DNA of 64,000 nucleotides from Desulfobulbaceae bacterium. GTDB taxonomy: Bacteria > Desulfobacterota > Desulfobulbia > Desulfobulbales > Desulfocapsaceae. The notes under the pieces were generated by a model. It saw only the letters and a list, made by a program, of their open reading frames with translations, made no database searches and was not told where the DNA came from. Position numbers and translations under genes: made by a program. This document shows, in pieces, positions 1 to 64,000 of the stretch (position 1 is the stretch's first letter; each line of letters starts with the position of its first letter). The stretch lies in assembly GCA_011390165.1 (NCBI GenBank), contig JAABSV010000019.1:1-64000 (forward strand), written 5' to 3'.

Positions 1-30
1 GCCGTCGAATAGTCAAAGGGTAAAAAGGTA

Positions 31-70
31 AAAGGGGTGCCGGCAGCATCAGCTGCCGGCACCCCTTTTT
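31..70. terminator. Bidirectional intrinsic terminator
   Basis: A perfect 14-bp stem (34-47 with 52-65) with a 4-nt loop is followed on the + strand by TTTTT and preceded by AAA, so both strands end in a U-rich tract. It would end a gene entering from the left and also the VOC gene on the - strand. Confidence 0.85.
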
Positions 71-85
71 GTTGTTGGCGGATCG

Positions 86-466
86 CTAAAACCTTTGCAT
101 CAACTCCAGAGTAATCCCCTCAGGGCCGGCAAGAAAGAGGATTCTTCTGTCGGCCAAATCGGTCGGACCGGAGTTGATCCGGCAGCCGAATGTCTGCAGA
201 TGGGAACAGGCCGCTTCCAGGTCGTCCACCCACAGGCCAAGATGGTCGTAGCCCAGCGACGGCATGGCGGATAATTTCCCTTTTTCATGCTCCTTCGGCA
301 CCCGCAGGTAAAGATGGAGACCTCCAAGACCGAGAACCGCCCCCTTCGCGCCGCCAAATGTTCGGTACTCTGTAAACGAGGCACCGATGCCATCTCTCCA
401 GAAACGGACCATTTCCTCCAGGTCCTCGCAGATCAGATGGAGATGGTCGAGTGTACAGGTTATCAT
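86..466 (-). CDS. VOC (glyoxalase/bleomycin-resistance fold) family protein
   Basis: This is a 126-residue single-domain protein with the two beta-alpha-beta-beta-beta halves of the vicinal oxygen chelate fold. Visible marks are LDHLHL near the N-terminus, YDHLGLWV in the middle and GITLELM at the C-terminus, which place metal-ligand type His, His and Glu. The usual second ligand position (in LHLYLRV) is not Glu, so metal binding may be altered. A longer frame opens at 571, but the start at 466 is preferred because GGGAGG precedes it at good spacing and the extra N-terminal residues do not belong to the fold. It stands alone, with a terminator right after the stop. The family covers glyoxalases, dioxygenases and resistance proteins, so the substrate cannot be named. 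Confidence 0.8.
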   Translation of the reverse strand: MITCTLDHLHLICEDLEEMVRFWRDGIGASFTEYRTFGGAKGAVLGLGGLHLYLRVPKEHEKGKLSAMPSLGYDHLGLWVDDLEAACSHLQTFGCRINSGPTDLADRRILFLAGPEGITLELMQRF

Positions 467-716
467 TTTGGCAAAACCTCCCTGGTTTTTTTGGCACAGC
501 TGAAGAAAAGGTTGTGAAAAACCTTTGAGAAAATTCTGCCATAGCATATATGATTTACTCCGACGGGGCAACTGGCAGCATTAACCAAAAGACCATTGCT
601 CTGTATCTCCCAGAGCCGTGACTGCGGGAGAAGACCGCCAGTGCCTTACCATTATGGGCTGGCAAGAGAGAGCGGGCGTATCGAGACGCCGAACCGGAAC
701 AAGAGGAAAATGAGCC

Positions 717-1496
717 ATGGATTTTGGTATAGCAGGGAGAAAGGCAATCGTCGGCGGGGCAAGTGCCGGTCTCGGCAAAGCCTGTGCCCTGTCTCTGGCC
801 CGCGAGGGCGTTGAACTGACCATTGTTGCCCGCACCAAGGCAAACATCGAAGCGGCCGCCAGGGAGATCAGCACAATCACCGGCGTTCGCGTTACCCCGG
901 TTGCCGCCGACATCAACAGTGACGAGGGGCGGGCGGCAACCCTGAAAGCATGTCCAGCTCCCGATATCATCGTCAACAATTCCGGAGGCCCGCCAACAGG
1001 CAACTTCCGTGACTGGGACCGGGCGACCTGGCTTGAGGCACTGCACAACAATATGCTCGGGGCCATATTCATGATCAAGGAGACCGTGGACGGTATGATC
1101 GAGCGAAAGTTCGGCCGTATCGTCAATATCACCTCCAGTGCGGTGAAGGCCCCGATCAGTATCCTGGGGCTGTCAAACAGTGCCAGGGCCGGCTTGACCG
1201 GTTTTGTCGCCGGGACGTCACGCGAGGTGGCCAGGCACAACGTGACCATTAACAATATTTTGCCCGGTGATTTCAATACCGAACGCCACCAGGCGAATAC
1301 CCAGACCATGGCCAAGCTGCAAAACCGATCGTACGAGGAGATGAAGACCATCCGCATGGCGGCCGTTGCTGCCGGGCGTTTCGGTGAACCCGCCGAACTG
1401 GGAGATCTTTGTGCCTACCTCTGCAGTGTCCAGGCAGGGTTCATCACCGGCCAAAATCTGTTGATCGATGGCGGCAAATACCCGGGAACCTTCTAA
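717..1496 (+). CDS. Atypical SDR-family oxidoreductase (BKR-like)
   Basis: This 259-residue Rossmann protein resembles 3-oxoacyl-ACP reductases. The N-terminal nucleotide motif is GGASAGLGKA and the NNSGGPP segment replaces the usual NNAG. The catalytic Ser lies in NITSS. Where classical SDRs have YxxxK, this protein reads LSNSARAGL, so aligning on the following AGL puts Ser at the Tyr position and Arg at the Lys position. This matches a known SDR subgroup (BKR-like SDR-like) that lacks the normal tetrad, and the NSGG plus RAGL signature is typical of it. A GAGG-type ribosome site precedes the ATG. The gene is monocistronic, converges on the DsrE-like gene, and its substrate is unknown. FabG activity should not be assumed. 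Confidence 0.85.
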   Translation: MDFGIAGRKAIVGGASAGLGKACALSLAREGVELTIVARTKANIEAAAREISTITGVRVTPVAADINSDEGRAATLKACPAPDIIVNNSGGPPTGNFRDWDRATWLEALHNNMLGAIFMIKETVDGMIERKFGRIVNITSSAVKAPISILGLSNSARAGLTGFVAGTSREVARHNVTINNILPGDFNTERHQANTQTMAKLQNRSYEEMKTIRMAAVAAGRFGEPAELGDLCAYLCSVQAGFITGQNLLIDGGKYPGTF

Positions 1497-1618
1497 AAAC
1501 AAACGGTCTCCTCCGCTCTGTACGCGCAGGCGCGTTTCTGCTCGTTTAGGGACAAGCCAGGAGAGAGAGCGGGTGAGAACGACACGGGAACGACCGCTGG
1601 AGTACCAGGCGGTGTCGC

Positions 1619-1936
1619 TTAAAGGGAAAGAACCTTGTCGCTTTCAGTAACCAATGTATAGAGATCCTTCTGCGTGGCTCGTGCATGGTAGCCTTCCTTC
1701 ACACCGTGAAGGTCGAGCAGCTTCCCTCAGGCCAGCAGCTGGCCTTCGGAAAGGGTAAATATTTTCGCCAAATCCTGAAGGGGGAACTGGTCTGTTGACA
1801 GAGTTGCATAGTTTACCGAGGGGCCGTTCAGAAAGATGGTGACATCATCCATCTCTTCGAGCATGATATTGGCCAGTCTGAAGGCATTCCAGATGACCTC
1901 GGTTGCGCGATCACAAACAATCAATGCTATTTTCAT
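1619..1936 (-). CDS. DsrE-family protein, probable selenoprotein (in-frame UGA)
   Basis: The frame starts MKIALIVCDRA at 1936 after a GGGGAGGGG ribosome site and runs 69 codons to a TGA at 1727-1729. The same frame then continues for 35 codons to TAA at 1619-1621. The part after TGA (GKLLDLHGV ... DLYTLVTESDKVLSL) is the expected C-terminal half of a DsrE/DsrF-like fold, so both halves together make a normal 105-residue protein. The TGA falls after LSEGQLLA, where relatives carry a redox Cys (LLACG type motif). A 7-bp hairpin with a GGU loop sits 14 nt behind the UGA (see 1696-1712). DsrE proteins carry sulfur or act in thiol redox, and DsrE-like selenoproteins have been reported in computational surveys. 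A simple nonsense mutation is the alternative. It would otherwise be annotated as a truncated 69- or 90-residue protein. Confidence 0.8.
1696..1712 (-). promoter_or_regulatory. Candidate bacterial SECIS hairpin
   Basis: On the - strand CCTTCAC and GTGAAGG form a perfect 7-bp stem closing a GGT loop. The stem begins 14 nt and the loop 21 nt after the in-frame TGA at 1727-1729. Bacterial SECIS elements are described as a stem-loop within the coding sequence shortly after UGA, with a G at the start of the apical loop about 16-37 nt away, which this satisfies. GCTCG/CGAGC flanks could extend the lower stem. Confidence 0.65.
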
Positions 1937-2098
1937 CCACCCCTCCCCAAACATTTTGCCGGCAACGGCTGGTTCCGCGTGTTGTCTTGAAAAATACAAT
2001 ATTTTTGTAAAGTATGGGACATACCTTACCTGAAGAGCAAATGGACAGCAATGGTATTACGACAGGATACCAATGATCGACCATCTCAGTTTGTGAAC

Positions 2099-2908
2099 TC
2101 ACTGCCACAGCCCATAAAAATGGTGCACCGGCCCATGTCCCTGGCCGAGTTTGACCCCCGCCCCGGCGGACAGCGCCCCGTTCAAATAGACCTTGGCCGC
2201 CTGTACCGCATCGGCAAGTAAGAAGCCTTTTGCCAGGCCGGCGGCAATCGCCGAAGAGATCGTACATCCAGTCCCATGCGAATTAGGGGTTTCCACCCGC
2301 CGACTCTTCAGTTCCACCGTTTCCCTGGTACGCGCATCGTAGAGCAGGTCGGTGATTTCGTTTCCCTGCAGATGCCCACCTTTTAAAAACACGGTACTGC
2401 AACCGAGGGCGGCCAGATCCCGGCAGGCATCCTTCATCTGCTCCCGACAGGTCACCGACCTGGCCAGGAGGACGGAGGCCTCCGGCAGGTTGGGCGTGAT
2501 CACCGTGGCCAAGGGGAGCAACTCCTCCTTGAGCGCCTGGACGGCATCGTCACGGAGGAGTTTATCGCCACTTTTGGCGACCATCACCGGATCCAGAACG
2601 ATTGGCGAACAGTTATGCCTTTTCAAAGTCGCCGCAACCGTTCGGATCACCTCCGGGGAGTGGAGCATGCCGATCTTCACCGCGTCGGCGCCGATATCGC
2701 TCAGCACCGCGTCGATCTGGGCAGCGATGAATGCCGCTGGAACCGGGTGGATGCCGGTCACCGCCACGGTGTTCTGCGCGGTCAAGGCGGTAATCACCGA
2801 CATACCGAAACAACCGAGCGCCGAGAAGGTCTTCAGGTCTGCCTGGATACCGGCACCACCGCCGCTGTCCGAACCGGCTATGGTGAGTGCTCTGCAGTAG
2901 GTTTTCAT
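2099..2908 (-). CDS. thiD: Hydroxymethylpyrimidine / phosphomethylpyrimidine kinase
   Basis: This 269-residue ribokinase-family enzyme phosphorylates HMP and HMP-P to HMP-PP for thiamine synthesis. The N-terminal substrate motif reads GSDSGGGAGIQADLKTF, and the C-terminal anion-hole motif reads NSHGTGCTISSA, with the catalytic Cys/Asp region as in ThiD. The length is normal. It is the last gene of thiM-thiE-thiD, 16 nt after thiE, and an AGGAG-type site precedes its ATG. No thiC or thiazole-synthesis gene is present in the window, so this operon serves salvage and condensation. Confidence 0.95.
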   Translation of the reverse strand: MKTYCRALTIAGSDSGGGAGIQADLKTFSALGCFGMSVITALTAQNTVAVTGIHPVPAAFIAAQIDAVLSDIGADAVKIGMLHSPEVIRTVAATLKRHNCSPIVLDPVMVAKSGDKLLRDDAVQALKEELLPLATVITPNLPEASVLLARSVTCREQMKDACRDLAALGCSTVFLKGGHLQGNEITDLLYDARTRETVELKSRRVETPNSHGTGCTISSAIAAGLAKGFLLADAVQAAKVYLNGALSAGAGVKLGQGHGPVHHFYGLWQ

Positions 2909-2924
2909 TGCCTTTTCTCCTCCT

Positions 2925-3623
2925 TCACAATTTGCCTGTCTTCAGGGCGCCGCTACCAGAGGGGTTTAATGCGGCTGTCGCCTGCACAGTACCCTTCAGT
3001 GTGGCCGTTTCCTGCAGAAGAGTACGGTTCAGTGCGGCCGTTGCCTGGAAGGGGTCTGCCGCCCCGCAGATCGCCGAAACCACTGCCAGGCAGTGGGCCC
3101 CTGCCTGGACCACTGCCGCCGCATTGTCGGCATTGATCCCGCCAATAGCCACCAGCGTATGGCGGGAATAGGCCCTGATCGCGGCGACCCCCGCCAACCC
3201 CCACGGCCCCTTGGTATCGGTTTTGGTCGGGGTTGCATGGACCGGACTTATGCCGAGATAGTCGACATCCAGCGCCTCGGCCTCCTCTACATCCTGCCAA
3301 GTCTCCACGGAAAGACCGATTATTGCCCTTGGCCCGAGCAACTTCCTGGCAAGGGCATACGGCATGTCACTCTGGCCGATATGAACTCCGTCGGCGCCTA
3401 CGGCCATGGCGACATCTATTCGGTCGTTGATGACCAGTGGTACGCCAAGGGGCAGGAGGAGGGCCTTGAGGCGCCTGGCCATCTCGATAAAATCACGGGT
3501 CGAGAGGTCCTTTTCCCGGAGCTGAACACAGGCGAGACCGGCCCTGGCCGCCTCGTCGACCACCGCCTCGATGGAACGGTGGGTCACGTAGCGCCGGTCG
3601 GTAACCAGGTAAACGCCTCTCAT
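2925..3623 (-). CDS. thiE: Thiamine-phosphate synthase with repeat tail
   Basis: The enzyme couples HMP-PP with hydroxyethylthiazole phosphate to give thiamine phosphate. TIM-barrel markers are LREKDLSTRDF, INDRIDVAMAVGADGVHIGQ, the phosphate/Mg region around SPVHATPTKTDTKGP, and AIGGINADN. At 232 residues it is about 20 longer than usual. The excess is a C-terminal tail built from imperfect 11-residue units (QATAALNRTLL / QETATLKGTV / QATAALNPSGS), also visible in DNA as ~33-nt units at about 2970-3060. The gene overlaps thiM by the ATGA at 3620-3623, implying coupled translation. Function is secure; the tail's role is unknown. Confidence 0.95.
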   Translation of the reverse strand: MRGVYLVTDRRYVTHRSIEAVVDEAARAGLACVQLREKDLSTRDFIEMARRLKALLLPLGVPLVINDRIDVAMAVGADGVHIGQSDMPYALARKLLGPRAIIGLSVETWQDVEEAEALDVDYLGISPVHATPTKTDTKGPWGLAGVAAIRAYSRHTLVAIGGINADNAAAVVQAGAHCLAVVSAICGAADPFQATAALNRTLLQETATLKGTVQATAALNPSGSGALKTGKL

Positions 3624-4432
3624 ACCACCTCTCTCCCCGATTTGAACAACTCCTCAATGTCCTCTTCCGTTATCAGGTACAGGCTGTCGATAAAGGCCAG
3701 CTGCAGACTACCGGGACCTGCAGCCTTACGAGCGGCCAGTTCACCGGCAATTCCCATAACCGCCATGGCATGGGCTGCTGCCTGGTCGAGGTGTGGATTG
3801 ACCGCGGCAAAAGCGCCGCACAGGGCCGAGGCAGTGCATCCCAAGCCGGTCACCCTGGTCATCATTGGGTGGCCGTTGGCGAGCACATGCAGCTCTGGAC
3901 CGCCGACCACATAGTCCGTCGCACCGGTGATGCAGACCACGGAGCCGAGTTGCCGGTTCAGGGTCCTGGCCGCGTCCAGGGCGGTATCCGAAGAATCGGT
4001 GCTGTCGACCCCTTTGGTCCTCACCTCGGCACGGCAGAGAGAGATGATCTCCGAGCCGTTACCGCGAATGATGGCTGGCCGGTATCTCTCGGCAAGATTG
4101 CGGGCGCTCCTGGTTCGGTAGTCGGTGGCGCCAGAGCCCACCGGATCAAGGATGATCGGGATGGAGCGCTCCTTCGCCTTGCCGGCGGCGACCTCCATGG
4201 CCGTGATCCACGCATCGCTTAACGTGCCGATATTGATGACCAACGCCCCGGCGATGTCCACCATCTGCACCACCTCGGGAAGGGCATGGGCCATGACCGG
4301 GGAGGCCCCCAGGGCGAGCAGGGCATTTGCGGTAGTATTCATCACCACGTAGTTGGTGATGTTATGGATGAGAGGGGCCTGCTCGCGGATGGCGACCACA
4401 TCGGTCCAGATCGATTTCGGGGTAATTGTCAT
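3620..4432 (-). CDS. thiM: Hydroxyethylthiazole kinase
   Basis: This 270-residue salvage kinase phosphorylates 4-methyl-5-hydroxyethylthiazole. Family marks include NITNYVVMNTTANALLALGASPVMAHA (in two parts, residues ~24-50), DPVGSGAT, RGNGSEI and the catalytic-Cys segment VTGLGCTASALCGAF. It is first in thiM-thiE-thiD, with an AAGGAG ribosome site before the ATG and about 220 nt of leader between it and the TPP aptamer. Control by thiamine pyrophosphate is therefore expected. Confidence 0.95.
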   Translation of the reverse strand: MTITPKSIWTDVVAIREQAPLIHNITNYVVMNTTANALLALGASPVMAHALPEVVQMVDIAGALVINIGTLSDAWITAMEVAAGKAKERSIPIILDPVGSGATDYRTRSARNLAERYRPAIIRGNGSEIISLCRAEVRTKGVDSTDSSDTALDAARTLNRQLGSVVCITGATDYVVGGPELHVLANGHPMMTRVTGLGCTASALCGAFAAVNPHLDQAAAHAMAVMGIAGELAARKAAGPGSLQLAFIDSLYLITEEDIEELFKSGREVV

Positions 4433-4652
4433 CTTCGTTCTCCTTGCTTACTTTCAGGTATGGATCAGGGTGGTGGTGTCCACCGGTTTCATGGCAAGGC
4501 CGTACCGGCGGGCATACTCGGCAAAGCGCTGCCAAGAGCTGCCGGCGGCAGGATGGAACAGCCCCTTCTGGTGCACGAAACGCAAAAAGAGGAGGCAGGT
4601 GCGGGTACGGAAGAACGAGACAGAACGGGGAGAGGGTGGAGAAAAGCATGTA

Positions 4653-4745
4653 ACTGGGCTTCCCTTCGCCAGCATGATCTGGATCAGGTTCCAGGGGTCG
4701 AAACTCTGCAGTTTCCTCTCAGTCGATACCGTCGACTCCCCCAGT
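4653..4745 (-). ncRNA. TPP riboswitch aptamer (THI element)
   Basis: On the - strand the conserved CTGAGAGG, the ACCTGATCCAGATCATGC run and the GGCGAAGGGAA end of the THI box are all present in order. P1 is formed by ACTGGG (4740-4745) and CCCAGT (4653-4658). It lies about 30 nt after the predicted start site and upstream of thiM. No clear U-tailed terminator was seen between aptamer and thiM, so the expression platform is unresolved. Confidence 0.95.
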
Positions 4746-4782
4746 CCGTTGTACTGCATCTGCACAACAATCAAGACACGGC

Positions 4783-4811
4783 AATCTACATGTACCGCTT
4801 GGACATGTCAA
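4783..4811 (-). promoter_or_regulatory. Sigma70-type promoter of the thi operon
   Basis: TTGACA (4806-4811) and TAGATT (4783-4788) are separated by 17 nt on the - strand. The inferred start near 4776 puts the TPP aptamer at the 5' end of the transcript. Confidence 0.65.
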
Positions 4812-4833
4812 TACGGTAAAGAGGAGCATCACA

Positions 4834-5922
4834 ATGGACAAACCGGCCTTAGCACTTCATTTCCGCCTGACCGGCGCACTTTTTGGAGCCTTCATAGGCG
4901 ATGCCCTGGCCATGCCCGTTCACTGGTATTACGATACGGCCGCCATGGCAAGGGACTATGGGTGGGTGAAGGATTTTGTCCAGCCTCGCAATCCCCACCC
5001 GGACAGTATTCTCTGGCGTTCAAAGTATCGCCCTGTTCGCCCGGACGCCGACATTCTGCACAGCCAGGCACAATTCTGGGGGCAGCGCGGCATCCACTAT
5101 CACCAATTCCTGAAGGCCGGGGAAAACACCCTGAACCTCCAACTAAGCCAACTGCTGATGGACAGCCTGCTTGAACAAGAGCAATACGACCAGCAACTCT
5201 ATCTTGACCAGTATGTGGCGTTCATGACGACTGCCGGCAGGCACAACGACACATATGTTGAAGAATGCCACCGCGAGTTCTTTACGGCTTGGGCTCAGCA
5301 AAAAAAGGGGTCATCCGCGCAGTTGCCCGACGAAAAACACATCGGCGGGCTGTGTCTGCCATTACCATTACTGCTGTTTTTTCAGGACCGTTGGGAAAGT
5401 GCGTTACAACTCGCCGAACACCATTTGGCATTGACCCACCCGGGGCCTCTGATGCGCCATGCCCTGGCCTGCTTCGCTGACATTCTCCACGATATCCTGC
5501 ACGGCGCTGATGTTCGGCAGTCATTGAAAAAAAACAGGCCCAAACCGTTGCAGCAATTAACCGGCTATCCATTTGCAGAATTGTCAAGCCGTGCGGATGA
5601 GGATGTCGCTCGTAACGTTTTCAGTACAGCCTGCTACATCCAACAATCCCTGCCACTGACCCTGTATCTGGCCTGGAAGTATCAGGATGACCCCGAGCAG
5701 GCCCTGGTGGTGAATACCAATCTTGGCGGTGACAACTGCCATCGGGGGGTTGTTTTGGGTGCTCTGCTGGGAGCGATGCACGGCGAACAGGTCTGGCCGC
5801 GGCGTTGGCTGGCGGGCCTGGCAAACCCTCCAGCCGCTTTTTCAGAGCGGCTTGCGGCACCTTGCAAGGCCGACGACGAAGATTTCCCTTCCCCCTCGCC
5901 CTTCGCCATGCCAGACAGCTAA
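4834..5922 (+). CDS. ADP-ribosylglycohydrolase family protein
   Basis: This 362-residue, all-helical protein belongs to the ADP-ribosylglycohydrolase/DraG superfamily, which hydrolyses ADP-ribose links or related N-glycosides with a two-metal centre. The N-terminal motif GALFGAFIGDALAMPVHW matches the G-x-GDALG-x-P signature region. The C-terminal metal motif is TNLGGDNCHRGVVLGALLGA, where Asp and Asn replace the usual GGDTDT pattern. Asp and Glu clusters sit in the middle (RHNDTYVEEC). A GAGGAG ribosome site precedes the ATG at good distance. It is transcribed away from the thi operon and stands alone, so the substrate is open. Confidence 0.85.
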   Translation: MDKPALALHFRLTGALFGAFIGDALAMPVHWYYDTAAMARDYGWVKDFVQPRNPHPDSILWRSKYRPVRPDADILHSQAQFWGQRGIHYHQFLKAGENTLNLQLSQLLMDSLLEQEQYDQQLYLDQYVAFMTTAGRHNDTYVEECHREFFTAWAQQKKGSSAQLPDEKHIGGLCLPLPLLLFFQDRWESALQLAEHHLALTHPGPLMRHALACFADILHDILHGADVRQSLKKNRPKPLQQLTGYPFAELSSRADEDVARNVFSTACYIQQSLPLTLYLAWKYQDDPEQALVVNTNLGGDNCHRGVVLGALLGAMHGEQVWPRRWLAGLANPPAAFSERLAAPCKADDEDFPSPSPFAMPDS

Positions 5923-5927
5923 AAGCC

Positions 5928-6011
5928 CCGGTGCCCCAGGTTCGTTCAGGCAGGCTGCCAAGCTACGTTGGCTCTGTGAGGTGGCCTGAGCGGGCGAAAA
6001 TGGGGTGCTGG
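5928..6011. repeat. Intergenic repeat, copy A
   Basis: An ~85-nt sequence recurs in three intergenic places (here, 24258-24345 and 33012-33101), all readable on the + strand. Shared blocks are TTCGTTCAGG, a GGCTC-TGTGA-GTGGCC core and TGGGGTGCTGG. CCCCA/TGGGG at the two ends can pair. It lies between convergent genes. It is not a recognised riboswitch or REP. Confidence 0.55.
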
Positions 6012-6057
6012 TTGAACGGATACATGATGAGTCACAGACAATCGACCAGGGGCGGCA

Positions 6058-6801
6058 TCATGTAAAAAAGCCGAGCAGGGCGTGGAGTGTGGACAGCGGA
6101 TGAGGCGGACAGCCAGGGATATAGAGGTCGACCGGCAGCAGGCTGTCCAACCCTTTGCTCACCTCCGGGCTGTCGAAGAAGGGCCCGCCGGAGATGGCGC
6201 AGGCGCCACTGGCGATCACCACCTTTGGCGAGGGGACGGCCTCGTAGGTTGCCAGGAGGGCGGCCCGCATGTTTTTCGAGATCGGTCCGGTGACATGGAT
6301 TCCGTCGGCATGGCGGGGGGAGGCGACAAAATCGATGCCGAAACGGGCCAGGTCAAAGAAGGGGGTGTTGAGAACGTTGGTATCCGCCTCGCAGGCGTTG
6401 CAGCCGGCGGCGGAAACCTGGCGGAGCTGCAGGCTGCGACCAAATAGACGGCGAAAATGGCCTTTGGCATGGTCGGCCAGGTCCGGCAGGTGGCCATCGC
6501 TGACCAGCCCTTCGCGGCTGGCACAGCCCAGCTCGAAATTGTTGGAAAAGCGGACAAAGGCCCCCTCGGCGACGTTTTCGCACCGGCCGCAGAAGGTGCA
6601 GCGGCCAAGATCGATCTTCCGCTCATCGGCAAGCACCGCCGACTGGGGGCAGATGGCAGCGCACTGCCTGACAACATTCAGATCGCACTCCCGGTTGATC
6701 TCGGGCCTGCCGCGGAACCGGTGATAGAGGTTGATCGGTGTTTTCGGGTAGCCGGTGGTCCGGTAGCCCTGTTCGATCCGGTTTTTGATGATGGTAAACA
6801 T
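6058..6801 (-). CDS. Hydrogenase-4-like small subunit (HyfI/HycG/NuoB-like) with fused ferredoxin
   Basis: This 247-residue subunit joins an N-terminal ferredoxin-like part (Cys at ~47, 51 and the CTFCGRC triad at 68/71/74) to a NuoB/HyfI domain. The C-terminal domain keeps the proximal [4Fe-4S] ligands in GCNACE (~134/137), GACAISGGPF (~200) and PGCPPHP (~230). It therefore looks competent for electron transfer in the peripheral arm even though its partner large subunit lacks NiFe ligands. It is the last gene of the complex operon, 41 nt after the large subunit gene. In Ehr and Ech/Hyf systems the ferredoxin domain can be separate (HyfH-like); here it is fused and no separate HyfH gene is seen. 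Confidence 0.85.
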   Translation of the reverse strand: MFTIIKNRIEQGYRTTGYPKTPINLYHRFRGRPEINRECDLNVVRQCAAICPQSAVLADERKIDLGRCTFCGRCENVAEGAFVRFSNNFELGCASREGLVSDGHLPDLADHAKGHFRRLFGRSLQLRQVSAAGCNACEADTNVLNTPFFDLARFGIDFVASPRHADGIHVTGPISKNMRAALLATYEAVPSPKVVIASGACAISGGPFFDSPEVSKGLDSLLPVDLYIPGCPPHPLSTLHALLGFFT

Positions 6802-6842
6802 CGGCGTGTCCTGTTCGGGGTTGCCTCGGGGCGGGGCAGGCC

Positions 6843-8354
6843 TTAAAGATCAAAACCGCAATAGGAGAGATTGAAGCTCTTATTGCAAAGGGGGAAATCG
6901 GAAATTTCCTGGTTACGCAGGGCCATGGCCAGCCCGGTCCAGTTGTGAAAAGAGGGATCCTTCACCTTGTACCGGGCAATCCTGCCCTGGTCGTCGGTGA
7001 GCAGGCAGTGGGAGAGTTCCCCGCGCCAGCCCTCGTTGAGGATTGCCACAAAACAGTCAGGCGCCAGAGAGAACTCGGTCATGGTGGTTTTTGCGCTCAG
7101 TTCGGCCGAGCGGTTGAGCAGGTTCCTGATCAAGAGGATCGAGTGGCTGATCTCTTCGCGGCGAACGGTAGCCCGGCTCAGCACGTCGCCATTGACCATG
7201 CTGTTCCGGTTACTTGGCAGAGTGGCGTATACTTCACCGGGAAAACTGCCCCGGACATCGTAGTCAAGGCCAGAGGCGCGGCCGCAGTAGCCGACCAGGC
7301 CGAGATCCTCGGCCATTGCTCTGGTGACCGTGCCGGTGTGCTCAAAACGGGCCTGGACGGTGTGCGCGGTAAAGAGCAGGTCGCAGACGTTGCGGATTTC
7401 CGGTTCCAGTTCCCGGAGTTTGTTCTCGATGATGGTCGACTGCTCGGTGGTCATGATCTGGGAGATTCCTCCGGGGAGAAGCAGACTTTTGCCGAATCGG
7501 TTGCCACTGAGGACCAGGAGCAGGTTGAGGAATTCCCCACGAATCCGGCCAAAGAAGGCCGCCGGCAGAGTAAAGGCGACATCACCGCTCAGGGCACCGA
7601 GGTCGCCGATATGGTTGGCCAGTCTCTCCAGTTCAAGGGCGATACAGCGAACAATCTGTGCTCCGGGGTTAACATCGATCCCTCCCAGGGCCTCCAGGGC
7701 CTGGCAGCAGCAGAGGGCATGGCCGATGGAGGTGTCGCCGGCGATCCCCTCGGTAATCAGCGGCAACCTGGCCAGAGCGGCCTCGGTAAGCAGTTTTTCG
7801 ACACCGCGGTGCTGGTAGCCAAGTTGGATCTCCAGGGAGAGCACCTCTTCACCGACGCATTGGAAACGGAAATGGCCCGGTTCGATGATGCCGGCATGCA
7901 CCGGACCAACCGCCACCTCATGGACCGCTTCACCCTCAACCTGAAAATAGGGGTAGTTGCCCGGGATCTCCCGGCTGTAGTCGTTGCCGAAGAGGTCGGC
8001 CACCTGCCGGCAGTTGGGATGGTAGCGAACCATCTTCAACCAGGGATGGTTGCGGGGGGAAATCCCGTACTGTTCAGCGATCTCCCTTTCGAACATGTGC
8101 AGTTTGCTCTGCCCGGCGCCGGTAAACGACGGGTAGGATTCGCCGACTGTGGTGCAGAGGACGTGGAGGTCCTTGTTGCGCAGGACGGCGAGCAGGTGGT
8201 TCTCACCATGGTCAAGATAGCCGAAACATTGCACGACAAAGCCGTTATCAGCCAAATAGTCGGTGACAATTGCCGCGAAGTCGGCAAAGGGGTGGCAGGG
8301 AATCTGCGACCGTTTCACCACCTGGCCGTTGCCGATGCACAGAAGCCTATCCAT
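6843..8354 (-). CDS. Hydrogenase-like large subunit without NiFe motifs (Ehr-type, HyfG/HycE/NuoCD-like)
   Basis: This 503-residue protein fuses a NuoC-like part (to ~160) to a NuoD/HyfG-like part. At the L1 position, where NiFe enzymes read RxCGxC, it reads EGIAGDTSIGHA. At the L2 C-terminus, where DPCxxC is expected, it reads DFPLCNKSFNLSYCGFDL, with two Cys eight residues apart. Four-ligand NiFe binding therefore cannot form. This is what is known for energy-converting hydrogenase-related (Ehr) complexes. The start at 8354 overlaps the hyfF-like stop by 8 nt (ATGGATAG) and is preferred over an in-frame ATG at 8441 that would overlap it by 95 nt. The electron acceptor or donor site is unknown. 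Confidence 0.85.
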   Translation of the reverse strand: MDRLLCIGNGQVVKRSQIPCHPFADFAAIVTDYLADNGFVVQCFGYLDHGENHLLAVLRNKDLHVLCTTVGESYPSFTGAGQSKLHMFEREIAEQYGISPRNHPWLKMVRYHPNCRQVADLFGNDYSREIPGNYPYFQVEGEAVHEVAVGPVHAGIIEPGHFRFQCVGEEVLSLEIQLGYQHRGVEKLLTEAALARLPLITEGIAGDTSIGHALCCCQALEALGGIDVNPGAQIVRCIALELERLANHIGDLGALSGDVAFTLPAAFFGRIRGEFLNLLLVLSGNRFGKSLLLPGGISQIMTTEQSTIIENKLRELEPEIRNVCDLLFTAHTVQARFEHTGTVTRAMAEDLGLVGYCGRASGLDYDVRGSFPGEVYATLPSNRNSMVNGDVLSRATVRREEISHSILLIRNLLNRSAELSAKTTMTEFSLAPDCFVAILNEGWRGELSHCLLTDDQGRIARYKVKDPSFHNWTGLAMALRNQEISDFPLCNKSFNLSYCGFDL

Positions 8355-9774
8355 GGATCGTCCCTCCGAGTACGCTGATGGCGTTGATAATCGTCTGGTG
8401 CAACATCTCCGGTATCCAGACGCAGAGGATAATGGAGGCAAGGAGCAGCAGGTTGGGGGGGATCACCTGGAGCAGGCTGTCCCGGTGCAGCGGTGGCCCG
8501 CCGTTGCCGGCAAAAGAGATGTCGGTGAAAATCCGGGCAGCTCCGGCCACCACCAGGAGGAGGCAGCCGACGTAGATGGCGGCCTGGAGATAATAGCCCC
8601 CCTGGAGCGCGCCAAAGAGGATAAAGAGTTCACTGATGAAGATACCAAAGGGGGGCAGACCGGAAATACCGATAAAACCGGCAAAAAACGGCACAAAGGT
8701 ACGCGGCAGGACTCCGGCCAGGTTGCCCACCCCCTCGGCAGCCTTGGTGCCGAAGCTGTGGAGGATGTTGCCGGCGGAGAGAAAGAGCGATGACTTGATC
8801 AGGGAGTGATGGACCATATGGAGCACGGCGCCATAGAGGGCAAAACCGCCTATGCCGACACCAAAGGCGATAACCCCCATATTTTCAATGCTTGAATAGG
8901 CAAGCATCCTTTTGTAATCGGGCTGCTTCATGATGAAAATCCCGGCAACCAGCATCGACAGCAGACCGAAGCCGATCAGCAGCTGACTGGAAAACGAGCC
9001 AAGCCCGGCCAGGTACATCAGGGTATGGACCTTATAGATGCCGAGAAAGGCGCAGTTTAACAGGGCCCCGGAAAGCAGGGCCGAGGCGGGGCTTGGTGCC
9101 TGACTGTGGGCATCGGGGAGCCAGGTGTGCATCGGCGCGAGGCCCATTTTGGTGCCAAAGCCGATGAGGACGAAGATAAAACCCACCTTCAGCCACAGCG
9201 GGTCAAGCTGGTCGGCCACCTCGTTCAAGGAGGTAAAGCTTAACGGCACGGCAATCTCGGCAATGTTGACGGAAAGGGTAATGAAAAAACAGCCCAGCAG
9301 CGCCAGGGCGATCCCCACCGAGCAGATCAGGACGTATTTCCAGGTCGCTTCCAGGGCCTCCCGGGAACGCTGCAAAAATATCAGCGGTGCGCTGACCAGA
9401 GTGGTCGCCTCAATGGCGATCCACAGGACGATGGGGTGGTCGGCCAGGGCCACCATGCTCATCGTCGACAGGAAAAGGAGCATACAACCGTTGAAGATTG
9501 ATTCCTTTTCGATCTTTGCCCCCTGGCAATAGCCAAGAGAGTAGAGGGATATGGCCAGGAAGACGAATGAGGTTACCAGCAGTACCAGAAGGCCAGGGGC
9601 GGATGGATGAAAATAGTTGTCGGCGTAGGTGGGCAGACCGCCGAACCAGGCCATGACGCCAAGCTGAAGATGGAGGAGTGCGGTCACGACCAGCACCCCC
9701 TGACCGATTTTGCCAGGCAGCAGCAGGGCGAGCAGGCCAGCCAGCATCGGCAGGATGAAGAGCAGTTCCAGCAT
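8347..9774 (-). CDS. Proton-pumping membrane subunit, HyfF/NuoN-NuoM-like
   Basis: This antiporter-like subunit has about 14 hydrophobic helices (475 residues from the chosen start). It has the conserved Glu in IVLWIAIEATTLVSAPLIFL, the Lys in FGTKMGLAPMHTWLPDAHSQ with its His/Pro loop, and the second channel region LAYSSIENMGVIAFGVG. These match Mrp-type proton-translocating subunits. The start MLELLFILPM at 9774 lies 5 nt after the HyfE-like stop. An upstream ATG at 9822 would add 16 unlike residues inside the previous gene. It belongs to the six-subunit operon. Confidence 0.85.
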   Translation of the reverse strand: MLELLFILPMLAGLLALLLPGKIGQGVLVVTALLHLQLGVMAWFGGLPTYADNYFHPSAPGLLVLLVTSFVFLAISLYSLGYCQGAKIEKESIFNGCMLLFLSTMSMVALADHPIVLWIAIEATTLVSAPLIFLQRSREALEATWKYVLICSVGIALALLGCFFITLSVNIAEIAVPLSFTSLNEVADQLDPLWLKVGFIFVLIGFGTKMGLAPMHTWLPDAHSQAPSPASALLSGALLNCAFLGIYKVHTLMYLAGLGSFSSQLLIGFGLLSMLVAGIFIMKQPDYKRMLAYSSIENMGVIAFGVGIGGFALYGAVLHMVHHSLIKSSLFLSAGNILHSFGTKAAEGVGNLAGVLPRTFVPFFAGFIGISGLPPFGIFISELFILFGALQGGYYLQAAIYVGCLLLVVAGAARIFTDISFAGNGGPPLHRDSLLQVIPPNLLLLASIILCVWIPEMLHQTIINAISVLGGTIHG

Positions 9775-9778
9775 GGTA

Positions 9779-10432
9779 TCAGTCCCGTAGACGGTTGAGG
9801 TTGTCGGTGTCGATATCGTCAAAGGCGTGGTTGATATTATTGAGGATGATCCCCATCACCATTACACCGACGAGTAGGTCGAGAAGAACCCCGAATTCAA
9901 CAACATAACTGATGTGGGAGTGTTGCGTCAGGGCGGTACCGATGAGATAGATGCCGTTTTCGAGCATCAGATAGCCGATAACCTGGGTAATCGCCTTGCG
10001 CCGGCTCATCATCAGAAAGAGACCGGCAAAAAAAGCGGTAATCGCAGTGGTGAGGAGCAGGGCGTTGCCGGTGGGGATGGCGTTGCCAAGGGCGTCGGTA
10101 ATCGATACCGCCAGGAGGATGATCAGCAGGCCAACGAATAAGGAGGCGTGGTAGCCGATAATCGGTTCTATCTCCCGGTGAATGGAGATTTTTTTGAGGG
10201 CGAAGTAGAGCAGGCCAGGGATCAACACCCCCTTGATGAGGAGCATCATCTGAAAAAAGATCAGTCCACCGCTCCCCATGGTGCGGTAGTGTTCGAGAAG
10301 CAGAGGGAGGATGGAGACGGCAATTCCCTGCAGGGCCATGATTTTCACCAGGGCGAGCAGACGATTGGAGGCGAGCGAAAGCAGTATGGAGAGCAGAATC
10401 AAAACAAGGACGATTTCGGCGAAGTGGATCAT
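9779..10432 (-). CDS. Hydrogenase-4 component E-like membrane subunit (HyfE)
   Basis: This 217-residue protein has six to seven predicted helices and NuoK-like character in its central and C-terminal helices (GYLMLENGIYLIG, then FGVLLDLLVGVMVMGIILNNI in parts). The ENG Glu in the helix corresponds to the proton-path Glu of NuoK-type subunits. The position between HyfC- and HyfF-like genes is the standard order. It overlaps the upstream gene by 4 nt (10429-10432). The assignment rests on motif, size and synteny. Confidence 0.85.
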   Translation of the reverse strand: MIHFAEIVLVLILLSILLSLASNRLLALVKIMALQGIAVSILPLLLEHYRTMGSGGLIFFQMMLLIKGVLIPGLLYFALKKISIHREIEPIIGYHASLFVGLLIILLAVSITDALGNAIPTGNALLLTTAITAFFAGLFLMMSRRKAITQVIGYLMLENGIYLIGTALTQHSHISYVVEFGVLLDLLVGVMVMGIILNNINHAFDDIDTDNLNRLRD

Positions 10433-11346
10433 TGGAGATACCCCATGGTGAGAATGGCGGCAAAAAACATCAGGGTGCAGGAGGTGAGGATGAATTGTGG
10501 GACAAGATTCATCCGCAGCCGGGCCATAATCGATTCCACCACGCCGATGGCCACATAGACCAGGGCAACTGTACCGTAAAAAAATGGCAGATTGAACAGC
10601 CCCCGGGCTGGATCGAGAGGACAGATCAGCAAGGCTATCCAGGAGGCGAAAAACAGCAGTTTGTAGTAGCTGCCCAGATGAATGAGTGCCAGGTCAGGAC
10701 CGCTGTGGTCAAGGACCATGACCTCGTGGATCATGGTCAATTCCAGATGGGTGGCGGGATCATCCACCGGCACACGGGAGTTTTCGGTAAGGAGCACCAT
10801 GAACAGGGCGGCAATAACCAAAGGAACGAGGGCGCCGGCGGCACCGGTCAGACTGATTGGCTGAACGCCTGCGAAGAATTCGGCAAAGCTGAGTGAGCCG
10901 TTCATGCGGTAAAAGAGGATTAAAATGATGAAGATTGCCGCTTCCGCCAGGGTGCCGAAGAGGGCTTCACGGGCAGCACCCATTCCCTCGAAGGGCGACC
11001 CGGTGTCGAGGGCCGCGGCAATGGTGAAAAAGCGGCCGGCGGCGAGGATGTAAAAAAGAAGGATCACATCCCCCTGAAAGGCAATGACGGTCGACCTTGA
11101 CCCCAGCGGGAAAAAGAGCAACAACAGAATCGCTCCGGCACAGGTAACCACTGGTCCCAGTTTAAAGACAAAGGTAGTGGTGGTCGAATAGACCGAGCCC
11201 TTACGGAACAGTTTACCCAGAGTGTAGTACTTGATCAGCAGTGGCGGACCCTTGCGGCCAGCAAAGAAGGCCTTTACTTTCAGGATAAATCCCGGAAAGA
11301 GTGGTGCCGTCAGCAGCGCGAGACCGAAACAGAGGAGACTTTCCAT
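10429..11346 (-). CDS. NuoH-like membrane subunit (HyfC/HycD)
   Basis: This 305-residue, eight-helix subunit anchors the peripheral arm and forms the junction near the quinone/ferredoxin site in complex I relatives. Diagnostic loops are LKVKAFFAGRKGPPLLIKYYTLGKLF (in two parts), ENSRVPVDDPATHLELTMIHE with the acidic loop of NuoH/HyfC, and a C-terminal NLVPQFIL segment. The ATG at 11346 follows GGAAGGA at good spacing; a TTG at 11364 is less likely. It follows the HyfB-like stop by 19 nt. Confidence 0.88.
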   Translation of the reverse strand: MESLLCFGLALLTAPLFPGFILKVKAFFAGRKGPPLLIKYYTLGKLFRKGSVYSTTTTFVFKLGPVVTCAGAILLLLFFPLGSRSTVIAFQGDVILLFYILAAGRFFTIAAALDTGSPFEGMGAAREALFGTLAEAAIFIILILFYRMNGSLSFAEFFAGVQPISLTGAAGALVPLVIAALFMVLLTENSRVPVDDPATHLELTMIHEVMVLDHSGPDLALIHLGSYYKLLFFASWIALLICPLDPARGLFNLPFFYGTVALVYVAIGVVESIMARLRMNLVPQFILTSCTLMFFAAILTMGYLQ

Positions 11347-11365
11347 AGGTTTTCCTTCCGGCAAC

Positions 11366-13321
11366 TCAGATCAGGAGGGTGAGCAGGACGGCGAGAATGG
11401 TGAGCAGGATATAGCCGATGTAGAGTTGGATATTGCCGTGCTGAATCCAGCGCAGTTTGCCGAGCACCCAGAGCAGTGGCAAGGCCAAACCCCTGTTCGA
11501 TACTTCTTCAGCTATATCAGAAACATGGTTACAATAGGTGGTCCGGCTGGGGAAGATTGCCTGCAGGCGGATTTTGCTCTCTTTCAGCAGAACAAAGGGA
11601 CGGAAGATACTGACCACCGTTCTCACGTAGGAGGTGCCGGTATACTGAATTCGAGGAGTTCCGCCAGTGAAACCGCACCCCCAGGTGGGACCCTGGGTAA
11701 CTGTTTTGTTATGATAAAAAAGACGTCGAATGCACAACAGGAGGGCGAGCAGGAGCAGAAACAGGCGACAGCCAATCGCCAGATTATTCCCTACGGAGGT
11801 GAGTTGCGCGGTGACTGAGGCATCAAAAAAGAGGTAATCCGCCAGGCCAAGGTGCACAAAGTTGATACAAGTGGTGGGAAAAATGCCAATCAGCAGGCAG
11901 CACCCGGCAAGAATCGTCATCGGTATGGTCATCGGCAAAGAGACGGGTCCGGCTGCCGTCGCTTCCGGGGTGCGTGCTTCACCCAGGAAGACCATCCCGA
12001 CCACCTTGGTAAAGCAGAACGAGGCCAGACCGCCGATCACGACCAGGGAGAGAATTGCCAACATGGCGAGAATAAAGATGGTGTGGCTGTGGCCCAGGGC
12101 ATGGAAGGCGGCAAAATAGATGAGGAACTCACTGATGAATCCGTTCAACGGCGGGAGGCCTGAAATTGCCGCTGAACCAAGCAGAAAGGTCTTGCCTGTG
12201 GTGGGCATCCTCTTCATCAAACCGCCAAGCTGGTCGATCCGCCCGTTGCCACACTGCTGAAGAACTGCTCCCGCCCCGAGGAAAAGCAGCGGTTTGAACA
12301 GTGCGTGGTTGAGGACATGGAGCAGTGCTCCGGTCATGGCAAATATTGTCACAACCGGGTCGGCCAAGGCAATGCCGATCATTCCCATGCCGACTCCAAT
12401 GAGAATGATACCGATATTTTCGACGCTGCAGTAGGCAAGGAGCCTTTTCAGATCATTTTTACTGAGGGCGTAAAGAATACCGAGTACACCGGAGAGCATG
12501 CCAAATACCAGCACGGCCTGACCGATGGCCAGAGAGGAAGGAGCAAGGAGAAAATAGAGCCGCAGGATACCGTAGATGCCCATTTTGATCATGACACCGG
12601 ACATGATCGCCGAAATGTGGCTTGGCGCGGCCGGATGGGCGTGGGGAAGCCAGAAGTGGAGCGGGAAGACACCGGCTTTCGAAGCAAAGCCCACAAAGGC
12701 AAGGGAGAAGACGACCAGTTTGACGCCCTCAGGCAGAGTGGCAGTCCCGGCGAAATCAAGATTACCGGTAAAAGAGAAGATCACTCCAAAGGCGGCAAAA
12801 ATGAACAACGCACCACTCTGGGTGAAAAGAAAGTAAAGATATCCAGCATTTCTGGTCGATTCTTTGTGGTAGTCATACATAACCAGGAAATAGGAGGCGA
12901 GGGAGATGGTCTCCCAGGTAAGGGCAAAAGAGAGCATATTGTCGGCGGCTGGTAACAAAACCATGGCGACAATGAGAAGAGCGAAAAAGAAATAATTTAC
13001 GGCAACACGCAGGGACTTTTCCGGTTGGCTGAAATAGCCGACACCATACCAGGCCGCCAGTGGGCTGATGAGAAAAATTGGCACCAGAAAGATGCGGCTG
13101 AGTGAATCAAAGGTGAAGGTCAGGGCACAGCAGTGCAGCCATTCCCAGGAGATGGAAAATGGGAAATGCGTAGCTGTGAGGATGCTGTACAGACCGATCA
13201 GGCAACCAAGGGTGGTCAGAATCGCTGCACTGCATTTTGCCAGGGGAAAAAAGCGCAGGAGGAGTACTGGCACAATACCGCCGGCGGCAATAATCAGGAG
13301 CGAAAGAAGCAAGAGATGCAT
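11366..13321 (-). CDS. NuoL-like proton-pumping subunit (HyfB)
   Basis: This 651-residue membrane protein has the antiporter core, including Glu in FALTWETISLASYFLV, Lys in GFASKAGVFPLHFWLPHAHP, and a C-terminal extension with TWGCGF and PRIQYTGTSYVR that is typical of HyfB/HycC rather than NuoL. It heads the six complex genes after two unknown genes and starts 9 nt after the upstream stop. The last helix (IQLYIGYILLTILAVLLTLLI, split here) is the usual C-terminal anchor. Ion specificity (proton or sodium) cannot be told. Confidence 0.88.
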   Translation of the reverse strand: MHLLLLSLLIIAAGGIVPVLLLRFFPLAKCSAAILTTLGCLIGLYSILTATHFPFSISWEWLHCCALTFTFDSLSRIFLVPIFLISPLAAWYGVGYFSQPEKSLRVAVNYFFFALLIVAMVLLPAADNMLSFALTWETISLASYFLVMYDYHKESTRNAGYLYFLFTQSGALFIFAAFGVIFSFTGNLDFAGTATLPEGVKLVVFSLAFVGFASKAGVFPLHFWLPHAHPAAPSHISAIMSGVMIKMGIYGILRLYFLLAPSSLAIGQAVLVFGMLSGVLGILYALSKNDLKRLLAYCSVENIGIILIGVGMGMIGIALADPVVTIFAMTGALLHVLNHALFKPLLFLGAGAVLQQCGNGRIDQLGGLMKRMPTTGKTFLLGSAAISGLPPLNGFISEFLIYFAAFHALGHSHTIFILAMLAILSLVVIGGLASFCFTKVVGMVFLGEARTPEATAAGPVSLPMTIPMTILAGCCLLIGIFPTTCINFVHLGLADYLFFDASVTAQLTSVGNNLAIGCRLFLLLLALLLCIRRLFYHNKTVTQGPTWGCGFTGGTPRIQYTGTSYVRTVVSIFRPFVLLKESKIRLQAIFPSRTTYCNHVSDIAEEVSNRGLALPLLWVLGKLRWIQHGNIQLYIGYILLTILAVLLTLLI

Positions 13322-13330
13322 GGCTCTGAA

Positions 13331-14410
13331 TCAGTGGGATAATGGGTACGCCGGAAAAGAGGCGGAACTGTGCCGCTTTTCGGCCAGCATTGCCATCAGG
13401 AGATCCTGTTGGCTATAACTTTTTTGTTTGTCGCCTTGTCTCAGGAAAGCCTGCCAGGGCATGAGGTAATGCTCGTTGACCGGCCTGCCAAAACCACGCA
13501 TGTCAATGTAAATGGCTGCAATTAAAAGATTTTTGCCGGCAGTTGTTCGCAGCAGTTCGAGTTCGTTGATGCAGTTGTGCAAAATTTTCTGCAGAAAAAA
13601 TTCGCCGGCGCACAACTGGGGCGTCTTGTCAGTGATAATTTTTTTCATTACGGGAAATAAGACATCCCGGAAACGATTGTTGCCCGTTGTCGCTGTTGCT
13701 GATGTGCAGGTGAACAGTTCTGACGAAAGAAGGGAACCTATTGGCATGGCCCGGTTCACAGGCCAGGAGAAACCGGCTTGCTCTACAGCTGTGCGCAGAT
13801 TTTTACCGGCAGCAAATGTATGGTACGGCCCAGAGATATCGAGGGGCGAGAAGATGCCACCGGCGTCGGAATCAATACATTTTTCCAGGATGACCTGAAT
13901 TCCGTCCGACTGCCCCTTTGTTGAGCCGGGAAGCAGAGCCACGGGCACAGTTACAACAGCTCTTCCGTCGACCCAGCGACCGAGAAGAATCCGGCGGCAG
14001 GCCCTCTGGTAGCTGAGCAGAAAGGGGGCGATGTAGTGTGAAGTGGTCGGTTCTTCGGAAAATTCAGCCTGTTCGAGAAGAACAGGGCGGGGTAGACCAC
14101 CGTACCCACCCCAACTTGGTTCGTACGGAAGGCGACTTGTCAGGAGAGTGACAGTATCGGTTGGAGTACGGTATTGTTTGACTACAGCAGAAAGGATATC
14201 CTTTTGGCCGGCCTCCAACGCCGTAATTGCCGGAACGTCTGCAAAACCGAGGTGTGCGCAGAACGCTTCAAGTTGGGTTATACAGTCGCTATAGAGAAAA
14301 ATATTGCCCCGCATGCTGCAGAACGGCCGACGGCTGTTGGCTCCGTGGCAGGGGTCGGGCAACTGGTAGTCTGATTTGGGCCGAGAAGTACTGGCGAGCA
14401 CGCTGGTCAT
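13331..14410 (-). CDS. Uncharacterised protein in the Ehr-like operon
   Basis: This 359-residue protein is not one I recognise. It has no signal peptide or membrane helix and is probably cytoplasmic. Cysteines are scattered (PCHG, RRPFC, SDC, AFCAH, EKCIDSD, FTCTS, QLCAGEF, HNCIN) without a clear metal motif. It starts 2 nt after the stop of the 83-residue gene and ends 9 nt before the HyfB-like start, so all are in one transcript. Placement ahead of the structural genes suggests an assembly, maturation or regulatory role, but this is inference. Confidence 0.7.
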   Translation of the reverse strand: MTSVLASTSRPKSDYQLPDPCHGANSRRPFCSMRGNIFLYSDCITQLEAFCAHLGFADVPAITALEAGQKDILSAVVKQYRTPTDTVTLLTSRLPYEPSWGGYGGLPRPVLLEQAEFSEEPTTSHYIAPFLLSYQRACRRILLGRWVDGRAVVTVPVALLPGSTKGQSDGIQVILEKCIDSDAGGIFSPLDISGPYHTFAAGKNLRTAVEQAGFSWPVNRAMPIGSLLSSELFTCTSATATTGNNRFRDVLFPVMKKIITDKTPQLCAGEFFLQKILHNCINELELLRTTAGKNLLIAAIYIDMRGFGRPVNEHYLMPWQAFLRQGDKQKSYSQQDLLMAMLAEKRHSSASFPAYPLSH

Positions 14411-14412
14411 CT

Positions 14413-14664
14413 CTATTTTCTGACCTCCTCTTCAAAAGTGAAACCGTACCAATGGCCCTGGGAATCAGGGCTATTCCGGTTTTCCGGGATCAGGATAATT
14501 TCGCTGTTGCTGATGTGGGTATGGAGTTCCTGCATCCACGACAAGGCTTGCCCTTTAGAGAAAAATGGCCCTACCTGTAACGGTGAAGAGATCGTCTGAA
14601 GATGCTCCCTGCAGAAGCGGTTCACCTCTGTTCGATCCCGGGAAATTCCGATAAATACCTTCAT
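14413..14664 (-). CDS. Small uncharacterised protein, first gene of the Ehr-like operon
   Basis: This 83-residue protein begins MKVFIGISRDRTEVNRFCREH and has a compact alternating beta/alpha pattern (IGIS, EIILIPEN). A SPLQVGPFF and WMQELH segment is followed by an acidic end EEEVRK. It has no signal peptide. I do not recognise its family. It is the first gene after the -24/-12 promoter at 14755-14771 and leads directly into the 359-residue gene. Co-transcription with the membrane complex is the only functional clue. Confidence 0.65.
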   Translation of the reverse strand: MKVFIGISRDRTEVNRFCREHLQTISSPLQVGPFFSKGQALSWMQELHTHISNSEIILIPENRNSPDSQGHWYGFTFEEEVRK

Positions 14665-14754
14665 GCCTGGTCCAAAGTTGGATATCCGCTTGTCGGCAAC
14701 AGCACACGGTGGACACTGTTGTTGAGGGTGCTGGTCCGCCCCTCAGCAACGACT

Positions 14755-14771
14755 AAGCATTTGTCGTGCCA
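14755..14771 (-). promoter_or_regulatory. Sigma54 (-24/-12) promoter of the Ehr-like operon
   Basis: The - strand reads TGGCACGACAAATGCTT, with GG and GC separated by exactly 10 nt and a full TGGCACG -24 box. It lies about 90 nt before the 83-residue gene. The sigma54 activator gene at 15104-16450 lies immediately upstream. Confidence 0.8.
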
Positions 14772-14854
14772 ACCAGTATCAAGGCTATAACAAATTGATA
14801 TGGTTTGGTAAAATTTAGATTCTCAATATGTTTTTTCGATTTCGGTGAAGCACT

Positions 14855-14871
14855 TGGGGTATCTTGCCCCA
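14855..14871 (-). promoter_or_regulatory. Candidate activator site (TGGGG-N7-CCCCA dyad)
   Basis: A 5-bp dyad TGGGG/CCCCA with 7-nt spacer is centred about 107 bp upstream of the -12 element of the 14755-14771 promoter, a usual enhancer distance. The same TGGGGCA/TGCCCCA half sites occur in the hairpin at 15034-15068. Evidence is positional only. Confidence 0.35.
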
Positions 14872-15033
14872 GGGATTACAGGCTGGCCGACCTTCCTCGG
14901 CGGTCTTGCCGACTTAAACCCTTGCAGGGCGTCACAGAAGTGCTCTAATTTTTTTTAATTTAAATATGAATTACAAATAGTTGCTAAAAAACCAAGCTGG
15001 CTTCAGCAAGGATCGGAGAGGCAATGCCGACAG

Positions 15034-15068
15034 TGGGGCAAAAAGAGGCAGAGGGGCTTTTTGCCCCA
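15034..15068. terminator. 12-bp inverted repeat after the sigma54 activator gene
   Basis: TGGGGCAAAAAG (15034-15045) and CTTTTTGCCCCA (15057-15068) form a perfect 12-bp stem with an 11-nt loop, 35 nt after the activator stop. A smaller GGGGC-AAAAA-GCCCC hairpin is nested on the - strand. A terminator is most likely, but a binding site is possible because of the shared half sites at 14855-14871. Confidence 0.5.
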
Positions 15069-15103
15069 ATAGTGGAAAATGCGCTGGTTAAGAAAGGGGG
15101 TGG

Positions 15104-16450
15104 TCAGCTGTTTTTTTGCAACTTGCGGTAGATGGTCTTCCGGTCGATTTGCAGGATCTCGGCGGCAAGAGTCTGGTTTCCTTCTGTTATTTCAAGTACC
15201 TGTGATATATATTGGCGATTCATCTCCTCAAGGGTACGTAAGGTTGCCGCTGGCTCTGCGGTAAAAGGGGAGGAACTGCCGGCGCTGATTTTTGTCGGCA
15301 GATCCTCCGGGGCAATCTTTTCGAACCGAGTCATAACTACCCCATGTTCCATGGCATTGCGCAGTTCCCTGACATTGCCGGGCCAGTGATAGTTGAGCAG
15401 TTTTCTGGCGGTGGCTTCCGCCAAACCGGTTACCTCTTTCCCCTGTTTATTGGCAAATTCGCCGATAAATTTGCCGGCGAGAAGGAGGATGTCCACCCCC
15501 CGCCGACGCAGGGGCGGCATATCGACACGGATAACGTTGAGGCGGTAGTAGAGGTCTTCACGAAAGCGTCCGCTGGCGACCGCCTGTTCTATGTCCAGGT
15601 TGGTGGCGGCAAGGATCCGTACATCAAAGGCCACTTCACGGCTGCCGCCCACCGGTCGAACCTTTCGTTCTTCCAGGGCACGCAGTAACTTGGCCTGCAG
15701 GGCGTGGGGCATTTCGCCAATCTCGTCAAAAAACAGGGTGCCGCCATCGGCAGCAACCAGCAGCCCGGGGTGGTCCTGGTGGGCATCGGTAAATGCCCCT
15801 CTGATATGGCCAAAGAGCTCACTCTCCAACAGGCTATCTGGCAGTGCCGAGCAGTTGATGGCGATAAAGGGAGCCTCTCGGCGATGGCTGTGGGCGTGCA
15901 GTGCCCGGGCTGTCAGTTCCTTGCCCGAGCCGCTTTCGCCGCAGATCAGCACCGAACTGTCGCTATCGGCGATCCGTTCGAGCCTGGCAAAAAGGTCGAG
16001 CATTGGCTGGCTTTCGCCCAGCAGTTGGGCAAACCCCTGGCAGTGGCTGCAGTTTCTACTCAGGGCACGCACCTGCAGACGGAGGCGCCGGTGTTCCACC
16101 GCTCTGGCGAGGGCTGCGGCTAGGATGTCCATATCAAGAGGTTTGGTAATGAAATCATAGGCGCCGGCCCGCAAGCCCTCGACGGCGGTTTCCAGCGAAC
16201 CGAAGGCGGTCATCATTACCACAGGGATCTCCGGCCAGTTGGCGGAAATCTCCCGACACAGGTTCAGGCCACTGCTGTCGGGGAGGTTGATGTCGGTGAG
16301 AACCACATCGGGCCGCTCCCTGCCGATCGCCGCCAGACCCTCCCGGCCGCTGAGAGCGGTGCAGACGGTGAAACCGCGCCGCGACAATCCAAAGTCGAGC
16401 ATTTCGCACATGTCGCTGTCGTCTTCGATGATGAGAATATGTTCGTTCAT
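15104..16450 (-). CDS. Sigma54-dependent response regulator (NtrC type)
   Basis: This 448-residue regulator has a receiver domain (1-~120, acceptor Asp53 in LTDINLPDSSG), an AAA+ domain (~140-370; Walker A GESGSGKE, Walker B GGTLFFDEIGEM) and a C-terminal Fis-type HTH (NQTLAAEILQIDRKTIYRKL). The sigma54 contact loop reads GAFTDA instead of GAFTGA, a natural variant. It overlaps the sensor kinase by 4 nt (16447-16450). The sigma54 promoter 330 nt downstream, leading to the Ehr-like operon, is the obvious target, though this is inference from position. Confidence 0.93.
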   Translation of the reverse strand: MNEHILIIEDDSDMCEMLDFGLSRRGFTVCTALSGREGLAAIGRERPDVVLTDINLPDSSGLNLCREISANWPEIPVVMMTAFGSLETAVEGLRAGAYDFITKPLDMDILAAALARAVEHRRLRLQVRALSRNCSHCQGFAQLLGESQPMLDLFARLERIADSDSSVLICGESGSGKELTARALHAHSHRREAPFIAINCSALPDSLLESELFGHIRGAFTDAHQDHPGLLVAADGGTLFFDEIGEMPHALQAKLLRALEERKVRPVGGSREVAFDVRILAATNLDIEQAVASGRFREDLYYRLNVIRVDMPPLRRRGVDILLLAGKFIGEFANKQGKEVTGLAEATARKLLNYHWPGNVRELRNAMEHGVVMTRFEKIAPEDLPTKISAGSSSPFTAEPAATLRTLEEMNRQYISQVLEITEGNQTLAAEILQIDRKTIYRKLQKNS

Positions 16451-17916
16451 GGCGCAGTCTCCTCGGGGGGCAGGAATATGGAAAAGTGCGCCCCGCGAAC
16501 CGAGCGGTTTTTGACCTCGATCCAGCCGCCGTGCTCTTCAAGAAGTTCCCGGGCGATGGACAGGCCAAGACCAGTGCCAAGGCCGATCTGCTTGGTTGTG
16601 TAAAACGGGGTAAAAATTTCCGTCAAGAGATGCTCGGGGATACCTGTCCCCTCATCAAAGACCTCGATGCGGATATATTCGCGGAGTTGGTCATCGGTGT
16701 GGATCATTGATTTGAGCATGGTGCTGGTGAGTTCGACCAGAACGTGGCTGCCGGCAGGGGTGGCCTGGATGCCATTCATGATGACGTTCATCAGCACCTG
16801 CAGAATCTGCTGGGCATCGACACGGCTGTGCAGACGGGCATCCGGGGCGGTGCGCAGCTGCAGTTCGACCTGTTGTCTGGCGGCAAGTGGCCGAAGCAGG
16901 TGAAAAACCTGATGCACCAGCTCGGCAAGATTTTCCCGGGTTTTCGGGCCTGGCTTCTTTTTTCTCGAAAAATCGAGGAGCTGCCTGATTATCTGGGTCA
17001 TCTTCATGGCCTGACTGCAGATAATCTCGGCGCAGCGGATAACTTCGGCCCTGTCCAGGGGTTCGCTGATGATCATTTTCGCTCGACCATCGACAACATT
17101 AAGGGGAGTGCCCATTTCATGGGCGATGCCGGCGGAGATCTGACCGATGGTGGAAAGTTTCTCGGTATGGCGGAGCTGTTCCAGGGTTTTCAATCTGGCC
17201 AGATACTCGAAATGAATTTTTTCTTTGGCAATCAATAACCTGGTGCACATGTTGTTCATGGTCTGGGCCAGGCTGACCAGTTCGCCTTCCCCCTTCAGAT
17301 CAAGGTCGGCGGCAAGATTGCCTCGGCCAATCTCGATTGCCTTGCGGGAGAGCTGCTCCAGTGGTTTACGGATATTGAGGTAGATGAACAGATAAATACT
17401 CGCGGCACTGGCCAAGGCGAGGAGGATGGTAGCCAACAGGGTGCTGACCAGTATCTTCCGGCTGTAGTCGGCAAGCGGTTGCAGCGATTGGGAGAGGAGG
17501 AGGATTCCCTGTCGTTCTCCGGAGACGACAGTTGGGATCAGAGTGAAACGGCGCTGGCGGTGCTGGTCGTCGGCGGCGATAAAGGAGGCCGGTAAGGTGC
17601 CGGCCGTCAACGTCGTGATGGCGGGTTGTTCCGAGGCAAAGATGCTCTCTAGCTCATCCAGCCAAATCCAGGAAACGGTTACTCCCTGATCGGCGCGGTT
17701 GCAGTCGGCAAGAAGTTCCCGGGCCTGTTCGACGCCTTCTTCAAGCCAGAGGCGGGAAACCATTTGGGCGATTATCCGGCCGGTACTTTCGGCATGCTCC
17801 ACCATGTTTTGATCAAACTGGCGGATCTCCATTTCATATTTGATGTTGCCGAAAGCAACCAGAACTACAACCATTCCGCCGAGGAGAAAGGTGTAGATCC
17901 GTGAAAAGAGTTGCAT
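16447..17916 (-). CDS. Membrane sensor histidine kinase, partner of the NtrC-type regulator
   Basis: This 489-residue kinase has an N-terminal helix (~7-25), a periplasmic segment to ~155, a second helix (LLATILLALASAASIYLFIY), HAMP (~178-230), HisKA with the phosphorylated His in SAGIAHEMGTPLNVV, and a HATPase domain (DEGTGIPEHLLTEIFTPFYT and GLGTGLGLS). The periplasmic region has no recognised ligand domain. The pair with the next gene is a ZraSR/NtrBC-like two-component system. A small unknown gene precedes it. Confidence 0.92.
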   Translation of the reverse strand: MQLFSRIYTFLLGGMVVVLVAFGNIKYEMEIRQFDQNMVEHAESTGRIIAQMVSRLWLEEGVEQARELLADCNRADQGVTVSWIWLDELESIFASEQPAITTLTAGTLPASFIAADDQHRQRRFTLIPTVVSGERQGILLLSQSLQPLADYSRKILVSTLLATILLALASAASIYLFIYLNIRKPLEQLSRKAIEIGRGNLAADLDLKGEGELVSLAQTMNNMCTRLLIAKEKIHFEYLARLKTLEQLRHTEKLSTIGQISAGIAHEMGTPLNVVDGRAKMIISEPLDRAEVIRCAEIICSQAMKMTQIIRQLLDFSRKKKPGPKTRENLAELVHQVFHLLRPLAARQQVELQLRTAPDARLHSRVDAQQILQVLMNVIMNGIQATPAGSHVLVELTSTMLKSMIHTDDQLREYIRIEVFDEGTGIPEHLLTEIFTPFYTTKQIGLGTGLGLSIARELLEEHGGWIEVKNRSVRGAHFSIFLPPEETAP

Positions 17917-17942
17917 GGCGGAGGGATCAGTCTGCTACGGGT

Positions 17943-17970
17943 TGGCAGCGATGGCAGCGATGGCAGCGGT
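17943..17970. repeat. 9-nt tandem repeat before the kinase gene
   Basis: Three copies of GGCAGCGAT (the last imperfect) sit between the small gene at 17993 and the kinase start at 17916. Copy-number change here could alter the kinase leader. Confidence 0.6.
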
Positions 17971-17992
17971 GATCAAGCGGCGTTTCTGGACG

Positions 17993-18196
17993 TCACTCAA
18001 TAACTCGCCCTTGTTGCTCGTCCAGCATATTCTGCAGATCGGCCTGAAACTCTTCGTCGGTCAGAAACTTCGTGGCGATGGCATGGCACAGACTGGCAGC
18101 CAGGCTGTTCTCTTCACCCTCGACGACATCCACCGATATCTCGCCATCCTCTGAGGCATGCAAAACCAACGCTGCCTGGTTTGCCGCAAGTTGCAT
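17993..18196 (-). CDS. Small uncharacterised acidic protein
   Basis: This 67-residue protein starts MQLAANQAALVLHASEDG at 18196 after a GGGGAGGGGGG ribosome site. A longer frame to 18295 is less likely for lack of such a site. The C-terminal half is helical and acidic (LTDEEFQADLQNMLDEQQG). It has no signal peptide or membrane segment. It is 76 nt upstream of the sensor kinase on the same strand and may share its transcript. Family and role are not recognised. Confidence 0.6.
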   Translation of the reverse strand: MQLAANQAALVLHASEDGEISVDVVEGEENSLAASLCHAIATKFLTDEEFQADLQNMLDEQQGRVIE

Positions 18197-18378
18197 GGTC
18201 CACCCCCCTCCCCTGCAGTTTTTTCTCTTCATTTCCATGAAGCGCGTAAAGAGAACACAGTCCATATCACTAACGGATACTCCCCGCCAAGGCAAGGTGG
18301 ATTTGATTCGTCAACGGAGGAAAGGGCAAGATTTTCGACAGGTACTCAGTAGCCCATGTTGATGGGGAGCAAAAACGG

Positions 18379-19092
18379 TCAGGAAATTCCCAGGTAGGCC
18401 TCTTGCACTGCGGTGTTGTTACGAAGGTTGATGGCAGTGTCACCGACGGTGATCTCGCCGGTCTGCAGGACATAGCCACGATGGGCAATGGAAAGGGCCA
18501 TCAGGGCGTTCTGCTCGACCAGCAGAATGGTGATCCCCCGCTCATTGAGTTCCTTGACGATATCAAAAATCAGTTCCACCAGAATCGGGGCAAGCCCCAT
18601 CGACGGCTCGTCGAGCATCAGCAGCCGAGGTTCCATCATCAGCCCCCGGGCGATGGCGAGCATCTGCTGCTCGCCGCCGGAAAGCGTCCCACCGTGTTGA
18701 TTGACCCGCTCTCTGAGGCGAGGAAAGAGGGAGAAGCCATACTCCATCCTCTCCTCGATCAGCCGGGAGTCGCGCACGGTGAAAGCCCCCATCTCGAGGT
18801 TTTCCTTGACCGTCAGGGTGGGAAAGATCCCCCTTCCCTCGGGAACATGAACCATTCCGGAGAGGACAATATCGTGGGGCTCCTTTTTCGAGATATCTTT
18901 GCCGTCGTAGATGATTCTACCGACCTTGGGGTGCATCATCCCGGAAATGGTCCGCAGGGCGGTACTCTTACCGGCCCCGTTGGAGCCAATCAGGGTAACG
19001 ATCTCCCCTTCGGCAACCTCGACGTTGATCCCTTTCAAGGCATGAATCCGGCCGTAATAGCTGTGCACATTCTCCAGGGTCAACAGGCTCAT
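18379..19092 (-). CDS. livF: Branched-chain amino-acid ABC transporter ATP-binding protein
   Basis: This 237-residue ATPase has Walker A GSNGAGKST, signature LSGGEQQMLAIARGL, Walker B LLMLDEPSMGLAP, and the LivF-type ending with QEAYLGIS. Length and motifs are standard. It overlaps livG by 4 nt and is the last gene of the livKHMGF operon. Substrate may be branched-chain amino acids or another carboxylate, amide or aromatic compound handled by this family. Confidence 0.95.
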   Translation of the reverse strand: MSLLTLENVHSYYGRIHALKGINVEVAEGEIVTLIGSNGAGKSTALRTISGMMHPKVGRIIYDGKDISKKEPHDIVLSGMVHVPEGRGIFPTLTVKENLEMGAFTVRDSRLIEERMEYGFSLFPRLRERVNQHGGTLSGGEQQMLAIARGLMMEPRLLMLDEPSMGLAPILVELIFDIVKELNERGITILLVEQNALMALSIAHRGYVLQTGEITVGDTAINLRNNTAVQEAYLGIS

Positions 19093-19883
19093 GCCACGCT
19101 CTCCTCATGCTGTCCGGCGACGGCCCCTCGACCGAGGTAGGCCTCGATGACCTTGCTATTGCCCCGGATTTCCGCCGGAGTTCCTTCGGCGATCTTCTGC
19201 CCGTAGTCCATCACGCAGATCTCTTCGGAGATTTTCATCACCACCCGCATATCGTGTTCGATGAGGAGGATGGTGATTCCCATTTCGTCGCGGATATTTT
19301 GAAAGAGCCGGGTGATCTCCTCAGTCTCATGGGGGTTCATTCCAGCCGCCGGTTCGTCGAGGAGAAGCAGCAGCGGTTCCGCCGCCAGGGCTCGGGCGAT
19401 CTCCAGGCGACGCTGCATTCCGTAGGGGAGATTTTTCGCCAGCTCATTGCCGACCTTTTTCAAGCCGACATAGTGCATCAGTTCGAGGGCCTTTCTCTCC
19501 GCCTCGGCCTCTTCGTCGCGAAAAAACGGCAGGCGAAACAGGGTTTGGACCGCTGACTGGCGGAAATGGACATGCATCCCGACCAGGATATTTTCGATCA
19601 CCGTCATTTCCTGAAAGAGGCGGATATTCTGAAAGGTCCGAGAGATGCCGCGGGCGGCGATCTTGTCCGGCCGGAGCCCGACAATCGATTTACCGTTAAA
19701 GACAATCTGTCCACTGTCTGGGCGGTAGATCCCGGTCAGGGCGTTGAAAAAGGTGGTCTTACCGGCACCGTTCGGGCCGATGATCGAAGCGATTCGCCCC
19801 TGCTCCAGGGAAAAATCCACTTCGGAGATCGCCTTCAGCCCGCCAAAGGTTTTGTTGAGCCTGGTGATGTCAAGTAACGCCAT
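19089..19883 (-). CDS. livG: Branched-chain amino-acid ABC transporter ATP-binding protein
   Basis: This 264-residue ATPase has Walker A GPNGAGKTTFFNALTG, the LivG-specific GISRTFQNIRLF segment, signature region LPYGMQRRLEIARALA, and Walker B LLLLLDEPAAGMNPHE. It pairs with LivF on the LivHM core. It follows livM by 14 nt and overlaps livF by 4 nt. Confidence 0.95.
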   Translation of the reverse strand: MALLDITRLNKTFGGLKAISEVDFSLEQGRIASIIGPNGAGKTTFFNALTGIYRPDSGQIVFNGKSIVGLRPDKIAARGISRTFQNIRLFQEMTVIENILVGMHVHFRQSAVQTLFRLPFFRDEEAEAERKALELMHYVGLKKVGNELAKNLPYGMQRRLEIARALAAEPLLLLLDEPAAGMNPHETEEITRLFQNIRDEMGITILLIEHDMRVVMKISEEICVMDYGQKIAEGTPAEIRGNSKVIEAYLGRGAVAGQHEESVA

Positions 19884-19897
19884 AACCGCCTCTTCTC

Positions 19898-21235
19898 CTA
19901 ATTCTCTTCCTGGTCGATCTTGCGCCGGCGCCGGGTAGCCGGGATCATTCCCTCGGGGCGAAAGATCATCATCACGATGAGGATGATACCAAAAAGCATC
20001 TTCTGGTATTTGGCCGGGTCAAGCTGGGTGGAGAGATCCTTCCAGGCGAAGTTGATGATCGGGATGATCGCATCGCTTTGCCGCAGTTCCGTCAGGTAGA
20101 GAGAAAAGCCCTGCAACACCTGAAGGTTGAGGATGGTAATCGTGGCCGCACCGAGAATCACCCCGGGAATACTGCCCGACCCCCCGAGGATGACCATCAC
20201 CAGCACGCCGATGGACTGCATGAAGGAGAAGGATTCCGGGCTGATAAAGGTCCGGCTGGCAGCCAGCAGCACCCCCATCACCCCGGCAAAGGATGCGCCA
20301 ACAGCAAAGGCGGCCAACTTGGTCTTCACCAGGGGGATCCCCTGGGCAATGGCGGCAGTCTCGTCTTCACGGACCGCGGTCCATGCCCGGCCGAGTTTGG
20401 AATCATCCAGGCGGCGAGTGACGAAGATAATCACCACAATCACCACCAGAGCCAGGAGATAAAAGAGCAGGTTGTACATATCGGCCACGGTCACCCGATG
20501 GCCGATCAGCGGCTGGAGAGTGGAGTTGACAAACTCGACCACCCCCTCCGGCATGGTCGGTCGTTGGATCGGGGTAATCCCCTGGGGGCCGTTGGTGAGG
20601 TTGAGCGGTTTGTCAAGATTGTTGGCCAGTACCCGGATCACCTCACCAAAACCGAGGGTGACTATGGCCAGATAGTCTCCCCGCACCCGGAGAACCGGCA
20701 GGCCGAGAATGATGCCGGTAAAGGCGGCGACAACCACCCCGAGCAGCATGAACATGTAGAAGGCATCACCGGGGAGGAGAAAGGGCAGATCCGAAGGCTG
20801 GGTTCCCGGGGCATAGTACATCGCGTAGAACTGCTGCGAACCAAAAAAGGCCCAAAGGTAGGCCCCCACCGCATAGAAGGCGACATAGCCAAGATCAAGG
20901 AGCCCGGCAAAACCGACAACGATATTCAGGCCGAGGGCCAGTGCGGCAAAGACGGCAATCTGAAAGATCACCTCCAGATAGAAGATGTTGCGTACCCCAA
21001 TCAGGGGAATGATCACCACCGCCAGGAGGGCACCGGCGAAAAATTTGAAACGGAGATCGGCCCGGACAAAATAGAGGGTCAGAAAGGAGCTGACCAGCAC
21101 CAGAAAAGCGAGGATGGATCGCGGTTGGGTATAGACCAGCTGGGTTCCAGCGGCAATGTGGGCGAGCACCAGCAGATAGGGCCAGGGTCCACGACTGAAC
21201 CGACTGAGCAGATCCTCGAAATGGGACGATACCAT
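19898..21235 (-). CDS. livM: Branched-chain amino-acid ABC transporter permease
   Basis: This 445-residue permease has about ten helices. The LivM core with GLNIVVGFAGLLDLGYVAFYAVGAY (split) and the EAA-like loop RLDDSKLGRAWTAVREDETAA (split) is preceded by an N-terminal extension of about 75 residues with two or three extra helices, as in many LivM proteins. It lies 9 nt after livH. Confidence 0.93.
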   Translation of the reverse strand: MVSSHFEDLLSRFSRGPWPYLLVLAHIAAGTQLVYTQPRSILAFLVLVSSFLTLYFVRADLRFKFFAGALLAVVIIPLIGVRNIFYLEVIFQIAVFAALALGLNIVVGFAGLLDLGYVAFYAVGAYLWAFFGSQQFYAMYYAPGTQPSDLPFLLPGDAFYMFMLLGVVVAAFTGIILGLPVLRVRGDYLAIVTLGFGEVIRVLANNLDKPLNLTNGPQGITPIQRPTMPEGVVEFVNSTLQPLIGHRVTVADMYNLLFYLLALVVIVVIIFVTRRLDDSKLGRAWTAVREDETAAIAQGIPLVKTKLAAFAVGASFAGVMGVLLAASRTFISPESFSFMQSIGVLVMVILGGSGSIPGVILGAATITILNLQVLQGFSLYLTELRQSDAIIPIINFAWKDLSTQLDPAKYQKMLFGIILIVMMIFRPEGMIPATRRRRKIDQEEN

Positions 21236-21244
21236 AGGGCTCTC

Positions 21245-22420
21245 CTATGCTTTCTGGACGACGTGTTTGCCCATCAGACCCTGGGGACGAAAGATGAGCA
21301 CCAGGATAAGGATGCTGAAGGCAAAGATATCCTTGTATTCCGACCCCAGCGCCCCCATGGTGAAGACCCCCATATACGAGCCGGCGAAGGTCTCCAGCAT
21401 GCCGATGACCAAGCCGCCAAGGAGAGCACCGGTCATATTGCCGATGCCACCGAGCACTGCGGCGGTGAAGGCCTTCAGTCCGGGAAAAAAGCCGACAAAG
21501 GGGTCGATCCGGGTGAATTTCAAGGCATAGAGTACCCCGGCGGCACCACCAAGCAAGCCACCGACGAGGAAGGTCAGCGAGATGATCTTGTTGACATTGA
21601 TCCCCATCAGACTGGCCGTTTTGCGGTCTTGGGCCACGGCCCGGATTGCCTTGCCGATTCGGGTGGCGTTGACCAGATAGTTGAGGCCGACCAGCATCAC
21701 CACCGCGGCAACGATGACGATGATCGATTTGATGGCAATACCCAGGGTGATGGTCGAGTTGCCCATGGCCAGCTTGCCGAAGATGATCCGGCCGTCAAAA
21801 TTGCCGAAGGTGGGCATGATCCGGTTGAACTGGCCGGTGGTCAGGCTCTCGACCAGGCGGATGATATCCTGGAGCAGGAAAGAGACGCCGATCGCTGAAA
21901 TCAATGGTACCAGCCGGGAGGCGCCGCGTAGCGGCCGGTAGGCGACCCGCTCGACGGTAACCGCCAGGGCACCGGCGGCGATCATGCCAAAAAGGATCGC
22001 CAGAATGAGATAGGCATAGGCCATCACCAGGGAGGCGCCGGCAAGAATACCGGTGGCGTCGAGGGCGATGAGCAGTTCGACGCCGACAAAGGCACCGACC
22101 GCAAAAATTTCGCTGTGGGCAAAGTTGATGAATTCGAGCACCCCGTAGACCATGGTGTAGCCGAGGGCGATGGCAGCATAGACAAAGCCGATGGTCAAAC
22201 CGTCGATCACCACCTGCGGGAGGTTGACCATGGTATAGGTGAACAGGGTAACGTTATAGCGGTCCAGCAGATCGGCACCGACCACGGTCCGGTCCAGTAC
22301 CAGGGCCAGCGAAACGGCAATCAACGACATCAGGGCCGCGCTGCCGCAGGAAAAGGCCAGAACATGACCGAGGGGGCGCAGCAATTCGGTCACATTGATG
22401 GATCGCAGCAATCGGTTCAT
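21245..22420 (-). CDS. livH: Branched-chain amino-acid ABC transporter permease
   Basis: This 391-residue permease shows the LivH signature IGFVYAAIALGYTMVYGVLEFINFAHSE (split) and the loop NATRIGKAIRAVAQDRKTASLMGIN (split). It is about 90 residues longer than E. coli LivH. The excess is an N-terminal segment with one or two additional helices before QVVIDGLTIGFVYA. An internal start nearer this motif is possible, but none has a better ribosome site. Confidence 0.92.
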   Translation of the reverse strand: MNRLLRSINVTELLRPLGHVLAFSCGSAALMSLIAVSLALVLDRTVVGADLLDRYNVTLFTYTMVNLPQVVIDGLTIGFVYAAIALGYTMVYGVLEFINFAHSEIFAVGAFVGVELLIALDATGILAGASLVMAYAYLILAILFGMIAAGALAVTVERVAYRPLRGASRLVPLISAIGVSFLLQDIIRLVESLTTGQFNRIMPTFGNFDGRIIFGKLAMGNSTITLGIAIKSIIVIVAAVVMLVGLNYLVNATRIGKAIRAVAQDRKTASLMGINVNKIISLTFLVGGLLGGAAGVLYALKFTRIDPFVGFFPGLKAFTAAVLGGIGNMTGALLGGLVIGMLETFAGSYMGVFTMGALGSEYKDIFAFSILILVLIFRPQGLMGKHVVQKA

Positions 22421-22446
22421 GTTCCTTCCCTAAAAAGAGATGGCAG

Positions 22447-22491
22447 CCGGCCCTCATCCCTCTTCCTGTTGGGAAGAGGGATGAGGGCCGG
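22447..22491. terminator. Strong intercistronic hairpin between livK and livH
   Basis: A perfect 20-bp GC-rich stem with a 5-nt loop lies in the 86-nt gap between livK and livH. There is no U-tract directly after it on the - strand, so it probably works as an mRNA-end stabiliser or partial terminator that keeps binding-protein mRNA above permease mRNA. Confidence 0.7.
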
Positions 22492-22506
22492 GATGATGAG
22501 GATGTC

Positions 22507-23703
22507 TTATTTGGGCGGGGCGATGTCAAGGGTCTTGACGACCTCGTTGCTGCTCCACTCGTTGGGATCAGCAGATTTCACCTGAATCACAAAATACTGC
22601 GCCTTCTCCGGGTCGCCGATCTCGTTAAAGGTGAAGGTACCGGTAATACCCTGGAACTCTTTCAAGGCTCGAACTGCCTTGGTCACCGCCTCGCGGCTGG
22701 GAATTTCGCCGTTATTGGCCCGGGCGGCCTCCTCGATCGCCTTCAGACTGATCGCCATCGAGTCATAGCCCTGGGCGGCGAAAGGCTGCGGATCGGCGTT
22801 AAACTTGGCTTTAAAGTCGGCGATGAATTTGGCGGTGCCGGGGTAGACGGAAGCGGGGCCGGAAACGGTCGAATAGAAGGTGCCGCCACCGGCAATCAAG
22901 GTTTTCCCGCCGATTTTTGCCGCATCGGACGAGTCAAAGCCGTCATCACTGAGAAACATCCCTTCATAACCACGCTCGCGGGCCTGCTTGAACAGTACCG
23001 CCGCCTGGAAAGCCATCCCGCCGAAGTAGACCACATCCGGGTTACCGGCAACGACCGGTGAGAGGAGGGCATCGAAGTTGGCTTTTTCTTCGGTCCCTTC
23101 AAAACCGAGGACCTTGATGCCGATCTCTTCGGCGCGCTTGCGGAAGAACTCGGCGATACCCTGACCGTAGGCCGTCTTATCGTGGACTATAAAGGCGGTT
23201 TTCACCCCTTTGGAAACGGCGAAGTCGGCACCGACCACCCCTTGGACGTCATCACGGCCGACAATCCGGTTGACTTCCAGGTAGCCGCGGGTGGTGACTT
23301 TCGGGTTGGTGTTGGCCGGGGAAATGTTTGCCAGTCCTGAGGTATGGTACACCTCGGAAGAGGGTATCTGCACGCCGGAGTTGTAATGACCGACGATAGC
23401 CAGGACCTGCGGGTCGGAGACGATCCGTTTGGCGTTGGCAACACCGCTATCGGGGTTGGCCTGATCGTCGTAGGGGGCGAGGTCCACCTTGAACCCCATC
23501 TCGGTGAGCGGCCCGGCCAGCTGTTCGAGAGCCAGCTCGGCGCCTCGCTTGATGTCCACCCCGACCGCCGACTGATCGCCGGAGAGGGGAGACTGGGTGG
23601 CGATTTTGATCACCTTCTCACTGGCTGCGGCGGAGCCGCAGACGGCAAGGGCAAGACCCGTCGCCAGCATCGTTGCATAAAACGAAAACCTGAACTTTGC
23701 CAT
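22507..23703 (-). CDS. livK: Periplasmic branched-chain amino-acid type binding protein
   Basis: This 398-residue Leu/Ile/Val-binding family protein starts with a signal peptide (MAKFRFSFYATMLATGLALA, cut near AAASEKV). The body shows IATQSPLSGDQSAVGVDIKRG, VVGHYNSG-type hinge (AIVGHYNSGVQIPSS) and a C-terminal KAVRALKEFQGITGTF. The start at 23703 sits 8 nt after GGAGGA and is preferred over an ATG five codons earlier. It heads livKHMGF. The ligand is inferred from family only. Confidence 0.93.
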   Translation of the reverse strand: MAKFRFSFYATMLATGLALAVCGSAAASEKVIKIATQSPLSGDQSAVGVDIKRGAELALEQLAGPLTEMGFKVDLAPYDDQANPDSGVANAKRIVSDPQVLAIVGHYNSGVQIPSSEVYHTSGLANISPANTNPKVTTRGYLEVNRIVGRDDVQGVVGADFAVSKGVKTAFIVHDKTAYGQGIAEFFRKRAEEIGIKVLGFEGTEEKANFDALLSPVVAGNPDVVYFGGMAFQAAVLFKQARERGYEGMFLSDDGFDSSDAAKIGGKTLIAGGGTFYSTVSGPASVYPGTAKFIADFKAKFNADPQPFAAQGYDSMAISLKAIEEAARANNGEIPSREAVTKAVRALKEFQGITGTFTFNEIGDPEKAQYFVIQVKSADPNEWSSNEVVKTLDIAPPK

Positions 23704-24080
23704 ACTGTTCTCCTCCATGTAGAGAATCTCTTACCTGGCAGGAACCACTGCGGCGATGCAGGCGGATCGCCCCCCCGACGACGCCGTGGTACCCGATACA
23801 CCCCTTTTCAGGGCAAAACGGCAGGCTGCTCATTACCATGCTGCCTGCCTGGTACGTGGAAATGATGCAGGAAGGAACCCCCCGCACTGGCTATGTATGT
23901 AGCTGATTGAGGTGACTCACGCAACGAAAAATACGACAAAAATGAGTGCCTATCGCTTTTTTTCTTAAGGCGATACTGGGCGAGTGCTTTTTCGTAAAAA
24001 AGCACGTAATTGTAATTTTACGACCAGGCTGCCACCCTCCCGCTCCCGCCTCGTGGATCGCCACCGTTCAATCTTCCTGG
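23704..24080. promoter_or_regulatory. Upstream region of livK
   Basis: No gene is supported here. Two small hairpins occur: TATCGC/GCGATA at about 23950-23975 and GTGCTTTTT/AAAAAGCAC at 23984-24005. They probably lie in or near the livK promoter/leader, but no convincing -35/-10 pair was fixed. Confidence 0.4.
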
Positions 24081-24231
24081 TTAAGGCTGCCTTGAAAAAT
24101 TCGAATTTCCGTTCAAAATCAAGGCGAAAGAAAACAATTTGCCGCAGGCATATAGTTGATATTCCAGGGACAAATTATTTTCTTTCAACGCAGAGATTGG
24201 GCGGAAATACCATTTTTCAAGGTGGCCTTAA
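24081..24231. repeat. 151-nt imperfect palindromic element (MITE-like)
   Basis: The two ends, TTAAGGC and GCCTTAA, are exact inverted repeats. Inside, CCTTGAAAAAT pairs with ATTTTTCAAGG, ATTTCCG with CGGAAAT, and GAAAGAAAA-AATTTG with CAAATTATTTTCTTTC, closing around GGCATAT/ATATTCC near 24158. The whole element folds into one long hairpin without a coding frame. A transposase-less mobile element is the simplest reading, but no second copy is visible in this window. Confidence 0.6.
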
Positions 24232-24257
24232 AAAGGTATTGGCCGTTGTGCTTGTTT

Positions 24258-24345
24258 AGTTGGTGCGCCAGGCGCTTTCAGGGAAACCGCCAAACTAGAG
24301 TCGGCTCAGTGAAGTGGCCGGGCCGGGTAAAAAAAGATGTTGGTC
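24258..24345. repeat. Intergenic repeat, copy C
   Basis: This copy shares with copy A (5928-6011) the blocks GGTGC-CCAGG, TTCAGG, GCCAA-CTA, and the long core GGCTC-GTGA-GTGGCC followed by CGGG and an A-run. The end differs (TTGGTCTG instead of TGGGGTGCTGG). It lies directly beside the palindromic element. Confidence 0.55.
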
Positions 24346-24454
24346 TGCGGTTACAATCATTTCCTTGAATTTTTGGCGCCAATGCAATTTGGTTAGGGAA
24401 CCTTGTCCGTGCTCAGTTCAATCAAATTATGTGTCGCAAACAAGGAGAGGGAAT

Positions 24455-24547
24455 ATGCCAGTTGCCAACTGGTTGATAGAGTTGAAAGGGTTGATCCCCG
24501 ATTTTCGCTTGGCAATTCCAGATAACATAGAACCCTACGCCAAGTAA
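24455..24547 (+). CDS. Possible 30-residue peptide
   Basis: An ATG preceded by AAGGAGAGG at ideal spacing opens a 30-codon frame (MPVANWLIELKGLIPDF..., ending EPYAK). It lies in a 950-nt gap and points toward the end of the CheB/CheR gene. No family is recognised and no promoter was fixed. It may be a real small protein or a remnant of a disrupted gene. Confidence 0.3.
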   Translation: MPVANWLIELKGLIPDFRLAIPDNIEPYAK

Positions 24548-24658
24548 AACCAGGTCGCGGGCGGTGCCCGGGAAAGCACCATTCCGAATGGCCGGCTCGT
24601 GCTGGTCCAATGCCAGCGATTGCGAGAGGACTTTTCTCTAACTTGGCCGCGTTGGCCA

Positions 24659-27301
24659 TCACTTTGCCTTTTCGCGACAGAGGTCAGTGATATCGATAAA
24701 GGTGACCACCGCTCCTTCAATGACATTTTCCAGGGTCCGGTACGGCCGGATGCGCATCTGGAACCACGTTCCGGCACGGGTCTGGACTTTGGCGACACGG
24801 GGAACCAGGTCGTCGAGCACAGCCTGAATGTCTGCAACCAGATGATCATCGCCAACAAGATTGGAAACGATGTGGCCAACGGACCTGCCGATATCGTTGT
24901 CGATCAGATTGATAAGCTCCGTTGTTCCAGGGGTGAAACGGACAATATGGAGGTGGTGGTCGACAAAAAGAGTTGCCACTCCCGTGCCGGCAAGGAGATT
25001 GTTCATGTCGTTGTTGACCCGTGACAGATCGGCCACCTTGTTTTGCAGTTCGGCGTTGACTGTCACCAACTCTTCGTTGACCGATTGGAGTTCTTCCTTC
25101 GAAGTTTCCAGTTCTTCGTTGGTTGATTGCAACTCCTCGTTTACCGACTGCATTTCCTCATTGGTTGAGTTCAGTTCCTCGTTCGAGGTTTCCATCTCTT
25201 CAAGAATACTCTGCAGATATTCTTCTTTTGTCTGCAACTCCCGTTCGAGGGCGACAATACGCGCACTTCCTTCGGTATCATTTGCATACGGATGCTTGTC
25301 CGTGCTCGTGGGTGCTGAAAGCTGCTTTGGACACTCTTCGATGATAATGAGAAAGAGCCCTGGCAGGATGGTTCCATCCTGGTCCGTCGCCGGACGCAGA
25401 TGGAGATTGATGCTGCTGAAATCGCCGTTGGTCCTGACCTGCAGGGCCAAATGGCTGAGCGGTTGCTGCTGGGTAGTGACCCGATAGAAAGCGGCGGTCA
25501 GGGTAGGGCGAAGTCCTTCGCGAGCCATGCTGAGAATGTTCATGCCGGCGTCGCCGCTGGCCGGTTCAAGATATCTGCCGGTTCGGCCGTAGATGTACAG
25601 GATATCGCCGCGTTTGTTGACAAGGACAGCGATCTGAGCGTAATGGGCTACCAGGCTTTGTTCGGTAATCTGAAGCAGAGTGCGGCGAGTAACGGCTTCC
25701 GGTTCCATCTGCGTCACGCGGTGACGAACAACCGGTGTTGCCAGGGGCGGGACAAAACGACCCTCGTTCGGGTACATCGTGCCGGGTACTTCGACCTGTC
25801 GTCGATAAATCTTTTGTTTGCGATCAAGCACAACGAAATGCGAAGAAAACTCACCTATCGACTCGGAGGTGCCCAGAAAGAGCATGCCGTTCGGATTCAA
25901 GGCGTAGTGAAAAAGTGGGATGAGCTTTTTCTGGAGGTCTCTGTTGAGGTAAATAAGCAAGTTTCGGCAGCTGATGAGATCAATCCTTGAAAAAGGCGGA
26001 TCTTTAATCACGTTTTGCTCGGAGAAGATCAGTACGTCGCGAATAATCTTCTCGATCCGATAGGTGCCGTTCGTTGGGTCCAGCGAGAAAAAACGTGCCA
26101 ATCGTTCCGGCGTAATGTCGGCAACGATGCTTGCCGGATAGACTCCTGAGCGGGCATGTTCGATGGTTCGCGGATCGATATCGGTGGCGAAAACCTGGAC
26201 CTTGAACGTTTTTTTCAAGGTTTCCAGATGTTCCTGGAGCAAAATAGCGATGGAGTATGCCTCTTCGCCGGAAGCACAGCCACAAACCCACACCCGGACA
26301 GCTGCCCCAGCTGGTTTGCCAACGAAGAGTTGTGGGATAACCTGGCTTTCAAGGACAGCGAAGGCCTTCGGATCGCGATAAAAATTCGTTACTCCGATCA
26401 AGAGATCACGAAACAGGGCTTCGGCTTCGCTCGGGGAGTGTTGCAAATGATGGAGATAATCCTCCACCCGGTCAATCTGGTGGACGGCCATCCGCCTCTC
26501 CAGCCGACGAATGATCGTGTTGCGCTTATACTGCGAGAAATCGTGGCCGGTAGAATCTCTCAGCAGGATGCAGGCCTTCTTCAGGATATCTTCGGTGGTG
26601 TTTGAAGGGGGACTTGTCAAGCGAAGTTTGTTGCCGAAGGCGTGGGCCACATAGGCGATGAGTCGCGCCGGCATCTCGGCCGGAGGCAGGATATAGTCAA
26701 CCAGGCCGGTAGCGATGGCGTTGCTGGGCATACCGGCAAATTCAGTGGATTCGGGACTCTGGGCCATGGCCATGCCGCCTTCGCCTTTCACCGCGCGAAC
26801 ACCGAGGGAGCCGTCGCTGCCGGTGCCGGAAAGGACTATGCAGATGGCCTGCTCATGCTGATCCTGGGCCAGGGAGCGGAAGAAGAAATCAACAGTCATC
26901 CGCAAGCCACGAGAGACGACCTGTTCCAACAGCTGCAGGGAGCCGTTGAGAAAGGCCATGTCGTAGTTGGGTGGAATGATGTAGGTACAGTTTGGTTGCA
27001 CGACCATACCGTCGGTGACTTCAAACACCTCCATACGGGTGTAGCGTTTGACCAGGTCAGAAAGGATGCTTTTGTGGTCCGGAGCAAGGTGTTGCACGAG
27101 GACGAAGGCCATGCCTGGATCTTCCTCGGCAGGCATCCCCGAGAAAAATGCCTCGAAGGCGGCAAGGCCCCCGGCGGAAGCACCGATGCCGACAATGGGA
27201 AAAGAGATTGTTGTGTTTTCTTCCGGCAGAGGAGCTTCCAATCGTTCGGCCTCTCTTGCCGTTGCCGCCGGCGGTACCGGTTTATCATTTTGTGTTGTCA
27301 T
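24659..27301 (-). CDS. CheB/CheR fusion with coiled coil and PAS domain
   Basis: From the start MTTQNDKPVPP this is an 880-residue cytoplasmic protein. CheB methylesterase domain: ~36-225 with GIGASAGG (catalytic Ser) and LSGTGSDGSLG (Asp). CheR methyltransferase: ~240-500 with NFYRDPKAF, VWVCGCASGEEAYSIA, FATDIDP and DLISCRNLLIYLN. A long heptad coiled coil (~640-740) consists of repeated EELxSxNEE units, followed by a PAS domain to the end. No kinase domain is present. It overlaps the receiver gene by 17 nt and is co-transcribed with it. Such fusions link stress or chemotaxis-like signalling to receptor modification, but no MCP or CheA is encoded nearby. An in-frame ATG at 27337 is the alternative start. 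Confidence 0.92.
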   Translation of the reverse strand: MTTQNDKPVPPAATAREAERLEAPLPEENTTISFPIVGIGASAGGLAAFEAFFSGMPAEEDPGMAFVLVQHLAPDHKSILSDLVKRYTRMEVFEVTDGMVVQPNCTYIIPPNYDMAFLNGSLQLLEQVVSRGLRMTVDFFFRSLAQDQHEQAICIVLSGTGSDGSLGVRAVKGEGGMAMAQSPESTEFAGMPSNAIATGLVDYILPPAEMPARLIAYVAHAFGNKLRLTSPPSNTTEDILKKACILLRDSTGHDFSQYKRNTIIRRLERRMAVHQIDRVEDYLHHLQHSPSEAEALFRDLLIGVTNFYRDPKAFAVLESQVIPQLFVGKPAGAAVRVWVCGCASGEEAYSIAILLQEHLETLKKTFKVQVFATDIDPRTIEHARSGVYPASIVADITPERLARFFSLDPTNGTYRIEKIIRDVLIFSEQNVIKDPPFSRIDLISCRNLLIYLNRDLQKKLIPLFHYALNPNGMLFLGTSESIGEFSSHFVVLDRKQKIYRRQVEVPGTMYPNEGRFVPPLATPVVRHRVTQMEPEAVTRRTLLQITEQSLVAHYAQIAVLVNKRGDILYIYGRTGRYLEPASGDAGMNILSMAREGLRPTLTAAFYRVTTQQQPLSHLALQVRTNGDFSSINLHLRPATDQDGTILPGLFLIIIEECPKQLSAPTSTDKHPYANDTEGSARIVALERELQTKEEYLQSILEEMETSNEELNSTNEEMQSVNEELQSTNEELETSKEELQSVNEELVTVNAELQNKVADLSRVNNDMNNLLAGTGVATLFVDHHLHIVRFTPGTTELINLIDNDIGRSVGHIVSNLVGDDHLVADIQAVLDDLVPRVAKVQTRAGTWFQMRIRPYRTLENVIEGAVVTFIDITDLCREKAK

Positions 27302-27704
27302 GTACATGTCCGCTGCTGGCGGGACGATCGACACCATATTCTATCAGATGCAGAACCCTTTTTACCGCATCGAGCAGTTTTATCTGCCGCAGCGGTTTGA
27401 TGAGATAGTCGGCGGCATGCAGGCGAAAGCTGAGCGATAGTGTTTCGGTGGTGGGGTAGGCAGTCATGATGATTACCCGGGTTTTGAGAATCCGGCGCAG
27501 AACCTCGTGCAGCATATCGGTGCCAACGCCATCGCCAAGAACGATATCGGCAAGTATCAGGTGAAAAATATTCTTATCCATTCTTTCCAGAGCTTCGCCG
27601 TAGCTTGCCGCCGTGGTCACATGGTGCCCCTCGGCGGCAAGAAACCGGTGAAAGCAGAATCTGATCGATTCTTCATCGTCCATGACAAGTATATTGGCTC
27701 TCAT
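27285..27704 (-). CDS. Single-domain response regulator (receiver)
   Basis: This 139-residue receiver-only protein has the acidic pocket D9/D10, acceptor D53 in LILADIVLGDG, Thr in MTAYPT and Lys in YLIKPL. Its N-terminal 60 residues closely resemble the receiver of the sigma54 regulator at 28055-29764 (FCFHRFLAAEGHHV versus FTFERFLRAAGHIV; SYGEALE versus SYSEALE), suggesting duplication and possibly a shared kinase. It leads the CheB/CheR gene and follows a predicted sigma54 promoter with paired activator sites. Confidence 0.9.
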   Translation of the reverse strand: MRANILVMDDEESIRFCFHRFLAAEGHHVTTAASYGEALERMDKNIFHLILADIVLGDGVGTDMLHEVLRRILKTRVIIMTAYPTTETLSLSFRLHAADYLIKPLRQIKLLDAVKRVLHLIEYGVDRPASSGHVHDNTK

Positions 27705-27892
27705 TGCATGCTCGCTGCGAAGTAAAACTTTACCTGAAGAAAAAGAAAATTTCTCATAAGAGCGTCTTCTCCTGAAGGTGCCTATCCCCAGTAAGGAGGC
27801 TGGGCCAGGTACCCTGCAAAAGGCGTGGCGAAGGCCCTCTGTGCGAAGAGAAGGTACAGCAGCAGATACCGACAGATCACCGATACTGTCCC

Positions 27893-27909
27893 AAGCAAGT
27901 TAAGACCCA
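27893..27909 (-). promoter_or_regulatory. Sigma54-type promoter of the receiver/CheBR operon
   Basis: The - strand reads TGGGTCTTAACTTGCTT, with GG and GC exactly 10 nt apart and a strong TTGCTT -12 box. The -24 box departs at two positions from TGGCAC. Paired dyads lie 117 and 151 bp upstream. Confidence 0.6.
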
Positions 27910-28005
27910 GTTGTGCAGAGATGTCCAGTTTGATCATTTTACTTGCGCAGTCAGGGTCTTACATTTTTATCCGAATGGAGAAAAATAGTTATGAGGCATG
28001 GAAAA

Positions 28006-28019
28006 TGATGCAAGCAACA
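28006..28019 (-). promoter_or_regulatory. Activator dyad, proximal (CheBR promoter)
   Basis: TGATGCAAGCAACA matches the dyad TGTTRCANGYAACA found at the other two sigma54 promoters, with one mismatch. Its centre is 117 bp from the -12 element. Confidence 0.5.
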
Positions 28020-28039
28020 GAAGAATTGCAGCAGTTCTT

Positions 28040-28053
28040 GTGGCATGTAACAG
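28040..28053 (-). promoter_or_regulatory. Activator dyad, distal (CheBR promoter)
   Basis: TGTGGCATGTAACA differs at two positions from the perfect palindrome TGTTACATGTAACA at 33145-33158. Its centre is 34 bp from the proximal dyad. It ends one base before the stop of the sigma54 regulator gene. Confidence 0.55.
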
Positions 28054-28054
28054 T

Positions 28055-29764
28055 TTAATCCCGCGCAGAATCTTCAGAGATATTGTACTTTTTCAATTTT
28101 CGATACAGGGTAACGCGGTCAATTCCCAGTAACCGGGCGGCCTTTGCCTTATTCCAGGCGGTTGCCTGCAGCGCATCGAGAATCGCCTGAGCATCAGTCG
28201 CCCTATTCTCACTGGCGGCATGGCGCACCGCTTCAGGCGCCGTGGTAAAATCGCCGGGAAGGTTGTCGAAGGTGATAATGTTCTGGTTGCACAACACGAA
28301 GGCATGCTCCATGGTGTGTTCAAGTTCCCTGACGTTGCCCCGCCAGGGATGCTTGACAAAGGCCTGCAACACATCCGAAGAGATCCCTTCGATGTCTTTT
28401 TTGAACTTTTTGTTGAAGCCTTTGCGGAAGTGTTCGACCAGCAGTGGGATATCATCGCGCCGGTCCCGCAGTGGGGGAAGCTTGATCTCGATCACCTTCA
28501 ACCGATAGTAGAGGTCTTCCCGCAATTCGCCATTGCGTACTTTTTCCATCAGATTCCTGTTCGTTGCCGCTATCATTCGCACATCGACCCTGGTTGGCGC
28601 TGAGCTTCCGACCCGTTCGAACTCCCGTTCTTCGAGGACACGCAAAAGTTTCAGCTGAACAGTGGGCGAGACATCGCCGATTTCGTCGAAGAAAATGGTG
28701 CCGCCATCAGCGCGGTGAAACCGGCCGATGTTATCCCTGATCGCTCCGGTAAATGCCCCTTTGACATGGCCAAAGAGTTCGCTCTCCAACAGACTCTCCG
28801 GCAAAGCCGAGCAGTTCACCTTGACCAGCGGCTTATGGCTACGGCCTCCTGACAGATGCAACGCTTCGGCGACCAGTTCCTTGCCGGTGCCGCTTTCGCC
28901 GGTTACGAGTACCGTCGTCTGGACATTGGCCAGGGACTGGATCAAGGAATATATCTTCTGCATCGGCTTGCTTCTGCCGATGATACGATGAAACTGCCGG
29001 TGCGACTTCAGTTCCAACTCCAGGTCGGCGACATGGGTATCATCTCGCAATACCATGACAATCCCCGAGGGCAATCCCTGGGCGCTGAGCAGGGGATAGG
29101 TCCTGACACTGATTACCCGGTGGATTTGGTTCTCGCAGAGGCATTCGATCCGGTTGACCTCGACGGGACGGTCGCCGGCAAGAGCATCAGTCATAATCTC
29201 CAGGAATTTGCCATCATCCATTTGCGGCAGAGAGGCAAAAGGCTTGCCCTGGTCAGCATGGGTAAGCCCGCACATGGTCATGGCAGCCTCGTTAAACTCA
29301 AGTACTGTCAGGTTCTTGTCGACGGTGATGATGGCATCCTGCACACTCCGAAAGATGGCCTCGAGATTGGTGCGGAATTTTTCCTTCTCTTCATGGATCG
29401 TCTTGTATTTCAAAGCAGTCCTGGCGACGTGCAGCAACGATTCCTGGTTGATCGGCTTGGAGATATAATCGAATGCGCCAAGCCGCATGGAATCGGCGGC
29501 AGTCTCGACACCGGGATCGCCGGTGACCATGATCACCGGGCAAGACAACCCTTTTGCTTTGATTTCGCGGAGGACTTCGATTCCGGTGCCATCTTCGAGA
29601 ATGATGTCGGCGAAGACGATATCAAAGGCTGTTGTCTGTAACTGTTCTAACGCCTCGCTGTAGCTCCCCGCCGTGGCGACGATATGGCCGGCAGCTCGCA
29701 AAAATCTCTCGAAGGTGAACCGTATCGCTACTTCATCATCGATAACCAGGATCCTCGCGCTCAT
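28055..29764 (-). CDS. Sigma54-dependent response regulator with PAS domain
   Basis: This 569-residue regulator contains a receiver (1-120, D53 in VFADIILEDG), a PAS domain (~135-240), an AAA+ domain (~262-495) with GESGTGKE, GAFTGA and GGTIFFDEIGDV, and a C-terminal Fis-type HTH (AWNKAKAARLLGIDRVTLYRKL, split). It overlaps its kinase gene by 4 nt. It is the most likely reader of the paired dyads next to three nearby sigma54 promoters. The PAS domain gives it a second input beside phosphorylation. Confidence 0.94.
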   Translation of the reverse strand: MSARILVIDDEVAIRFTFERFLRAAGHIVATAGSYSEALEQLQTTAFDIVFADIILEDGTGIEVLREIKAKGLSCPVIMVTGDPGVETAADSMRLGAFDYISKPINQESLLHVARTALKYKTIHEEKEKFRTNLEAIFRSVQDAIITVDKNLTVLEFNEAAMTMCGLTHADQGKPFASLPQMDDGKFLEIMTDALAGDRPVEVNRIECLCENQIHRVISVRTYPLLSAQGLPSGIVMVLRDDTHVADLELELKSHRQFHRIIGRSKPMQKIYSLIQSLANVQTTVLVTGESGTGKELVAEALHLSGGRSHKPLVKVNCSALPESLLESELFGHVKGAFTGAIRDNIGRFHRADGGTIFFDEIGDVSPTVQLKLLRVLEEREFERVGSSAPTRVDVRMIAATNRNLMEKVRNGELREDLYYRLKVIEIKLPPLRDRRDDIPLLVEHFRKGFNKKFKKDIEGISSDVLQAFVKHPWRGNVRELEHTMEHAFVLCNQNIITFDNLPGDFTTAPEAVRHAASENRATDAQAILDALQATAWNKAKAARLLGIDRVTLYRKLKKYNISEDSARD

Positions 29765-31491
29765 CGATCTTCTCCCGCCTTACTGCCGGCAACCGGAAAC
29801 TCTACAATGACACGGGTGAAGGCCCCCTCTTCGCTCTCAAAGAGCAGGCGTCCACCATGATCCTTGATGATTTTTTCGGTGATACTCAAACCAAGTCCGG
29901 TTCCCTGGCCGAATGGCTTGGTGGAAAAAAACTGCCTGGTCACCATAGCAATCTCATGGTCAGGGATACCGACCCCATGGTCGCAAAAGGCGATACGGAC
30001 GTAAGGGCGGTCATCAACGGCAATTGTTCGGCCGATGATTTCCAGCCTTTTGTCTGGATCTCTTCCTGGATACTTGGCGCTTAAGGCATAGCGCGCATTA
30101 TTGATGATATTGATAAAACACTGCTGAATCTGCTGCAGATTGGCAGAAATTTTGGGCAGATCGTCGGCAAGGTCTATCTGCAGATCAATGCCCTCTTTGC
30201 GGATCTGTGCCTGGGTGAGGACAATCGATTCCTGCAGAATCGCCGGAATACCGACGGCCGATTTTTCATTTCGCCCGTCACGAGCGTAGGAGAGAAGGGT
30301 CTTGACAATTCTGCCGATACGATCCCCTTCCTTGACAATTCGCTCGCCGATATCTTTTTCCGTACTGCCGTCAAGGCATTCATTCATCAGGATTTGACCA
30401 TAGTTGATAATACCAGTGATGGGGTTGTTAATTTCATGGGCCACACCGGAGGCCAACTCGCCGAGAGAGGCCATGTGTCCGGCCTGCATCGCTTCCGCCT
30501 GCAGCAGCATCTTTTCGGTAATATCACTGATAAGAAGGAGGACTCTCGACACCTTGTCGCCTTCTTTTACGGGGAAGGCCCGTAGGTCAAGCACTACCCC
30601 TTGGTGGGTTACAACGGCAACTTCCCGTTGCCCGGAGACAAAGCATCGCAATATCGGGCAGTCAAGCGCAAGAGCGGCTCGATCATGAATCAGGGCATAA
30701 CAGAATTGGCTGGCCGGATCGAAATTTTCGGTATCTACCTGCATGAAACTCTCACTGTTTGTCCACAGCACTTTCATCTCCGGAGAAAACAGGATCAGGT
30801 AATCAGTAATGGCATTGATCAGCGCTTGGAATTCCTGTGAGAGCCTTTTGAATTTTTTTTCGCTGACAAAGAATTCGGCGGTTCGCTCTTCCACCCTTCT
30901 TTCCATTTCTTCATGCATCTTGACGAGCTTATTTTCCACATCCCGCCTGACCGAAATATCAGCCACCGAGATTCTGCACAATTCAGCGACATCATAATTG
31001 GTTACCGCTATGCTGGTCAGTTGAATATAGAAAATCTGTCCCTTTGGTTTTTCCAGGCGGAGCTCACAGGTTTGCCGTTCGACTGCGGCAAAGACGTTAT
31101 CAAGGTGGGATCGAAAACTACCGCGGTCCTCTTTTGCAATGTACATATCGAAGGAAGTATTGATCAGGTCGGCTCTGTTCAGGCCAAGTTGATTGGCAAA
31201 GGTAAGATTTGTTTCAAGGATAAGGCCATCCTTATCTACTGTTAGGTAACCGACGGGGGCAAAATTGTAGAGGTCGGCATATTTTTCCAAAGATTCATGA
31301 AGCTGTTGCTGGGTATTGAACAGTTCTTCATTCTGCATTTCCAACTCGATCTGGTGCACCTGGAGGTCATGGACCAGGGCATCCTGCGCCGATGACTGGC
31401 CGCCCGTGCTGGCAGCGATTTTTTTGTTTCTTTCTTCAGCAAGGCAGCGCAATTGGGCCAGGCGCTCCTTCGATGAAATTCGTTTTGTCAT
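29761..31491 (-). CDS. Cytoplasmic PAS sensor histidine kinase
   Basis: The preferred start (MTKRISSKERLAQLRC, after AAAAAAGGTGAAG) gives 576 residues. No membrane helix is present. Order: N-terminal coiled coil (~10-75), PAS (~85-195, YLTVDKDGLILETN), coiled coil, second PAS (~215-320, ITDYLILFSPEMKVLWTN), HisKA with His in ASGVAHEINNPITGII (~345), and HATPase with GVGIPDHEI and GQGTGLGLS. It forms a two-component pair with the overlapping sigma54 regulator. A longer frame to 31653 has no good ribosome site. The sensed signal is intracellular; no haem or flavin motif was identified. Confidence 0.92.
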   Translation of the reverse strand: MTKRISSKERLAQLRCLAEERNKKIAASTGGQSSAQDALVHDLQVHQIELEMQNEELFNTQQQLHESLEKYADLYNFAPVGYLTVDKDGLILETNLTFANQLGLNRADLINTSFDMYIAKEDRGSFRSHLDNVFAAVERQTCELRLEKPKGQIFYIQLTSIAVTNYDVAELCRISVADISVRRDVENKLVKMHEEMERRVEERTAEFFVSEKKFKRLSQEFQALINAITDYLILFSPEMKVLWTNSESFMQVDTENFDPASQFCYALIHDRAALALDCPILRCFVSGQREVAVVTHQGVVLDLRAFPVKEGDKVSRVLLLISDITEKMLLQAEAMQAGHMASLGELASGVAHEINNPITGIINYGQILMNECLDGSTEKDIGERIVKEGDRIGRIVKTLLSYARDGRNEKSAVGIPAILQESIVLTQAQIRKEGIDLQIDLADDLPKISANLQQIQQCFINIINNARYALSAKYPGRDPDKRLEIIGRTIAVDDRPYVRIAFCDHGVGIPDHEIAMVTRQFFSTKPFGQGTGLGLSITEKIIKDHGGRLLFESEEGAFTRVIVEFPVAGSKAGEDR

Positions 31492-31546
31492 GACTTCACC
31501 TTTTTTCCCTTTCAAGAGTACAACACTCGGCAACGTATCAATGAAG

Positions 31547-31560
31547 TGTAACATGCTACA
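31547..31560 (+). promoter_or_regulatory. Activator dyad, distal (DUF1207 promoter)
   Basis: TGTAACATGCTACA is a dyad of the TGTTRCATGYAACA type with a mismatch in each arm. Its centre is 148 bp before the -12 of the sigma54 promoter at 31688 and 33 bp from the next dyad. Confidence 0.5.
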
Positions 31561-31579
31561 GAAATAAATGTAACGTTTC

Positions 31580-31593
31580 TGTGGCATGCACGC
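31580..31593 (+). promoter_or_regulatory. Activator dyad, proximal (DUF1207 promoter)
   Basis: TGTGGCATGCACGC is a weaker match with a GGCATGC core, centred 115 bp before the -12 and 33 bp from the distal dyad. The spacing equals that at the 33278-33293 promoter. Confidence 0.4.
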
Positions 31594-31687
31594 TCTTTTC
31601 GTTGCCAGGATGGCTTTTATCTCCGATATAAAAGGATATCTTACTGTAAACAAATGGTATTTTTTTTAACAGGAGGGATTTCCGTCC

Positions 31688-31703
31688 AGGCACAAGAGTT
31701 GCT
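31688..31703 (+). promoter_or_regulatory. Sigma54 promoter of the DUF1207 gene
   Basis: AGGCACAAGAGTTGCT has the GG-N10-GC spacing, a full GGCAC -24 core and TTGC -12 core. The start site would fall near 31714, about 90 nt before the coding start at 31804. Confidence 0.75.
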
Positions 31704-31803
31704 GTAGAGCAATAAGCCGAGGCAAGTACCCCCTGAGGATTGTTTGCCTTGCTGCTACATGTACCTTCACGTCCATTTCTCCCAGCCAACGAGGGCAACA
31801 GCC

Positions 31804-32949
31804 ATGATCACCATCCATTGCAGAAAAACAGAGGGTGACCTGCTGTTGAACACCACCAGGTTTTCGTTTCTTTTACTCGTTGTCGGGATGCTGTCGTTGC
31901 TGCTCGTTCTCTCCAAACCAGTTGCTGCTGCCGGTCCAACGAGCGATGAATTCATTCGCGGCTATGCCGCGGCAACAGTGCAGCGGGATTTTCAAATCAC
32001 CGCCGATTCGCTCAAGGTGCGCAATGGTGTGATCTCTATTCAAGGGCTTGAGGCATCGGATGTGATTCATGACAGAATTCAAACCACACTTTTGGCAATC
32101 GAGGGGGTAAAGAGGGTTGTCGTTACCAGGGAAGGTGACGGCGCAGTTCAATCCGGGTTACCTGAATTTACACCCAAAACAGGTGTTTTTTTGCCACGTG
32201 ACCTGCTTTTCGGCGCTCTTCTGGCCGACCCCCGTTGGCCACATTTCTCGGTTTCCTATCAGTACCACCTGCGTAATGACCGGCTTGAAAACGTCGGTTC
32301 AGCCAATTTTGGTGAGACTTTCAGCATCTACCGCTTCGGCGGCCCCTGGGGTTCTGTCCTCGAAGTCGGACTCCATGCTGGTGTTTTTTCGATATTTGAT
32401 CTGGCTGCAGCGTCACATGATCTGGTCAATGCCGATTATTATGTTGCCATTCCACTGTCGCTGAAAAAGGACAATTTTTCGGCAATGGCCAGGCTCTTTC
32501 ATCAAAGTTCACATTTGGGTGATGAGTTTCTCCTCGGCGACAGGACAGAGAAGCGCATCAATCTCAGCTACGAGGGTTTCGATACCCTCCTTGCCTATAA
32601 TCTCCCTCTTGGATTTCGGCTCTATGGAGGAGGTGGATACTTCTTTGGCTCCGACCCCTCTGATCTGAAACCGTGGATAGCCCAGGCTGGACTCGAATTC
32701 AGCAGCCATACCGCCTGGTGGGATGGTGCCCTCAGACCGATTGCGGCGGTTGATATACAGAGCCGGGAAGAAACTGACTGGCGCGCCGATTTGTCGCTAC
32801 GGGCGGGAGTACAATTTGAAAACCCTGAGTTCCTGAGCCGTAAACTCAAGTTACTGTTTGAGTATTACAAGGGCAGATCCCCAAATGGCCAGTTTTTTCT
32901 TCGCGATGAAGAAGAGTTCATCGGTATCGGTCTCCATTTTTTCCTGTGA
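31804..32949 (+). CDS. DUF1207-type outer-membrane protein with N-terminal BON-like segment
   Basis: The start MITIHCRKTEG follows GAGGG and gives 381 residues. A hydrophobic stretch (FSFLLLVVGMLSLLLVLS) ending near AAAGPTS is a signal peptide. Residues ~45-110 resemble a BON domain (AATVQRDFQITADSLKVRNGVISIQGL). The rest carries the DUF1207 opening FLPRDLLFGALLADPRWPHF and alternating strands ending in F/L, as in an outer-membrane barrel (GIGLHFFL at the C-terminus). It is divergent from the kinase/regulator pair and sits behind a sigma54 promoter. Its function is unknown; BON domains bind membranes. Confidence 0.8.
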   Translation: MITIHCRKTEGDLLLNTTRFSFLLLVVGMLSLLLVLSKPVAAAGPTSDEFIRGYAAATVQRDFQITADSLKVRNGVISIQGLEASDVIHDRIQTTLLAIEGVKRVVVTREGDGAVQSGLPEFTPKTGVFLPRDLLFGALLADPRWPHFSVSYQYHLRNDRLENVGSANFGETFSIYRFGGPWGSVLEVGLHAGVFSIFDLAAASHDLVNADYYVAIPLSLKKDNFSAMARLFHQSSHLGDEFLLGDRTEKRINLSYEGFDTLLAYNLPLGFRLYGGGGYFFGSDPSDLKPWIAQAGLEFSSHTAWWDGALRPIAAVDIQSREETDWRADLSLRAGVQFENPEFLSRKLKLLFEYYKGRSPNGQFFLRDEEEFIGIGLHFFL

Positions 32950-33011
32950 TGGTAACCGTTTACCGGTATGCAGCAGAAGGCGGCACAACCGGGACCTGTG
33001 CCCGGTCAGCC

Positions 33012-33101
33012 AGTGCTCCACGTTCGTTCAGGTTGGCCGCGAACTGGTGAGGACTCTATGGGCTGAGGCGGTGGCCTGACCGGAAAAGATTGGGGTGCTG
33101 G
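33012..33101. repeat. Intergenic repeat, copy B
   Basis: Shares with copy A the exact blocks GTTCGTTCAGG, GGTGGCCTGA and TTGGGGTGCTGG, with about nine extra nucleotides in the middle. It lies downstream of the DUF1207 gene and just before the activator dyads. Confidence 0.55.
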
Positions 33102-33144
33102 GAAAGGGCCCCCTGTGGTGTACGCTTGTCCTCCGACACCAAGC

Positions 33145-33158
33145 TGTTACATGTAACA
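33145..33158 (+). promoter_or_regulatory. Activator dyad, distal (BON cluster promoter)
   Basis: TGTTACATGTAACA is a perfect 14-bp palindrome, extended by one C/G pair on each side. Its centre is 140 bp before the -12 of the promoter at 33278 and 33 bp from the next dyad. It is the best copy of the motif. Confidence 0.65.
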
Positions 33159-33177
33159 GATGCGGCAGCAACGATTG

Positions 33178-33191
33178 TGTTGCACGCAACG
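33178..33191 (+). promoter_or_regulatory. Activator dyad, proximal (BON cluster promoter)
   Basis: TGTTGCACGCAACG is a near-perfect dyad of the same family, centred 107 bp before the -12, exactly 33 bp (about three helical turns) from the distal dyad. Confidence 0.6.
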
Positions 33192-33277
33192 GTTAGCCAG
33201 CGGCTACTGAAGCCGGCTTGTTCTTTTAACAACTTAATATCATTATTGGAATATCAACATGTTTAGTTGTGAAGGCA

Positions 33278-33293
33278 GGGCATAAACCTTGCT
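33278..33293 (+). promoter_or_regulatory. Sigma54 promoter of the BON gene cluster
   Basis: GGGCATAAACCTTGCT has GG and GC exactly 10 nt apart, a GGCA -24 core and a CTTGCT -12 core. The start would be near 33304, about 145 nt ahead of the first BON gene. Confidence 0.65.
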
Positions 33294-33446
33294 CTATAGA
33301 TCATCAACTACGGTCAGGCAAAAAGATCTGAAAAAACAACAGAAAATTTCTGTCGGTACAGGATGTCAAAATACAGGGCAGCAAAGGACGAAAGGAAAAA
33401 CAGCGCCCCATTCAACCGGAAAAGAATGGCAGGAAGGAGATGGATC

Positions 33447-33764
33447 ATGAGAGATCACATGCGCTGGATGGTACATTTGAGCATAAGCCTGTTGTTCACA
33501 GTTATGATTGCTGGTTGTGGATCAACCGCCGGCAAGGAAAGCCTTACAGAATACATTGACGACAGTGTCATCACCACAAATATCAAGACGGTTATCTACG
33601 ACGATCAATATCTAAAATCTGGCCGGATAGACGTTGAGACGTTCAAGGGAGTTGTGCAGTTAAGCGGCTTTGTCAATTCATCAATGGATGTTGTCAGAGC
33701 AGAAAAGCTTGCATCATCGGTAAGCGGAGTTGTCTCAGTTCAAAACAGTCTGGTTGTACAATAA
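33447..33764 (+). CDS. BON-domain lipoprotein 1
   Basis: The start MRDHMRWMVHLS, after AGGAG, gives 105 residues with a type II signal and lipobox IAGC (Cys ~22). A single BON domain follows (DDSVITTNIKTVIYDDQYLK ... VVQLSGFVNS ... VVSVQNSLVV). It is close in sequence to the lipoprotein at 35785-36096 (ETFKGVVQLSGFVNS is shared). BON proteins such as OsmY and DolP bind phospholipid and respond to envelope or osmotic stress. It is the first gene behind the sigma54 promoter. Confidence 0.88.
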   Translation: MRDHMRWMVHLSISLLFTVMIAGCGSTAGKESLTEYIDDSVITTNIKTVIYDDQYLKSGRIDVETFKGVVQLSGFVNSSMDVVRAEKLASSVSGVVSVQNSLVVQ

Positions 33765-33782
33765 CCGGGAGGAGGAAAGAGT

Positions 33783-33941
33783 ATGTCACTTGGAACAATT
33801 ATTCTCATAATTCTTGTCTTGATGCTTTTAGGCGTTATCCCGACCTGGTCGCATAGCCGATCATGGGGATATGCCCCCAGCGGCATAATCGGCGCGATAT
33901 TGGTGGTCGTTCTGATTTTGTTCCTACTGGGAAAAATTTAA
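33783..33941 (+). CDS. DUF3309 small membrane protein
   Basis: This 52-residue protein starts MSLGTIILIILVLMLLGVIP after a GGAGGAGG ribosome site, 18 nt behind the first BON gene. Two hydrophobic helices flank PTWSHSRSWGYAPSG, the hallmark of the DUF3309 family. Its function is unknown. It is co-transcribed with BON lipoproteins, which suggests a role in envelope stress. Confidence 0.85.
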   Translation: MSLGTIILIILVLMLLGVIPTWSHSRSWGYAPSGIIGAILVVVLILFLLGKI

Positions 33942-33960
33942 CCGCCGGAGAACAGCAACG

Positions 33961-34368
33961 ATGAAGAAAGAAACCAGTATGTTTATTACCGCTTGTCTAT
34001 GCGCTCTCACTTTTGTACTCGCCAGTTGTGAACAGGATGGGCCAGTCGAAACGGCAGGAAAAAAGGTTGATCAAAGTCTTCAGGAGGCTGGCAAAAAGAT
34101 CGAGAAAGTCGGTGATACGATACAAGATAAGGTCGATAATGCCGCTGGATCAGTGAATGATGCAGCCATTACCGGCAAGGTTAAGGCGGCAATTATCAAT
34201 GATTCTCTTCTTAAGGTATTGGAGATTGAGGTCATCACTTCATCTGGCATTGTGCAATTGAATGGCACTGTCGACACCCAGGAAAGTATTGATAGAGCGC
34301 AGGAGGTAGCTTCTGCTGTCCAGGATGTCAAAGCGGTGGAAAACAATCTTGTCGTGAAGAGTTACTGA
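33961..34368 (+). CDS. BON-domain lipoprotein 2
   Basis: This 135-residue protein has a signal peptide and lipobox LASC (Cys ~23), then an amphipathic repeat region (GKKVDQSLQEAGKKIEKVGD), then a BON domain (DAAITGKVKAAIINDSLLK ... GIVQLNGTVDTQ ... VKAVENNLVV). It starts 19 nt after the DUF3309 stop behind GGAG. The helical spacer distinguishes it from the other two BON lipoproteins. Confidence 0.88.
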   Translation: MKKETSMFITACLCALTFVLASCEQDGPVETAGKKVDQSLQEAGKKIEKVGDTIQDKVDNAAGSVNDAAITGKVKAAIINDSLLKVLEIEVITSSGIVQLNGTVDTQESIDRAQEVASAVQDVKAVENNLVVKSY

Positions 34369-34420
34369 CACGGTAACAGACCCATTGCCGTCAACCCTTG
34401 AAGTTAATCAGGAGAGGAAA

Positions 34421-35641
34421 ATGAGAAACAAGTTGATGACGAGCTTCTGTCTCGTTGCCGCTCTGCTGCTGGTCGGTGTCACCGGCATGGCACAGGCTGA
34501 GACCAAATTGAAACAACTCGGGCTGAACCCTTTTTATGCCCCCGAGCTGACATCAGTCGATGAGTTCAGGCAAATGGTGGCCCAATCGTTACCCGATCTC
34601 AAGGAAGGCTTTGTAATAGCCGGAGCATCTGATTTATTTGAGAATTTTGTCACACAGGCCGGCCAGCCCGACAGCGTAGTGGTGGTTGAGGTGAACCCCG
34701 GAGAAAAACTGCAGTGGATGATCTATAAAAAAGAGGGAAAAGTAAAGGTTATCAAAGATGTAGTCTGGGTCGGAAATCAATCTTTTACTGCCTTCGTGTT
34801 GCATGTGGATAGGGACGGCAACCGGTATACCTTTGTTGTACCCAGCAAATGCGGCAATGTATCGCTGGCGTATGTCAGTCCGCTGCCTGTGGTGGCGCAG
34901 GAGTTGGAACCTAATATTGCGCCGTACTGCGAAGTCGCAGTCACCCCGTCATCCTTGACAGCGGGTGAGCAACTGTTCATTGATGCCTCGAAATCTACCG
35001 ACCCTGACGGATTTATTTCATCTGTTCGAATCATGGTAACTGGCGCTGACAATTTGGCCGTGCAAAAGAAGATGGACCAGCCGCCGTTCATTCATCAAAT
35101 AGCTATGCCGCAGCCGGGAGAGTATACAATCGAGGTGAGCGCAATTGACGATGACGGATTGGAATCCTCATCGCCAAAATGCCAACCAATCAAAATTACG
35201 GTCGCCCCAGCCGCAAAAATAGTTTCGAAGATCAGGATCGGTAATTTTGTCGCCGATGCCGGCTATATGTTCCAGGATGATCCAGCCGAATATCTCCTCT
35301 TCCGTTTAGGCTATAACTACTATTTGTCCGACTCGTTTTCGATTCTCGGGATGGTCGGTATCGCTCCGGTAATTGACGGTTCAGATGACACCGATTCCTT
35401 TCTGGTTGATCTCACCGGTATCTATCGTTATCAGCGTATGTATTATGGAGTTGGAATCGGTAGCTGGAATTCCAGCACCGACGACAGGATCGATATAGTC
35501 GTCAATGTCGGCTACCGGTTTTACGGCGAGGCTGATGCGTTCAATATCTCCGCCTTCGTCGAAGGTCGAGGAGCTTTTGATCAACTTGACGAATTCGACG
35601 ACTATGGCCGACTTGGGACAGGATTGCGCTTTCAATTCTGA
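34421..35641 (+). CDS. Secreted PKD-like / outer-membrane barrel protein
   Basis: The start MRNKLMTSFCLVAALLLVG, behind AGGAGAGG, gives 406 residues with a signal peptide cut at AQA. An N-terminal globular region to ~165 is followed by an Ig/PKD-like domain (~170-265; ASKSTDPDGFISS, YTIEVSAIDDDGLESSS). The C-terminal ~140 residues show alternating strands and end in GLRFQF, typical of an outer-membrane beta barrel. It belongs to the BON cluster, 52 nt after BON lipoprotein 2, and may be an envelope scaffold or peptidoglycan-associated protein; this is inference. Confidence 0.75.
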   Translation: MRNKLMTSFCLVAALLLVGVTGMAQAETKLKQLGLNPFYAPELTSVDEFRQMVAQSLPDLKEGFVIAGASDLFENFVTQAGQPDSVVVVEVNPGEKLQWMIYKKEGKVKVIKDVVWVGNQSFTAFVLHVDRDGNRYTFVVPSKCGNVSLAYVSPLPVVAQELEPNIAPYCEVAVTPSSLTAGEQLFIDASKSTDPDGFISSVRIMVTGADNLAVQKKMDQPPFIHQIAMPQPGEYTIEVSAIDDDGLESSSPKCQPIKITVAPAAKIVSKIRIGNFVADAGYMFQDDPAEYLLFRLGYNYYLSDSFSILGMVGIAPVIDGSDDTDSFLVDLTGIYRYQRMYYGVGIGSWNSSTDDRIDIVVNVGYRFYGEADAFNISAFVEGRGAFDQLDEFDDYGRLGTGLRFQF

Positions 35642-35784
35642 GCCCGATAGCCGTAACAGAAAACGCGCTGAGGTGGAGAAGATGGTGGGCAAATAATACG
35701 GATTTCCAAGAGGGGTTCAACGAGCCCCCGCTGTATGAAACATCGGGGGTATTCAGCAGTATTCACTTATTGGAGGAACAAGCA

Positions 35785-36096
35785 ATGAAACGAACGAGTA
35801 TCTACACAACCATCATCCTCATTACCATGATGGCGTTATTTTTGGGATGTGCGTCGACTTCCAAGCAGGCAGGGACAGGCGAGTATGTTGACGACACGGT
35901 TATCACTGCCAAGATCAAAGCGGCAATTTTAGGTGATGCAACCCTGAAGTCAGCCGAGATCAACGTGGAAACATTCAAGGGTGTGGTGCAACTGAGCGGC
36001 TTCGTCAACTCCCAGGCTGACATCAACAAGGCAGTAGAGGTTGCAAGCGCTATCACGGGGGTCAAATCGGTTACCAACAGCATGCGCCTTAAATGA
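35785..36096 (+). CDS. BON-domain lipoprotein 3
   Basis: The start MKRTSIYTTIILITMM, behind GGAGG, gives 103 residues with lipobox LGC (Cys ~22) and one BON domain (DDTVITAKIKAAILGDATLK ... GVVQLSGFVNSQADINKAVE). It is a close paralogue of BON lipoprotein 1. It lies 143 nt after the barrel protein, so it may share the cluster transcript or have its own promoter. Confidence 0.88.
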   Translation: MKRTSIYTTIILITMMALFLGCASTSKQAGTGEYVDDTVITAKIKAAILGDATLKSAEINVETFKGVVQLSGFVNSQADINKAVEVASAITGVKSVTNSMRLK

Positions 36097-36195
36097 TCAT
36101 CCTTAAGGCGAAACATCCCTTGGGATGAGAAAATTCCCCTTACCGGGGATGCCATTCTCTATCGCCATGCCGACAGGAATGTCGACTACCGGCAA

Positions 36196-36229
36196 CCGGC
36201 AACCAGGACGGGGATAGCCTGGTTGCCGG
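36196..36229. terminator. 12-bp hairpin after the BON cluster
   Basis: CCGGCAACCAGG and CCTGGTTGCCGG form a perfect stem around a 10-nt loop about 100 nt after the last BON gene. No U-tract follows, so it is a weak candidate for an intrinsic terminator. The rest of 36097-36354 shows no gene. Confidence 0.5.
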
Positions 36230-36354
36230 TCTCGCCGGCCGATCAGGTCAACGAAGATGGCGCTTGCAACTTATTTCTACCGAAAGTTTTGATAGACCAC
36301 AGATAATGAAGAGTTGGCTTCATGGCCTGAGACATCTGCACCAAGAAGGAAAAG

Positions 36355-39300
36355 ATGATCGCAAGTACGGCAACTGCATTGAACCATACAGATCAGCCCA
36401 GTTCGAGAGCAATGAACACGCTCGGACTGTCGAACATGGTCCACCTTTTGCGCCAGAGGGCTCAGGAACACCGGAATAAAACCCTCTACACCTATCTCAC
36501 TGATGGGGAATCGCAAGAGATACGACTGACCTATGGCGAACTCGAACAACGGGCGCTGGCAATTGCGGCGTTTCTCCAAACGCATACCTCTCCTGGTGAG
36601 CGAGTCCTTCTCCTTTATCCGCCGGGCACCGAGTTTCCAGCAGCGTTTTTCGGTTGCCTATGTGCGGGCATGGTCGCCGTGCCTGCCTATCCCCCTCATT
36701 CCAGACAGTTCCTGGCAAACCTCCGGGCAACGGTAGCTGACGCGGGCGCCAAGGTCGCTCTCACCACATCGGCCATCCAGGAAAAGTTCAGAGGCCAGAT
36801 AGAACAGGCTCCCGAACTGGTGTCTCTCAAATGGATAGCAACCGACACCATTGCCGACGAGCTGGCTGAAGGCTGGCAAGAGCCTCCCCTTGCTGCCGAT
36901 TCCCTCGCTGTTCTCCAATACACCTCCGGTTCTACCGGCTTTCCCAAGGGGGTGATGGTCAGCCATGGCAATCTGCTCCATAATTCATCGGTTATCCATG
37001 CCATCTTCGGAAGTTCAGCGGATACCCGCGGCGTCATCTGGCTCCCCCCCTACCATGATATGGGATTGATCGGCGGGATCGTGCAACCGGTCTTCGCCGG
37101 TGGAGATACGATCCTGCTCTCACCGGTTCACTTCATCCAAAAACCGCACCGCTGGCTTATGGCCATCTCCCGTTACCAGGGCACGATCAGTGGCGGGCCG
37201 AATTTCGCCTATGATCTTTGTGTGCGCAAGATTACCGCGGAACAGAAGTCAGGGCTTGATCTGAGCAGCTGGGCGGTTGCTTTCAACGGCGCCGAACCTG
37301 TCAGGGCCGAGACACTCCACCGTTTTGCCGCTGCTTTCGCCTCCTGCGGCTTTCAGCAAAAAGCTCATCTGCCCTGTTATGGCCTGGCGGAAACAACCCT
37401 TATCGCCTGCGGACGGAACAACAACTCGACACCGACTTTTCTGCCGGTGGATGGGCAAGCGTTGAAAGAGGGCCGCCTTGCGCTGAGGCAAGACAATGGA
37501 CAACAGACTGTCGAACTGGTAGGCAATGGCGGCGCGCCGCCGGGGCATGTCATTGTGGTAATCGACCCGAAGAAGCAAACTCCCTGCGACGACGGGACGA
37601 TCGGAGAAATATGGCTATCCGGGCCAAGCGTTGCCCAGGGATACTGGAATCAACCTGAAGATTCCGAGCAGACCTTCCGGGCCCGAATTGGCAATACCGG
37701 CAGAGGCCCTTTTCTCCGCACGGGGGACCTCGGGTTCCTCCATGCCGGTCAACTCTATGTCACCGGTCGCCTGAAAGATCTCATCATCATCCGGGGCCTC
37801 AACCACTATCCGCAAGACATCGAAAGGACGATGGAGAAAAGCCACGCCTCTTTACGGGTGGGTTGCGGGGCGGCGTTTGCCGTTGAGGTCGAAGGCGAGG
37901 AACGGCTGGTGGTGGTGCAGGAACTCGAGCGGGCATACATCAGAAAACTGCATACGGAGGCGGTCATCGGCGCCATACGCCAAAGTATCAGCCGTGAGCA
38001 TGGCATCCAGGCCTACGCCGTCGTGCTCCTCAAGACCGCCACTCTTCCCAAAACCACCAGTGGAAAGGTCAAACGCCGGCTCTGCCGGGAATATTTTCTT
38101 CAAGGTATCCTGAACGTTGTCGCCGAGAGCGTGGGCAATCAGCAAAAGTGTACGGATCTGTCACCCTTCCAGGCATGGGAGAAATCTGATGACCTGGAAA
38201 CGGAAGACCCATTGGAGAGAAGCCACGCAACCCAGTCTTCCATTGCAAAAATGGTGGCGGTTCTGTTGAAGATTTCGTTCTCCAAGGTGGATGTGCATGA
38301 TCCATTGAATACGATGGGCATTGATTCGTTGATGGCCGTGGAACTGAAGACGGCCATTGAGGAGGACATGGGCATCGAAATTCCGGTCGAGGCACTCTTC
38401 ATGGGCGCCAGTATTGCCGACCTGGCGGCGCATGTGCTCTGGCTGGGAACGATGGCAAGAGGGGGCGACGCCAAAGACGGCCCCTTGGGGAAGGTACTCT
38501 CTTCCGGGCGTCAGTCCGGAGACCCGGTGCAAAGGGCCTGTACCGATACAAAAACTCGTGAAGTGCAACCGGAGTACCTCCCTTTTGTCGATTTCCCGGA
38601 ATACCGCAACCTTCAGCAGATCATGCTGGCAATGAAATTACGAGGTATCGACAACCCCTACTTCAGGGAACACGAAGAGGCCAACTCCAGTGGAACCGTT
38701 GCAGCAGCGGATCGTGGCCATATCACCTTTTCCAGGTACAATTACCTGGGCATGTCGGGAGATCCGCTTGTCTCACAGGCCGCCAAAGATGCCATCGACC
38801 GCTTCGGCACCTCGGTTTCGGCAAGCCGAATCGCTTCCGGGCAACGATCGCTGCATCGTGAAATTGAAAAAGAACTCGCCGAGCTGGTTGGCACTGAGGA
38901 CAGCCTGGTCTTTGTGAGCGGGCACGCCACCAATGTGACCACAATTGGCCACCTGTTCGGCAAACAGGACCTCATCGTTCATGATTCCCTGATCCACAAC
39001 AGTGTTATCCAGGGATGCCAACTCTCCCAGGCAACGCATCTTTCTTTTCCCCACAATAACTGGCGGGCCCTGGACAAAATCCTGAGAGAAACGCGGCCCC
39101 ATTTCCGCCGGGCCCTGGTCGTGATCGAAGGTGTCTACAGCATGGATGGCGACATCCCGGCACTGCCGGCGTTTATAAAGATCAAGAAGCGACACGGCGC
39201 CTTTCTCATGGTGGATGAGGCACATTCCATTGGCGTTTTGGGCAAGACGGGCAGAGGTATTGGCGAGCACTTTGGCATCAATCCCGCCGAGGTGGAACTA

Positions 39301-39795
39301 TGGATGGGCACTTTGAGCAAATCCTTTGCCAGTTGCGGCGGTTACATCGCCGGATCCAGAGCCCTGATCGAATACCTGAAATACACGGCACCGGGTTTTG
39401 TCTACAGCGTCGGCATCTCGCCGCCGAATGCGGCAGCGGCGCTGGCCGCCATACGATTGCTGAGGAGAGAACCTGAGCGGGTGACCCGTCTCCGGGAACT
39501 CTCCGGACTTTTTTTCCGGCTCGCCCAGGAAAGGGGTCTGGATACCGGCGCCAGCAGAAGCGGCTCTCCGGTCATTCCGGTGATCGTCGGAGATTCCATG
39601 AAGGCAATACGACTCTCTCAAGCCCTTCTCCGCCATGGTATTGATGCCCTGCCCATGGTGTATCCGGCCGTTCCTGACAAGTCCGCCCGTCTGCGCTTTT
39701 TTGTCAACTGCATCCATACCCCCGAACAGATTCGTTTGACCCTGGATGTCGTCGCGCCGGAACTGGAAGCCTTGCAGCGGATGAACGGCTCCTGA
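36355..39795 (+). CDS. FAAL - acyl carrier protein - alpha-oxoamine synthase fusion
   Basis: This 1146-residue protein has three parts. A fatty acyl-AMP ligase (~20-590) carries YTSGSTGFPKGVM (~188), the FAAL-type LPPYHDMGLIGG and CYGLAETTL. An ACP (~625-700) has the phosphopantetheine Ser in MGIDSLMAVELK (~658). A PLP-dependent alpha-oxoamine synthase (~750-1140) has HNSVIQG, DEAHSIGVLG and the PLP Lys in LSKSFASCGG (~986). The FAAL would activate a fatty acid, load it on the ACP, and the synthase would condense it with an amino acid by decarboxylation, as in serine palmitoyltransferase. An AGAAGGA site precedes the ATG. With CerR-like and GNAT genes nearby it is the likely first step of a sphingoid-base pathway. 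The amino-acid substrate cannot be read from sequence. Confidence 0.9.
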   Translation: MIASTATALNHTDQPSSRAMNTLGLSNMVHLLRQRAQEHRNKTLYTYLTDGESQEIRLTYGELEQRALAIAAFLQTHTSPGERVLLLYPPGTEFPAAFFGCLCAGMVAVPAYPPHSRQFLANLRATVADAGAKVALTTSAIQEKFRGQIEQAPELVSLKWIATDTIADELAEGWQEPPLAADSLAVLQYTSGSTGFPKGVMVSHGNLLHNSSVIHAIFGSSADTRGVIWLPPYHDMGLIGGIVQPVFAGGDTILLSPVHFIQKPHRWLMAISRYQGTISGGPNFAYDLCVRKITAEQKSGLDLSSWAVAFNGAEPVRAETLHRFAAAFASCGFQQKAHLPCYGLAETTLIACGRNNNSTPTFLPVDGQALKEGRLALRQDNGQQTVELVGNGGAPPGHVIVVIDPKKQTPCDDGTIGEIWLSGPSVAQGYWNQPEDSEQTFRARIGNTGRGPFLRTGDLGFLHAGQLYVTGRLKDLIIIRGLNHYPQDIERTMEKSHASLRVGCGAAFAVEVEGEERLVVVQELERAYIRKLHTEAVIGAIRQSISREHGIQAYAVVLLKTATLPKTTSGKVKRRLCREYFLQGILNVVAESVGNQQKCTDLSPFQAWEKSDDLETEDPLERSHATQSSIAKMVAVLLKISFSKVDVHDPLNTMGIDSLMAVELKTAIEEDMGIEIPVEALFMGASIADLAAHVLWLGTMARGGDAKDGPLGKVLSSGRQSGDPVQRACTDTKTREVQPEYLPFVDFPEYRNLQQIMLAMKLRGIDNPYFREHEEANSSGTVAAADRGHITFSRYNYLGMSGDPLVSQAAKDAIDRFGTSVSASRIASGQRSLHREIEKELAELVGTEDSLVFVSGHATNVTTIGHLFGKQDLIVHDSLIHNSVIQGCQLSQATHLSFPHNNWRALDKILRETRPHFRRALVVIEGVYSMDGDIPALPAFIKIKKRHGAFLMVDEAHSIGVLGKTGRGIGEHFGINPAEVELWMGTLSKSFASCGGYIAGSRALIEYLKYTAPGFVYSVGISPPNAAAALAAIRLLRREPERVTRLRELSGLFFRLAQERGLDTGASRSGSPVIPVIVGDSMKAIRLSQALLRHGIDALPMVYPAVPDKSARLRFFVNCIHTPEQIRLTLDVVAPELEALQRMNGS

Positions 39796-39865
39796 TCTCC
39801 GGGTTCCGCAGCATTTTGCGGCAAAACAGCTGCGCTTGCGATGAACCCTTGGACAGGAATGTACC

Positions 39866-40810
39866 ATGATTCTCAACGCACGGGACAAGATCACCCGGTG
39901 CCTGCTATCCCTGGCCAGGACGTCTCTGCTCTATTCCCCCTATTTCCGCTTCCATCTCCCCTGGCCCTCGCAAATCCTCATCGAGAACACCAACTGCTGT
40001 AACGCGCGGTGTGTCATGTGCCCCCGGGACACCCTCAGCCGAAAAAGCGGCTTCATGGAGTTTGCCCTGTTCGAGAAGATCATGAAGGAACTGGCCGGTG
40101 CCAGCCGAAAACCCGTTGTGCACCTGCACGGGTTTGGTGAACCGCTTCTGGACCACTTACTGTCGGAAAGAATCAAACTCGCCAAGGCCTGTGGGATACT
40201 ACAAACCTACATTGTCACCAATGCCTCTCTCCTCTTCCCGGAGACAGCAAGATCACTGATCCTTGCCGGTCTGGATGCGATGAAAATCAGTTTTTACGGC
40301 ACCGACGAAGAATCGTACAATGCCACGATGAGGCAACTGGAATTTACCGTAGCTCTGCAAAACATTAAAGATTTCCTACGGATAAGAAAAGATCTGCAAA
40401 GGCCCGGGCCGAGGTTGATCCTGCAGTACCTACCGCAGGAAAGCAATGGCGCCAAGACAGCCGAGTTCCAATCGCTGTGGCGCTCCCTGCCCGACAAGAG
40501 AAAAGACGACTGCCTGAATATCAGCTCGCTGGACAACTTTGGCGGCGGCAAGTCGTATCACAAGGTCGGAGAAAAGATCGTCTCTGTCTGCTTTTACCCC
40601 TGGTCAGCCCTGTCGGTGCTCTGGGACGGTCGGGCTGTGACCTGTTGTATTGATTACAACGGCATTCAGGGTGTCGGCGACCTGAACGTCCAGAGTATAC
40701 GAGAAGTCTGGAACGGGCCGGTTATGTCGGCGCTGAGAAGGGATTTTGGCAAACTCGATTACAGCCGGTTTCCCACCTGCCGGCGCTGCGATTGGGTCCA
40801 CAGGCGCTAG
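39866..40810 (+). CDS. Radical SAM / SPASM-like protein
   Basis: This 314-residue enzyme has the [4Fe-4S]-SAM motif CNARCVMC (~residues 46-53, CxxxCxxC). The barrel has HGFGEPLLD and VTNASLL, typical of MoaA/PqqE-type enzymes. A C-terminal Cys-rich part (CFYPWSALSVLWDG, TCCIDYNG, CRRCDWVHRR) resembles a SPASM or twitch cluster. It is 70 nt downstream of the FAAL-ACP-AOS gene on the same strand, so it may modify the lipid or a peptide partner. Substrate is unknown. Confidence 0.85.
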   Translation: MILNARDKITRCLLSLARTSLLYSPYFRFHLPWPSQILIENTNCCNARCVMCPRDTLSRKSGFMEFALFEKIMKELAGASRKPVVHLHGFGEPLLDHLLSERIKLAKACGILQTYIVTNASLLFPETARSLILAGLDAMKISFYGTDEESYNATMRQLEFTVALQNIKDFLRIRKDLQRPGPRLILQYLPQESNGAKTAEFQSLWRSLPDKRKDDCLNISSLDNFGGGKSYHKVGEKIVSVCFYPWSALSVLWDGRAVTCCIDYNGIQGVGDLNVQSIREVWNGPVMSALRRDFGKLDYSRFPTCRRCDWVHRR

Positions 40811-40855
40811 ACAAATGCTGCCCCCATCCCACCCATCTCAACCATCTCACCCATC

Positions 40856-41971
40856 TCAGGCACCTTCTTCCCACTGGGTGACCACCAGGCCAAGGATAAA
40901 GACGACGGCTGCGAAGGCCCCAATGACTGCAGCGTTATGCAACGCCGTCACGCTGTCATTGACCACCATGGCTGCTCGCAGGCCCTCGTTGAGATAGTAC
41001 AGCGGCAAGGTCTTGGCAAATGACTGGAGGAAGTCCGGCATCATCTCCAGCGGGAAGAAGCTCCCAGAGAGGAACATCATCGGGAACATGATGGCGTTGG
41101 CAGCTGCCGAGGCGCTTTGTGCCTCTTTGACGATCCGGGTGAGGACCATCCCTATGCCGACGAAGGAGAAGACGGCAAGCACGATGAAAAGCGGCAGCCA
41201 GGCGTTGATGTCCAATTGTATGCCGAACACCGCGTAACTGACCAGCAGCATGAGGGTGGTGGATATGACCGCCAGAATGAACTGGTGGAGAATATTTGCC
41301 AGTATCCAGTCGGCACGGGTAATGGGCGTGGTGGCCAGCTTTCTGATGATCCCTTTCTGCCGGAGCTCCGTGTTGACGTGGACCGTGCCGAACAGGCTCT
41401 CGGTCATGATTGCCATGGCGATGATGCCGGGGATGAAGAACTCGAGAAAGCGGTATTTTCGGGTGTGGATCGATACTTCCGTGGTCCGGATGAACGGCGG
41501 TTTCGCCGACAGCCTCTGGTTGATGGCGGCGAAGACCCCGTCGAGGAGTTGCATCTTCTCGACCACCGAACTGGAACTGGGGTCGTACACATAGCTGAGG
41601 GTAACGAAGGCATTCGGGTCGCCGAATTGCAGATACTGCATGAAGGATTCCTGGTAGCCTTTGGGAATAACGAGGACCAGGTTTGCCTTGCTGTCCTCAG
41701 TGGACTTTGCGGCGTCCACAGCCGGGTCAACCGTGATTATGTTCAGCTTCCCGGTAGCGGCGAGGGCCTCGGCGATCTCCGCTGAAGCGTCGGTCTGGTC
41801 AAGATCCTGCAGGTACAGGTTGAAGTGCAACTTGTCATCGTCCATGAATATGGTGCCGAAGACCAGGATCAGAAGGATCGGGAACATGGTCGTGAAGAAC
41901 ATGGCCGTCTTCTCGCGGTAGAAACTTTTGAGACTCACCACCAGATTGGCGCCGACAACACGAAGATTCAT
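40856..41971 (-). CDS. ABC-2 type transporter permease
   Basis: This 371-residue permease has one N-terminal helix (~20-40), a large extracytoplasmic domain to ~175, and five C-terminal helices with the ABC-2 motif region MTESLFGTVHVNTELRQKGIIRKL (split) and FLSGSFFPLEMMPDFLQ. It overlaps the ATPase by 4 nt. The type exports lipids, polysaccharides or drugs. As last gene of the lipid operon it is a candidate exporter or flippase of the product. Confidence 0.9.
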   Translation of the reverse strand: MNLRVVGANLVVSLKSFYREKTAMFFTTMFPILLILVFGTIFMDDDKLHFNLYLQDLDQTDASAEIAEALAATGKLNIITVDPAVDAAKSTEDSKANLVLVIPKGYQESFMQYLQFGDPNAFVTLSYVYDPSSSSVVEKMQLLDGVFAAINQRLSAKPPFIRTTEVSIHTRKYRFLEFFIPGIIAMAIMTESLFGTVHVNTELRQKGIIRKLATTPITRADWILANILHQFILAVISTTLMLLVSYAVFGIQLDINAWLPLFIVLAVFSFVGIGMVLTRIVKEAQSASAAANAIMFPMMFLSGSFFPLEMMPDFLQSFAKTLPLYYLNEGLRAAMVVNDSVTALHNAAVIGAFAAVVFILGLVVTQWEEGA

Positions 41972-42918
41972 TGTGCCCCCTGCTCCCCGACCGTGTCCTG
42001 ATGGAGCGCCTCGCCGGTCAGCTTCAAAAAGACCTGTTCGAGGTTCGGTTTGCGAACGTCCATGCTGAGAAACGACGCCCCGCCATCTTCGATGGCGTTC
42101 AGTATCTTCCGGATGTCATCCGTCTGCGCTACCCGCACCAGGATGGCCCTGTTGTCCTGCTCCGGCGTAAAACCCATCTGGGCAATGATTTCCAGGGCTC
42201 TTGGATCAACGGACTGGAGGGTGAGTAGCAGATAATCGGCGTTGCCTTCGATGAGCTGGTCGGGAGAGCCCATGGCGATTGCCGAGCCTTTGGAGATGAT
42301 GGCGACCGTATCGGCAAGTAGCTCAGCCTCTTCCATATAGTGGGTTGTTAAAAAGACCGTCTTCCCCTTCTTCTTCAGGCCGAGGAGAACGTCCCACACC
42401 TGGCGTCGGGCACGGGGGTCGAGCCCGGTGGTCGGCTCATCGAGAAAGACGACCTCGGGGTCATTGACCAGTGCAATGGCGATGCCAAGACGTTGCTTCA
42501 ACCCTCCGGAGAGGGTCGTGTACTGTTCCCCGGTCTTGTCCGTGAGGTTGACGAGCGCGATCAACTCGTCGATATCGGTGTGGCTGTGGCCGAAAAGGCG
42601 CGAGTAGTACTCCATGGTTTCCCTGACCGTTATCCTGTCAAAAGAGCTGAACCCCTGTGGCAGAACCCCGATACGGCGGACGATGTCGTACTTTTTCCTG
42701 GTGACGTCCATGCCGAGAAGGCGTACTTTTCCCGAGGTTGGCCGGCGGATGGTTTCGATGATCTCGACAGTGGTGGTTTTGCCGGCTCCGTTCGGGCCGA
42801 GGAGAGCGAAAACCTCACCCTTCCTGACCTTGAACGATATGTTGTTCACTGCCAGATCCCCCCCGTACCGTTTGCTCAGATGTTCAACCTCGATGGCATA
42901 TTCCGTTTCGTTGCCCAT
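41968..42918 (-). CDS. ABC transporter ATP-binding protein
   Basis: This 316-residue ATPase has Walker A LGPNGAGKTTTVE, signature LSGGLKQRLGIAIALV, Walker B VVFLDEPTTGLDPRARR and the H-loop TTHYMEEAE. A C-terminal ~80-residue extension resembles DrrA/NodI-type exporters. It partners the overlapping ABC-2 permease. It follows the PKS gene by 98 nt. Confidence 0.92.
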   Translation of the reverse strand: MGNETEYAIEVEHLSKRYGGDLAVNNISFKVRKGEVFALLGPNGAGKTTTVEIIETIRRPTSGKVRLLGMDVTRKKYDIVRRIGVLPQGFSSFDRITVRETMEYYSRLFGHSHTDIDELIALVNLTDKTGEQYTTLSGGLKQRLGIAIALVNDPEVVFLDEPTTGLDPRARRQVWDVLLGLKKKGKTVFLTTHYMEEAELLADTVAIISKGSAIAMGSPDQLIEGNADYLLLTLQSVDPRALEIIAQMGFTPEQDNRAILVRVAQTDDIRKILNAIEDGGASFLSMDVRKPNLEQVFLKLTGEALHQDTVGEQGAQ

Positions 42919-43016
42919 GAATCAACCTTCCGCCTCGGCAGGGCGATGGTCGGAAAACCCCATCATCTTTGCTTGCCGTTGCCTGTCGACAAGAGCAATG
43001 GACACAGTTGGCAGAC

Positions 43017-46000
43017 TCACTCGGCAACCCAGTGCATCCGCAAATTGGCAATCTGCATGATGGTGCAGCCTTGTTCGTCCAAGCCTCTGGCCTCCCAGGT
43101 GAAACCCTGTTCGCTTTGCGCCCGCAGGCGGGCCTCAAGGATAATCCGTTCTCCCACCCGGCATTTTCGGCAAAACCGCATCTCGCCGATCTCCAGAGGA
43201 ATCATCGCTCGCAACTCTGGCTTCTCCATGGCAACACAGTAGAGGGCGGTCAATTGCAGAAGGGCTTCGAACAGGTAGGGCGAGTACTGGTAGTGGGCGT
43301 TGGCCAGATTGGCAAAATCATCGCTCTGCCGGGAGATGGTTTGTCCCCGGATTACGTCTGGACCGATACCGTCAAAAGACTCCAGCACACGATATCTGTC
43401 AGTAAGACCGTTGTGGTCGTGGTACCATTCGAGGACCTTGGCGCGCTCCATTGGTCCCAGTTGTAATGTGTCGGGGTGGACCGAAAAATCCGGCAAATTT
43501 CCGCCGAGATGCCCACCACTCTCTCCGCCATCAAGGATTACCTGACCTTTACAGTGCGGGGAAAAGTGCTCAGTCAATCTACCGGTGGGGGAAATCTCCC
43601 GGGTTATGAGAGTGGCCTCGCATACCACCTCCTGAAGACCCGTGTCCACTCGGCAGCAGGAGATTTTGGCGGGCCGCTGAACCCCGGGAGGGCATTCGAT
43701 CATATTGATAAAACGCACGTTTCGAACGCCTCGCACCTGCAAGTACGGATAGAGAAGCCGGGCGGCCTCCATGAAGGTCTCGAGAAACATAGTGGCTGAG
43801 ACCAGAGGGTGCTTGACGAAGGACAAGGGCCGATGGTCCTCGATCCAGAGATCTTTCTCCCGGTCAAAGGTCCTGAAGGCCTCGAGCCGTTCCCGGCGAA
43901 GGTCGAGGCTGGAAATCCCCTCGATCAGGGGAAAGTGTTCGCGGTCAAAGGACTCAAGGCCACTCTCCGTCTCGCCACTGGGTAGACGACAAGGCGAGAC
44001 GTTGAGCCTTGCTGTCGGCACGGCGGGGAGTGCCCGCATGAACAGCACCCAGTCGTCATCAGCCGGGGAAAGGAAGAGCTCCCGGCAGAAAAGCCCGGCG
44101 AGTTCAACAACCTGGAGGTACGACGCACCCAGACGCTTCATCAAATCGCGAACATGCGGATTTTCGGCCATACCAGCCCCTTCGATGGGAGGCAGCATCA
44201 AGGCCTTGCAGCAAATGGTGCCATGCTTTTGCCGGAAGGCCTTAATCAACGCCGCCATCATCCGGTTGGCTGCTGCGTAGTTTATTTGACCAAAATTTCC
44301 CTGGATTGCGGCAACCGAAGAAAGGCCCACAAAAAAACGCAAGTCTGCCTTCTCGACAGCCTCAAACAGGTTCCAGGCCCCGAGGAATTTGCAGTCCGTG
44401 ACCAGGGAGAAGTCATCGGCCGTCATCTGGCTGAGGAAAGTATCTCTTAGAACGCCGGCGCCGTGGATGATCCCACGAATAGGGCCATAACGATTGACTA
44501 CCTCGCCCATCACCACCCGAACCGCCTCGGGGTCGGTGACATCGCAGGTATGGTAGGATGCCTCGACCCCGGCGTTCTGGAGTTCCGTCAGGGTCCGAAC
44601 AATCTCCTGTGCTCTCTTCTCGCTGGCAGAAGACTCCGTCGACGGGGCCGTTGAACCGGGTTGCCGGCTCTGCATCCACGGCGCCAGAACAGTCCTCCCC
44701 AGAAAGACCAGGCGGGGATGAAAGGGTGCCAGACTGCGGGCGAGATGGCTGCCAATCCCGGTTGCACCTCCGGACATGACCACCACGTCCCCCGGGCGCA
44801 GCGCAAGACCTGCCGCATCCGTAGAGAGGAAGGGGGCGATGTGCCCCTCTCCGGTACACACCCTGCCGGCACGATGGGCCATCTCTACCATCGGGTAGCC
44901 TCTGTCCAGGGCATCGCCCAAGGCGGCGCGCAGGTCGGTGTCCCTGTCGATTGCCAAAGTCCGAAACTGGACGGCCGGGCATTCCTGCGCGGCACTCAGA
45001 AAAAGTCCCAACATCCCCTCCGCCAGGAGCCCAGCCGGAGTGTTACTCTCCTCCCCACAATGGATCAGGACGACAAATTTCTTGCCTGGTTCCTGGAGAA
45101 AGGCCTGCAGCAGGACAAAGAATCCTCTGAGCAGTCGCGCGACATCCTCCATGCCGGCCGATCTGTCGGCCTCACCTTGAGGCAGGAGAACCACCATGCC
45201 GGCAAGAGATTTCAGGTTCCCTATCCGCTCGGCGGCTCGCGCCGCCCCTTCGGCCGTACGAATATCTTCGCCCTCGTCATTGTCCGCACCGGCATTTCCC
45301 GGCAGGAACTGCATGGGCAGTGGGTCAAGCCGCAAAGCACGTTTGAGGATATCTCGTACCTTGCCGGCACGTTTATCCTCCCGGTCAGGGGAGAGAAGGA
45401 GGACCGATTCGCCGGGGCTCAAGGCCATGGAGATGGCGGCCCCTCGTTCGACAGCGACCTGGCGGAAGACCAGCCGCTTCAGGTTCACCTCATCCTCCGC
45501 AAGGCTTGGAACGCCATGCCGCTCCAAACCACTGTCGCCAGGCGTGGCCGACGGCTGGGGGCTGGCACCTTTCTGTGCGGCGAGTATCTTGGCGATCCTC
45601 TGGGCGATGTCCTGCACTGTCCGAACATCGATAAAGTCCTCCAACTCGATGGTGATTGCGAAGTGACGCTCTGCCGCATCCATGATGACGGGGAGGCGGC
45701 TGGAACGGATGGAGAGGTCCTGGCGGAGATCCATTTCCGGTTGGATTTCGTCCCGATTGAATCCGGTCGCATCCATGATGATGCCAATGAGCCGCTCCAT
45801 CAAACCCTGGTGTTCAGACAGCTCAGCCGGCGGCGCTGAGGCCTGCCCGGGATCTGCTGGCCAAAGGGAAGGGACAAGCGATTGAGGCAGAGCTACCGCC
45901 GCATCCGTCGCATTCGTCGCATCCCTCGCATCGCTGTGGTTCGGCGTACCCCCTGGAAGGGGCTCAGAAGCCCCGAACATCGACTTCAAGGCAGAAAAGA

Positions 46001-49000
46001 GATCCTCTGCCTGAAAGTGCGGGTCCATCTCTTGGCGGATGGCTGCCAGGAAAACGGGGGTAAGGAGGCCGCCAGAGGTATCGAAGACAAACCGGTTGAT
46101 CTCCCTTTGGATGATCGTTTCCAGCGGGGCGGCGCCGACACCCCCCCCCATCGCCACACCCACACCCACCGGTTCAGGCGCCGGTGAAGCGGCTGCTGAT
46201 ACGGCCGGCTGCGATTCGGCAACCGGTGCGGCAGGGAGAAAGATTGTCCGCAGTTCTCCTGGCACCGGCAAAACCCCGTGCGCGAACAGCTGGGCAAGGG
46301 CCGTGGTGTACGTTGACCGTTCGGCTGCCGGCAGGCAAGTCTGGATGCATGCCGGGGCAGGGAGCGAGTCGCTGATGAAGCTGCTTAGTATATCGCCCGG
46401 GCCCACCTCAACGAAGAGCCTGACGCCGAAGTCATGCCACAGGGTCTGGACATTCTGCTGCCAATGGACAGGCGATTCCAGATGGGCTATCAGGATACGT
46501 TTGATCTCGCCGGGGTCGGATGGATACGGCGCCATGGTCGTGTTGGAAATGACCGGAATTTGGGGGGGGTGAAAGGGTATGGCGGCAAGGTAGGTCTCCA
46601 ACTCAGCTCGAATGGTGCGCATGATCGGGGAATGAAAGGCCATGCTCACCCGCAGAAGGGTAGCCCTGTAGCCGCTCCGTTGCAATCTGGTGCAAAAATC
46701 ATTAACCGCCTCGGTCTGACCGCTGACAACGACCTGCAGTGGTGAATTGATATTGCTGATATGGACCTCTTTTGCCCCTCCCTGGAGCATCTCCTGCAGC
46801 AGCTCCAAGGGGGCATCCACCGCCGCCATGATGCCGGGATCGACATTCTGCCCAGCCGCCTTGTCCATGCACAACGCCCTCTTGTTGACGATGCCAAATC
46901 CCTCCTCCAGGGAATAGACTCCGGCCAGGCACAAGGCAGTCAACTCGCCCAGGCTGTGGCCCGCCAGGGCAACCGGGCGGATCCCCAGGGCAGTGAGGTA
47001 ACGAGCCATGGCATATTCCAACACGAACAGGGCTGGCTGCTGCCATCTGGTCTTGTGCAGATTCTCCTCCTGGTCATGGAACAGGAGGTTCAGGAGGTCA
47101 AATTCGGCCACCGCTGCAAGCCGATCCATCTCCTCCCTGATAAACGGAAACGACTCATAAAGTTCCCGCCCCATGCCTGCATAGTGGGTTCCCTGCCCCG
47201 GAAACACCAAAGCCAGCGGTGGCGAGGGCAGATCGGCATTACCGATAAAGATTCCCTCTGCCGCCAGGGAGCGCCGGGCCTGGGGGGTGACGCCTCCGCC
47301 CTCGACAAGATGGCCGGAGCTGTCAATAAGACTGAGTGCCTCTTCTTCAGATTCTGCCACCACCGCCAGCCGGCTGTTGTGGCCATCCAGCCTGGTTTGA
47401 AAGAAAGAAAGACCCGCCATTACAGGGAGGCACGCTCCTGCCTCTCCAGCGAGATGTGTCGCTGCCTCCCCAACGAGCAGTGGCCCTGCCGCCACATCGG
47501 TCGTGGGGCCAGCCTTGTCTTCGACAAGAGTGGGCGCGTCGCCCGGCAGTATGAGGATCGCCCCTGCTGTATCCATGGCCTGTTCCAGCTGCACGACGTA
47601 GTTGGAGCCGCCAAAACCGAAGGCATTGACCTGAACTCGGCGCAATCGGCCGTCCTTACACTGCCAGTCAAGTGGCTCGGGGGCGATCAACAGGCCCGAT
47701 CCTGTCAGATCCATCGCCGGGTCCGGGTGGTGGTAGTTGAGGGTAGGGGGAAAAATCCCTGCCTTCATGGCCATGACGCCGCGAATGAGGCTGTTGATGC
47801 CCGAGGCGCCAAGGGTGTGTCCGATCTGTGATTTGAAAGAGGTGAGAACGGTGCGACTCGAGGCAGTGAAGAAGGACTTGAGGGCGCGGACTTCTTCGAC
47901 GTCGCCTTGGCGGGTACTCGTGCCATGGCATTCCACCAGGTCCACCGCCTCGGGTCCATAGGCTGTCTCCCGGAAAGAGGTTCGGATAGCGATCGCCTGG
48001 GTTCGACTGGCGGATTCGACCATACCCAGATGGTTGTTGCTCGCCCCCATGCCGGTGATGACGGCGTCGATGCGTGCGCCTCGGGCCCGGGCCGAACCCT
48101 CCCGCTCCAGGACAATCATGCCGCCGCCTTCACCCAGGACCATCCCGTCCCGTTGCGCATCAAAGGGGCGAGAGGTCTCGCGGGCCGGCCTTTCCTGCCC
48201 CGACAGCCCATACAGGGCGCCGAGAGCGGAGAATTCAAGAAAATGAAGATGGGTGAGATTCTCCTCGCCGCCACCGACGATGGCGGCATCGATGACGCCG
48301 CTTTTGATCATCTGGATGGCACTGTAGAGGGCAACCAGCGAGGTGGCACAGGCCGCCGAAACCGCAAAGCTTGGCCCCATGAAGCCATAGCGGTTACAGA
48401 TGAAGCCGGCCGCCGCACAGTTGAGTCTGCCCAGGAGAGAGGTGTCGTCAGGGGCCATGCGACCGGACCGTATCTCCCGCTCGATGGCGCTCCGTTGATC
48501 TGCTGTCAGGTGTATGGCCCTGGCTATCGAGCCGACAATATCATGAACATGCGCCCTGATGATGGTATTGGTGAGGGTCCCCGCCGCCTCGCCCGAGTTT
48601 TGCGAGATGAGAACGCCGATCCGTTCAGGCGGGATGTCCGATTCGAGAAGACCGGATGCCCGGATGGCCTGGTCGGCAAGCCACAGGGTGATCTTGGTGG
48701 CCTGGGTCATGGTCCGAAAATCATGGGGAGGAATACCGAGTTGCTGGCGGGAGATCGGAAAATCGAGGAAGGCGCCCACCTGGCAGTAGGTCTTGTCCGG
48801 GATCTGCGGCCGGGGATCATAAAAAAGGCTGTGGTCCCAGCGTGAAGGCGGCACCAGGGTGATCCCGCTCGCCATGGCCAGGCTTGCCTCCCAGACCTCC
48901 TCCGGGCTGCTTCCCAGGGCATTGAGAATGCTCATCCCGGTGATGGCGATGCGAACACCATCACTGCGAAGCGGTGCACCTTGCTGCCGGGCCCGATCCA

Positions 49001-51098
49001 CCCCGGGAAGAACTGTTTGCCGATTTTTGCCGATCGGTTCAGCAAAGGGTTGATGGAGCAACAGTGCGCCTTCGGCCAGCTGTCGGTGGAAGGACTGCAG
49101 CTCCTGGACCGTGCCGATGAGTCCGGCACAGCTTCCACTCATGAATTGCCCGCGTTCCAGGCAGGCCTGTTCGGAAAGTGTTGCCCCGCCGGGTCGGTCC
49201 ATGCCGCGGGCCGCAGCAAAGAGGCTTCCCGTGGTCATCTCTTCCATGCTCGTGCGGAAGGAGTGCTCGTCCTGCAGGCCCGCGGCGAACTGCCGTTCAA
49301 GGGCTTGAACCGCCTCTGTTCTCTCGGTCCGCAGGGATCGCACCCGAAGTCCGGTGACCTGGCCTGAGACGACTGTTCCACCCGGAGTCGCCGCCAGGAC
49401 CATCCGCTGATAGAGCGGTGTCAGGGCACCCGTTTCGACAATCTCCCGGCTGGCCAGGTAGGCGGTTCCCATCTGGATGGCATCCGCTCCGAGCATGGCG
49501 GCCAGGAAGGCGGTCTCCCGGTTGCAGATTCCCCCGGCAAGAACAAGACGACAGCCGTCAAACAGGGAGGGGTCCAGGCGTCTGAATTCCAACACCTTTT
49601 GCGCCAGGGTGAGGGTGCTATGGCGTCCCACATGACCGCCGGCCTCGTACCCCTCGATAATCACATAGCGAACGCCGGCTTCAAGGGCAAGCCGCAACAG
49701 GGACTCGTCAGGGGCGATGTACATGACCTCGATGCCGTCTGCCAGCAATTCCCGTACCGGTGAGAGGTCGCCGCCGGCGATCACCACAAAACGGGGCGGG
49801 TGTTTCCTTATCCAGGCCAGTTGGCTCTCCTTGCCCGGGTTCTCCGCCAGCAAAACGATGTTGACTGCATAGGGGTTGTCTCCCATGATCTCCGACAAAC
49901 GTCCCAGCCGCTGGTCAATGGTCGCCGCATCCATCGAACCGAGGGCGATGGTGGGCAAACCACCGGCCTCGGCAACACGCAGGGCAAACTCGGGGAGATC
50001 GGTGATCCAGGACATGGCCCCCTGGATAAAGGGGTATCGGGTTCCCATCTCCCTGGCAACAGCGCTCTCCACAAAGCAATCCCTGTTCGCTTCAGCGAGG
50101 CGGCAACAGTTGCCAATTTCCGTCATGAAGGAGGTGACGGCCTCTTCACTTCCGGTGCCAAAACGAGTGGCGAAGGTGGCCGCGAAGGCGGATTCCACTC
50201 CCAGAGGGATGATCTCCTCCGAGCCAAAATGGCTGGAGAGAGGCTGAAGAGACGCGGCAGTCAGCCGTTCAGCGAAGAAACGGCGGTCCTGTTCGCTGAT
50301 CTTGCCTTCGCAGAGCGAACTCTCATACTCCCTGATCTCCTTAAAGGCCGTCGAGTTGCCCTTGTTGAACAGGCGACACGGAACCTGCACATCAAGGCCG
50401 ATGAGATCGGTGGAATCGAGGCGGAGGTTGGCAATCCGCTGGCGTTGGTCGTCATCGAGGCCAACCAGGTCGGTCAGCCAATGGAGGCTTTCAAAGACCA
50501 CCCCCTTCGCGCCGGTGGTCAGAAAGGCCGCTGCCGCCTCAGCTGTGGAGATGCCACCCCAGAGAACGATATCGACGGTGTGCGACAGGTTGGAGATCAT
50601 CTCTTTGGCTGCTGCATGGAGGGCGAGCGTCGTCTCGTTGCTGACGAATCCGCCGGCCTCGCAACCTTTCAAGGCAATAGGCCCGATTGCCGAGCTGTCC
50701 GGCAAGATGGCCGCTAAAAATGCCAGGTCGCCAATGATTGGCAGGCAACGGCAGATGTTCGACAACTCCTGCACTCTCTGCAAAAAGAGGGACGAATCAC
50801 CGGGGAAAAGCAGCGGTTGACATTCGATCCAGATGTTTTCGATCCCTGTATCGGGCAGCAACTGCGGCAACGAGAAAGAGAGGAAAGCAGCGGCGGAAAT
50901 TTTGATATCCCGGACCGGGCCGGCAGAGGCGGCTTTTCGTAGGGCAGTGGCAAAGAGAGGTTCCACCTCCAGCAGGGAGAAATCGACGATGGCCCTGCTC
51001 CCTGTTCGCTGGGCCATTTGGTTCACCGCCGAGATGCTCTCCTCGGGCCGCCAAACGAATGCAATGATTGGACTCCGCTGTTCAGACAATATGTCCAT
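43017..51098 (-). CDS. Iterative PKS / PUFA-synthase-like: NMO-NMO-KS-AT-ACP-KR-DH
   Basis: This 2693-residue protein opens with two nitronate-monooxygenase-like barrels. The first (~1-290) is degenerate. The second (~340-640) keeps FMN motifs (EGYEAGGHVGRH, GADAIQMGTAYL) like the PfaD enoyl reductase. KS (~735-1180) has Cys in SAACATSLVAL (~918) and His in ECHGTSTRQGD and SQIGHTLG. AT (~1290-1590) has GHSLGE (~1381). A Pro/Ala linker leads to an ACP (~1745-1825, Ser in LSIRSSRLP), a KR (~2050-2300; GGATGIGSH, active Tyr in INYAAANRMM) and a hotdog DH (~2415-2690) with HRPLSFVKHP, i.e. HxxxGxxxxP with Gly changed to Ser. No thioesterase is present. The architecture suggests iterative lipid assembly. 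GGAGG lies almost directly against the ATG, so the TTG three codons later could be the real start. Confidence 0.88.
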   Translation of the reverse strand: MDILSEQRSPIIAFVWRPEESISAVNQMAQRTGSRAIVDFSLLEVEPLFATALRKAASAGPVRDIKISAAAFLSFSLPQLLPDTGIENIWIECQPLLFPGDSSLFLQRVQELSNICRCLPIIGDLAFLAAILPDSSAIGPIALKGCEAGGFVSNETTLALHAAAKEMISNLSHTVDIVLWGGISTAEAAAAFLTTGAKGVVFESLHWLTDLVGLDDDQRQRIANLRLDSTDLIGLDVQVPCRLFNKGNSTAFKEIREYESSLCEGKISEQDRRFFAERLTAASLQPLSSHFGSEEIIPLGVESAFAATFATRFGTGSEEAVTSFMTEIGNCCRLAEANRDCFVESAVAREMGTRYPFIQGAMSWITDLPEFALRVAEAGGLPTIALGSMDAATIDQRLGRLSEIMGDNPYAVNIVLLAENPGKESQLAWIRKHPPRFVVIAGGDLSPVRELLADGIEVMYIAPDESLLRLALEAGVRYVIIEGYEAGGHVGRHSTLTLAQKVLEFRRLDPSLFDGCRLVLAGGICNRETAFLAAMLGADAIQMGTAYLASREIVETGALTPLYQRMVLAATPGGTVVSGQVTGLRVRSLRTERTEAVQALERQFAAGLQDEHSFRTSMEEMTTGSLFAAARGMDRPGGATLSEQACLERGQFMSGSCAGLIGTVQELQSFHRQLAEGALLLHQPFAEPIGKNRQTVLPGVDRARQQGAPLRSDGVRIAITGMSILNALGSSPEEVWEASLAMASGITLVPPSRWDHSLFYDPRPQIPDKTYCQVGAFLDFPISRQQLGIPPHDFRTMTQATKITLWLADQAIRASGLLESDIPPERIGVLISQNSGEAAGTLTNTIIRAHVHDIVGSIARAIHLTADQRSAIEREIRSGRMAPDDTSLLGRLNCAAAGFICNRYGFMGPSFAVSAACATSLVALYSAIQMIKSGVIDAAIVGGGEENLTHLHFLEFSALGALYGLSGQERPARETSRPFDAQRDGMVLGEGGGMIVLEREGSARARGARIDAVITGMGASNNHLGMVESASRTQAIAIRTSFRETAYGPEAVDLVECHGTSTRQGDVEEVRALKSFFTASSRTVLTSFKSQIGHTLGASGINSLIRGVMAMKAGIFPPTLNYHHPDPAMDLTGSGLLIAPEPLDWQCKDGRLRRVQVNAFGFGGSNYVVQLEQAMDTAGAILILPGDAPTLVEDKAGPTTDVAAGPLLVGEAATHLAGEAGACLPVMAGLSFFQTRLDGHNSRLAVVAESEEEALSLIDSSGHLVEGGGVTPQARRSLAAEGIFIGNADLPSPPLALVFPGQGTHYAGMGRELYESFPFIREEMDRLAAVAEFDLLNLLFHDQEENLHKTRWQQPALFVLEYAMARYLTALGIRPVALAGHSLGELTALCLAGVYSLEEGFGIVNKRALCMDKAAGQNVDPGIMAAVDAPLELLQEMLQGGAKEVHISNINSPLQVVVSGQTEAVNDFCTRLQRSGYRATLLRVSMAFHSPIMRTIRAELETYLAAIPFHPPQIPVISNTTMAPYPSDPGEIKRILIAHLESPVHWQQNVQTLWHDFGVRLFVEVGPGDILSSFISDSLPAPACIQTCLPAAERSTYTTALAQLFAHGVLPVPGELRTIFLPAAPVAESQPAVSAAASPAPEPVGVGVAMGGGVGAAPLETIIQREINRFVFDTSGGLLTPVFLAAIRQEMDPHFQAEDLFSALKSMFGASEPLPGGTPNHSDARDATNATDAAVALPQSLVPSLWPADPGQASAPPAELSEHQGLMERLIGIIMDATGFNRDEIQPEMDLRQDLSIRSSRLPVIMDAAERHFAITIELEDFIDVRTVQDIAQRIAKILAAQKGASPQPSATPGDSGLERHGVPSLAEDEVNLKRLVFRQVAVERGAAISMALSPGESVLLLSPDREDKRAGKVRDILKRALRLDPLPMQFLPGNAGADNDEGEDIRTAEGAARAAERIGNLKSLAGMVVLLPQGEADRSAGMEDVARLLRGFFVLLQAFLQEPGKKFVVLIHCGEESNTPAGLLAEGMLGLFLSAAQECPAVQFRTLAIDRDTDLRAALGDALDRGYPMVEMAHRAGRVCTGEGHIAPFLSTDAAGLALRPGDVVVMSGGATGIGSHLARSLAPFHPRLVFLGRTVLAPWMQSRQPGSTAPSTESSASEKRAQEIVRTLTELQNAGVEASYHTCDVTDPEAVRVVMGEVVNRYGPIRGIIHGAGVLRDTFLSQMTADDFSLVTDCKFLGAWNLFEAVEKADLRFFVGLSSVAAIQGNFGQINYAAANRMMAALIKAFRQKHGTICCKALMLPPIEGAGMAENPHVRDLMKRLGASYLQVVELAGLFCRELFLSPADDDWVLFMRALPAVPTARLNVSPCRLPSGETESGLESFDREHFPLIEGISSLDLRRERLEAFRTFDREKDLWIEDHRPLSFVKHPLVSATMFLETFMEAARLLYPYLQVRGVRNVRFINMIECPPGVQRPAKISCCRVDTGLQEVVCEATLITREISPTGRLTEHFSPHCKGQVILDGGESGGHLGGNLPDFSVHPDTLQLGPMERAKVLEWYHDHNGLTDRYRVLESFDGIGPDVIRGQTISRQSDDFANLANAHYQYSPYLFEALLQLTALYCVAMEKPELRAMIPLEIGEMRFCRKCRVGERIILEARLRAQSEQGFTWEARGLDEQGCTIMQIANLRMHWVAE

Positions 51099-51131
51099 AC
51101 CTCCGCTGCAAGCTGATGGTCCCCTTTTCAG

Positions 51132-52256
51132 TCATGATAACGACCTCCTGTATATCGAATATTTCTTGTGTACTCGTGCCCCGGCTTCCTCCACCAGAGA
51201 GTTGATCGATTCGTTGTCCTCCAGGGTCCAACCCAGTTCCAGGGAGCGATATGTGCCTTTGTTTCGCACCACCTCATACAGGTGGCGGATGGCCAGCAGG
51301 GGAAGTCCCAGCTGCCGATACTTCTCCTTTATACCGAAGAGTAATGCCCGCAAGCCGCTGATCTTCCGGCGATAGAGGAGGATCTTCAGCAATCCCGACA
51401 AGCCGATGCGCCCGTTGAAGCGCTTGAGCAAGGGGTTGATGTCGGGCAGGATAACGCAGACCCCTGCCGGTTCGTCCTCGTAGTAGATAAAAAAGGCGAG
51501 GTCTGGATCGGCAATTGCCACCATGCTTTTCCCCATTTCCCGTATCTCATGATCGCTTAAAGGGACGTAGCCCCAGTTGCCCGACCAGCAGTCGTTGAAA
51601 ATCTCCCTGACCAGGGCAAGTTCAGGAACTGGGTCCTTGAGCCGAAATGGCCTGATGTGGATACCCTTTTTCTGCGCCAGCCGTTCGGCCAGACTCTCCA
51701 TCCACTCGGGCAACCGGTACTCGCCGTCTATGATGAAGGAAAAGAGGTCTTTTTCTTTGCTGGCACCGCACGATTCGATCAATCGCGGATAGTACGGCGG
51801 ATTGTACGGCATCATCAATGCCGGCGGAGAATCAAAGCCGTCAATGAGCAAACCAGCCCCGTAATTGAGGGACGGATTAAGCGGGCCTCGCATGAAGGTC
51901 ATCCCCTTCCGGCAAAGCCAGCTCTCCACCGACGAGAAGAGGGCCGCTGCGACCTCGGTGTCGTCAACACATTCGAAGAATCCCCAGATGCCCATCTGCT
52001 CAGCATGGAAGGCATTGTGATGGCGATCAATGATGCCGGCGATCCTGCCCACCGTCTTTTTGCCACGCCGGGCCAGAATGAGGATACGCTCGGAAAATTC
52101 CCAGAAAGGGTGGCTAGCCGAATCAAGCAACCGGCGAACCTCCTTTTTCAGGGGAGGAACCCATTGCGGGTAATCAGCATATATTGTCCAGGGCAGGTCG
52201 ATGAACTCTTTGAGCTCTGCTTTGCCAGCCACCGTAACGGTTTCAATATTGGCCAT
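51132..52256 (-). CDS. GNAT-fold acyltransferase, candidate bacterial ceramide synthase
   Basis: This 374-residue soluble protein has marks of the long GNAT-type family that includes the bacterial ceramide synthase: YPQWVPPLKKEV near 30, FWEFSERILILARRGKKTVGRIAGI, RGPLNPSLNYGAGLLIDGF (~125), MMPYNPPYYPRLIE, and a second GNAT half with REIFNDCWSGNWGYVPLS. It lies between the CerR-like gene and the PKS in one operon. By family it would N-acylate a sphingoid base from acyl-CoA or ACP. I rate the family assignment good and the ceramide assignment as inference from context. Confidence 0.7.
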   Translation of the reverse strand: MANIETVTVAGKAELKEFIDLPWTIYADYPQWVPPLKKEVRRLLDSASHPFWEFSERILILARRGKKTVGRIAGIIDRHHNAFHAEQMGIWGFFECVDDTEVAAALFSSVESWLCRKGMTFMRGPLNPSLNYGAGLLIDGFDSPPALMMPYNPPYYPRLIESCGASKEKDLFSFIIDGEYRLPEWMESLAERLAQKKGIHIRPFRLKDPVPELALVREIFNDCWSGNWGYVPLSDHEIREMGKSMVAIADPDLAFFIYYEDEPAGVCVILPDINPLLKRFNGRIGLSGLLKILLYRRKISGLRALLFGIKEKYRQLGLPLLAIRHLYEVVRNKGTYRSLELGWTLEDNESINSLVEEAGARVHKKYSIYRRSLS

Positions 52257-52320
52257 GGTTGCTCTTTTTTCGGAATGCTCTGTTACAAAGGTTGAACAGC
52301 GACAGGTCTTGGCAAGTTGG

Positions 52321-53301
52321 TTAGAGCCAATGTTCTTTTCTGTACCAGGCGACCGTCAATGCAGCCCCCTGAGCAAGAGTTATCCGCGGCTCGAAACCGA
52401 TGAATTCGATGGCCTTGCCAATGTCGCAGAGCCAGTTCGCACAGCCCATTTCCCTGACCCTGCCTCTGCTCAGGATGGCGGGCTTGCCGCTGACTCTGGC
52501 GAAACATTCAGCGCAGAAGGCCATGCCGAAGAGCAGCTGTCGAGGCAGGCGGAGTTTCAGGGCGTTTATCGCCATCGCCTGTGCGAAGACATCGCCGATT
52601 TCCGCCAACCGGTAATCGTGGCCATCGGACAGGAAAAATATTTCCCCGCTCCTTGTCTGGCTCTCGGCAGCGAGAAGGATTGCCCGGACCAGATCGCCAA
52701 CATAGCAAAGACTGATATGCTGCTCGGGGCCGAAGAGACAGGGGTTGATGTTTTTGGCCAGCCATTGGCAAAGAGTCAGAAAACCTGTATCCCGAGGACC
52801 ATAGATGGCACAAGGCCGCAGGATGAGGAGAGGGAGTTCATCGGCGTGGGACAAGGCCAGCTCCTCCCCCAGTAATTTGCTTTTGCCATAGGGCGAGACC
52901 GGCTCGCAGGGGTCGGATTCATTTTTCCTGCCAGCACCCGGACACGGCCCTGCTGCCGCCTGGCTGGAAAGATAGATAAATTTTTCCAGTCGGCTGTTCT
53001 GCTCGATGCAGGTTTCGACGAGGTTCCTGGTCCCCAGTCCATTGACCTCGAAGAAGGTCTTTTCTGCTACCGCCAGCGTTGCCCCGGCAAGATGAAAAAC
53101 CTGGTCGACGTCCAGCACAGCCTGTCGCAGCGATGACTTTTCTTGACAATCGCCGACGACAATCTCAACCGGCAGGTCGGTAAGCCACCCCAACCTGTCT
53201 TTGTCCCGAACCAGACACCGGGTGTCGATGCCTTTACGAACAAGCGCCTCGGCCACGTGACTGCCGATGAAACCTGTTGCCCCGGTAAGCAGAACCTTCA
53301 A
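52321..53301 (-). CDS. NAD-dependent epimerase/dehydratase family, CerR-like reductase
   Basis: This 326-residue extended SDR has the N-terminal GATGFIGSHV motif, YLSSQAAAGP and the catalytic PYGKSK pair (Tyr/Lys in YxxxK) followed by ILRPCAIYGPRD. In Caulobacter an epimerase-like protein of this class (CerR) reduces the 3-keto group in ceramide synthesis. The start codon is TTG at 53301, preceded by GAGGGA. The gene lies between the GT-B-like and GNAT genes. Alternatives are sugar epimerase or 3-beta-hydroxysteroid-type dehydrogenase. Confidence 0.75.
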   Translation of the reverse strand: MKVLLTGATGFIGSHVAEALVRKGIDTRCLVRDKDRLGWLTDLPVEIVVGDCQEKSSLRQAVLDVDQVFHLAGATLAVAEKTFFEVNGLGTRNLVETCIEQNSRLEKFIYLSSQAAAGPCPGAGRKNESDPCEPVSPYGKSKLLGEELALSHADELPLLILRPCAIYGPRDTGFLTLCQWLAKNINPCLFGPEQHISLCYVGDLVRAILLAAESQTRSGEIFFLSDGHDYRLAEIGDVFAQAMAINALKLRLPRQLLFGMAFCAECFARVSGKPAILSRGRVREMGCANWLCDIGKAIEFIGFEPRITLAQGAALTVAWYRKEHWL

Positions 53302-53346
53302 TCTTCATTCCCTCGACGAGTAACCAGAATCGCTGCCATGGTACCG

Positions 53347-54321
53347 TCATCCTTCTTCAAGAATCCGGCGGCAGACATTGGCGATGTTCAAGGCTGCCGA
53401 CCCATTCTGCAGAGGCATCAGGGCTTGCAAGGTGTTCATGTCAAAGTCTGAGTATGTCTCCTTGCCAAGCGCCACGCCGACAAAGGCGGTTGACGAAAAG
53501 CGAGTGATCAGTACAGCGCAGTTGGCGATCAATTCATTGGCGTCCCCAGCCGTAAAAACCATGGCTTCCGGGGCGTTTGCCCGTATTTCCCGGCTGGCAC
53601 GTCGGCAGTTTTCGTTCGGATGAAGTTTGAATATGAGCTGCCGTTTACCGGCAATTCTCACTGCCTTTTTGATGAAAGCCAGACGATTTTCATAGCGGAA
53701 CACCTCCCTCATGTTGGACGTGCAGGCGAGCACATAGTTGCTATAGGGAAAATCATTCAGGCAATATTGCCGGCAGTTATCGAAATTTGGTATTCCCGTC
53801 ACCACTATCTTCTCGTACTGAGCACCTCTTTGGCTGAAGAAATCACGGTAGCCCTCGCTGGCGACACAAAATACCCGGTATGCATTGCTCAGTCCCGTCA
53901 TTGCCGTATCCGCCATCCATCTCGGCAAAAACCGAAAGCGTTTGACGAGATGATACATGATGGATGCAGAGTCGATAATTCCCTCCTGAACCAAGACGAT
54001 GGTCTTGTCACGAATGTTTTTCTGGAGATAGACGTCAGTACAGGTAACCACCAGGTCGTACGGTTGATTTGTTCCCTGGTAATCGATGACAAGACCATGG
54101 TTCTGCAGATACTGCCGACAGAGTTCCACCATCTTCTTCCCTGCGATTGTGAATTCGATCAGGCCGAGTCTTCGCAGCATCTCATCAAACCCATGACAGT
54201 AAAAGGGCGAAAAGGACAGCTCGTAGTCGGAAAGGTGTTTGGAGATCTGGTGCATTTGTGTTGTTTGATTCATCGAACCGCAGATGAAAAGTATCCTTTT
54301 TCGCATGTGCACCAGGCTCAT
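53347..54321 (-). CDS. GT-B-like transferase (CDP-glycerol/capsule glycosyltransferase type)
   Basis: This 324-residue protein has two Rossmann-like halves: RKRILFICGSMNQTTQMHQI at the start and, in the second half, KIVVTGIPNFDN, the FKLHPNEN motif common in capsule and CDP-glycerol transferases, and TAGDANELIANCAVLITRFSSTAFVGVALG (split), which resembles the nucleotide-sugar donor site. No transmembrane helix is clear. It is the first gene of the - strand lipid operon, so head-group attachment is plausible. The start may be 54321 or the ATG at 54306; neither has a strong ribosome site. Confidence 0.65.
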   Translation of the reverse strand: MSLVHMRKRILFICGSMNQTTQMHQISKHLSDYELSFSPFYCHGFDEMLRRLGLIEFTIAGKKMVELCRQYLQNHGLVIDYQGTNQPYDLVVTCTDVYLQKNIRDKTIVLVQEGIIDSASIMYHLVKRFRFLPRWMADTAMTGLSNAYRVFCVASEGYRDFFSQRGAQYEKIVVTGIPNFDNCRQYCLNDFPYSNYVLACTSNMREVFRYENRLAFIKKAVRIAGKRQLIFKLHPNENCRRASREIRANAPEAMVFTAGDANELIANCAVLITRFSSTAFVGVALGKETYSDFDMNTLQALMPLQNGSAALNIANVCRRILEEG

Positions 54322-54408
54322 TTCACGGCGCCCCGAGGCAGGGGCGGCGACCAGACAGTACGCCGGGAGAGCGCTGTCGCTCTTTCTTTCCTCCTCTTTT
54401 TATTGCAA

Positions 54409-54423
54409 GTATTGGACCAATAC
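54409..54423 (-). promoter_or_regulatory. 15-nt palindrome GTATTGG-A-CCAATAC
   Basis: Both 7-bp arms are perfect around one central base, about 90 nt ahead of the GT-B-like gene. The form fits a dimeric repressor operator, but no regulator gene is nearby. Confidence 0.5.
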
Positions 54424-54514
54424 AAAACAGCGTGCCACTGCCTCTAGGGTTTTGATAGTATGGGTGAGTATGTCGTTCTGCGGAGGGTACTCTATATCTG
54501 GCAATTCTTTTTAG

Positions 54515-54548
54515 ATGGTCAAATGTAACCAATGGTCATATTTAACCA
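54515..54548. promoter_or_regulatory. Tandem 17-bp direct repeat, operator-like
   Basis: ATGGTCAAATGTAACCA is followed directly by ATGGTCATATTTAACCA, 15 of 17 identical. Each copy contains an inverted TGGTYA-N4-TRACCA. It lies about 195-225 nt ahead of the lipid operon and suggests cooperative binding of a regulator. Confidence 0.55.
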
Positions 54549-54717
54549 CTTTCTTTGTGCGGAATGAAATCTGCCACCGAAATTGTCGATGGTGGGGGTC
54601 TGCCCGCTCACCGGCACCCCCCTTTCACCCGGTACCACCTGGTTACTCTCTCCATTTTCATGGCGGGGCCCCGGCTATTGCCACTCGACGCACCAGTGCA
54701 GAGAAAAGCTTCAAAGT

Positions 54718-55833
54718 CTAAGCTGGACCTAACACAGCAAGTAACCCGTGTACAGGGTCTCCAGGTGCCGTATCCGGCGTCGCCGGCATGGAGAGAAGCC
54801 GGCCAATCGGCTGATCCGGCAGCAGATAGAAGGTGACATCCTGTCTGCCGTCATTTGCAGCGGGGAAAAAATTGTCGAGCGCCCCTTCCCATTGTTCAGC
54901 CCAGTCGGTGCCGTAGGGAAGGAGTGATTCGTAGACATCGCCCAGGTATGGGCGGGTTGCAACAATTCGCTGAAAATCTGCGGCAATCCCTTGGTGAACA
55001 GGCATCGTCGCCTGTTGAAACTCTTCAATCTGCTCCACCGCATATTTGCCACTTGCCGCAATCTGTGCCGGCAGGGCAAGTTTGTACAGGGGAATGGCAT
55101 GGGCGTTGCTGATGGATGCATATCTGTCGAAAATCTGCTTTGCACTGTCGCGTGTTGCGGCCAACCACACTTGTGCCGGGGGCAGAGGGGAGTTCTGCAC
55201 AAGACGAAGCCAGGCCGCAAACCTTTTGGCACTGCCCGCCAAATGAGCATTTTCCAGTTGTGCCATCATCTTTGCTCCCTCACGGAAAAGATCTTCCTCA
55301 CTCGAGTCGGCTGCCCTCGGCAGGGAGCGGAAAGCGGCAATTTCCTCCTCGTTGAACAAAAAGAGCTGCTCCCGCAGGGCTTCTTCGTGGCCGTCGAGTA
55401 TCTCTGCCATGGCAAGCACCAGACGAGCCTGCCAGAGTTGCAGATCCGTTCCGTTGGTCGCCTGCGCCACCCCGTACTGGCGGAGCAGAGACGAAACGAT
55501 AGCTTGGGCACTGGCATGAGGTTCGTTGCCCGCCAGGGCTGGCGCTGATTCTGTGGCCAGTCCGTTGAGATAGCCGGCCAGACTCTCTTTTTGCTCAGCG
55601 ATGCCTCGGATCAACTGCAAAAATGGTTCACGGTTGTTGCCGAGAGGAGCCGGGGTATGGGCCTGGCACAAGCCTCGTTCCAGAAACGGTTTGGTTTCTG
55701 TATCAAGGTGAGGCCCCGGTGCAGCTTCCACCACCTGGACAAAGTGCAGGGGGGTGAAGAAGAGCAGCAGCGGATACCGGTTCTCACTGAAGATGTTGGT
55801 TTCTGGAAAGAATAACGTGTCAAAAGAGTTCAT
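54718..55833 (-). CDS. Uncharacterised protein downstream of ndvB
   Basis: This 371-residue protein is not one I recognise. It begins MNSFDTLFFPETNIFSENRY after a GAGGTG site, is rich in Ala, Leu and Glu, largely helical, and shows no signal peptide. It follows the glucan synthase by 95 nt on the same strand and could be co-transcribed. Notable segments are PLLLFFTPLHFVQVVE near the N-terminus and a central helical part with FNEEEIAAFRSLP. No function is proposed. Confidence 0.7.
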   Translation of the reverse strand: MNSFDTLFFPETNIFSENRYPLLLFFTPLHFVQVVEAAPGPHLDTETKPFLERGLCQAHTPAPLGNNREPFLQLIRGIAEQKESLAGYLNGLATESAPALAGNEPHASAQAIVSSLLRQYGVAQATNGTDLQLWQARLVLAMAEILDGHEEALREQLFLFNEEEIAAFRSLPRAADSSEEDLFREGAKMMAQLENAHLAGSAKRFAAWLRLVQNSPLPPAQVWLAATRDSAKQIFDRYASISNAHAIPLYKLALPAQIAASGKYAVEQIEEFQQATMPVHQGIAADFQRIVATRPYLGDVYESLLPYGTDWAEQWEGALDNFFPAANDGRQDVTFYLLPDQPIGRLLSMPATPDTAPGDPVHGLLAVLGPA

Positions 55834-55928
55834 GGCTGTACACCTCGAGGGAATTTTCCTGCTCTTTTCTTACCGCACCGACAAGCTCCTCGAGCCCATC
55901 GGGGCGACCAGGCTGAAATGGTCATATA

Positions 55929-58900
55929 TCACCCCTGATCATTGGTGAAGGGGGGGATGGCAGGCTCCACCGACCTGGCCGATTCCCCCATCATGACGAC
56001 AATGCGGTGTTTCACCAGTTGCCGTTCCAGCGGGATCGCTTCACCGTCCAGGCGCTTACCATCCATCTCCACCCAGAGGACACCGCGCTGGCAGCCGTTG
56101 GGATTTTCCACTTCGATCACATAGGTCGTTTCACCATGGCGATACGTCAGGCTGAAACCGGGCCAGGTCGCCGGGATGACCGGGGCTATCTCCAACCGAT
56201 CGCCCCGTACCTTGAGGCCAAGAACCTCTTCGGTCCAGGCCCGGTACATCCATGCTGCCGCCCCGGTGTACCAGGTCCAGCCACCCCGACCGACCCGCCC
56301 GGGCAGGCGGTAGACATCGGCGGCGACCACATAGGGTTCAACCACATACTTCCAGACGGACTTTTCGTCGCGACTGTGTTCAACCGGGTTGAGCAGCCGC
56401 AGCAGTTGCACTGCCCGTTCGCCATTACCTTGGCGGGCCAGGGCAATGGCCATCCACAGGGCGGCGTGGGTATACTGGCCACCGTTCTCGCGTACCCCCG
56501 GGGGATACCCCCGAATATAGCCGGGGGATGGTTCCGACTGGTCGAAAGGCGGGATAAAGAGCAGTGCCAGCCCTTCATCCTCATAAACGAGGTGGTGCCA
56601 GGCGCTCGCCATGGCCTCGGTGGCCCGCTCGGGATCGGCCACACCTGACAGCCAGGCCCAGGATTGCGGCAGGGAGTCGATCCTCGCCTCGAGGCTGGCG
56701 CTCGAGCCGAGCGGGGTGCCGTCATCGAAGGTGCCCCGCAGATACCATTCACCGTCCCAGGCGTACTCCTCCACCTGCCTGGCGAGGGTGGCCTTATTCT
56801 CCAGGTACGCCTGGCTCAGCTCCGGTTGTTGCATCAGCCCTGCCAACTCGGCCATGCCCTGCAGACACTCACAGAGGAACCAGGCCAGCCAGACACTCTC
56901 TCCCTTGCCGCCAGCGCCGACCAGGTTCAGGCCGTCGTTCCAGTCTCCTGTGCCGATCAACGGCAGACCGTGGGGTCCGGCAGTCAGGCCACGACTGACC
57001 GCCCGCCGGCAATGCTCAAAGAGGGTGGCATGTTCAAAGGTGATCTCCGGGGTGGAGAAAAGCTCATGCTGGTCTTCATTCAGCAAGGCCCCCTGCAGGA
57101 AGGGGATCTCCTCAAGGAGGATATCCGAGTCGCCGGTGGTGCGGACATACTGTGCCACCACATAGGGCAGCCAGAGCAGATCGTCGGAAATACGCGAGCG
57201 AATCCCGGCGCCGGCCGGTTCGTGCCACCAGTGCTGGACGTCCCCCTCCGGGTACTGCCGGCTTGCCGCCAGCAGAATATGGTTGCGGGCAATTTCCGGC
57301 CTGACGTACATAAAGGCCATGACGTCCTGCAGTTGATCGCGAAATCCGAAGGCACCACCCGACTGATAGAATGCAGAGCGGCCCCAGAGCCGGCAACTGA
57401 GCGACTGGTACTGCAGCCAGCGGTTGATCAAGAGGTCGGCGGCCAGTTCCGGGGTGTGAACTTCAAGGGTGCCGAGCAAGTCGTTCCACCAGGATTGGCT
57501 CTCCTGCAGAGCGTCGGCGACGGCATGATCCTCACGGTAGCGGAGGACCAGTTCCCGGGCCTGCAAGGTCGATTCGGCCTGACCCAGCATACAGGTGATA
57601 TAGCGATGCTCGCCTGGCGCCATACTGATGGTGACCCGAAGCGCCGCGCAGGGATCCAGTCCTGCCCCGACGCGCTGCGAAAGCCTGGCCAGTTCCATGG
57701 CCACCGGGATGGCCGGCGAGCGATTGCGGCCGATAAAGGCACTGCGGTCGCCGCCATAGGTATTGGCCTCCGGAGTGAGCGCGACAAAGGCGATCCGATC
57801 ACGATATTCGGGATGATAGCGGTTTTTGACCAGCATCGCCGAAATTTCGTCATCCCAGTGGGTGGAGATATGCATCTGGGAGCTTTCCCGGTTTTCGCCG
57901 AGGGTCAACTCGACATAGTAGGTGATCGACAGCTGGCGTTTGCTCGGGGAGGCGTTGATGAGACGCAGGCGCTGGAGTTTGACCGGACTACCGCCGTTCT
58001 CATCGACCGGAACGAAGACGGTCAGTTCCTGCTCGATGCCGTTGCTATTATGTTCAAAGACCGTATAGCCGGCGCCATGCCGGGCCCGGTAGGCTTGTTG
58101 TTCGCGAATTGGTACGGCAGTCGGTGTCCAGTAGACGCCGCTCTCCTCGTCGCGGAGATAGATGGCTTCGGTAACCGGATCCAGCACCGGGTCGTTCGAC
58201 CAGCCGGTCAACCGATTGCGCTGGCTGTTGCCGTACCAGGTAAAGCCGGAACCGCTCTCGCTGACCAGGGTGCCGAAGGTCGGGTTGGCGATAACGTTCA
58301 CCCAGGGTGCCGGGGTGTTGGTGCCTGGGCCGAGATAGATGGCATATTCTCGTCCGTCCCGGGTAAAACCACCAATGCTGTTGAAATAGTTCAGCTCCAT
58401 GAACGGCAGCGGCGCCGAAGGCTCCGGGCGGGCACGCTTTATGGTGAGCTTCTCCCACAACTCCGGCACCTCGACCACCACCCCCATTTGCTGGGGTAAC
58501 GGTCCACGGGCGGCCACCAGCACGACCGATGCCGCAGCCTTCAGGAGCCGCAGATCCTCTTCCGGGATTTGCGCCAGGTTCCTGAGGAAGATTTCCCCCG
58601 GCTGGTCCAGGCTGGACGACAGAGTGTGGCCCTGCATCAGCTGGTCCAGCCTTTCCTGGAGCGGTCGCTGATAACTTCCCGCCTCTTCGTTGAGGATAAT
58701 CAGATCGGAGGATAAACCATGCATCTGGAGGTAGCTGTGGGCCTGGAGCATCTGTCGGATGAGACCGATTTCCCTTGTTTCGCCGATGGTGACGAGGACC
58801 ATCGGCCGGTCTCCCGAAATACCGTACGGCCACAGACCGGCCTGACCTTTGCTGTTTTCGGCAAGGCGTCTGGCGGAAGCGCGCAACAACGAATTGGGAA

Positions 58901-61900
58901 AGAGCAAGTGACTAGCCAGTTGCTGGAACCTCCGGGCATCGTCGGGCTGGATGCGCAGCATCTGTAACTGCTGCTGGGCCGAGTGCCAGGCGAAATCCAT
59001 GGCCCGCTCGGTGTCGTGGGGATCGGTGTACTTATCAAGCAGCAACAGCACCTTTTCCCGGCTTGCCGCAGCCGCCAGCAACAGGCGAACCTGGACCCGC
59101 CCGCCCGGGGCAAGACGGATGCTTTGCCGCAGGCTGAGAATCGGATCGAGGACAAAACCCTGGCTGCCGCCGAGATTCTCCGTAGCCCCCAGGGGCCGAA
59201 TCAGTGTCCGGCCGCGGCCAATGAAACGGGCCCGGTCGGTCTCAAACTGCCATTCTTTCCCCTCCGCGGTTGCTCCTTCGTTTTCTTCAAGCATCAGGCA
59301 ATGGGCGACATAGAGGGGGGGATCGCCCTCGCCCCTTGACCGGCGCCAGGCCAGCAGTGCCTGATGGTCGGCGATGGCTTCGGTCTCGATGAACAGCTTG
59401 TTGAAGGCCGGATGCTGGAGGTCGGTATCGTGCGGCGCCATAGCCAGTTCGATATAGCTGGTAAGGTTGAGCTGACGGGCCTGAGCGGAATGGTTGACCA
59501 GGGTGGTCCGCCGGATCTCCACATCATCCTCCGGGGAGACGATGACCTCGGTTTCGCTGGCAATGGAGTTGTCGGTACGCCTGAAGACCGCCCGGTCGAG
59601 GGCAAAGTCGACCGAGTAGCGATCAACCTTGCCGCCGACGGGATGATAGGTGGTCGACCAGAGACGATCGCTGTCGGTCTCATGGACATAGCAGAAGCTC
59701 CCCTGGTTGTCGTAGGTCGAATCGGACCGCCAGCGGGTAAGCTGCCGGTTGCCCCACTGGCTGTAACCGCCACCGCTGTTGGTGATCATCAGCCCATAGC
59801 GACCGTTACTGAGCAGCAGGGTCCTGGGTATGATTGTGTGCGGGGTGGTAATGGTGATTCCTGCCGGAGCGACCGGGTCGATAGCCAGGAACTGCGGTTC
59901 ACTTTCCCGGATCGAGATGAGATGAATCGGCGGCAGGGCAGGGATACGCTCCTGGAGCAGCGCCTCAAAGGCACGCACTCTTGGATCACTGTGGAACCGA
60001 CGTGGAAACGGGTTGTCGTGGAGGAAATTGGTAAGGGACAGAAAGGCCATGCCCTGGTGGTGGGCCATATAGGCTTCGACAAGTACCCCGTGTTTCAGCG
60101 CCTTGCCGGAGATATCGCGATGGGGTTGCCGGCTGAAATCCATTGCCTCGAAGTAGCCGTAATCGCCAAGCAGACCGAGCCCGTTCATGTGCCGTAGATT
60201 TCGGACCACCGCCTCGGGCGCCAAATTCAGCGCCAGCAGAGAGGCGTAGGGGGCGACCACCGGCTGTTCCTCCATGCCGCGCTTCAGACCGAGGGTCGGC
60301 ACGCCAAAGGCCTTGTACTGATAGGTCTTCTCCAGGTCCAGATCGGCAAAGGCCGACTCGGAGATTCCCCAGGGTACCTGATGAGTACGGCCGTAGGCAA
60401 TCTGGATCGCCACCGCATTGACGGCCGCTTTGTCGAGAAGCGAATGGGGATAGGAATGGTGGAAGAGAAGAGGCATCAGATATTCGAACATGGTCCCGGT
60501 CCAGCTGAGCAACACCCGCTGTCGGCCGATGGCACCATATGGCCGGCTGAGGGTAAACCAGTGTTCCAGGGGGACATCGCCCCGGGCGATGGCAACGAAA
60601 CTGCCAAACCGCGACTCGCTGGCCAGCAGGTCATAACTGGAACTGTCGAGGAGGCCGGTGGAAAGGTTGTAGCCGATAGTGAACAGTTTGCGTTTGCGGT
60701 CGTAGAGAAAACGCATATCGATTTCGGTAGCCAGACTCTGCACATCTTTCTGCAAGCGTTCGGCCAGGGCCAGGGTTTCTCCGGCCAGCCATTGCGCGGT
60801 GGCAAAGGCGCCGAAAACGCGGTCGAGCCAGGCGGTGAGATTCTGGCAGCTTTCGGGAGACTCGTGGCGGATTTTCCGCAGATGGCGAATTGAATCGATC
60901 TTCCCCTGAGCCAAATCGATGAGCGACGGCGCCTGGGAGAGATCGTGGCCGATGGCCAAAACGGCAGTCTCACCGAGCGGGGCAAGTTCTGCCGCTGGTA
61001 ATTCCGCAAGGATCATTGCCCAGGCAAGATAGCGCTCGGCAATGGCCTGCCAGGCGGTTGCCTGGTCGGCCAGTTCTTTCGCCCAGGGTGTGGGTGTCGC
61101 CGTGGCAACCACTGACTCGACCTCGATCATCATCGCCTGCAGGCCGGAGAGCAGCCCGCGCAAAGACGACGGGGGGGCATGCCACTCGGCGAGCAGAGCA
61201 GCCAGGGCCCGGTGACTGAATCCGGTCAGCTGCTGCTGAACCGCCACCTCTTTCAGCACCTCGCCGGTATCCGCCATACCGGTAAAAACCTTGCCGGAGA
61301 TCAGCGGATCATGAACCAACTCGTCGAGGCCCTGGCGCAGGGCCCACAAGGCCCCCAGCAGGTTGCCGCTGTCGACGGTGGAGACATAGCGGGGTTCCAG
61401 GGGGATCAGGGTACCGATGTCGTACCAGTTGAGCAGATGCCCCTGATACCGATCGAGGTGGCCGATTGTCGTCATGGTGTTGCTCAATCGGCTCAACACC
61501 TGGTCAATAGTCAGATAGCCGGAATCATAAGCACCCATGGCGCTGGCCATCCACAGGCCGATATTGGTCGGGCTTGTTCGCATGGCCAGGCGATCCTGAT
61601 GGGCAACCTGGTAATTGTCCGGCGGCAGCCATGAGGAGTTGTCGTCGACGAAGGTTGAAAAGAAGTGCCAGGTCCGCCTGGCGACCTGCCTGAGCAAGCG
61701 GCGGTCAGCCTCCGGCAGAGGGCCATCGCTCTTTGCTGCCGACGGCTGCCGATTGATACACCAGCCGACCAGCGGCGAAAAAAACCACAGAACAAGCCAG
61801 GGGGCAGCCATGGTCAGGCTCATTGGGGCGACGAAGATGAGAACCAAGGTGGCTATGCCACTGAAGAAGCTGCCGAAAGTGAGACCGGCGACGAAGTGCC

Positions 61901-64000
61901 ATCGCCGTTGCCCACCCCCCCCACTCAATCCGGCTGCCTGGGGAATCCACTGCAGCAATCGGCGACCGGAGATCAGCCGGCGATAGCCGACCCGGGCAAT
62001 GGCATCCAGGCTTACCGCCGCCTGGTACGGCAGCAGCGAAGCGTCGGCCATTGCCCGCAGAATGTCATGGCCCAACTTCCGGGGGTTGAAATATTTCCAT
62101 CCCTTGATGGTGGTGGCCATGGTGAAGGGCTGGGCAAGGGGATGGAAGACCAGCTGCAGGCCGACCACCAGCGTGGCGCAGGTACCCATCCGCGGCGACA
62201 GGAACCAGGATGCCAGCAAGAGCAGAACGCTGGCGGCCGGCAGCAGACTCCGGCGCAGGTTGTCCAGTATCTTCCAGCGGTTGAGCAGGGACAGAGGGTT
62301 TTCTCCCCGACCACCGTCGGCCAGAGGCACCCAGGGGAAGATCCAGTCGGCGATCTGCCAGTCGCCACGAGTCCAGCGATGGGCCCGCCGGGTATAGCTC
62401 TGATAGCCCTGTGGAAAGTCGTCGAACAGTTCAATATCGCTGGCCAGGCCTACCCGGACATGGGCCCCCTCAAGCAGATCGTGGCTCAGAATCCGCTCTT
62501 CCGGGAATCGCCCCGAGACAATCCGGCTGAAGGCGCGGACATCGTAGATACCTTTGCCCTGATATGACCCCTCGCCGCTGAGATCGTGATAGACATCGGA
62601 GATAGCCTCGGTGTAGGGGTCGATCCCGACGGCATCGGCGAAAAGACGGCTGAAGGTCGAGACACTCGTGCTGGTGAGGGTCGGGCTTACTCGTGGCTGG
62701 ATGATGGTGTAGGAGCCGGCAACGATATGGCCGGACTCGTCAAAGCGCGGCTGATTAAGGGGGTGGGCCAGGGTCTCGACCATTCTGCGGGCGGTCGCAT
62801 GCGGCAACTGGGTGTCACTGTCCAGGGCAATGATGAAACGGACGTTCAGTAAATGATTTGGGTTCCCCACCCGGACCAGGGGCGGTGAATCCTCCGGCCG
62901 CGTTCCGTCGATCAGGCGGTTCAGTTCCTCCAACTTGCCCCGTTTGCGTTCCCAGCCGATAAATTTCTGTTCCGATTCGCTCCAGCGGCGCTGGCGGTGA
63001 AAGAGGAAGAACCGCCCGTCGCCGTGACGCCGGTTGAGGGCTTCAAGCTGTTCTATCGCGTCTTGCAGCAGAATGTCGTCCCCTTCAAGGGAAGGTGCAT
63101 CGGCATCGATGTAATCCGCGAACAGGCTAAAGAGAAGATTGGACTCCTTATTGGCCAGATAGCGGATTTCCAGCTTCTCCACCTCGGATTTGACCGTTTC
63201 TCGGTCGGCCAGCATCATCGGTATGGCCACCAGGGTACGGCAACTGTCTGGGATACCCGAATCGGCAAAATCCATTTTGGCCAAAGGCCGGGGTGGCAGC
63301 AGCCGGGTGATCAGGTAATTTATCACCTCGATTGCCAGCTGACTGAGTGGAATTGCCAGGAGCAGCATGCCGAACAAGATGGCGGCCAATCCTCCGGCCG
63401 GACCGGAGACAGGAGAGAGAACGAAGAGGGTGATCAGAAACAGCAAGAGAGCAAAGACAAAACCAATGGAGAGAAGATAGACTGCGGTATGGTGCGCATA
63501 GATCCAGGCGAGAAAACGGTAACGAAATGCCTCGCGAAACTGGAGCAGGTGCGCCAGGTCAGCCCGCCCCGCCCCGATCAACCAGGTGCCGACGTGGCGG
63601 CGAGGTTGGTCACCAGCATTGGCCGTCTGCTCCTCGTTTGCCAGCTTGATGACATGTTCGGCAATTTCTTCCTCGGTCCGGTCGGCGGCAAGGGCGATCG
63701 CTTCCACTGCTCGGCGGCAGCGGTCGCGGGTAGCAAAATCCATATCCGGATAGATTCCGGCTGGATCGAATCGCAAAAGCTGTTCAACCCGAGAGAGTTT
63801 TTCGAAGATCTCCCGCCAGTCCAGGAGGGTCAGACGACGCAGGCTGGTGAAGGCATTGCCGCAGGTCAACTGGTCTCTGGTCTGGCGGTTCAGTTCCCGC
63901 TGTTGCAGCTCATGCAAGGGACATTGCAGGGTACGTACCAGCCAGTTCTGGACCGGCGACAAGACGGTAGCTTCGTCATGGAGCAGGCTGATCAACTGTA
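55929..64000 (-). CDS. ndvB: Cyclic beta-1,2-glucan synthase, 5' end beyond the window
   Basis: The last 2690 residues of an NdvB/ChvB-type enzyme are present; the frame stays open to the window edge, so the N-terminus is missing. Order: an N-terminal helical region and membrane helices (~170-230), a GT84 glucosyltransferase part with ALDSDTQLP, SHDLLEGAHVR and RRAHRWTRGDWQ (~400-560), more helices (~610-770), a glucoamylase-like domain (~800-1290; YGYFEAMDF, EAYMAHHQGMAF), then two GH94 phosphorylase-like modules ending with GGAFGFRDQLQDVMAF and GTGDWNDGLN (catalytic Asp). The enzyme makes periplasmic cyclic glucans for osmotic adaptation. All modules of the family seem present. It is the first of two same-strand genes at this edge. 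Confidence 0.92.
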   Translation of the reverse strand, partial: QLISLLHDEATVLSPVQNWLVRTLQCPLHELQQRELNRQTRDQLTCGNAFTSLRRLTLLDWREIFEKLSRVEQLLRFDPAGIYPDMDFATRDRCRRAVEAIALAADRTEEEIAEHVIKLANEEQTANAGDQPRRHVGTWLIGAGRADLAHLLQFREAFRYRFLAWIYAHHTAVYLLSIGFVFALLLFLITLFVLSPVSGPAGGLAAILFGMLLLAIPLSQLAIEVINYLITRLLPPRPLAKMDFADSGIPDSCRTLVAIPMMLADRETVKSEVEKLEIRYLANKESNLLFSLFADYIDADAPSLEGDDILLQDAIEQLEALNRRHGDGRFFLFHRQRRWSESEQKFIGWERKRGKLEELNRLIDGTRPEDSPPLVRVGNPNHLLNVRFIIALDSDTQLPHATARRMVETLAHPLNQPRFDESGHIVAGSYTIIQPRVSPTLTSTSVSTFSRLFADAVGIDPYTEAISDVYHDLSGEGSYQGKGIYDVRAFSRIVSGRFPEERILSHDLLEGAHVRVGLASDIELFDDFPQGYQSYTRRAHRWTRGDWQIADWIFPWVPLADGGRGENPLSLLNRWKILDNLRRSLLPAASVLLLLASWFLSPRMGTCATLVVGLQLVFHPLAQPFTMATTIKGWKYFNPRKLGHDILRAMADASLLPYQAAVSLDAIARVGYRRLISGRRLLQWIPQAAGLSGGGGQRRWHFVAGLTFGSFFSGIATLVLIFVAPMSLTMAAPWLVLWFFSPLVGWCINRQPSAAKSDGPLPEADRRLLRQVARRTWHFFSTFVDDNSSWLPPDNYQVAHQDRLAMRTSPTNIGLWMASAMGAYDSGYLTIDQVLSRLSNTMTTIGHLDRYQGHLLNWYDIGTLIPLEPRYVSTVDSGNLLGALWALRQGLDELVHDPLISGKVFTGMADTGEVLKEVAVQQQLTGFSHRALAALLAEWHAPPSSLRGLLSGLQAMMIEVESVVATATPTPWAKELADQATAWQAIAERYLAWAMILAELPAAELAPLGETAVLAIGHDLSQAPSLIDLAQGKIDSIRHLRKIRHESPESCQNLTAWLDRVFGAFATAQWLAGETLALAERLQKDVQSLATEIDMRFLYDRKRKLFTIGYNLSTGLLDSSSYDLLASESRFGSFVAIARGDVPLEHWFTLSRPYGAIGRQRVLLSWTGTMFEYLMPLLFHHSYPHSLLDKAAVNAVAIQIAYGRTHQVPWGISESAFADLDLEKTYQYKAFGVPTLGLKRGMEEQPVVAPYASLLALNLAPEAVVRNLRHMNGLGLLGDYGYFEAMDFSRQPHRDISGKALKHGVLVEAYMAHHQGMAFLSLTNFLHDNPFPRRFHSDPRVRAFEALLQERIPALPPIHLISIRESEPQFLAIDPVAPAGITITTPHTIIPRTLLLSNGRYGLMITNSGGGYSQWGNRQLTRWRSDSTYDNQGSFCYVHETDSDRLWSTTYHPVGGKVDRYSVDFALDRAVFRRTDNSIASETEVIVSPEDDVEIRRTTLVNHSAQARQLNLTSYIELAMAPHDTDLQHPAFNKLFIETEAIADHQALLAWRRSRGEGDPPLYVAHCLMLEENEGATAEGKEWQFETDRARFIGRGRTLIRPLGATENLGGSQGFVLDPILSLRQSIRLAPGGRVQVRLLLAAAASREKVLLLLDKYTDPHDTERAMDFAWHSAQQQLQMLRIQPDDARRFQQLASHLLFPNSLLRASARRLAENSKGQAGLWPYGISGDRPMVLVTIGETREIGLIRQMLQAHSYLQMHGLSSDLIILNEEAGSYQRPLQERLDQLMQGHTLSSSLDQPGEIFLRNLAQIPEEDLRLLKAAASVVLVAARGPLPQQMGVVVEVPELWEKLTIKRARPEPSAPLPFMELNYFNSIGGFTRDGREYAIYLGPGTNTPAPWVNVIANPTFGTLVSESGSGFTWYGNSQRNRLTGWSNDPVLDPVTEAIYLRDEESGVYWTPTAVPIREQQAYRARHGAGYTVFEHNSNGIEQELTVFVPVDENGGSPVKLQRLRLINASPSKRQLSITYYVELTLGENRESSQMHISTHWDDEISAMLVKNRYHPEYRDRIAFVALTPEANTYGGDRSAFIGRNRSPAIPVAMELARLSQRVGAGLDPCAALRVTISMAPGEHRYITCMLGQAESTLQARELVLRYREDHAVADALQESQSWWNDLLGTLEVHTPELAADLLINRWLQYQSLSCRLWGRSAFYQSGGAFGFRDQLQDVMAFMYVRPEIARNHILLAASRQYPEGDVQHWWHEPAGAGIRSRISDDLLWLPYVVAQYVRTTGDSDILLEEIPFLQGALLNEDQHELFSTPEITFEHATLFEHCRRAVSRGLTAGPHGLPLIGTGDWNDGLNLVGAGGKGESVWLAWFLCECLQGMAELAGLMQQPELSQAYLENKATLARQVEEYAWDGEWYLRGTFDDGTPLGSSASLEARIDSLPQSWAWLSGVADPERATEAMASAWHHLVYEDEGLALLFIPPFDQSEPSPGYIRGYPPGVRENGGQYTHAALWMAIALARQGNGERAVQLLRLLNPVEHSRDEKSVWKYVVEPYVVAADVYRLPGRVGRGGWTWYTGAAAWMYRAWTEEVLGLKVRGDRLEIAPVIPATWPGFSLTYRHGETTYVIEVENPNGCQRGVLWVEMDGKRLDGEAIPLERQLVKHRIVVMMGESARSVEPAIPPFTNDQG

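Follow-up and report, generated by a model that had tools for sequence, protein, structure and literature searches.

A locus that combines an alpha-oxoamine synthase (AOS), a homologue of bacterial ceramide synthases, and a 2693-aa polyketide synthase (PKS) raises two questions: what kind of lipid would it make, and which chain of that lipid would come from the PKS? The locus occupies positions 36355-54321 of the window, i.e. the whole stretch of 64,000 nucleotides of Desulfobulbaceae DNA analysed here, and consists of two convergent operons, whose ORF boundaries agree with earlier calls. The preliminary description had placed all of these parts in one locus, which holds, but also in the operon of the PKS, which does not hold for the AOS and radical SAM genes, as both lie on the opposite strand from the PKS gene. 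The radical SAM gene does adjoin the AOS gene, being located directly 3' of it on the plus strand. The intergenic gaps in the minus-strand operon, from the glycosyltransferase (GT) gene to the permease gene, are 45, 64, 33, 98, and -4 bp. A GH94 (cyclic glucan synthase-like) gene is found upstream of the locus, the features of which are as follows.

36355-40810, plus strand: operon of the FAAL-ACP-AOS fusion and radical SAM genes
36355-39795, plus strand: FAAL-ACP-AOS fusion, 1146 aa, with AMP-binding/FAAL, PP-binding ACP, and class I/II aminotransferase domains
about 36433-38118, plus strand: FAAL part of the fusion
about 38224-38436, plus strand: ACP part of the fusion
about 38605-39753, plus strand: AOS part of the fusion
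39866-40810, plus strand: radical SAM and SPASM protein, nearest PDB match BtrN
40856-54321, minus strand: operon of the probable GT, SDR, tandem-GNAT, PKS, ABC ATPase, and ABC permease genes
40856-41971, minus strand: ABC-2 type permease (exporter); its position after the ATPase is shared by G104 and both Desulfotignum genomes
41968-42918, minus strand: ABC ATPase, best NCBIfam match DrrA, below cut-off
42919-43016, no strand: 98-bp gap without a PPTase gene, which sits there in G104 and Desulfotignum
43017-51098, minus strand: monomodular PKS, 2693 aa, by domain search and by the catalytic motifs seen when 19 homologues are aligned
N-terminal, minus strand: NMO-like part of the PKS, by motif
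49185-50048, minus strand: FabK-type ER of the PKS
47733-48953, minus strand: KS of the PKS
46359-47207, minus strand: AT of the PKS
45594-45797, minus strand: ACP of the PKS, between AT and KR
44226-44783, minus strand: KR of the PKS
43029-43400 (Pfam part; N-terminal half from about 43853 by motif), minus strand: DH of the PKS
51132-52256, minus strand: tandem-GNAT N-acyltransferase, YghO/bacterial ceramide synthase homologue by sequence, clade, and predicted fold
52321-53301, minus strand: CerR-type SDR (epimerase/dehydratase family), TTG start as called
53347-54321, minus strand: probable GT-B head-group transferase, a weak family call

All five functions that PMC11324152 names in its account of the bacterial ceramide pathway are present in the window by homology, three of them fused in one protein. 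Identities to the five-gene set (aasR, acpR, spt, cerR, and cerS) known from Caulobacter and E. coli B were 28-35% for the E. coli set (NZ_MG591698), namely 35% between FAAL and AasR, 33% between AOS and SPT, and 28% between the SDRs, whereas the fusion ACP showed no match to AcpR and matched PKS ACPs instead. Unlike that pathway, the window locus fuses three functions, has an AOS outside the SPT clade and a PKS-like ACP, and adds a PKS, a radical SAM gene, and an ABC-2 exporter, the last as first described and consistent with the domain searches. A sphingolipid-type product of some kind is very likely. More specifically, we assign a probability of roughly 0.58 to the reading that two chains, each made separately, are joined here into a ceramide-type lipid that bears a head group and is exported. 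Because the window genome (G000) contains a single AOS match at E<=1e-50 and a single GNAT match at E<=1e-15, the locus would be its sole route of this kind.

The GNAT protein shares 33% identity over 379 aligned positions with E. coli YghO and 31% with a Sphingomonas N-acyltransferase encoded about 6 kb away from genes for ACP and SPT. yghO (ECD_02850) appears in a list in PMC9386255 as an N-acyltransferase homologue of CC_1154. No strong family was found for the protein in Pfam and NCBIfam (the Pfam GNAT match was sub-threshold, E 0.0015), and sequence searches of the PDB gave marginal GNAT matches (E 0.29; best 0.0045 with a profile). Its confident AlphaFold model (pLDDT 91.1) matched tandem-GNAT structures, the best being 2wpw (E 9.3e-14; TM-score by query length 0.58); such a predicted fold alone cannot tell a ceramide synthase from other N-acyltransferases. 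By sequence, the protein is classified as a full-length homologue of the published bacterial ceramide synthase family (bCerS/CerS/YghO). The SDR, described earlier as a CerR-like reductase, is of the epimerase type and shares 56-58% identity with the SDRs of three loci titled Deltaproteobacteria (L185, L194, and L196), each of which has an SDR-AOS-GNAT run. Thus neither the GNAT nor the epimerase protein fell into a family unrelated to ceramide-type loci. Assignment of the SDR to HpnA was rejected (135 bits against a cut-off of 368, compared with 98 and 119 for the SDRs from two canonical runs).

The fusion of the AOS to FAAL and ACP, noted from the outset, was recovered by domain searches as one protein, and no report of such a fusion was found in open-licence PubMed Central. 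The AOS keeps the equivalents of H159, D231, H234, K265, and R390, which we take to be catalytic, and carries the SPT-type 'SK', whereas E. coli BioF and Kbl carry 'GK'. It is 53-56% identical to five AOSs adjoining or fused to type I PKSs, shares the GHATN and HN marks common to the PKS-associated clade, and is placed with these AOSs in a separate 16-row clade (support 100/100), within which its position is weakly resolved (89/46). The SPT clade, comprising 30 rows (98/97) with the E. coli and Sphingomonas SPTs, does not include it. The second AOS tree left out L234, L236, L237, L239, L246, and L248 (long-branched, short, paralogous, or replaced) and had five rows added. A plain BioF or Kbl was rejected on the SK motif and the clade. 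By locus type, the AOS is assigned to the PKS-associated (SgaB) type. The AOS also scored below every NCBIfam SPT cut-off (SerpalmtaseCFB, 310 vs 640 bits; BetaP, 280 vs 500; AlphaP, 234 vs 670), and its best AOS model was BioF (347.5 bits; cut-off 426), which leaves room for an amino acid other than serine as its substrate. An AOS using alanine or glycine, which would give 1-deoxy-type bases and N-acyl amino ketones with the other steps unchanged, would fit its position outside the SPT clade, about equally far from SPT, BioF, and Kbl (31-33%), as well as the correlation reported for the Black Sea between 1-deoxyceramides and genomes of Desulfobacterota and/or Bacteroidota (PMC11334938). We regard this as unlikely, as SgaB, from the same locus type, is described in PMC12134224 as virtually exclusive for L-serine and the Desulfotignum cluster (see below), with its SPT-like and KdsR-like genes, fits a serine-derived base.

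The size and PKS nature of the 2693-aa protein agree with the initial reading, whereas the label 'PUFA-synthase-like' is loose: the first NCBIfam match was PKS_plus_SDR (547 bits; cut-off 1740), followed by PfaA (TIGR02813; 423 bits; cut-off 1010). In the alignment of 19 homologues, its ACP has [RK]SSR in place of the usual DSL. Like the PUFA-synthase-like secondary lipid synthases of Shulse and Allen 2011 (PMC3098273), in the main text of which 'sphingo' is absent, it would be an iterative PKS/FAS with a PfaD/FabK-type ER, KS, AT, ACP, KR, and DH, and a PPTase gene adjoins it in relatives. Unlike them, it is a single polypeptide with an N-terminal ER, one ACP, and one KS in Pfam, scores below the PfaA cut-off, and is tied to a ceramide-synthase homologue. 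The window cluster contains no PPTase gene, and one ACPS-family match was found elsewhere in the window genome; the ACP motif and the missing PPTase gene count against the two-chain reading. A plasmid search with the whole PKS returned 131 records, none with at least 80% coverage (38% at the best place). PMC3908369 reports a radical SAM gene together with a monomodular PKS and, in the cluster as depicted there, no AOS; 'sphing' and 'oxoamine' are absent from PMC13291983.

PKS-derived sphingolipids are known in bacteria from SgaAB of Pseudomonas fluorescens MYb115 (2025; PMC12134224). The window resembles that system in its PKS-associated AOS (by locus type) and in the co-location of an iterative type I PKS, and differs from it in the fusion of the AOS to FAAL-ACP, in a PKS of another type, in the presence of a ceramide-synthase homologue, and in a CerR-type SDR in place of the KDSR homologue SgaC. 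Fungal fumonisin and sphingofungin clusters are described in the same article as yielding PKS-derived sphingolipid-like products and including a KDSR homologue; by that description, the window differs in being bacterial and in carrying a FAAL-ACP-AOS fusion and an N-acyltransferase.

Linkage across genomes bears on the destination of the PKS chain, which had been proposed to become either the base or the N-acyl group. The PKS and GNAT genes, 33 bp apart in the window, lie within 2.6 kb of each other in 18 of the 125 GNAT rows, and all 18 PKS-linked GNATs belong to one 43-row clade (SH-aLRT 100, the only support measure of this tree). The PKS was present at six of seven loci with a GNAT of at least 47% identity and at none of 73 loci below this value in the scan of named genomes, and among 395 genomes of the phylum, a window-type PKS was found in 10 of 11 with such a GNAT and in 5 of the 384 others. 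These counts use non-independent rows, longest-ORF calls for relatives' genes, identity thresholds (47% and 46%) chosen post hoc on data already seen, and metagenome-assembled genomes that may miss genes; for PPTase cluster c4, 2 of 10 ORFs were scanned, plus those of L144 and L145. An AOS lay within 3 kb in 32, an SDR in 31, and both in 20 of the 73 lower-identity loci, compared with zero and one for AOS and SDR, respectively, among the seven. The SDRs of other PKS-GNAT loci are 28-41% identical to the window SDR, below those of PKS-free ceramide runs, which counts against the two-chain reading. Searches of open-licence PubMed Central turned up no report of a PKS coupled to a ceramide-synthase homologue. 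That the two genes are always adjacent can be rejected, as they lie on different contigs in G488, G417, and G215, as can confinement of the link to close kin, as it occurs in families f1, f4, f21, f22, f63, and f103 and under the labels Nitrospirota and Myxococcota. Seventeen Desulfovibrionaceae-type GNATs of the same clade have no such PKS alongside or in the genome as searched, and five genomes have a window-type PKS without a GNAT of at least 47% identity; the pairing is therefore not obligatory.

The adjacency of PKS and GNAT favours the N-acyl chain over the base as the PKS product, which would probably be handed to GNAT. In the other direction, the PKS chain would pass to the AOS and become the sphingoid base, as has been shown for SgaAB (PMC12134224), with FAAL only priming or salvaging and GNAT taking ordinary acyl-CoA or acyl-ACP. 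The AOS belongs to a clade of enzymes encoded behind type I PKSs or fused with them, which speaks for this, and the window has no SgaA-type PKS, so that its sole PKS could fill that role. However, the KS is only 26-34% identical to those of PKSs at five SgaB-type loci, and the PKS differs from the AOS-adjoining PKS of G311, the domain order of which stands in for that of SgaA (zinc-type ER rather than an N-terminal FabK-type ER; KS-AT-DH-ER-KR-ACP). Moreover, a FAAL and an ACP are already fused to the AOS, and the PKS is linked to GNAT rather than to the AOS: window-type PKSs occur in genomes whose AOSs span at least three clades. G503 carries an SgaA-type PKS and AOS pair and, separately, a FabK-PKS-PPTase-GNAT-SDR operon, which looks as if each chain had its own synthase. 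Passage of the PKS chain to the base is accordingly a rather improbable alternative to its use as the N-acyl chain.

The synteny check across relatives recovered the PKS-GNAT combination at 18 loci and the full set in G104, a genome of the same order but another family, where identities are 58-80%, gene order is unchanged, and a PPTase gene is added; its PKS and ABC ATPase frames are fragmented by mutation or assembly error. Desulfotignum G498 has GNAT-PKS-PPTase-ABC-ABC-rSAM-GT-AOS-SDR on one strand, with GNAT, PKS, ABC, radical SAM, and GT kept and an SPT-like AOS and a KdsR-like reductase swapped in (best scores serine palmitoyltransferase and 3-ketodihydrosphingosine reductase, both below cut-off), and this part-swap supports a sphingolipid product. 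Against the two-chain reading, an AOS was found in the examined stretch at only 4 of the 18 PKS-GNAT loci (the window, G104, G006, and G498), several of the others being short contigs, and Desulfotignum G497 has the cluster without the SPT-like AOS, its one AOS match at E<=1e-35 being Kbl/BioF-like. Radical SAM matches at E<=1e-30 were restricted to G104, G497, and G498 among 21 searched genomes. Chance neighbourhood of separate pathways could be argued from the two strands and from the lack of linkage between AOS and PKS-GNAT in most relatives; conservation of set and order in G104 speaks against chance, and Desulfotignum keeps five of the components with another AOS and SDR, which makes such an explanation highly improbable.

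For the GT, evidence for a GT-B family lies below every cut-off (TIGR04396, E 4.4e-8; PF04464, E 0.038) and a PDB sequence search gave no match; the family proposed earlier is thus weakly backed, and the head-group role would follow from context. Its homologues in Desulfotignum are 67.5% (adjoining the radical SAM gene in G498) and 69% (G497) identical. The GT also weakly matches surface carbohydrate proteins, which, together with the GH94 gene upstream and AOS relatives among capsule, KDO, and LTA-synthase-like genes on a Pseudomonas plasmid and among capsule and LTA-synthase-like genes on a Paraburkholderia plasmid, would fit a lipid on which surface polysaccharide is anchored or primed, in place of a free sphingolipid, in a system that may be equivalent to rhizobial RkpA/RkpG. 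No capsule assembly family was found among the scanned window proteins, and the window encodes a full-length YghO-type protein and a CerR-type SDR; the two capsule loci carry short genes annotated as GNAT (about 200 and 227 aa). We regard an anchor as distinctly unlikely.

Fungal fumonisin and sphingofungin clusters likewise contain an AOS. In the window, the proposed two-chain pathway would begin with FAAL activating a free fatty acid and loading the fused ACP, from which the fused AOS would condense the acyl group with an amino acid, giving a 3-keto-sphingoid base; L-serine is the likeliest substrate. The FabK-ER/KS/AT/ACP/KR/DH synthase would use its own ACP to assemble an acyl chain that is largely reduced, and the tandem-GNAT would move it onto the amine of the base. 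Reduction of the 3-keto group, either ahead of N-acylation or following it, would fall to the SDR. Head-group assembly would be the task of the GT, perhaps together with the radical SAM enzyme, and the lipid would leave through the ABC-2 transporter. The analysis itself establishes gene content, homology, conservation of catalytic residues and of linkage, and clade membership; the chemical steps, the serine specificity, the direction from PKS to GNAT, and the roles of GT and radical SAM are inferred from sequence.

More generally, we tentatively propose, at somewhat less than even odds, that a dedicated iterative megasynthase hands an acyl chain from its ACP straight to a ceramide-synthase-type GNAT, that the base comes from an interchangeable module (FAAL-ACP-AOS, SgaA-type PKS plus AOS, or SPT-like AOS), and that this system occurs in several families of the phylum and in genomes labelled Nitrospirota and Myxococcota. 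If this is true, bacterial ceramides could draw chains from a lipid megasynthase of their own and not solely from housekeeping fatty acid synthesis, and the pathway would consist of two exchangeable modules, one for the base and one for N-acylation. A clade-specific GNAT adjoining a FabK-ER PKS would then be a genome marker usable in the search for producers, and its carriers would be candidate producers of the unassigned sphingolipids of anoxic settings for which Desulfobacterota are suspected sources (PMC11334938).

The window covers bases 1-64000 of contig C19, which is 66,955 bp long (parent genome 3.59 Mb, 108 contigs, 91% complete). The coordinates assigned to the locus in the preliminary description agree exactly with the open reading frames (ORFs), listed here with domains assigned by Pfam and NCBIfam and with the minus-strand genes in transcription order:

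36355-39795, plus strand, FAAL-ACP-alpha-oxoamine synthase (AOS) protein of 1146 aa
39866-40810, plus strand, radical SAM/SPASM protein
53347-54321, minus strand, probable GT
52321-53301, minus strand, SDR
51132-52256, minus strand, tandem-GNAT protein
43017-51098, minus strand, PKS of 2693 aa
41968-42918, minus strand, ABC ATPase
40856-41971, minus strand, ABC-2 permease

Two convergent operons meet at ~40.8 kb, and the intergenic gaps along the minus-strand operon are 45, 64, 33, 98, and -4 bp. The FAAL/ACP/AOS fusion and its radical SAM neighbour were present as described, but the PKS, which had been placed in one operon with the AOS, is on the minus strand, whereas the AOS and radical SAM genes are on the plus strand. 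A genome from another family of the same order (G104) has the identical gene set and order with an extra PPTase gene, and its PKS and ABC ATPase frames are broken. The region 54718-63995, upstream of the locus, encodes a GH94 (cyclic glucan synthase-like) protein in the same orientation, and the intervening ORF 54718-55833 matched no family in Pfam or NCBIfam. On two other contigs of the parent genome (C42 and C99), many KS domains occur in open frames of 11,127, 4,406, 7,336, and 3,614 aa; for a genome of 3.6 Mb, these are probably large clusters of modular PKS or PKS-NRPS type.

In PMC11324152, bacterial ceramide synthesis is assigned to five structural genes (aasR, acpR, spt, cerR, and cerS), and PMC9386255 describes tests of AasR, AcpR, and serine palmitoyltransferase (SPT) of E. 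coli B and lists yghO as the N-acyltransferase homologue. In direct comparison with a plasmid-borne copy of the E. coli gene set, identities were 35% over 529 positions for FAAL and AasR, 33% for AOS and SPT, 33% over 379 positions for GNAT and YghO, and 28% for the two SDRs. The window ACP gave no match to AcpR in this comparison; it matches PKS ACPs. On this homology, the five ceramide functions are therefore all represented in the window, three of them in one fusion. The locus holds a full predicted gene set for bacterial ceramide, in which the protein making the base is a fusion and a megasynthase is linked to the N-acyltransferase. The SDR shares 56–58% identity with SDRs within the SDR-AOS-GNAT runs of three loci (L185, L194, and L196) and 56% with its counterparts in a GNAT-AOS-SDR run (G405) and in a locus without an AOS match (L172), but only 33–41% with the SDRs of other PKS-GNAT loci (G006, G061, G036, G441, and G382). 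Of all the signs that the reductase belongs to the ceramide pathway, this similarity to SDRs of ceramide runs lacking a PKS is the strongest. AOS-GNAT-SDR runs were also found on actinobacterial plasmids of Streptomyces (L134) and Rubrobacter (L136), which appear to be plasmid-borne ceramide-type gene sets.

In Pfam, the GNAT protein gave a sub-threshold GNAT match alone. Its AlphaFold model (44 input sequences; pLDDT 91.1) matched tandem-GNAT structures in Foldseek (2wpw, E 9.3e-14; 5kf1, E 1.6e-13), a predicted fold that by itself does not tell the substrate. Among the best 80 relatives, taking one genome per species, 73 GNATs had <47% identity; within 3 kb of these, an AOS was found in 32, an SDR in 31, and both in 20, and none of the 73 had the window-type PKS nearby. 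Of the seven with at least 47% identity, six had this PKS, the seventh contig (L143) ending 1.3 kb behind the GNAT gene; within 3 kb, none had an AOS and one had an SDR. In Sphingomonas parapaucimobilis, a GNAT of the same family (31%) lies ~6 kb from genes for an ACP, an SPT-type AOS, and an NAD(P)H-binding protein.

In a 60-row IQ-TREE analysis with a careful setting, the AOS of the window and that of G104 fell inside a 16-row clade (100/100) of AOSs that follow type I PKSs or are fused to their domains, with members from Pseudomonas, Paraburkholderia (one gene between), Planktothrix, Streptomyces, and the phylum genomes G311, G250, and G322, although the placement within the clade is unsure. 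The E. coli and Sphingomonas SPTs formed a separate clade (98/97), and an earlier quick tree (61 rows) gave the same outcome. The catalytic residues and the SPT-type SK are kept, together with marks common to the PKS-associated clade, and the NCBIfam score is under all SPT cut-offs. In Pseudomonas fluorescens MYb115, the PKS SgaA and the AOS SgaB are reported to produce C24–C28 sphinganines, SgaB using L-serine virtually exclusively (PMC12134224). We infer that the window AOS is kin to SgaB from the type of locus rather than from the SgaB sequence. Elsewhere in the phylum, SgaAB-type pairs occur in G250, G311, G322 (L118, L119, and L129), and G503 (L274); G250 also carries a GNAT of the window's clade.

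The window PKS differs from these systems: its order, ER-KS-AT-ACP-KR-DH, is unlike that of the G311 PKS, and its KS shares 26–34% identity with the KSs of five SgaB-type loci. The motifs of KS (Cys-His-His), AT (Ser-His), KR (Tyr), and DH (His) are kept across 19 aligned homologues, as are the ER motifs in the 18 spanning that domain, and the ACP phosphopantetheine site (residues 1791-1815) reads [RK]SSR in all 19 instead of the usual DSL. The enzyme is expected to be a fully reducing iterative synthase making a mostly saturated chain. A PPTase-family gene adjoins the PKS in G104, G006, L144 (where the PPTase ORF shares 4 bp with that of the GNAT), and L145, with same-cluster ORFs in seven further loci; the window has none.

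A GNAT match was present in 117 of 395 genomes of the phylum and an ER match in 31, 15 of the latter being window-type (at least 46% identity). Of the 11 genomes whose GNAT reaches at least 47% identity, 10 have the PKS (7 of the 10 on the same contig), compared with 5 of the remaining 384. In a quick 125-row GNAT tree, in which close rows are not independent, all 18 rows with a PKS within 2.6 kb fell in a single 43-row clade (SH-aLRT 100), as did five of six rows from genomes with the PKS elsewhere; the rest of the clade comprised 17 Desulfovibrionaceae-type rows and three others (G401, L143, and L150). These distributions suggest that PKS and GNAT belong together. Several observations speak against the overall reading: an AOS was present in the stretch examined for just 4 of the 18 PKS-GNAT loci (window, G104, G006, and G498), several others being short contigs; Desulfovibrionaceae-type genomes carry the GNAT clade without the window-type PKS; and the PKS also occurs without a close GNAT. 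In five such loci its neighbour is an ORF from a cluster of B12-binding radical SAM proteins, two members of which were scanned for families. The member behind the G215 PKS (L110:16447-17970) reached 319 bits against TIGR04072, a lipid biosynthesis model with a ladderane name (cut-off 360); further ORFs of this cluster (c3) lie near the PKS in G488, G417, G423, and G435.

The accompanying genes vary. Desulfotignum G498 carries, on one strand, genes for GNAT, PKS, PPTase, ABC ATPase, ABC permease, radical SAM (67%), GT (67.5%), AOS, and SDR, L145 and L279 being joined as one contig from the 26,265 span and gene order. The top match of the G498 AOS is serine palmitoyltransferase (491 bits, against a cut-off of 640), and that of the SDR is 3-ketodihydrosphingosine reductase (305 bits, against 400). 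Two expected sphingolipid steps thus have different enzymes here, the remaining parts being retained. Against this, G497 has the Desulfotignum cluster without the SPT-like AOS; a reductase ORF directly follows the GT (L283:2915-4776), its opening residues resembling the start of the G498 AOS, and the absence of the AOS may reflect a genome deletion or an assembly artefact. G503 has, separately from its SgaA-type PKS and AOS pair, a FabK-PKS-PPTase-GNAT-SDR operon. In family f1 (G036, G061, and G006), a GT2-type gene sits between GNAT and SDR (the one in G036 hits GT21 in Pfam, and its top NCBIfam match is HpnI, below cut-off), and in G006 an AOS lies ~4 kb from the GNAT.

PKS-derived bacterial sphingolipids have been in print since 2025 (PMC12134224), and our literature searches did not find the coupling of a window-type PKS to a ceramide-synthase homologue. 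In Desulfovibrio piger, a gut species, strain ATCC 29098 (L175) has a GNAT of the window's clade beside an SDR. Judged from gene content, this strain and the genomes of the phylum with SgaAB-type pairs are possible sphingolipid makers.
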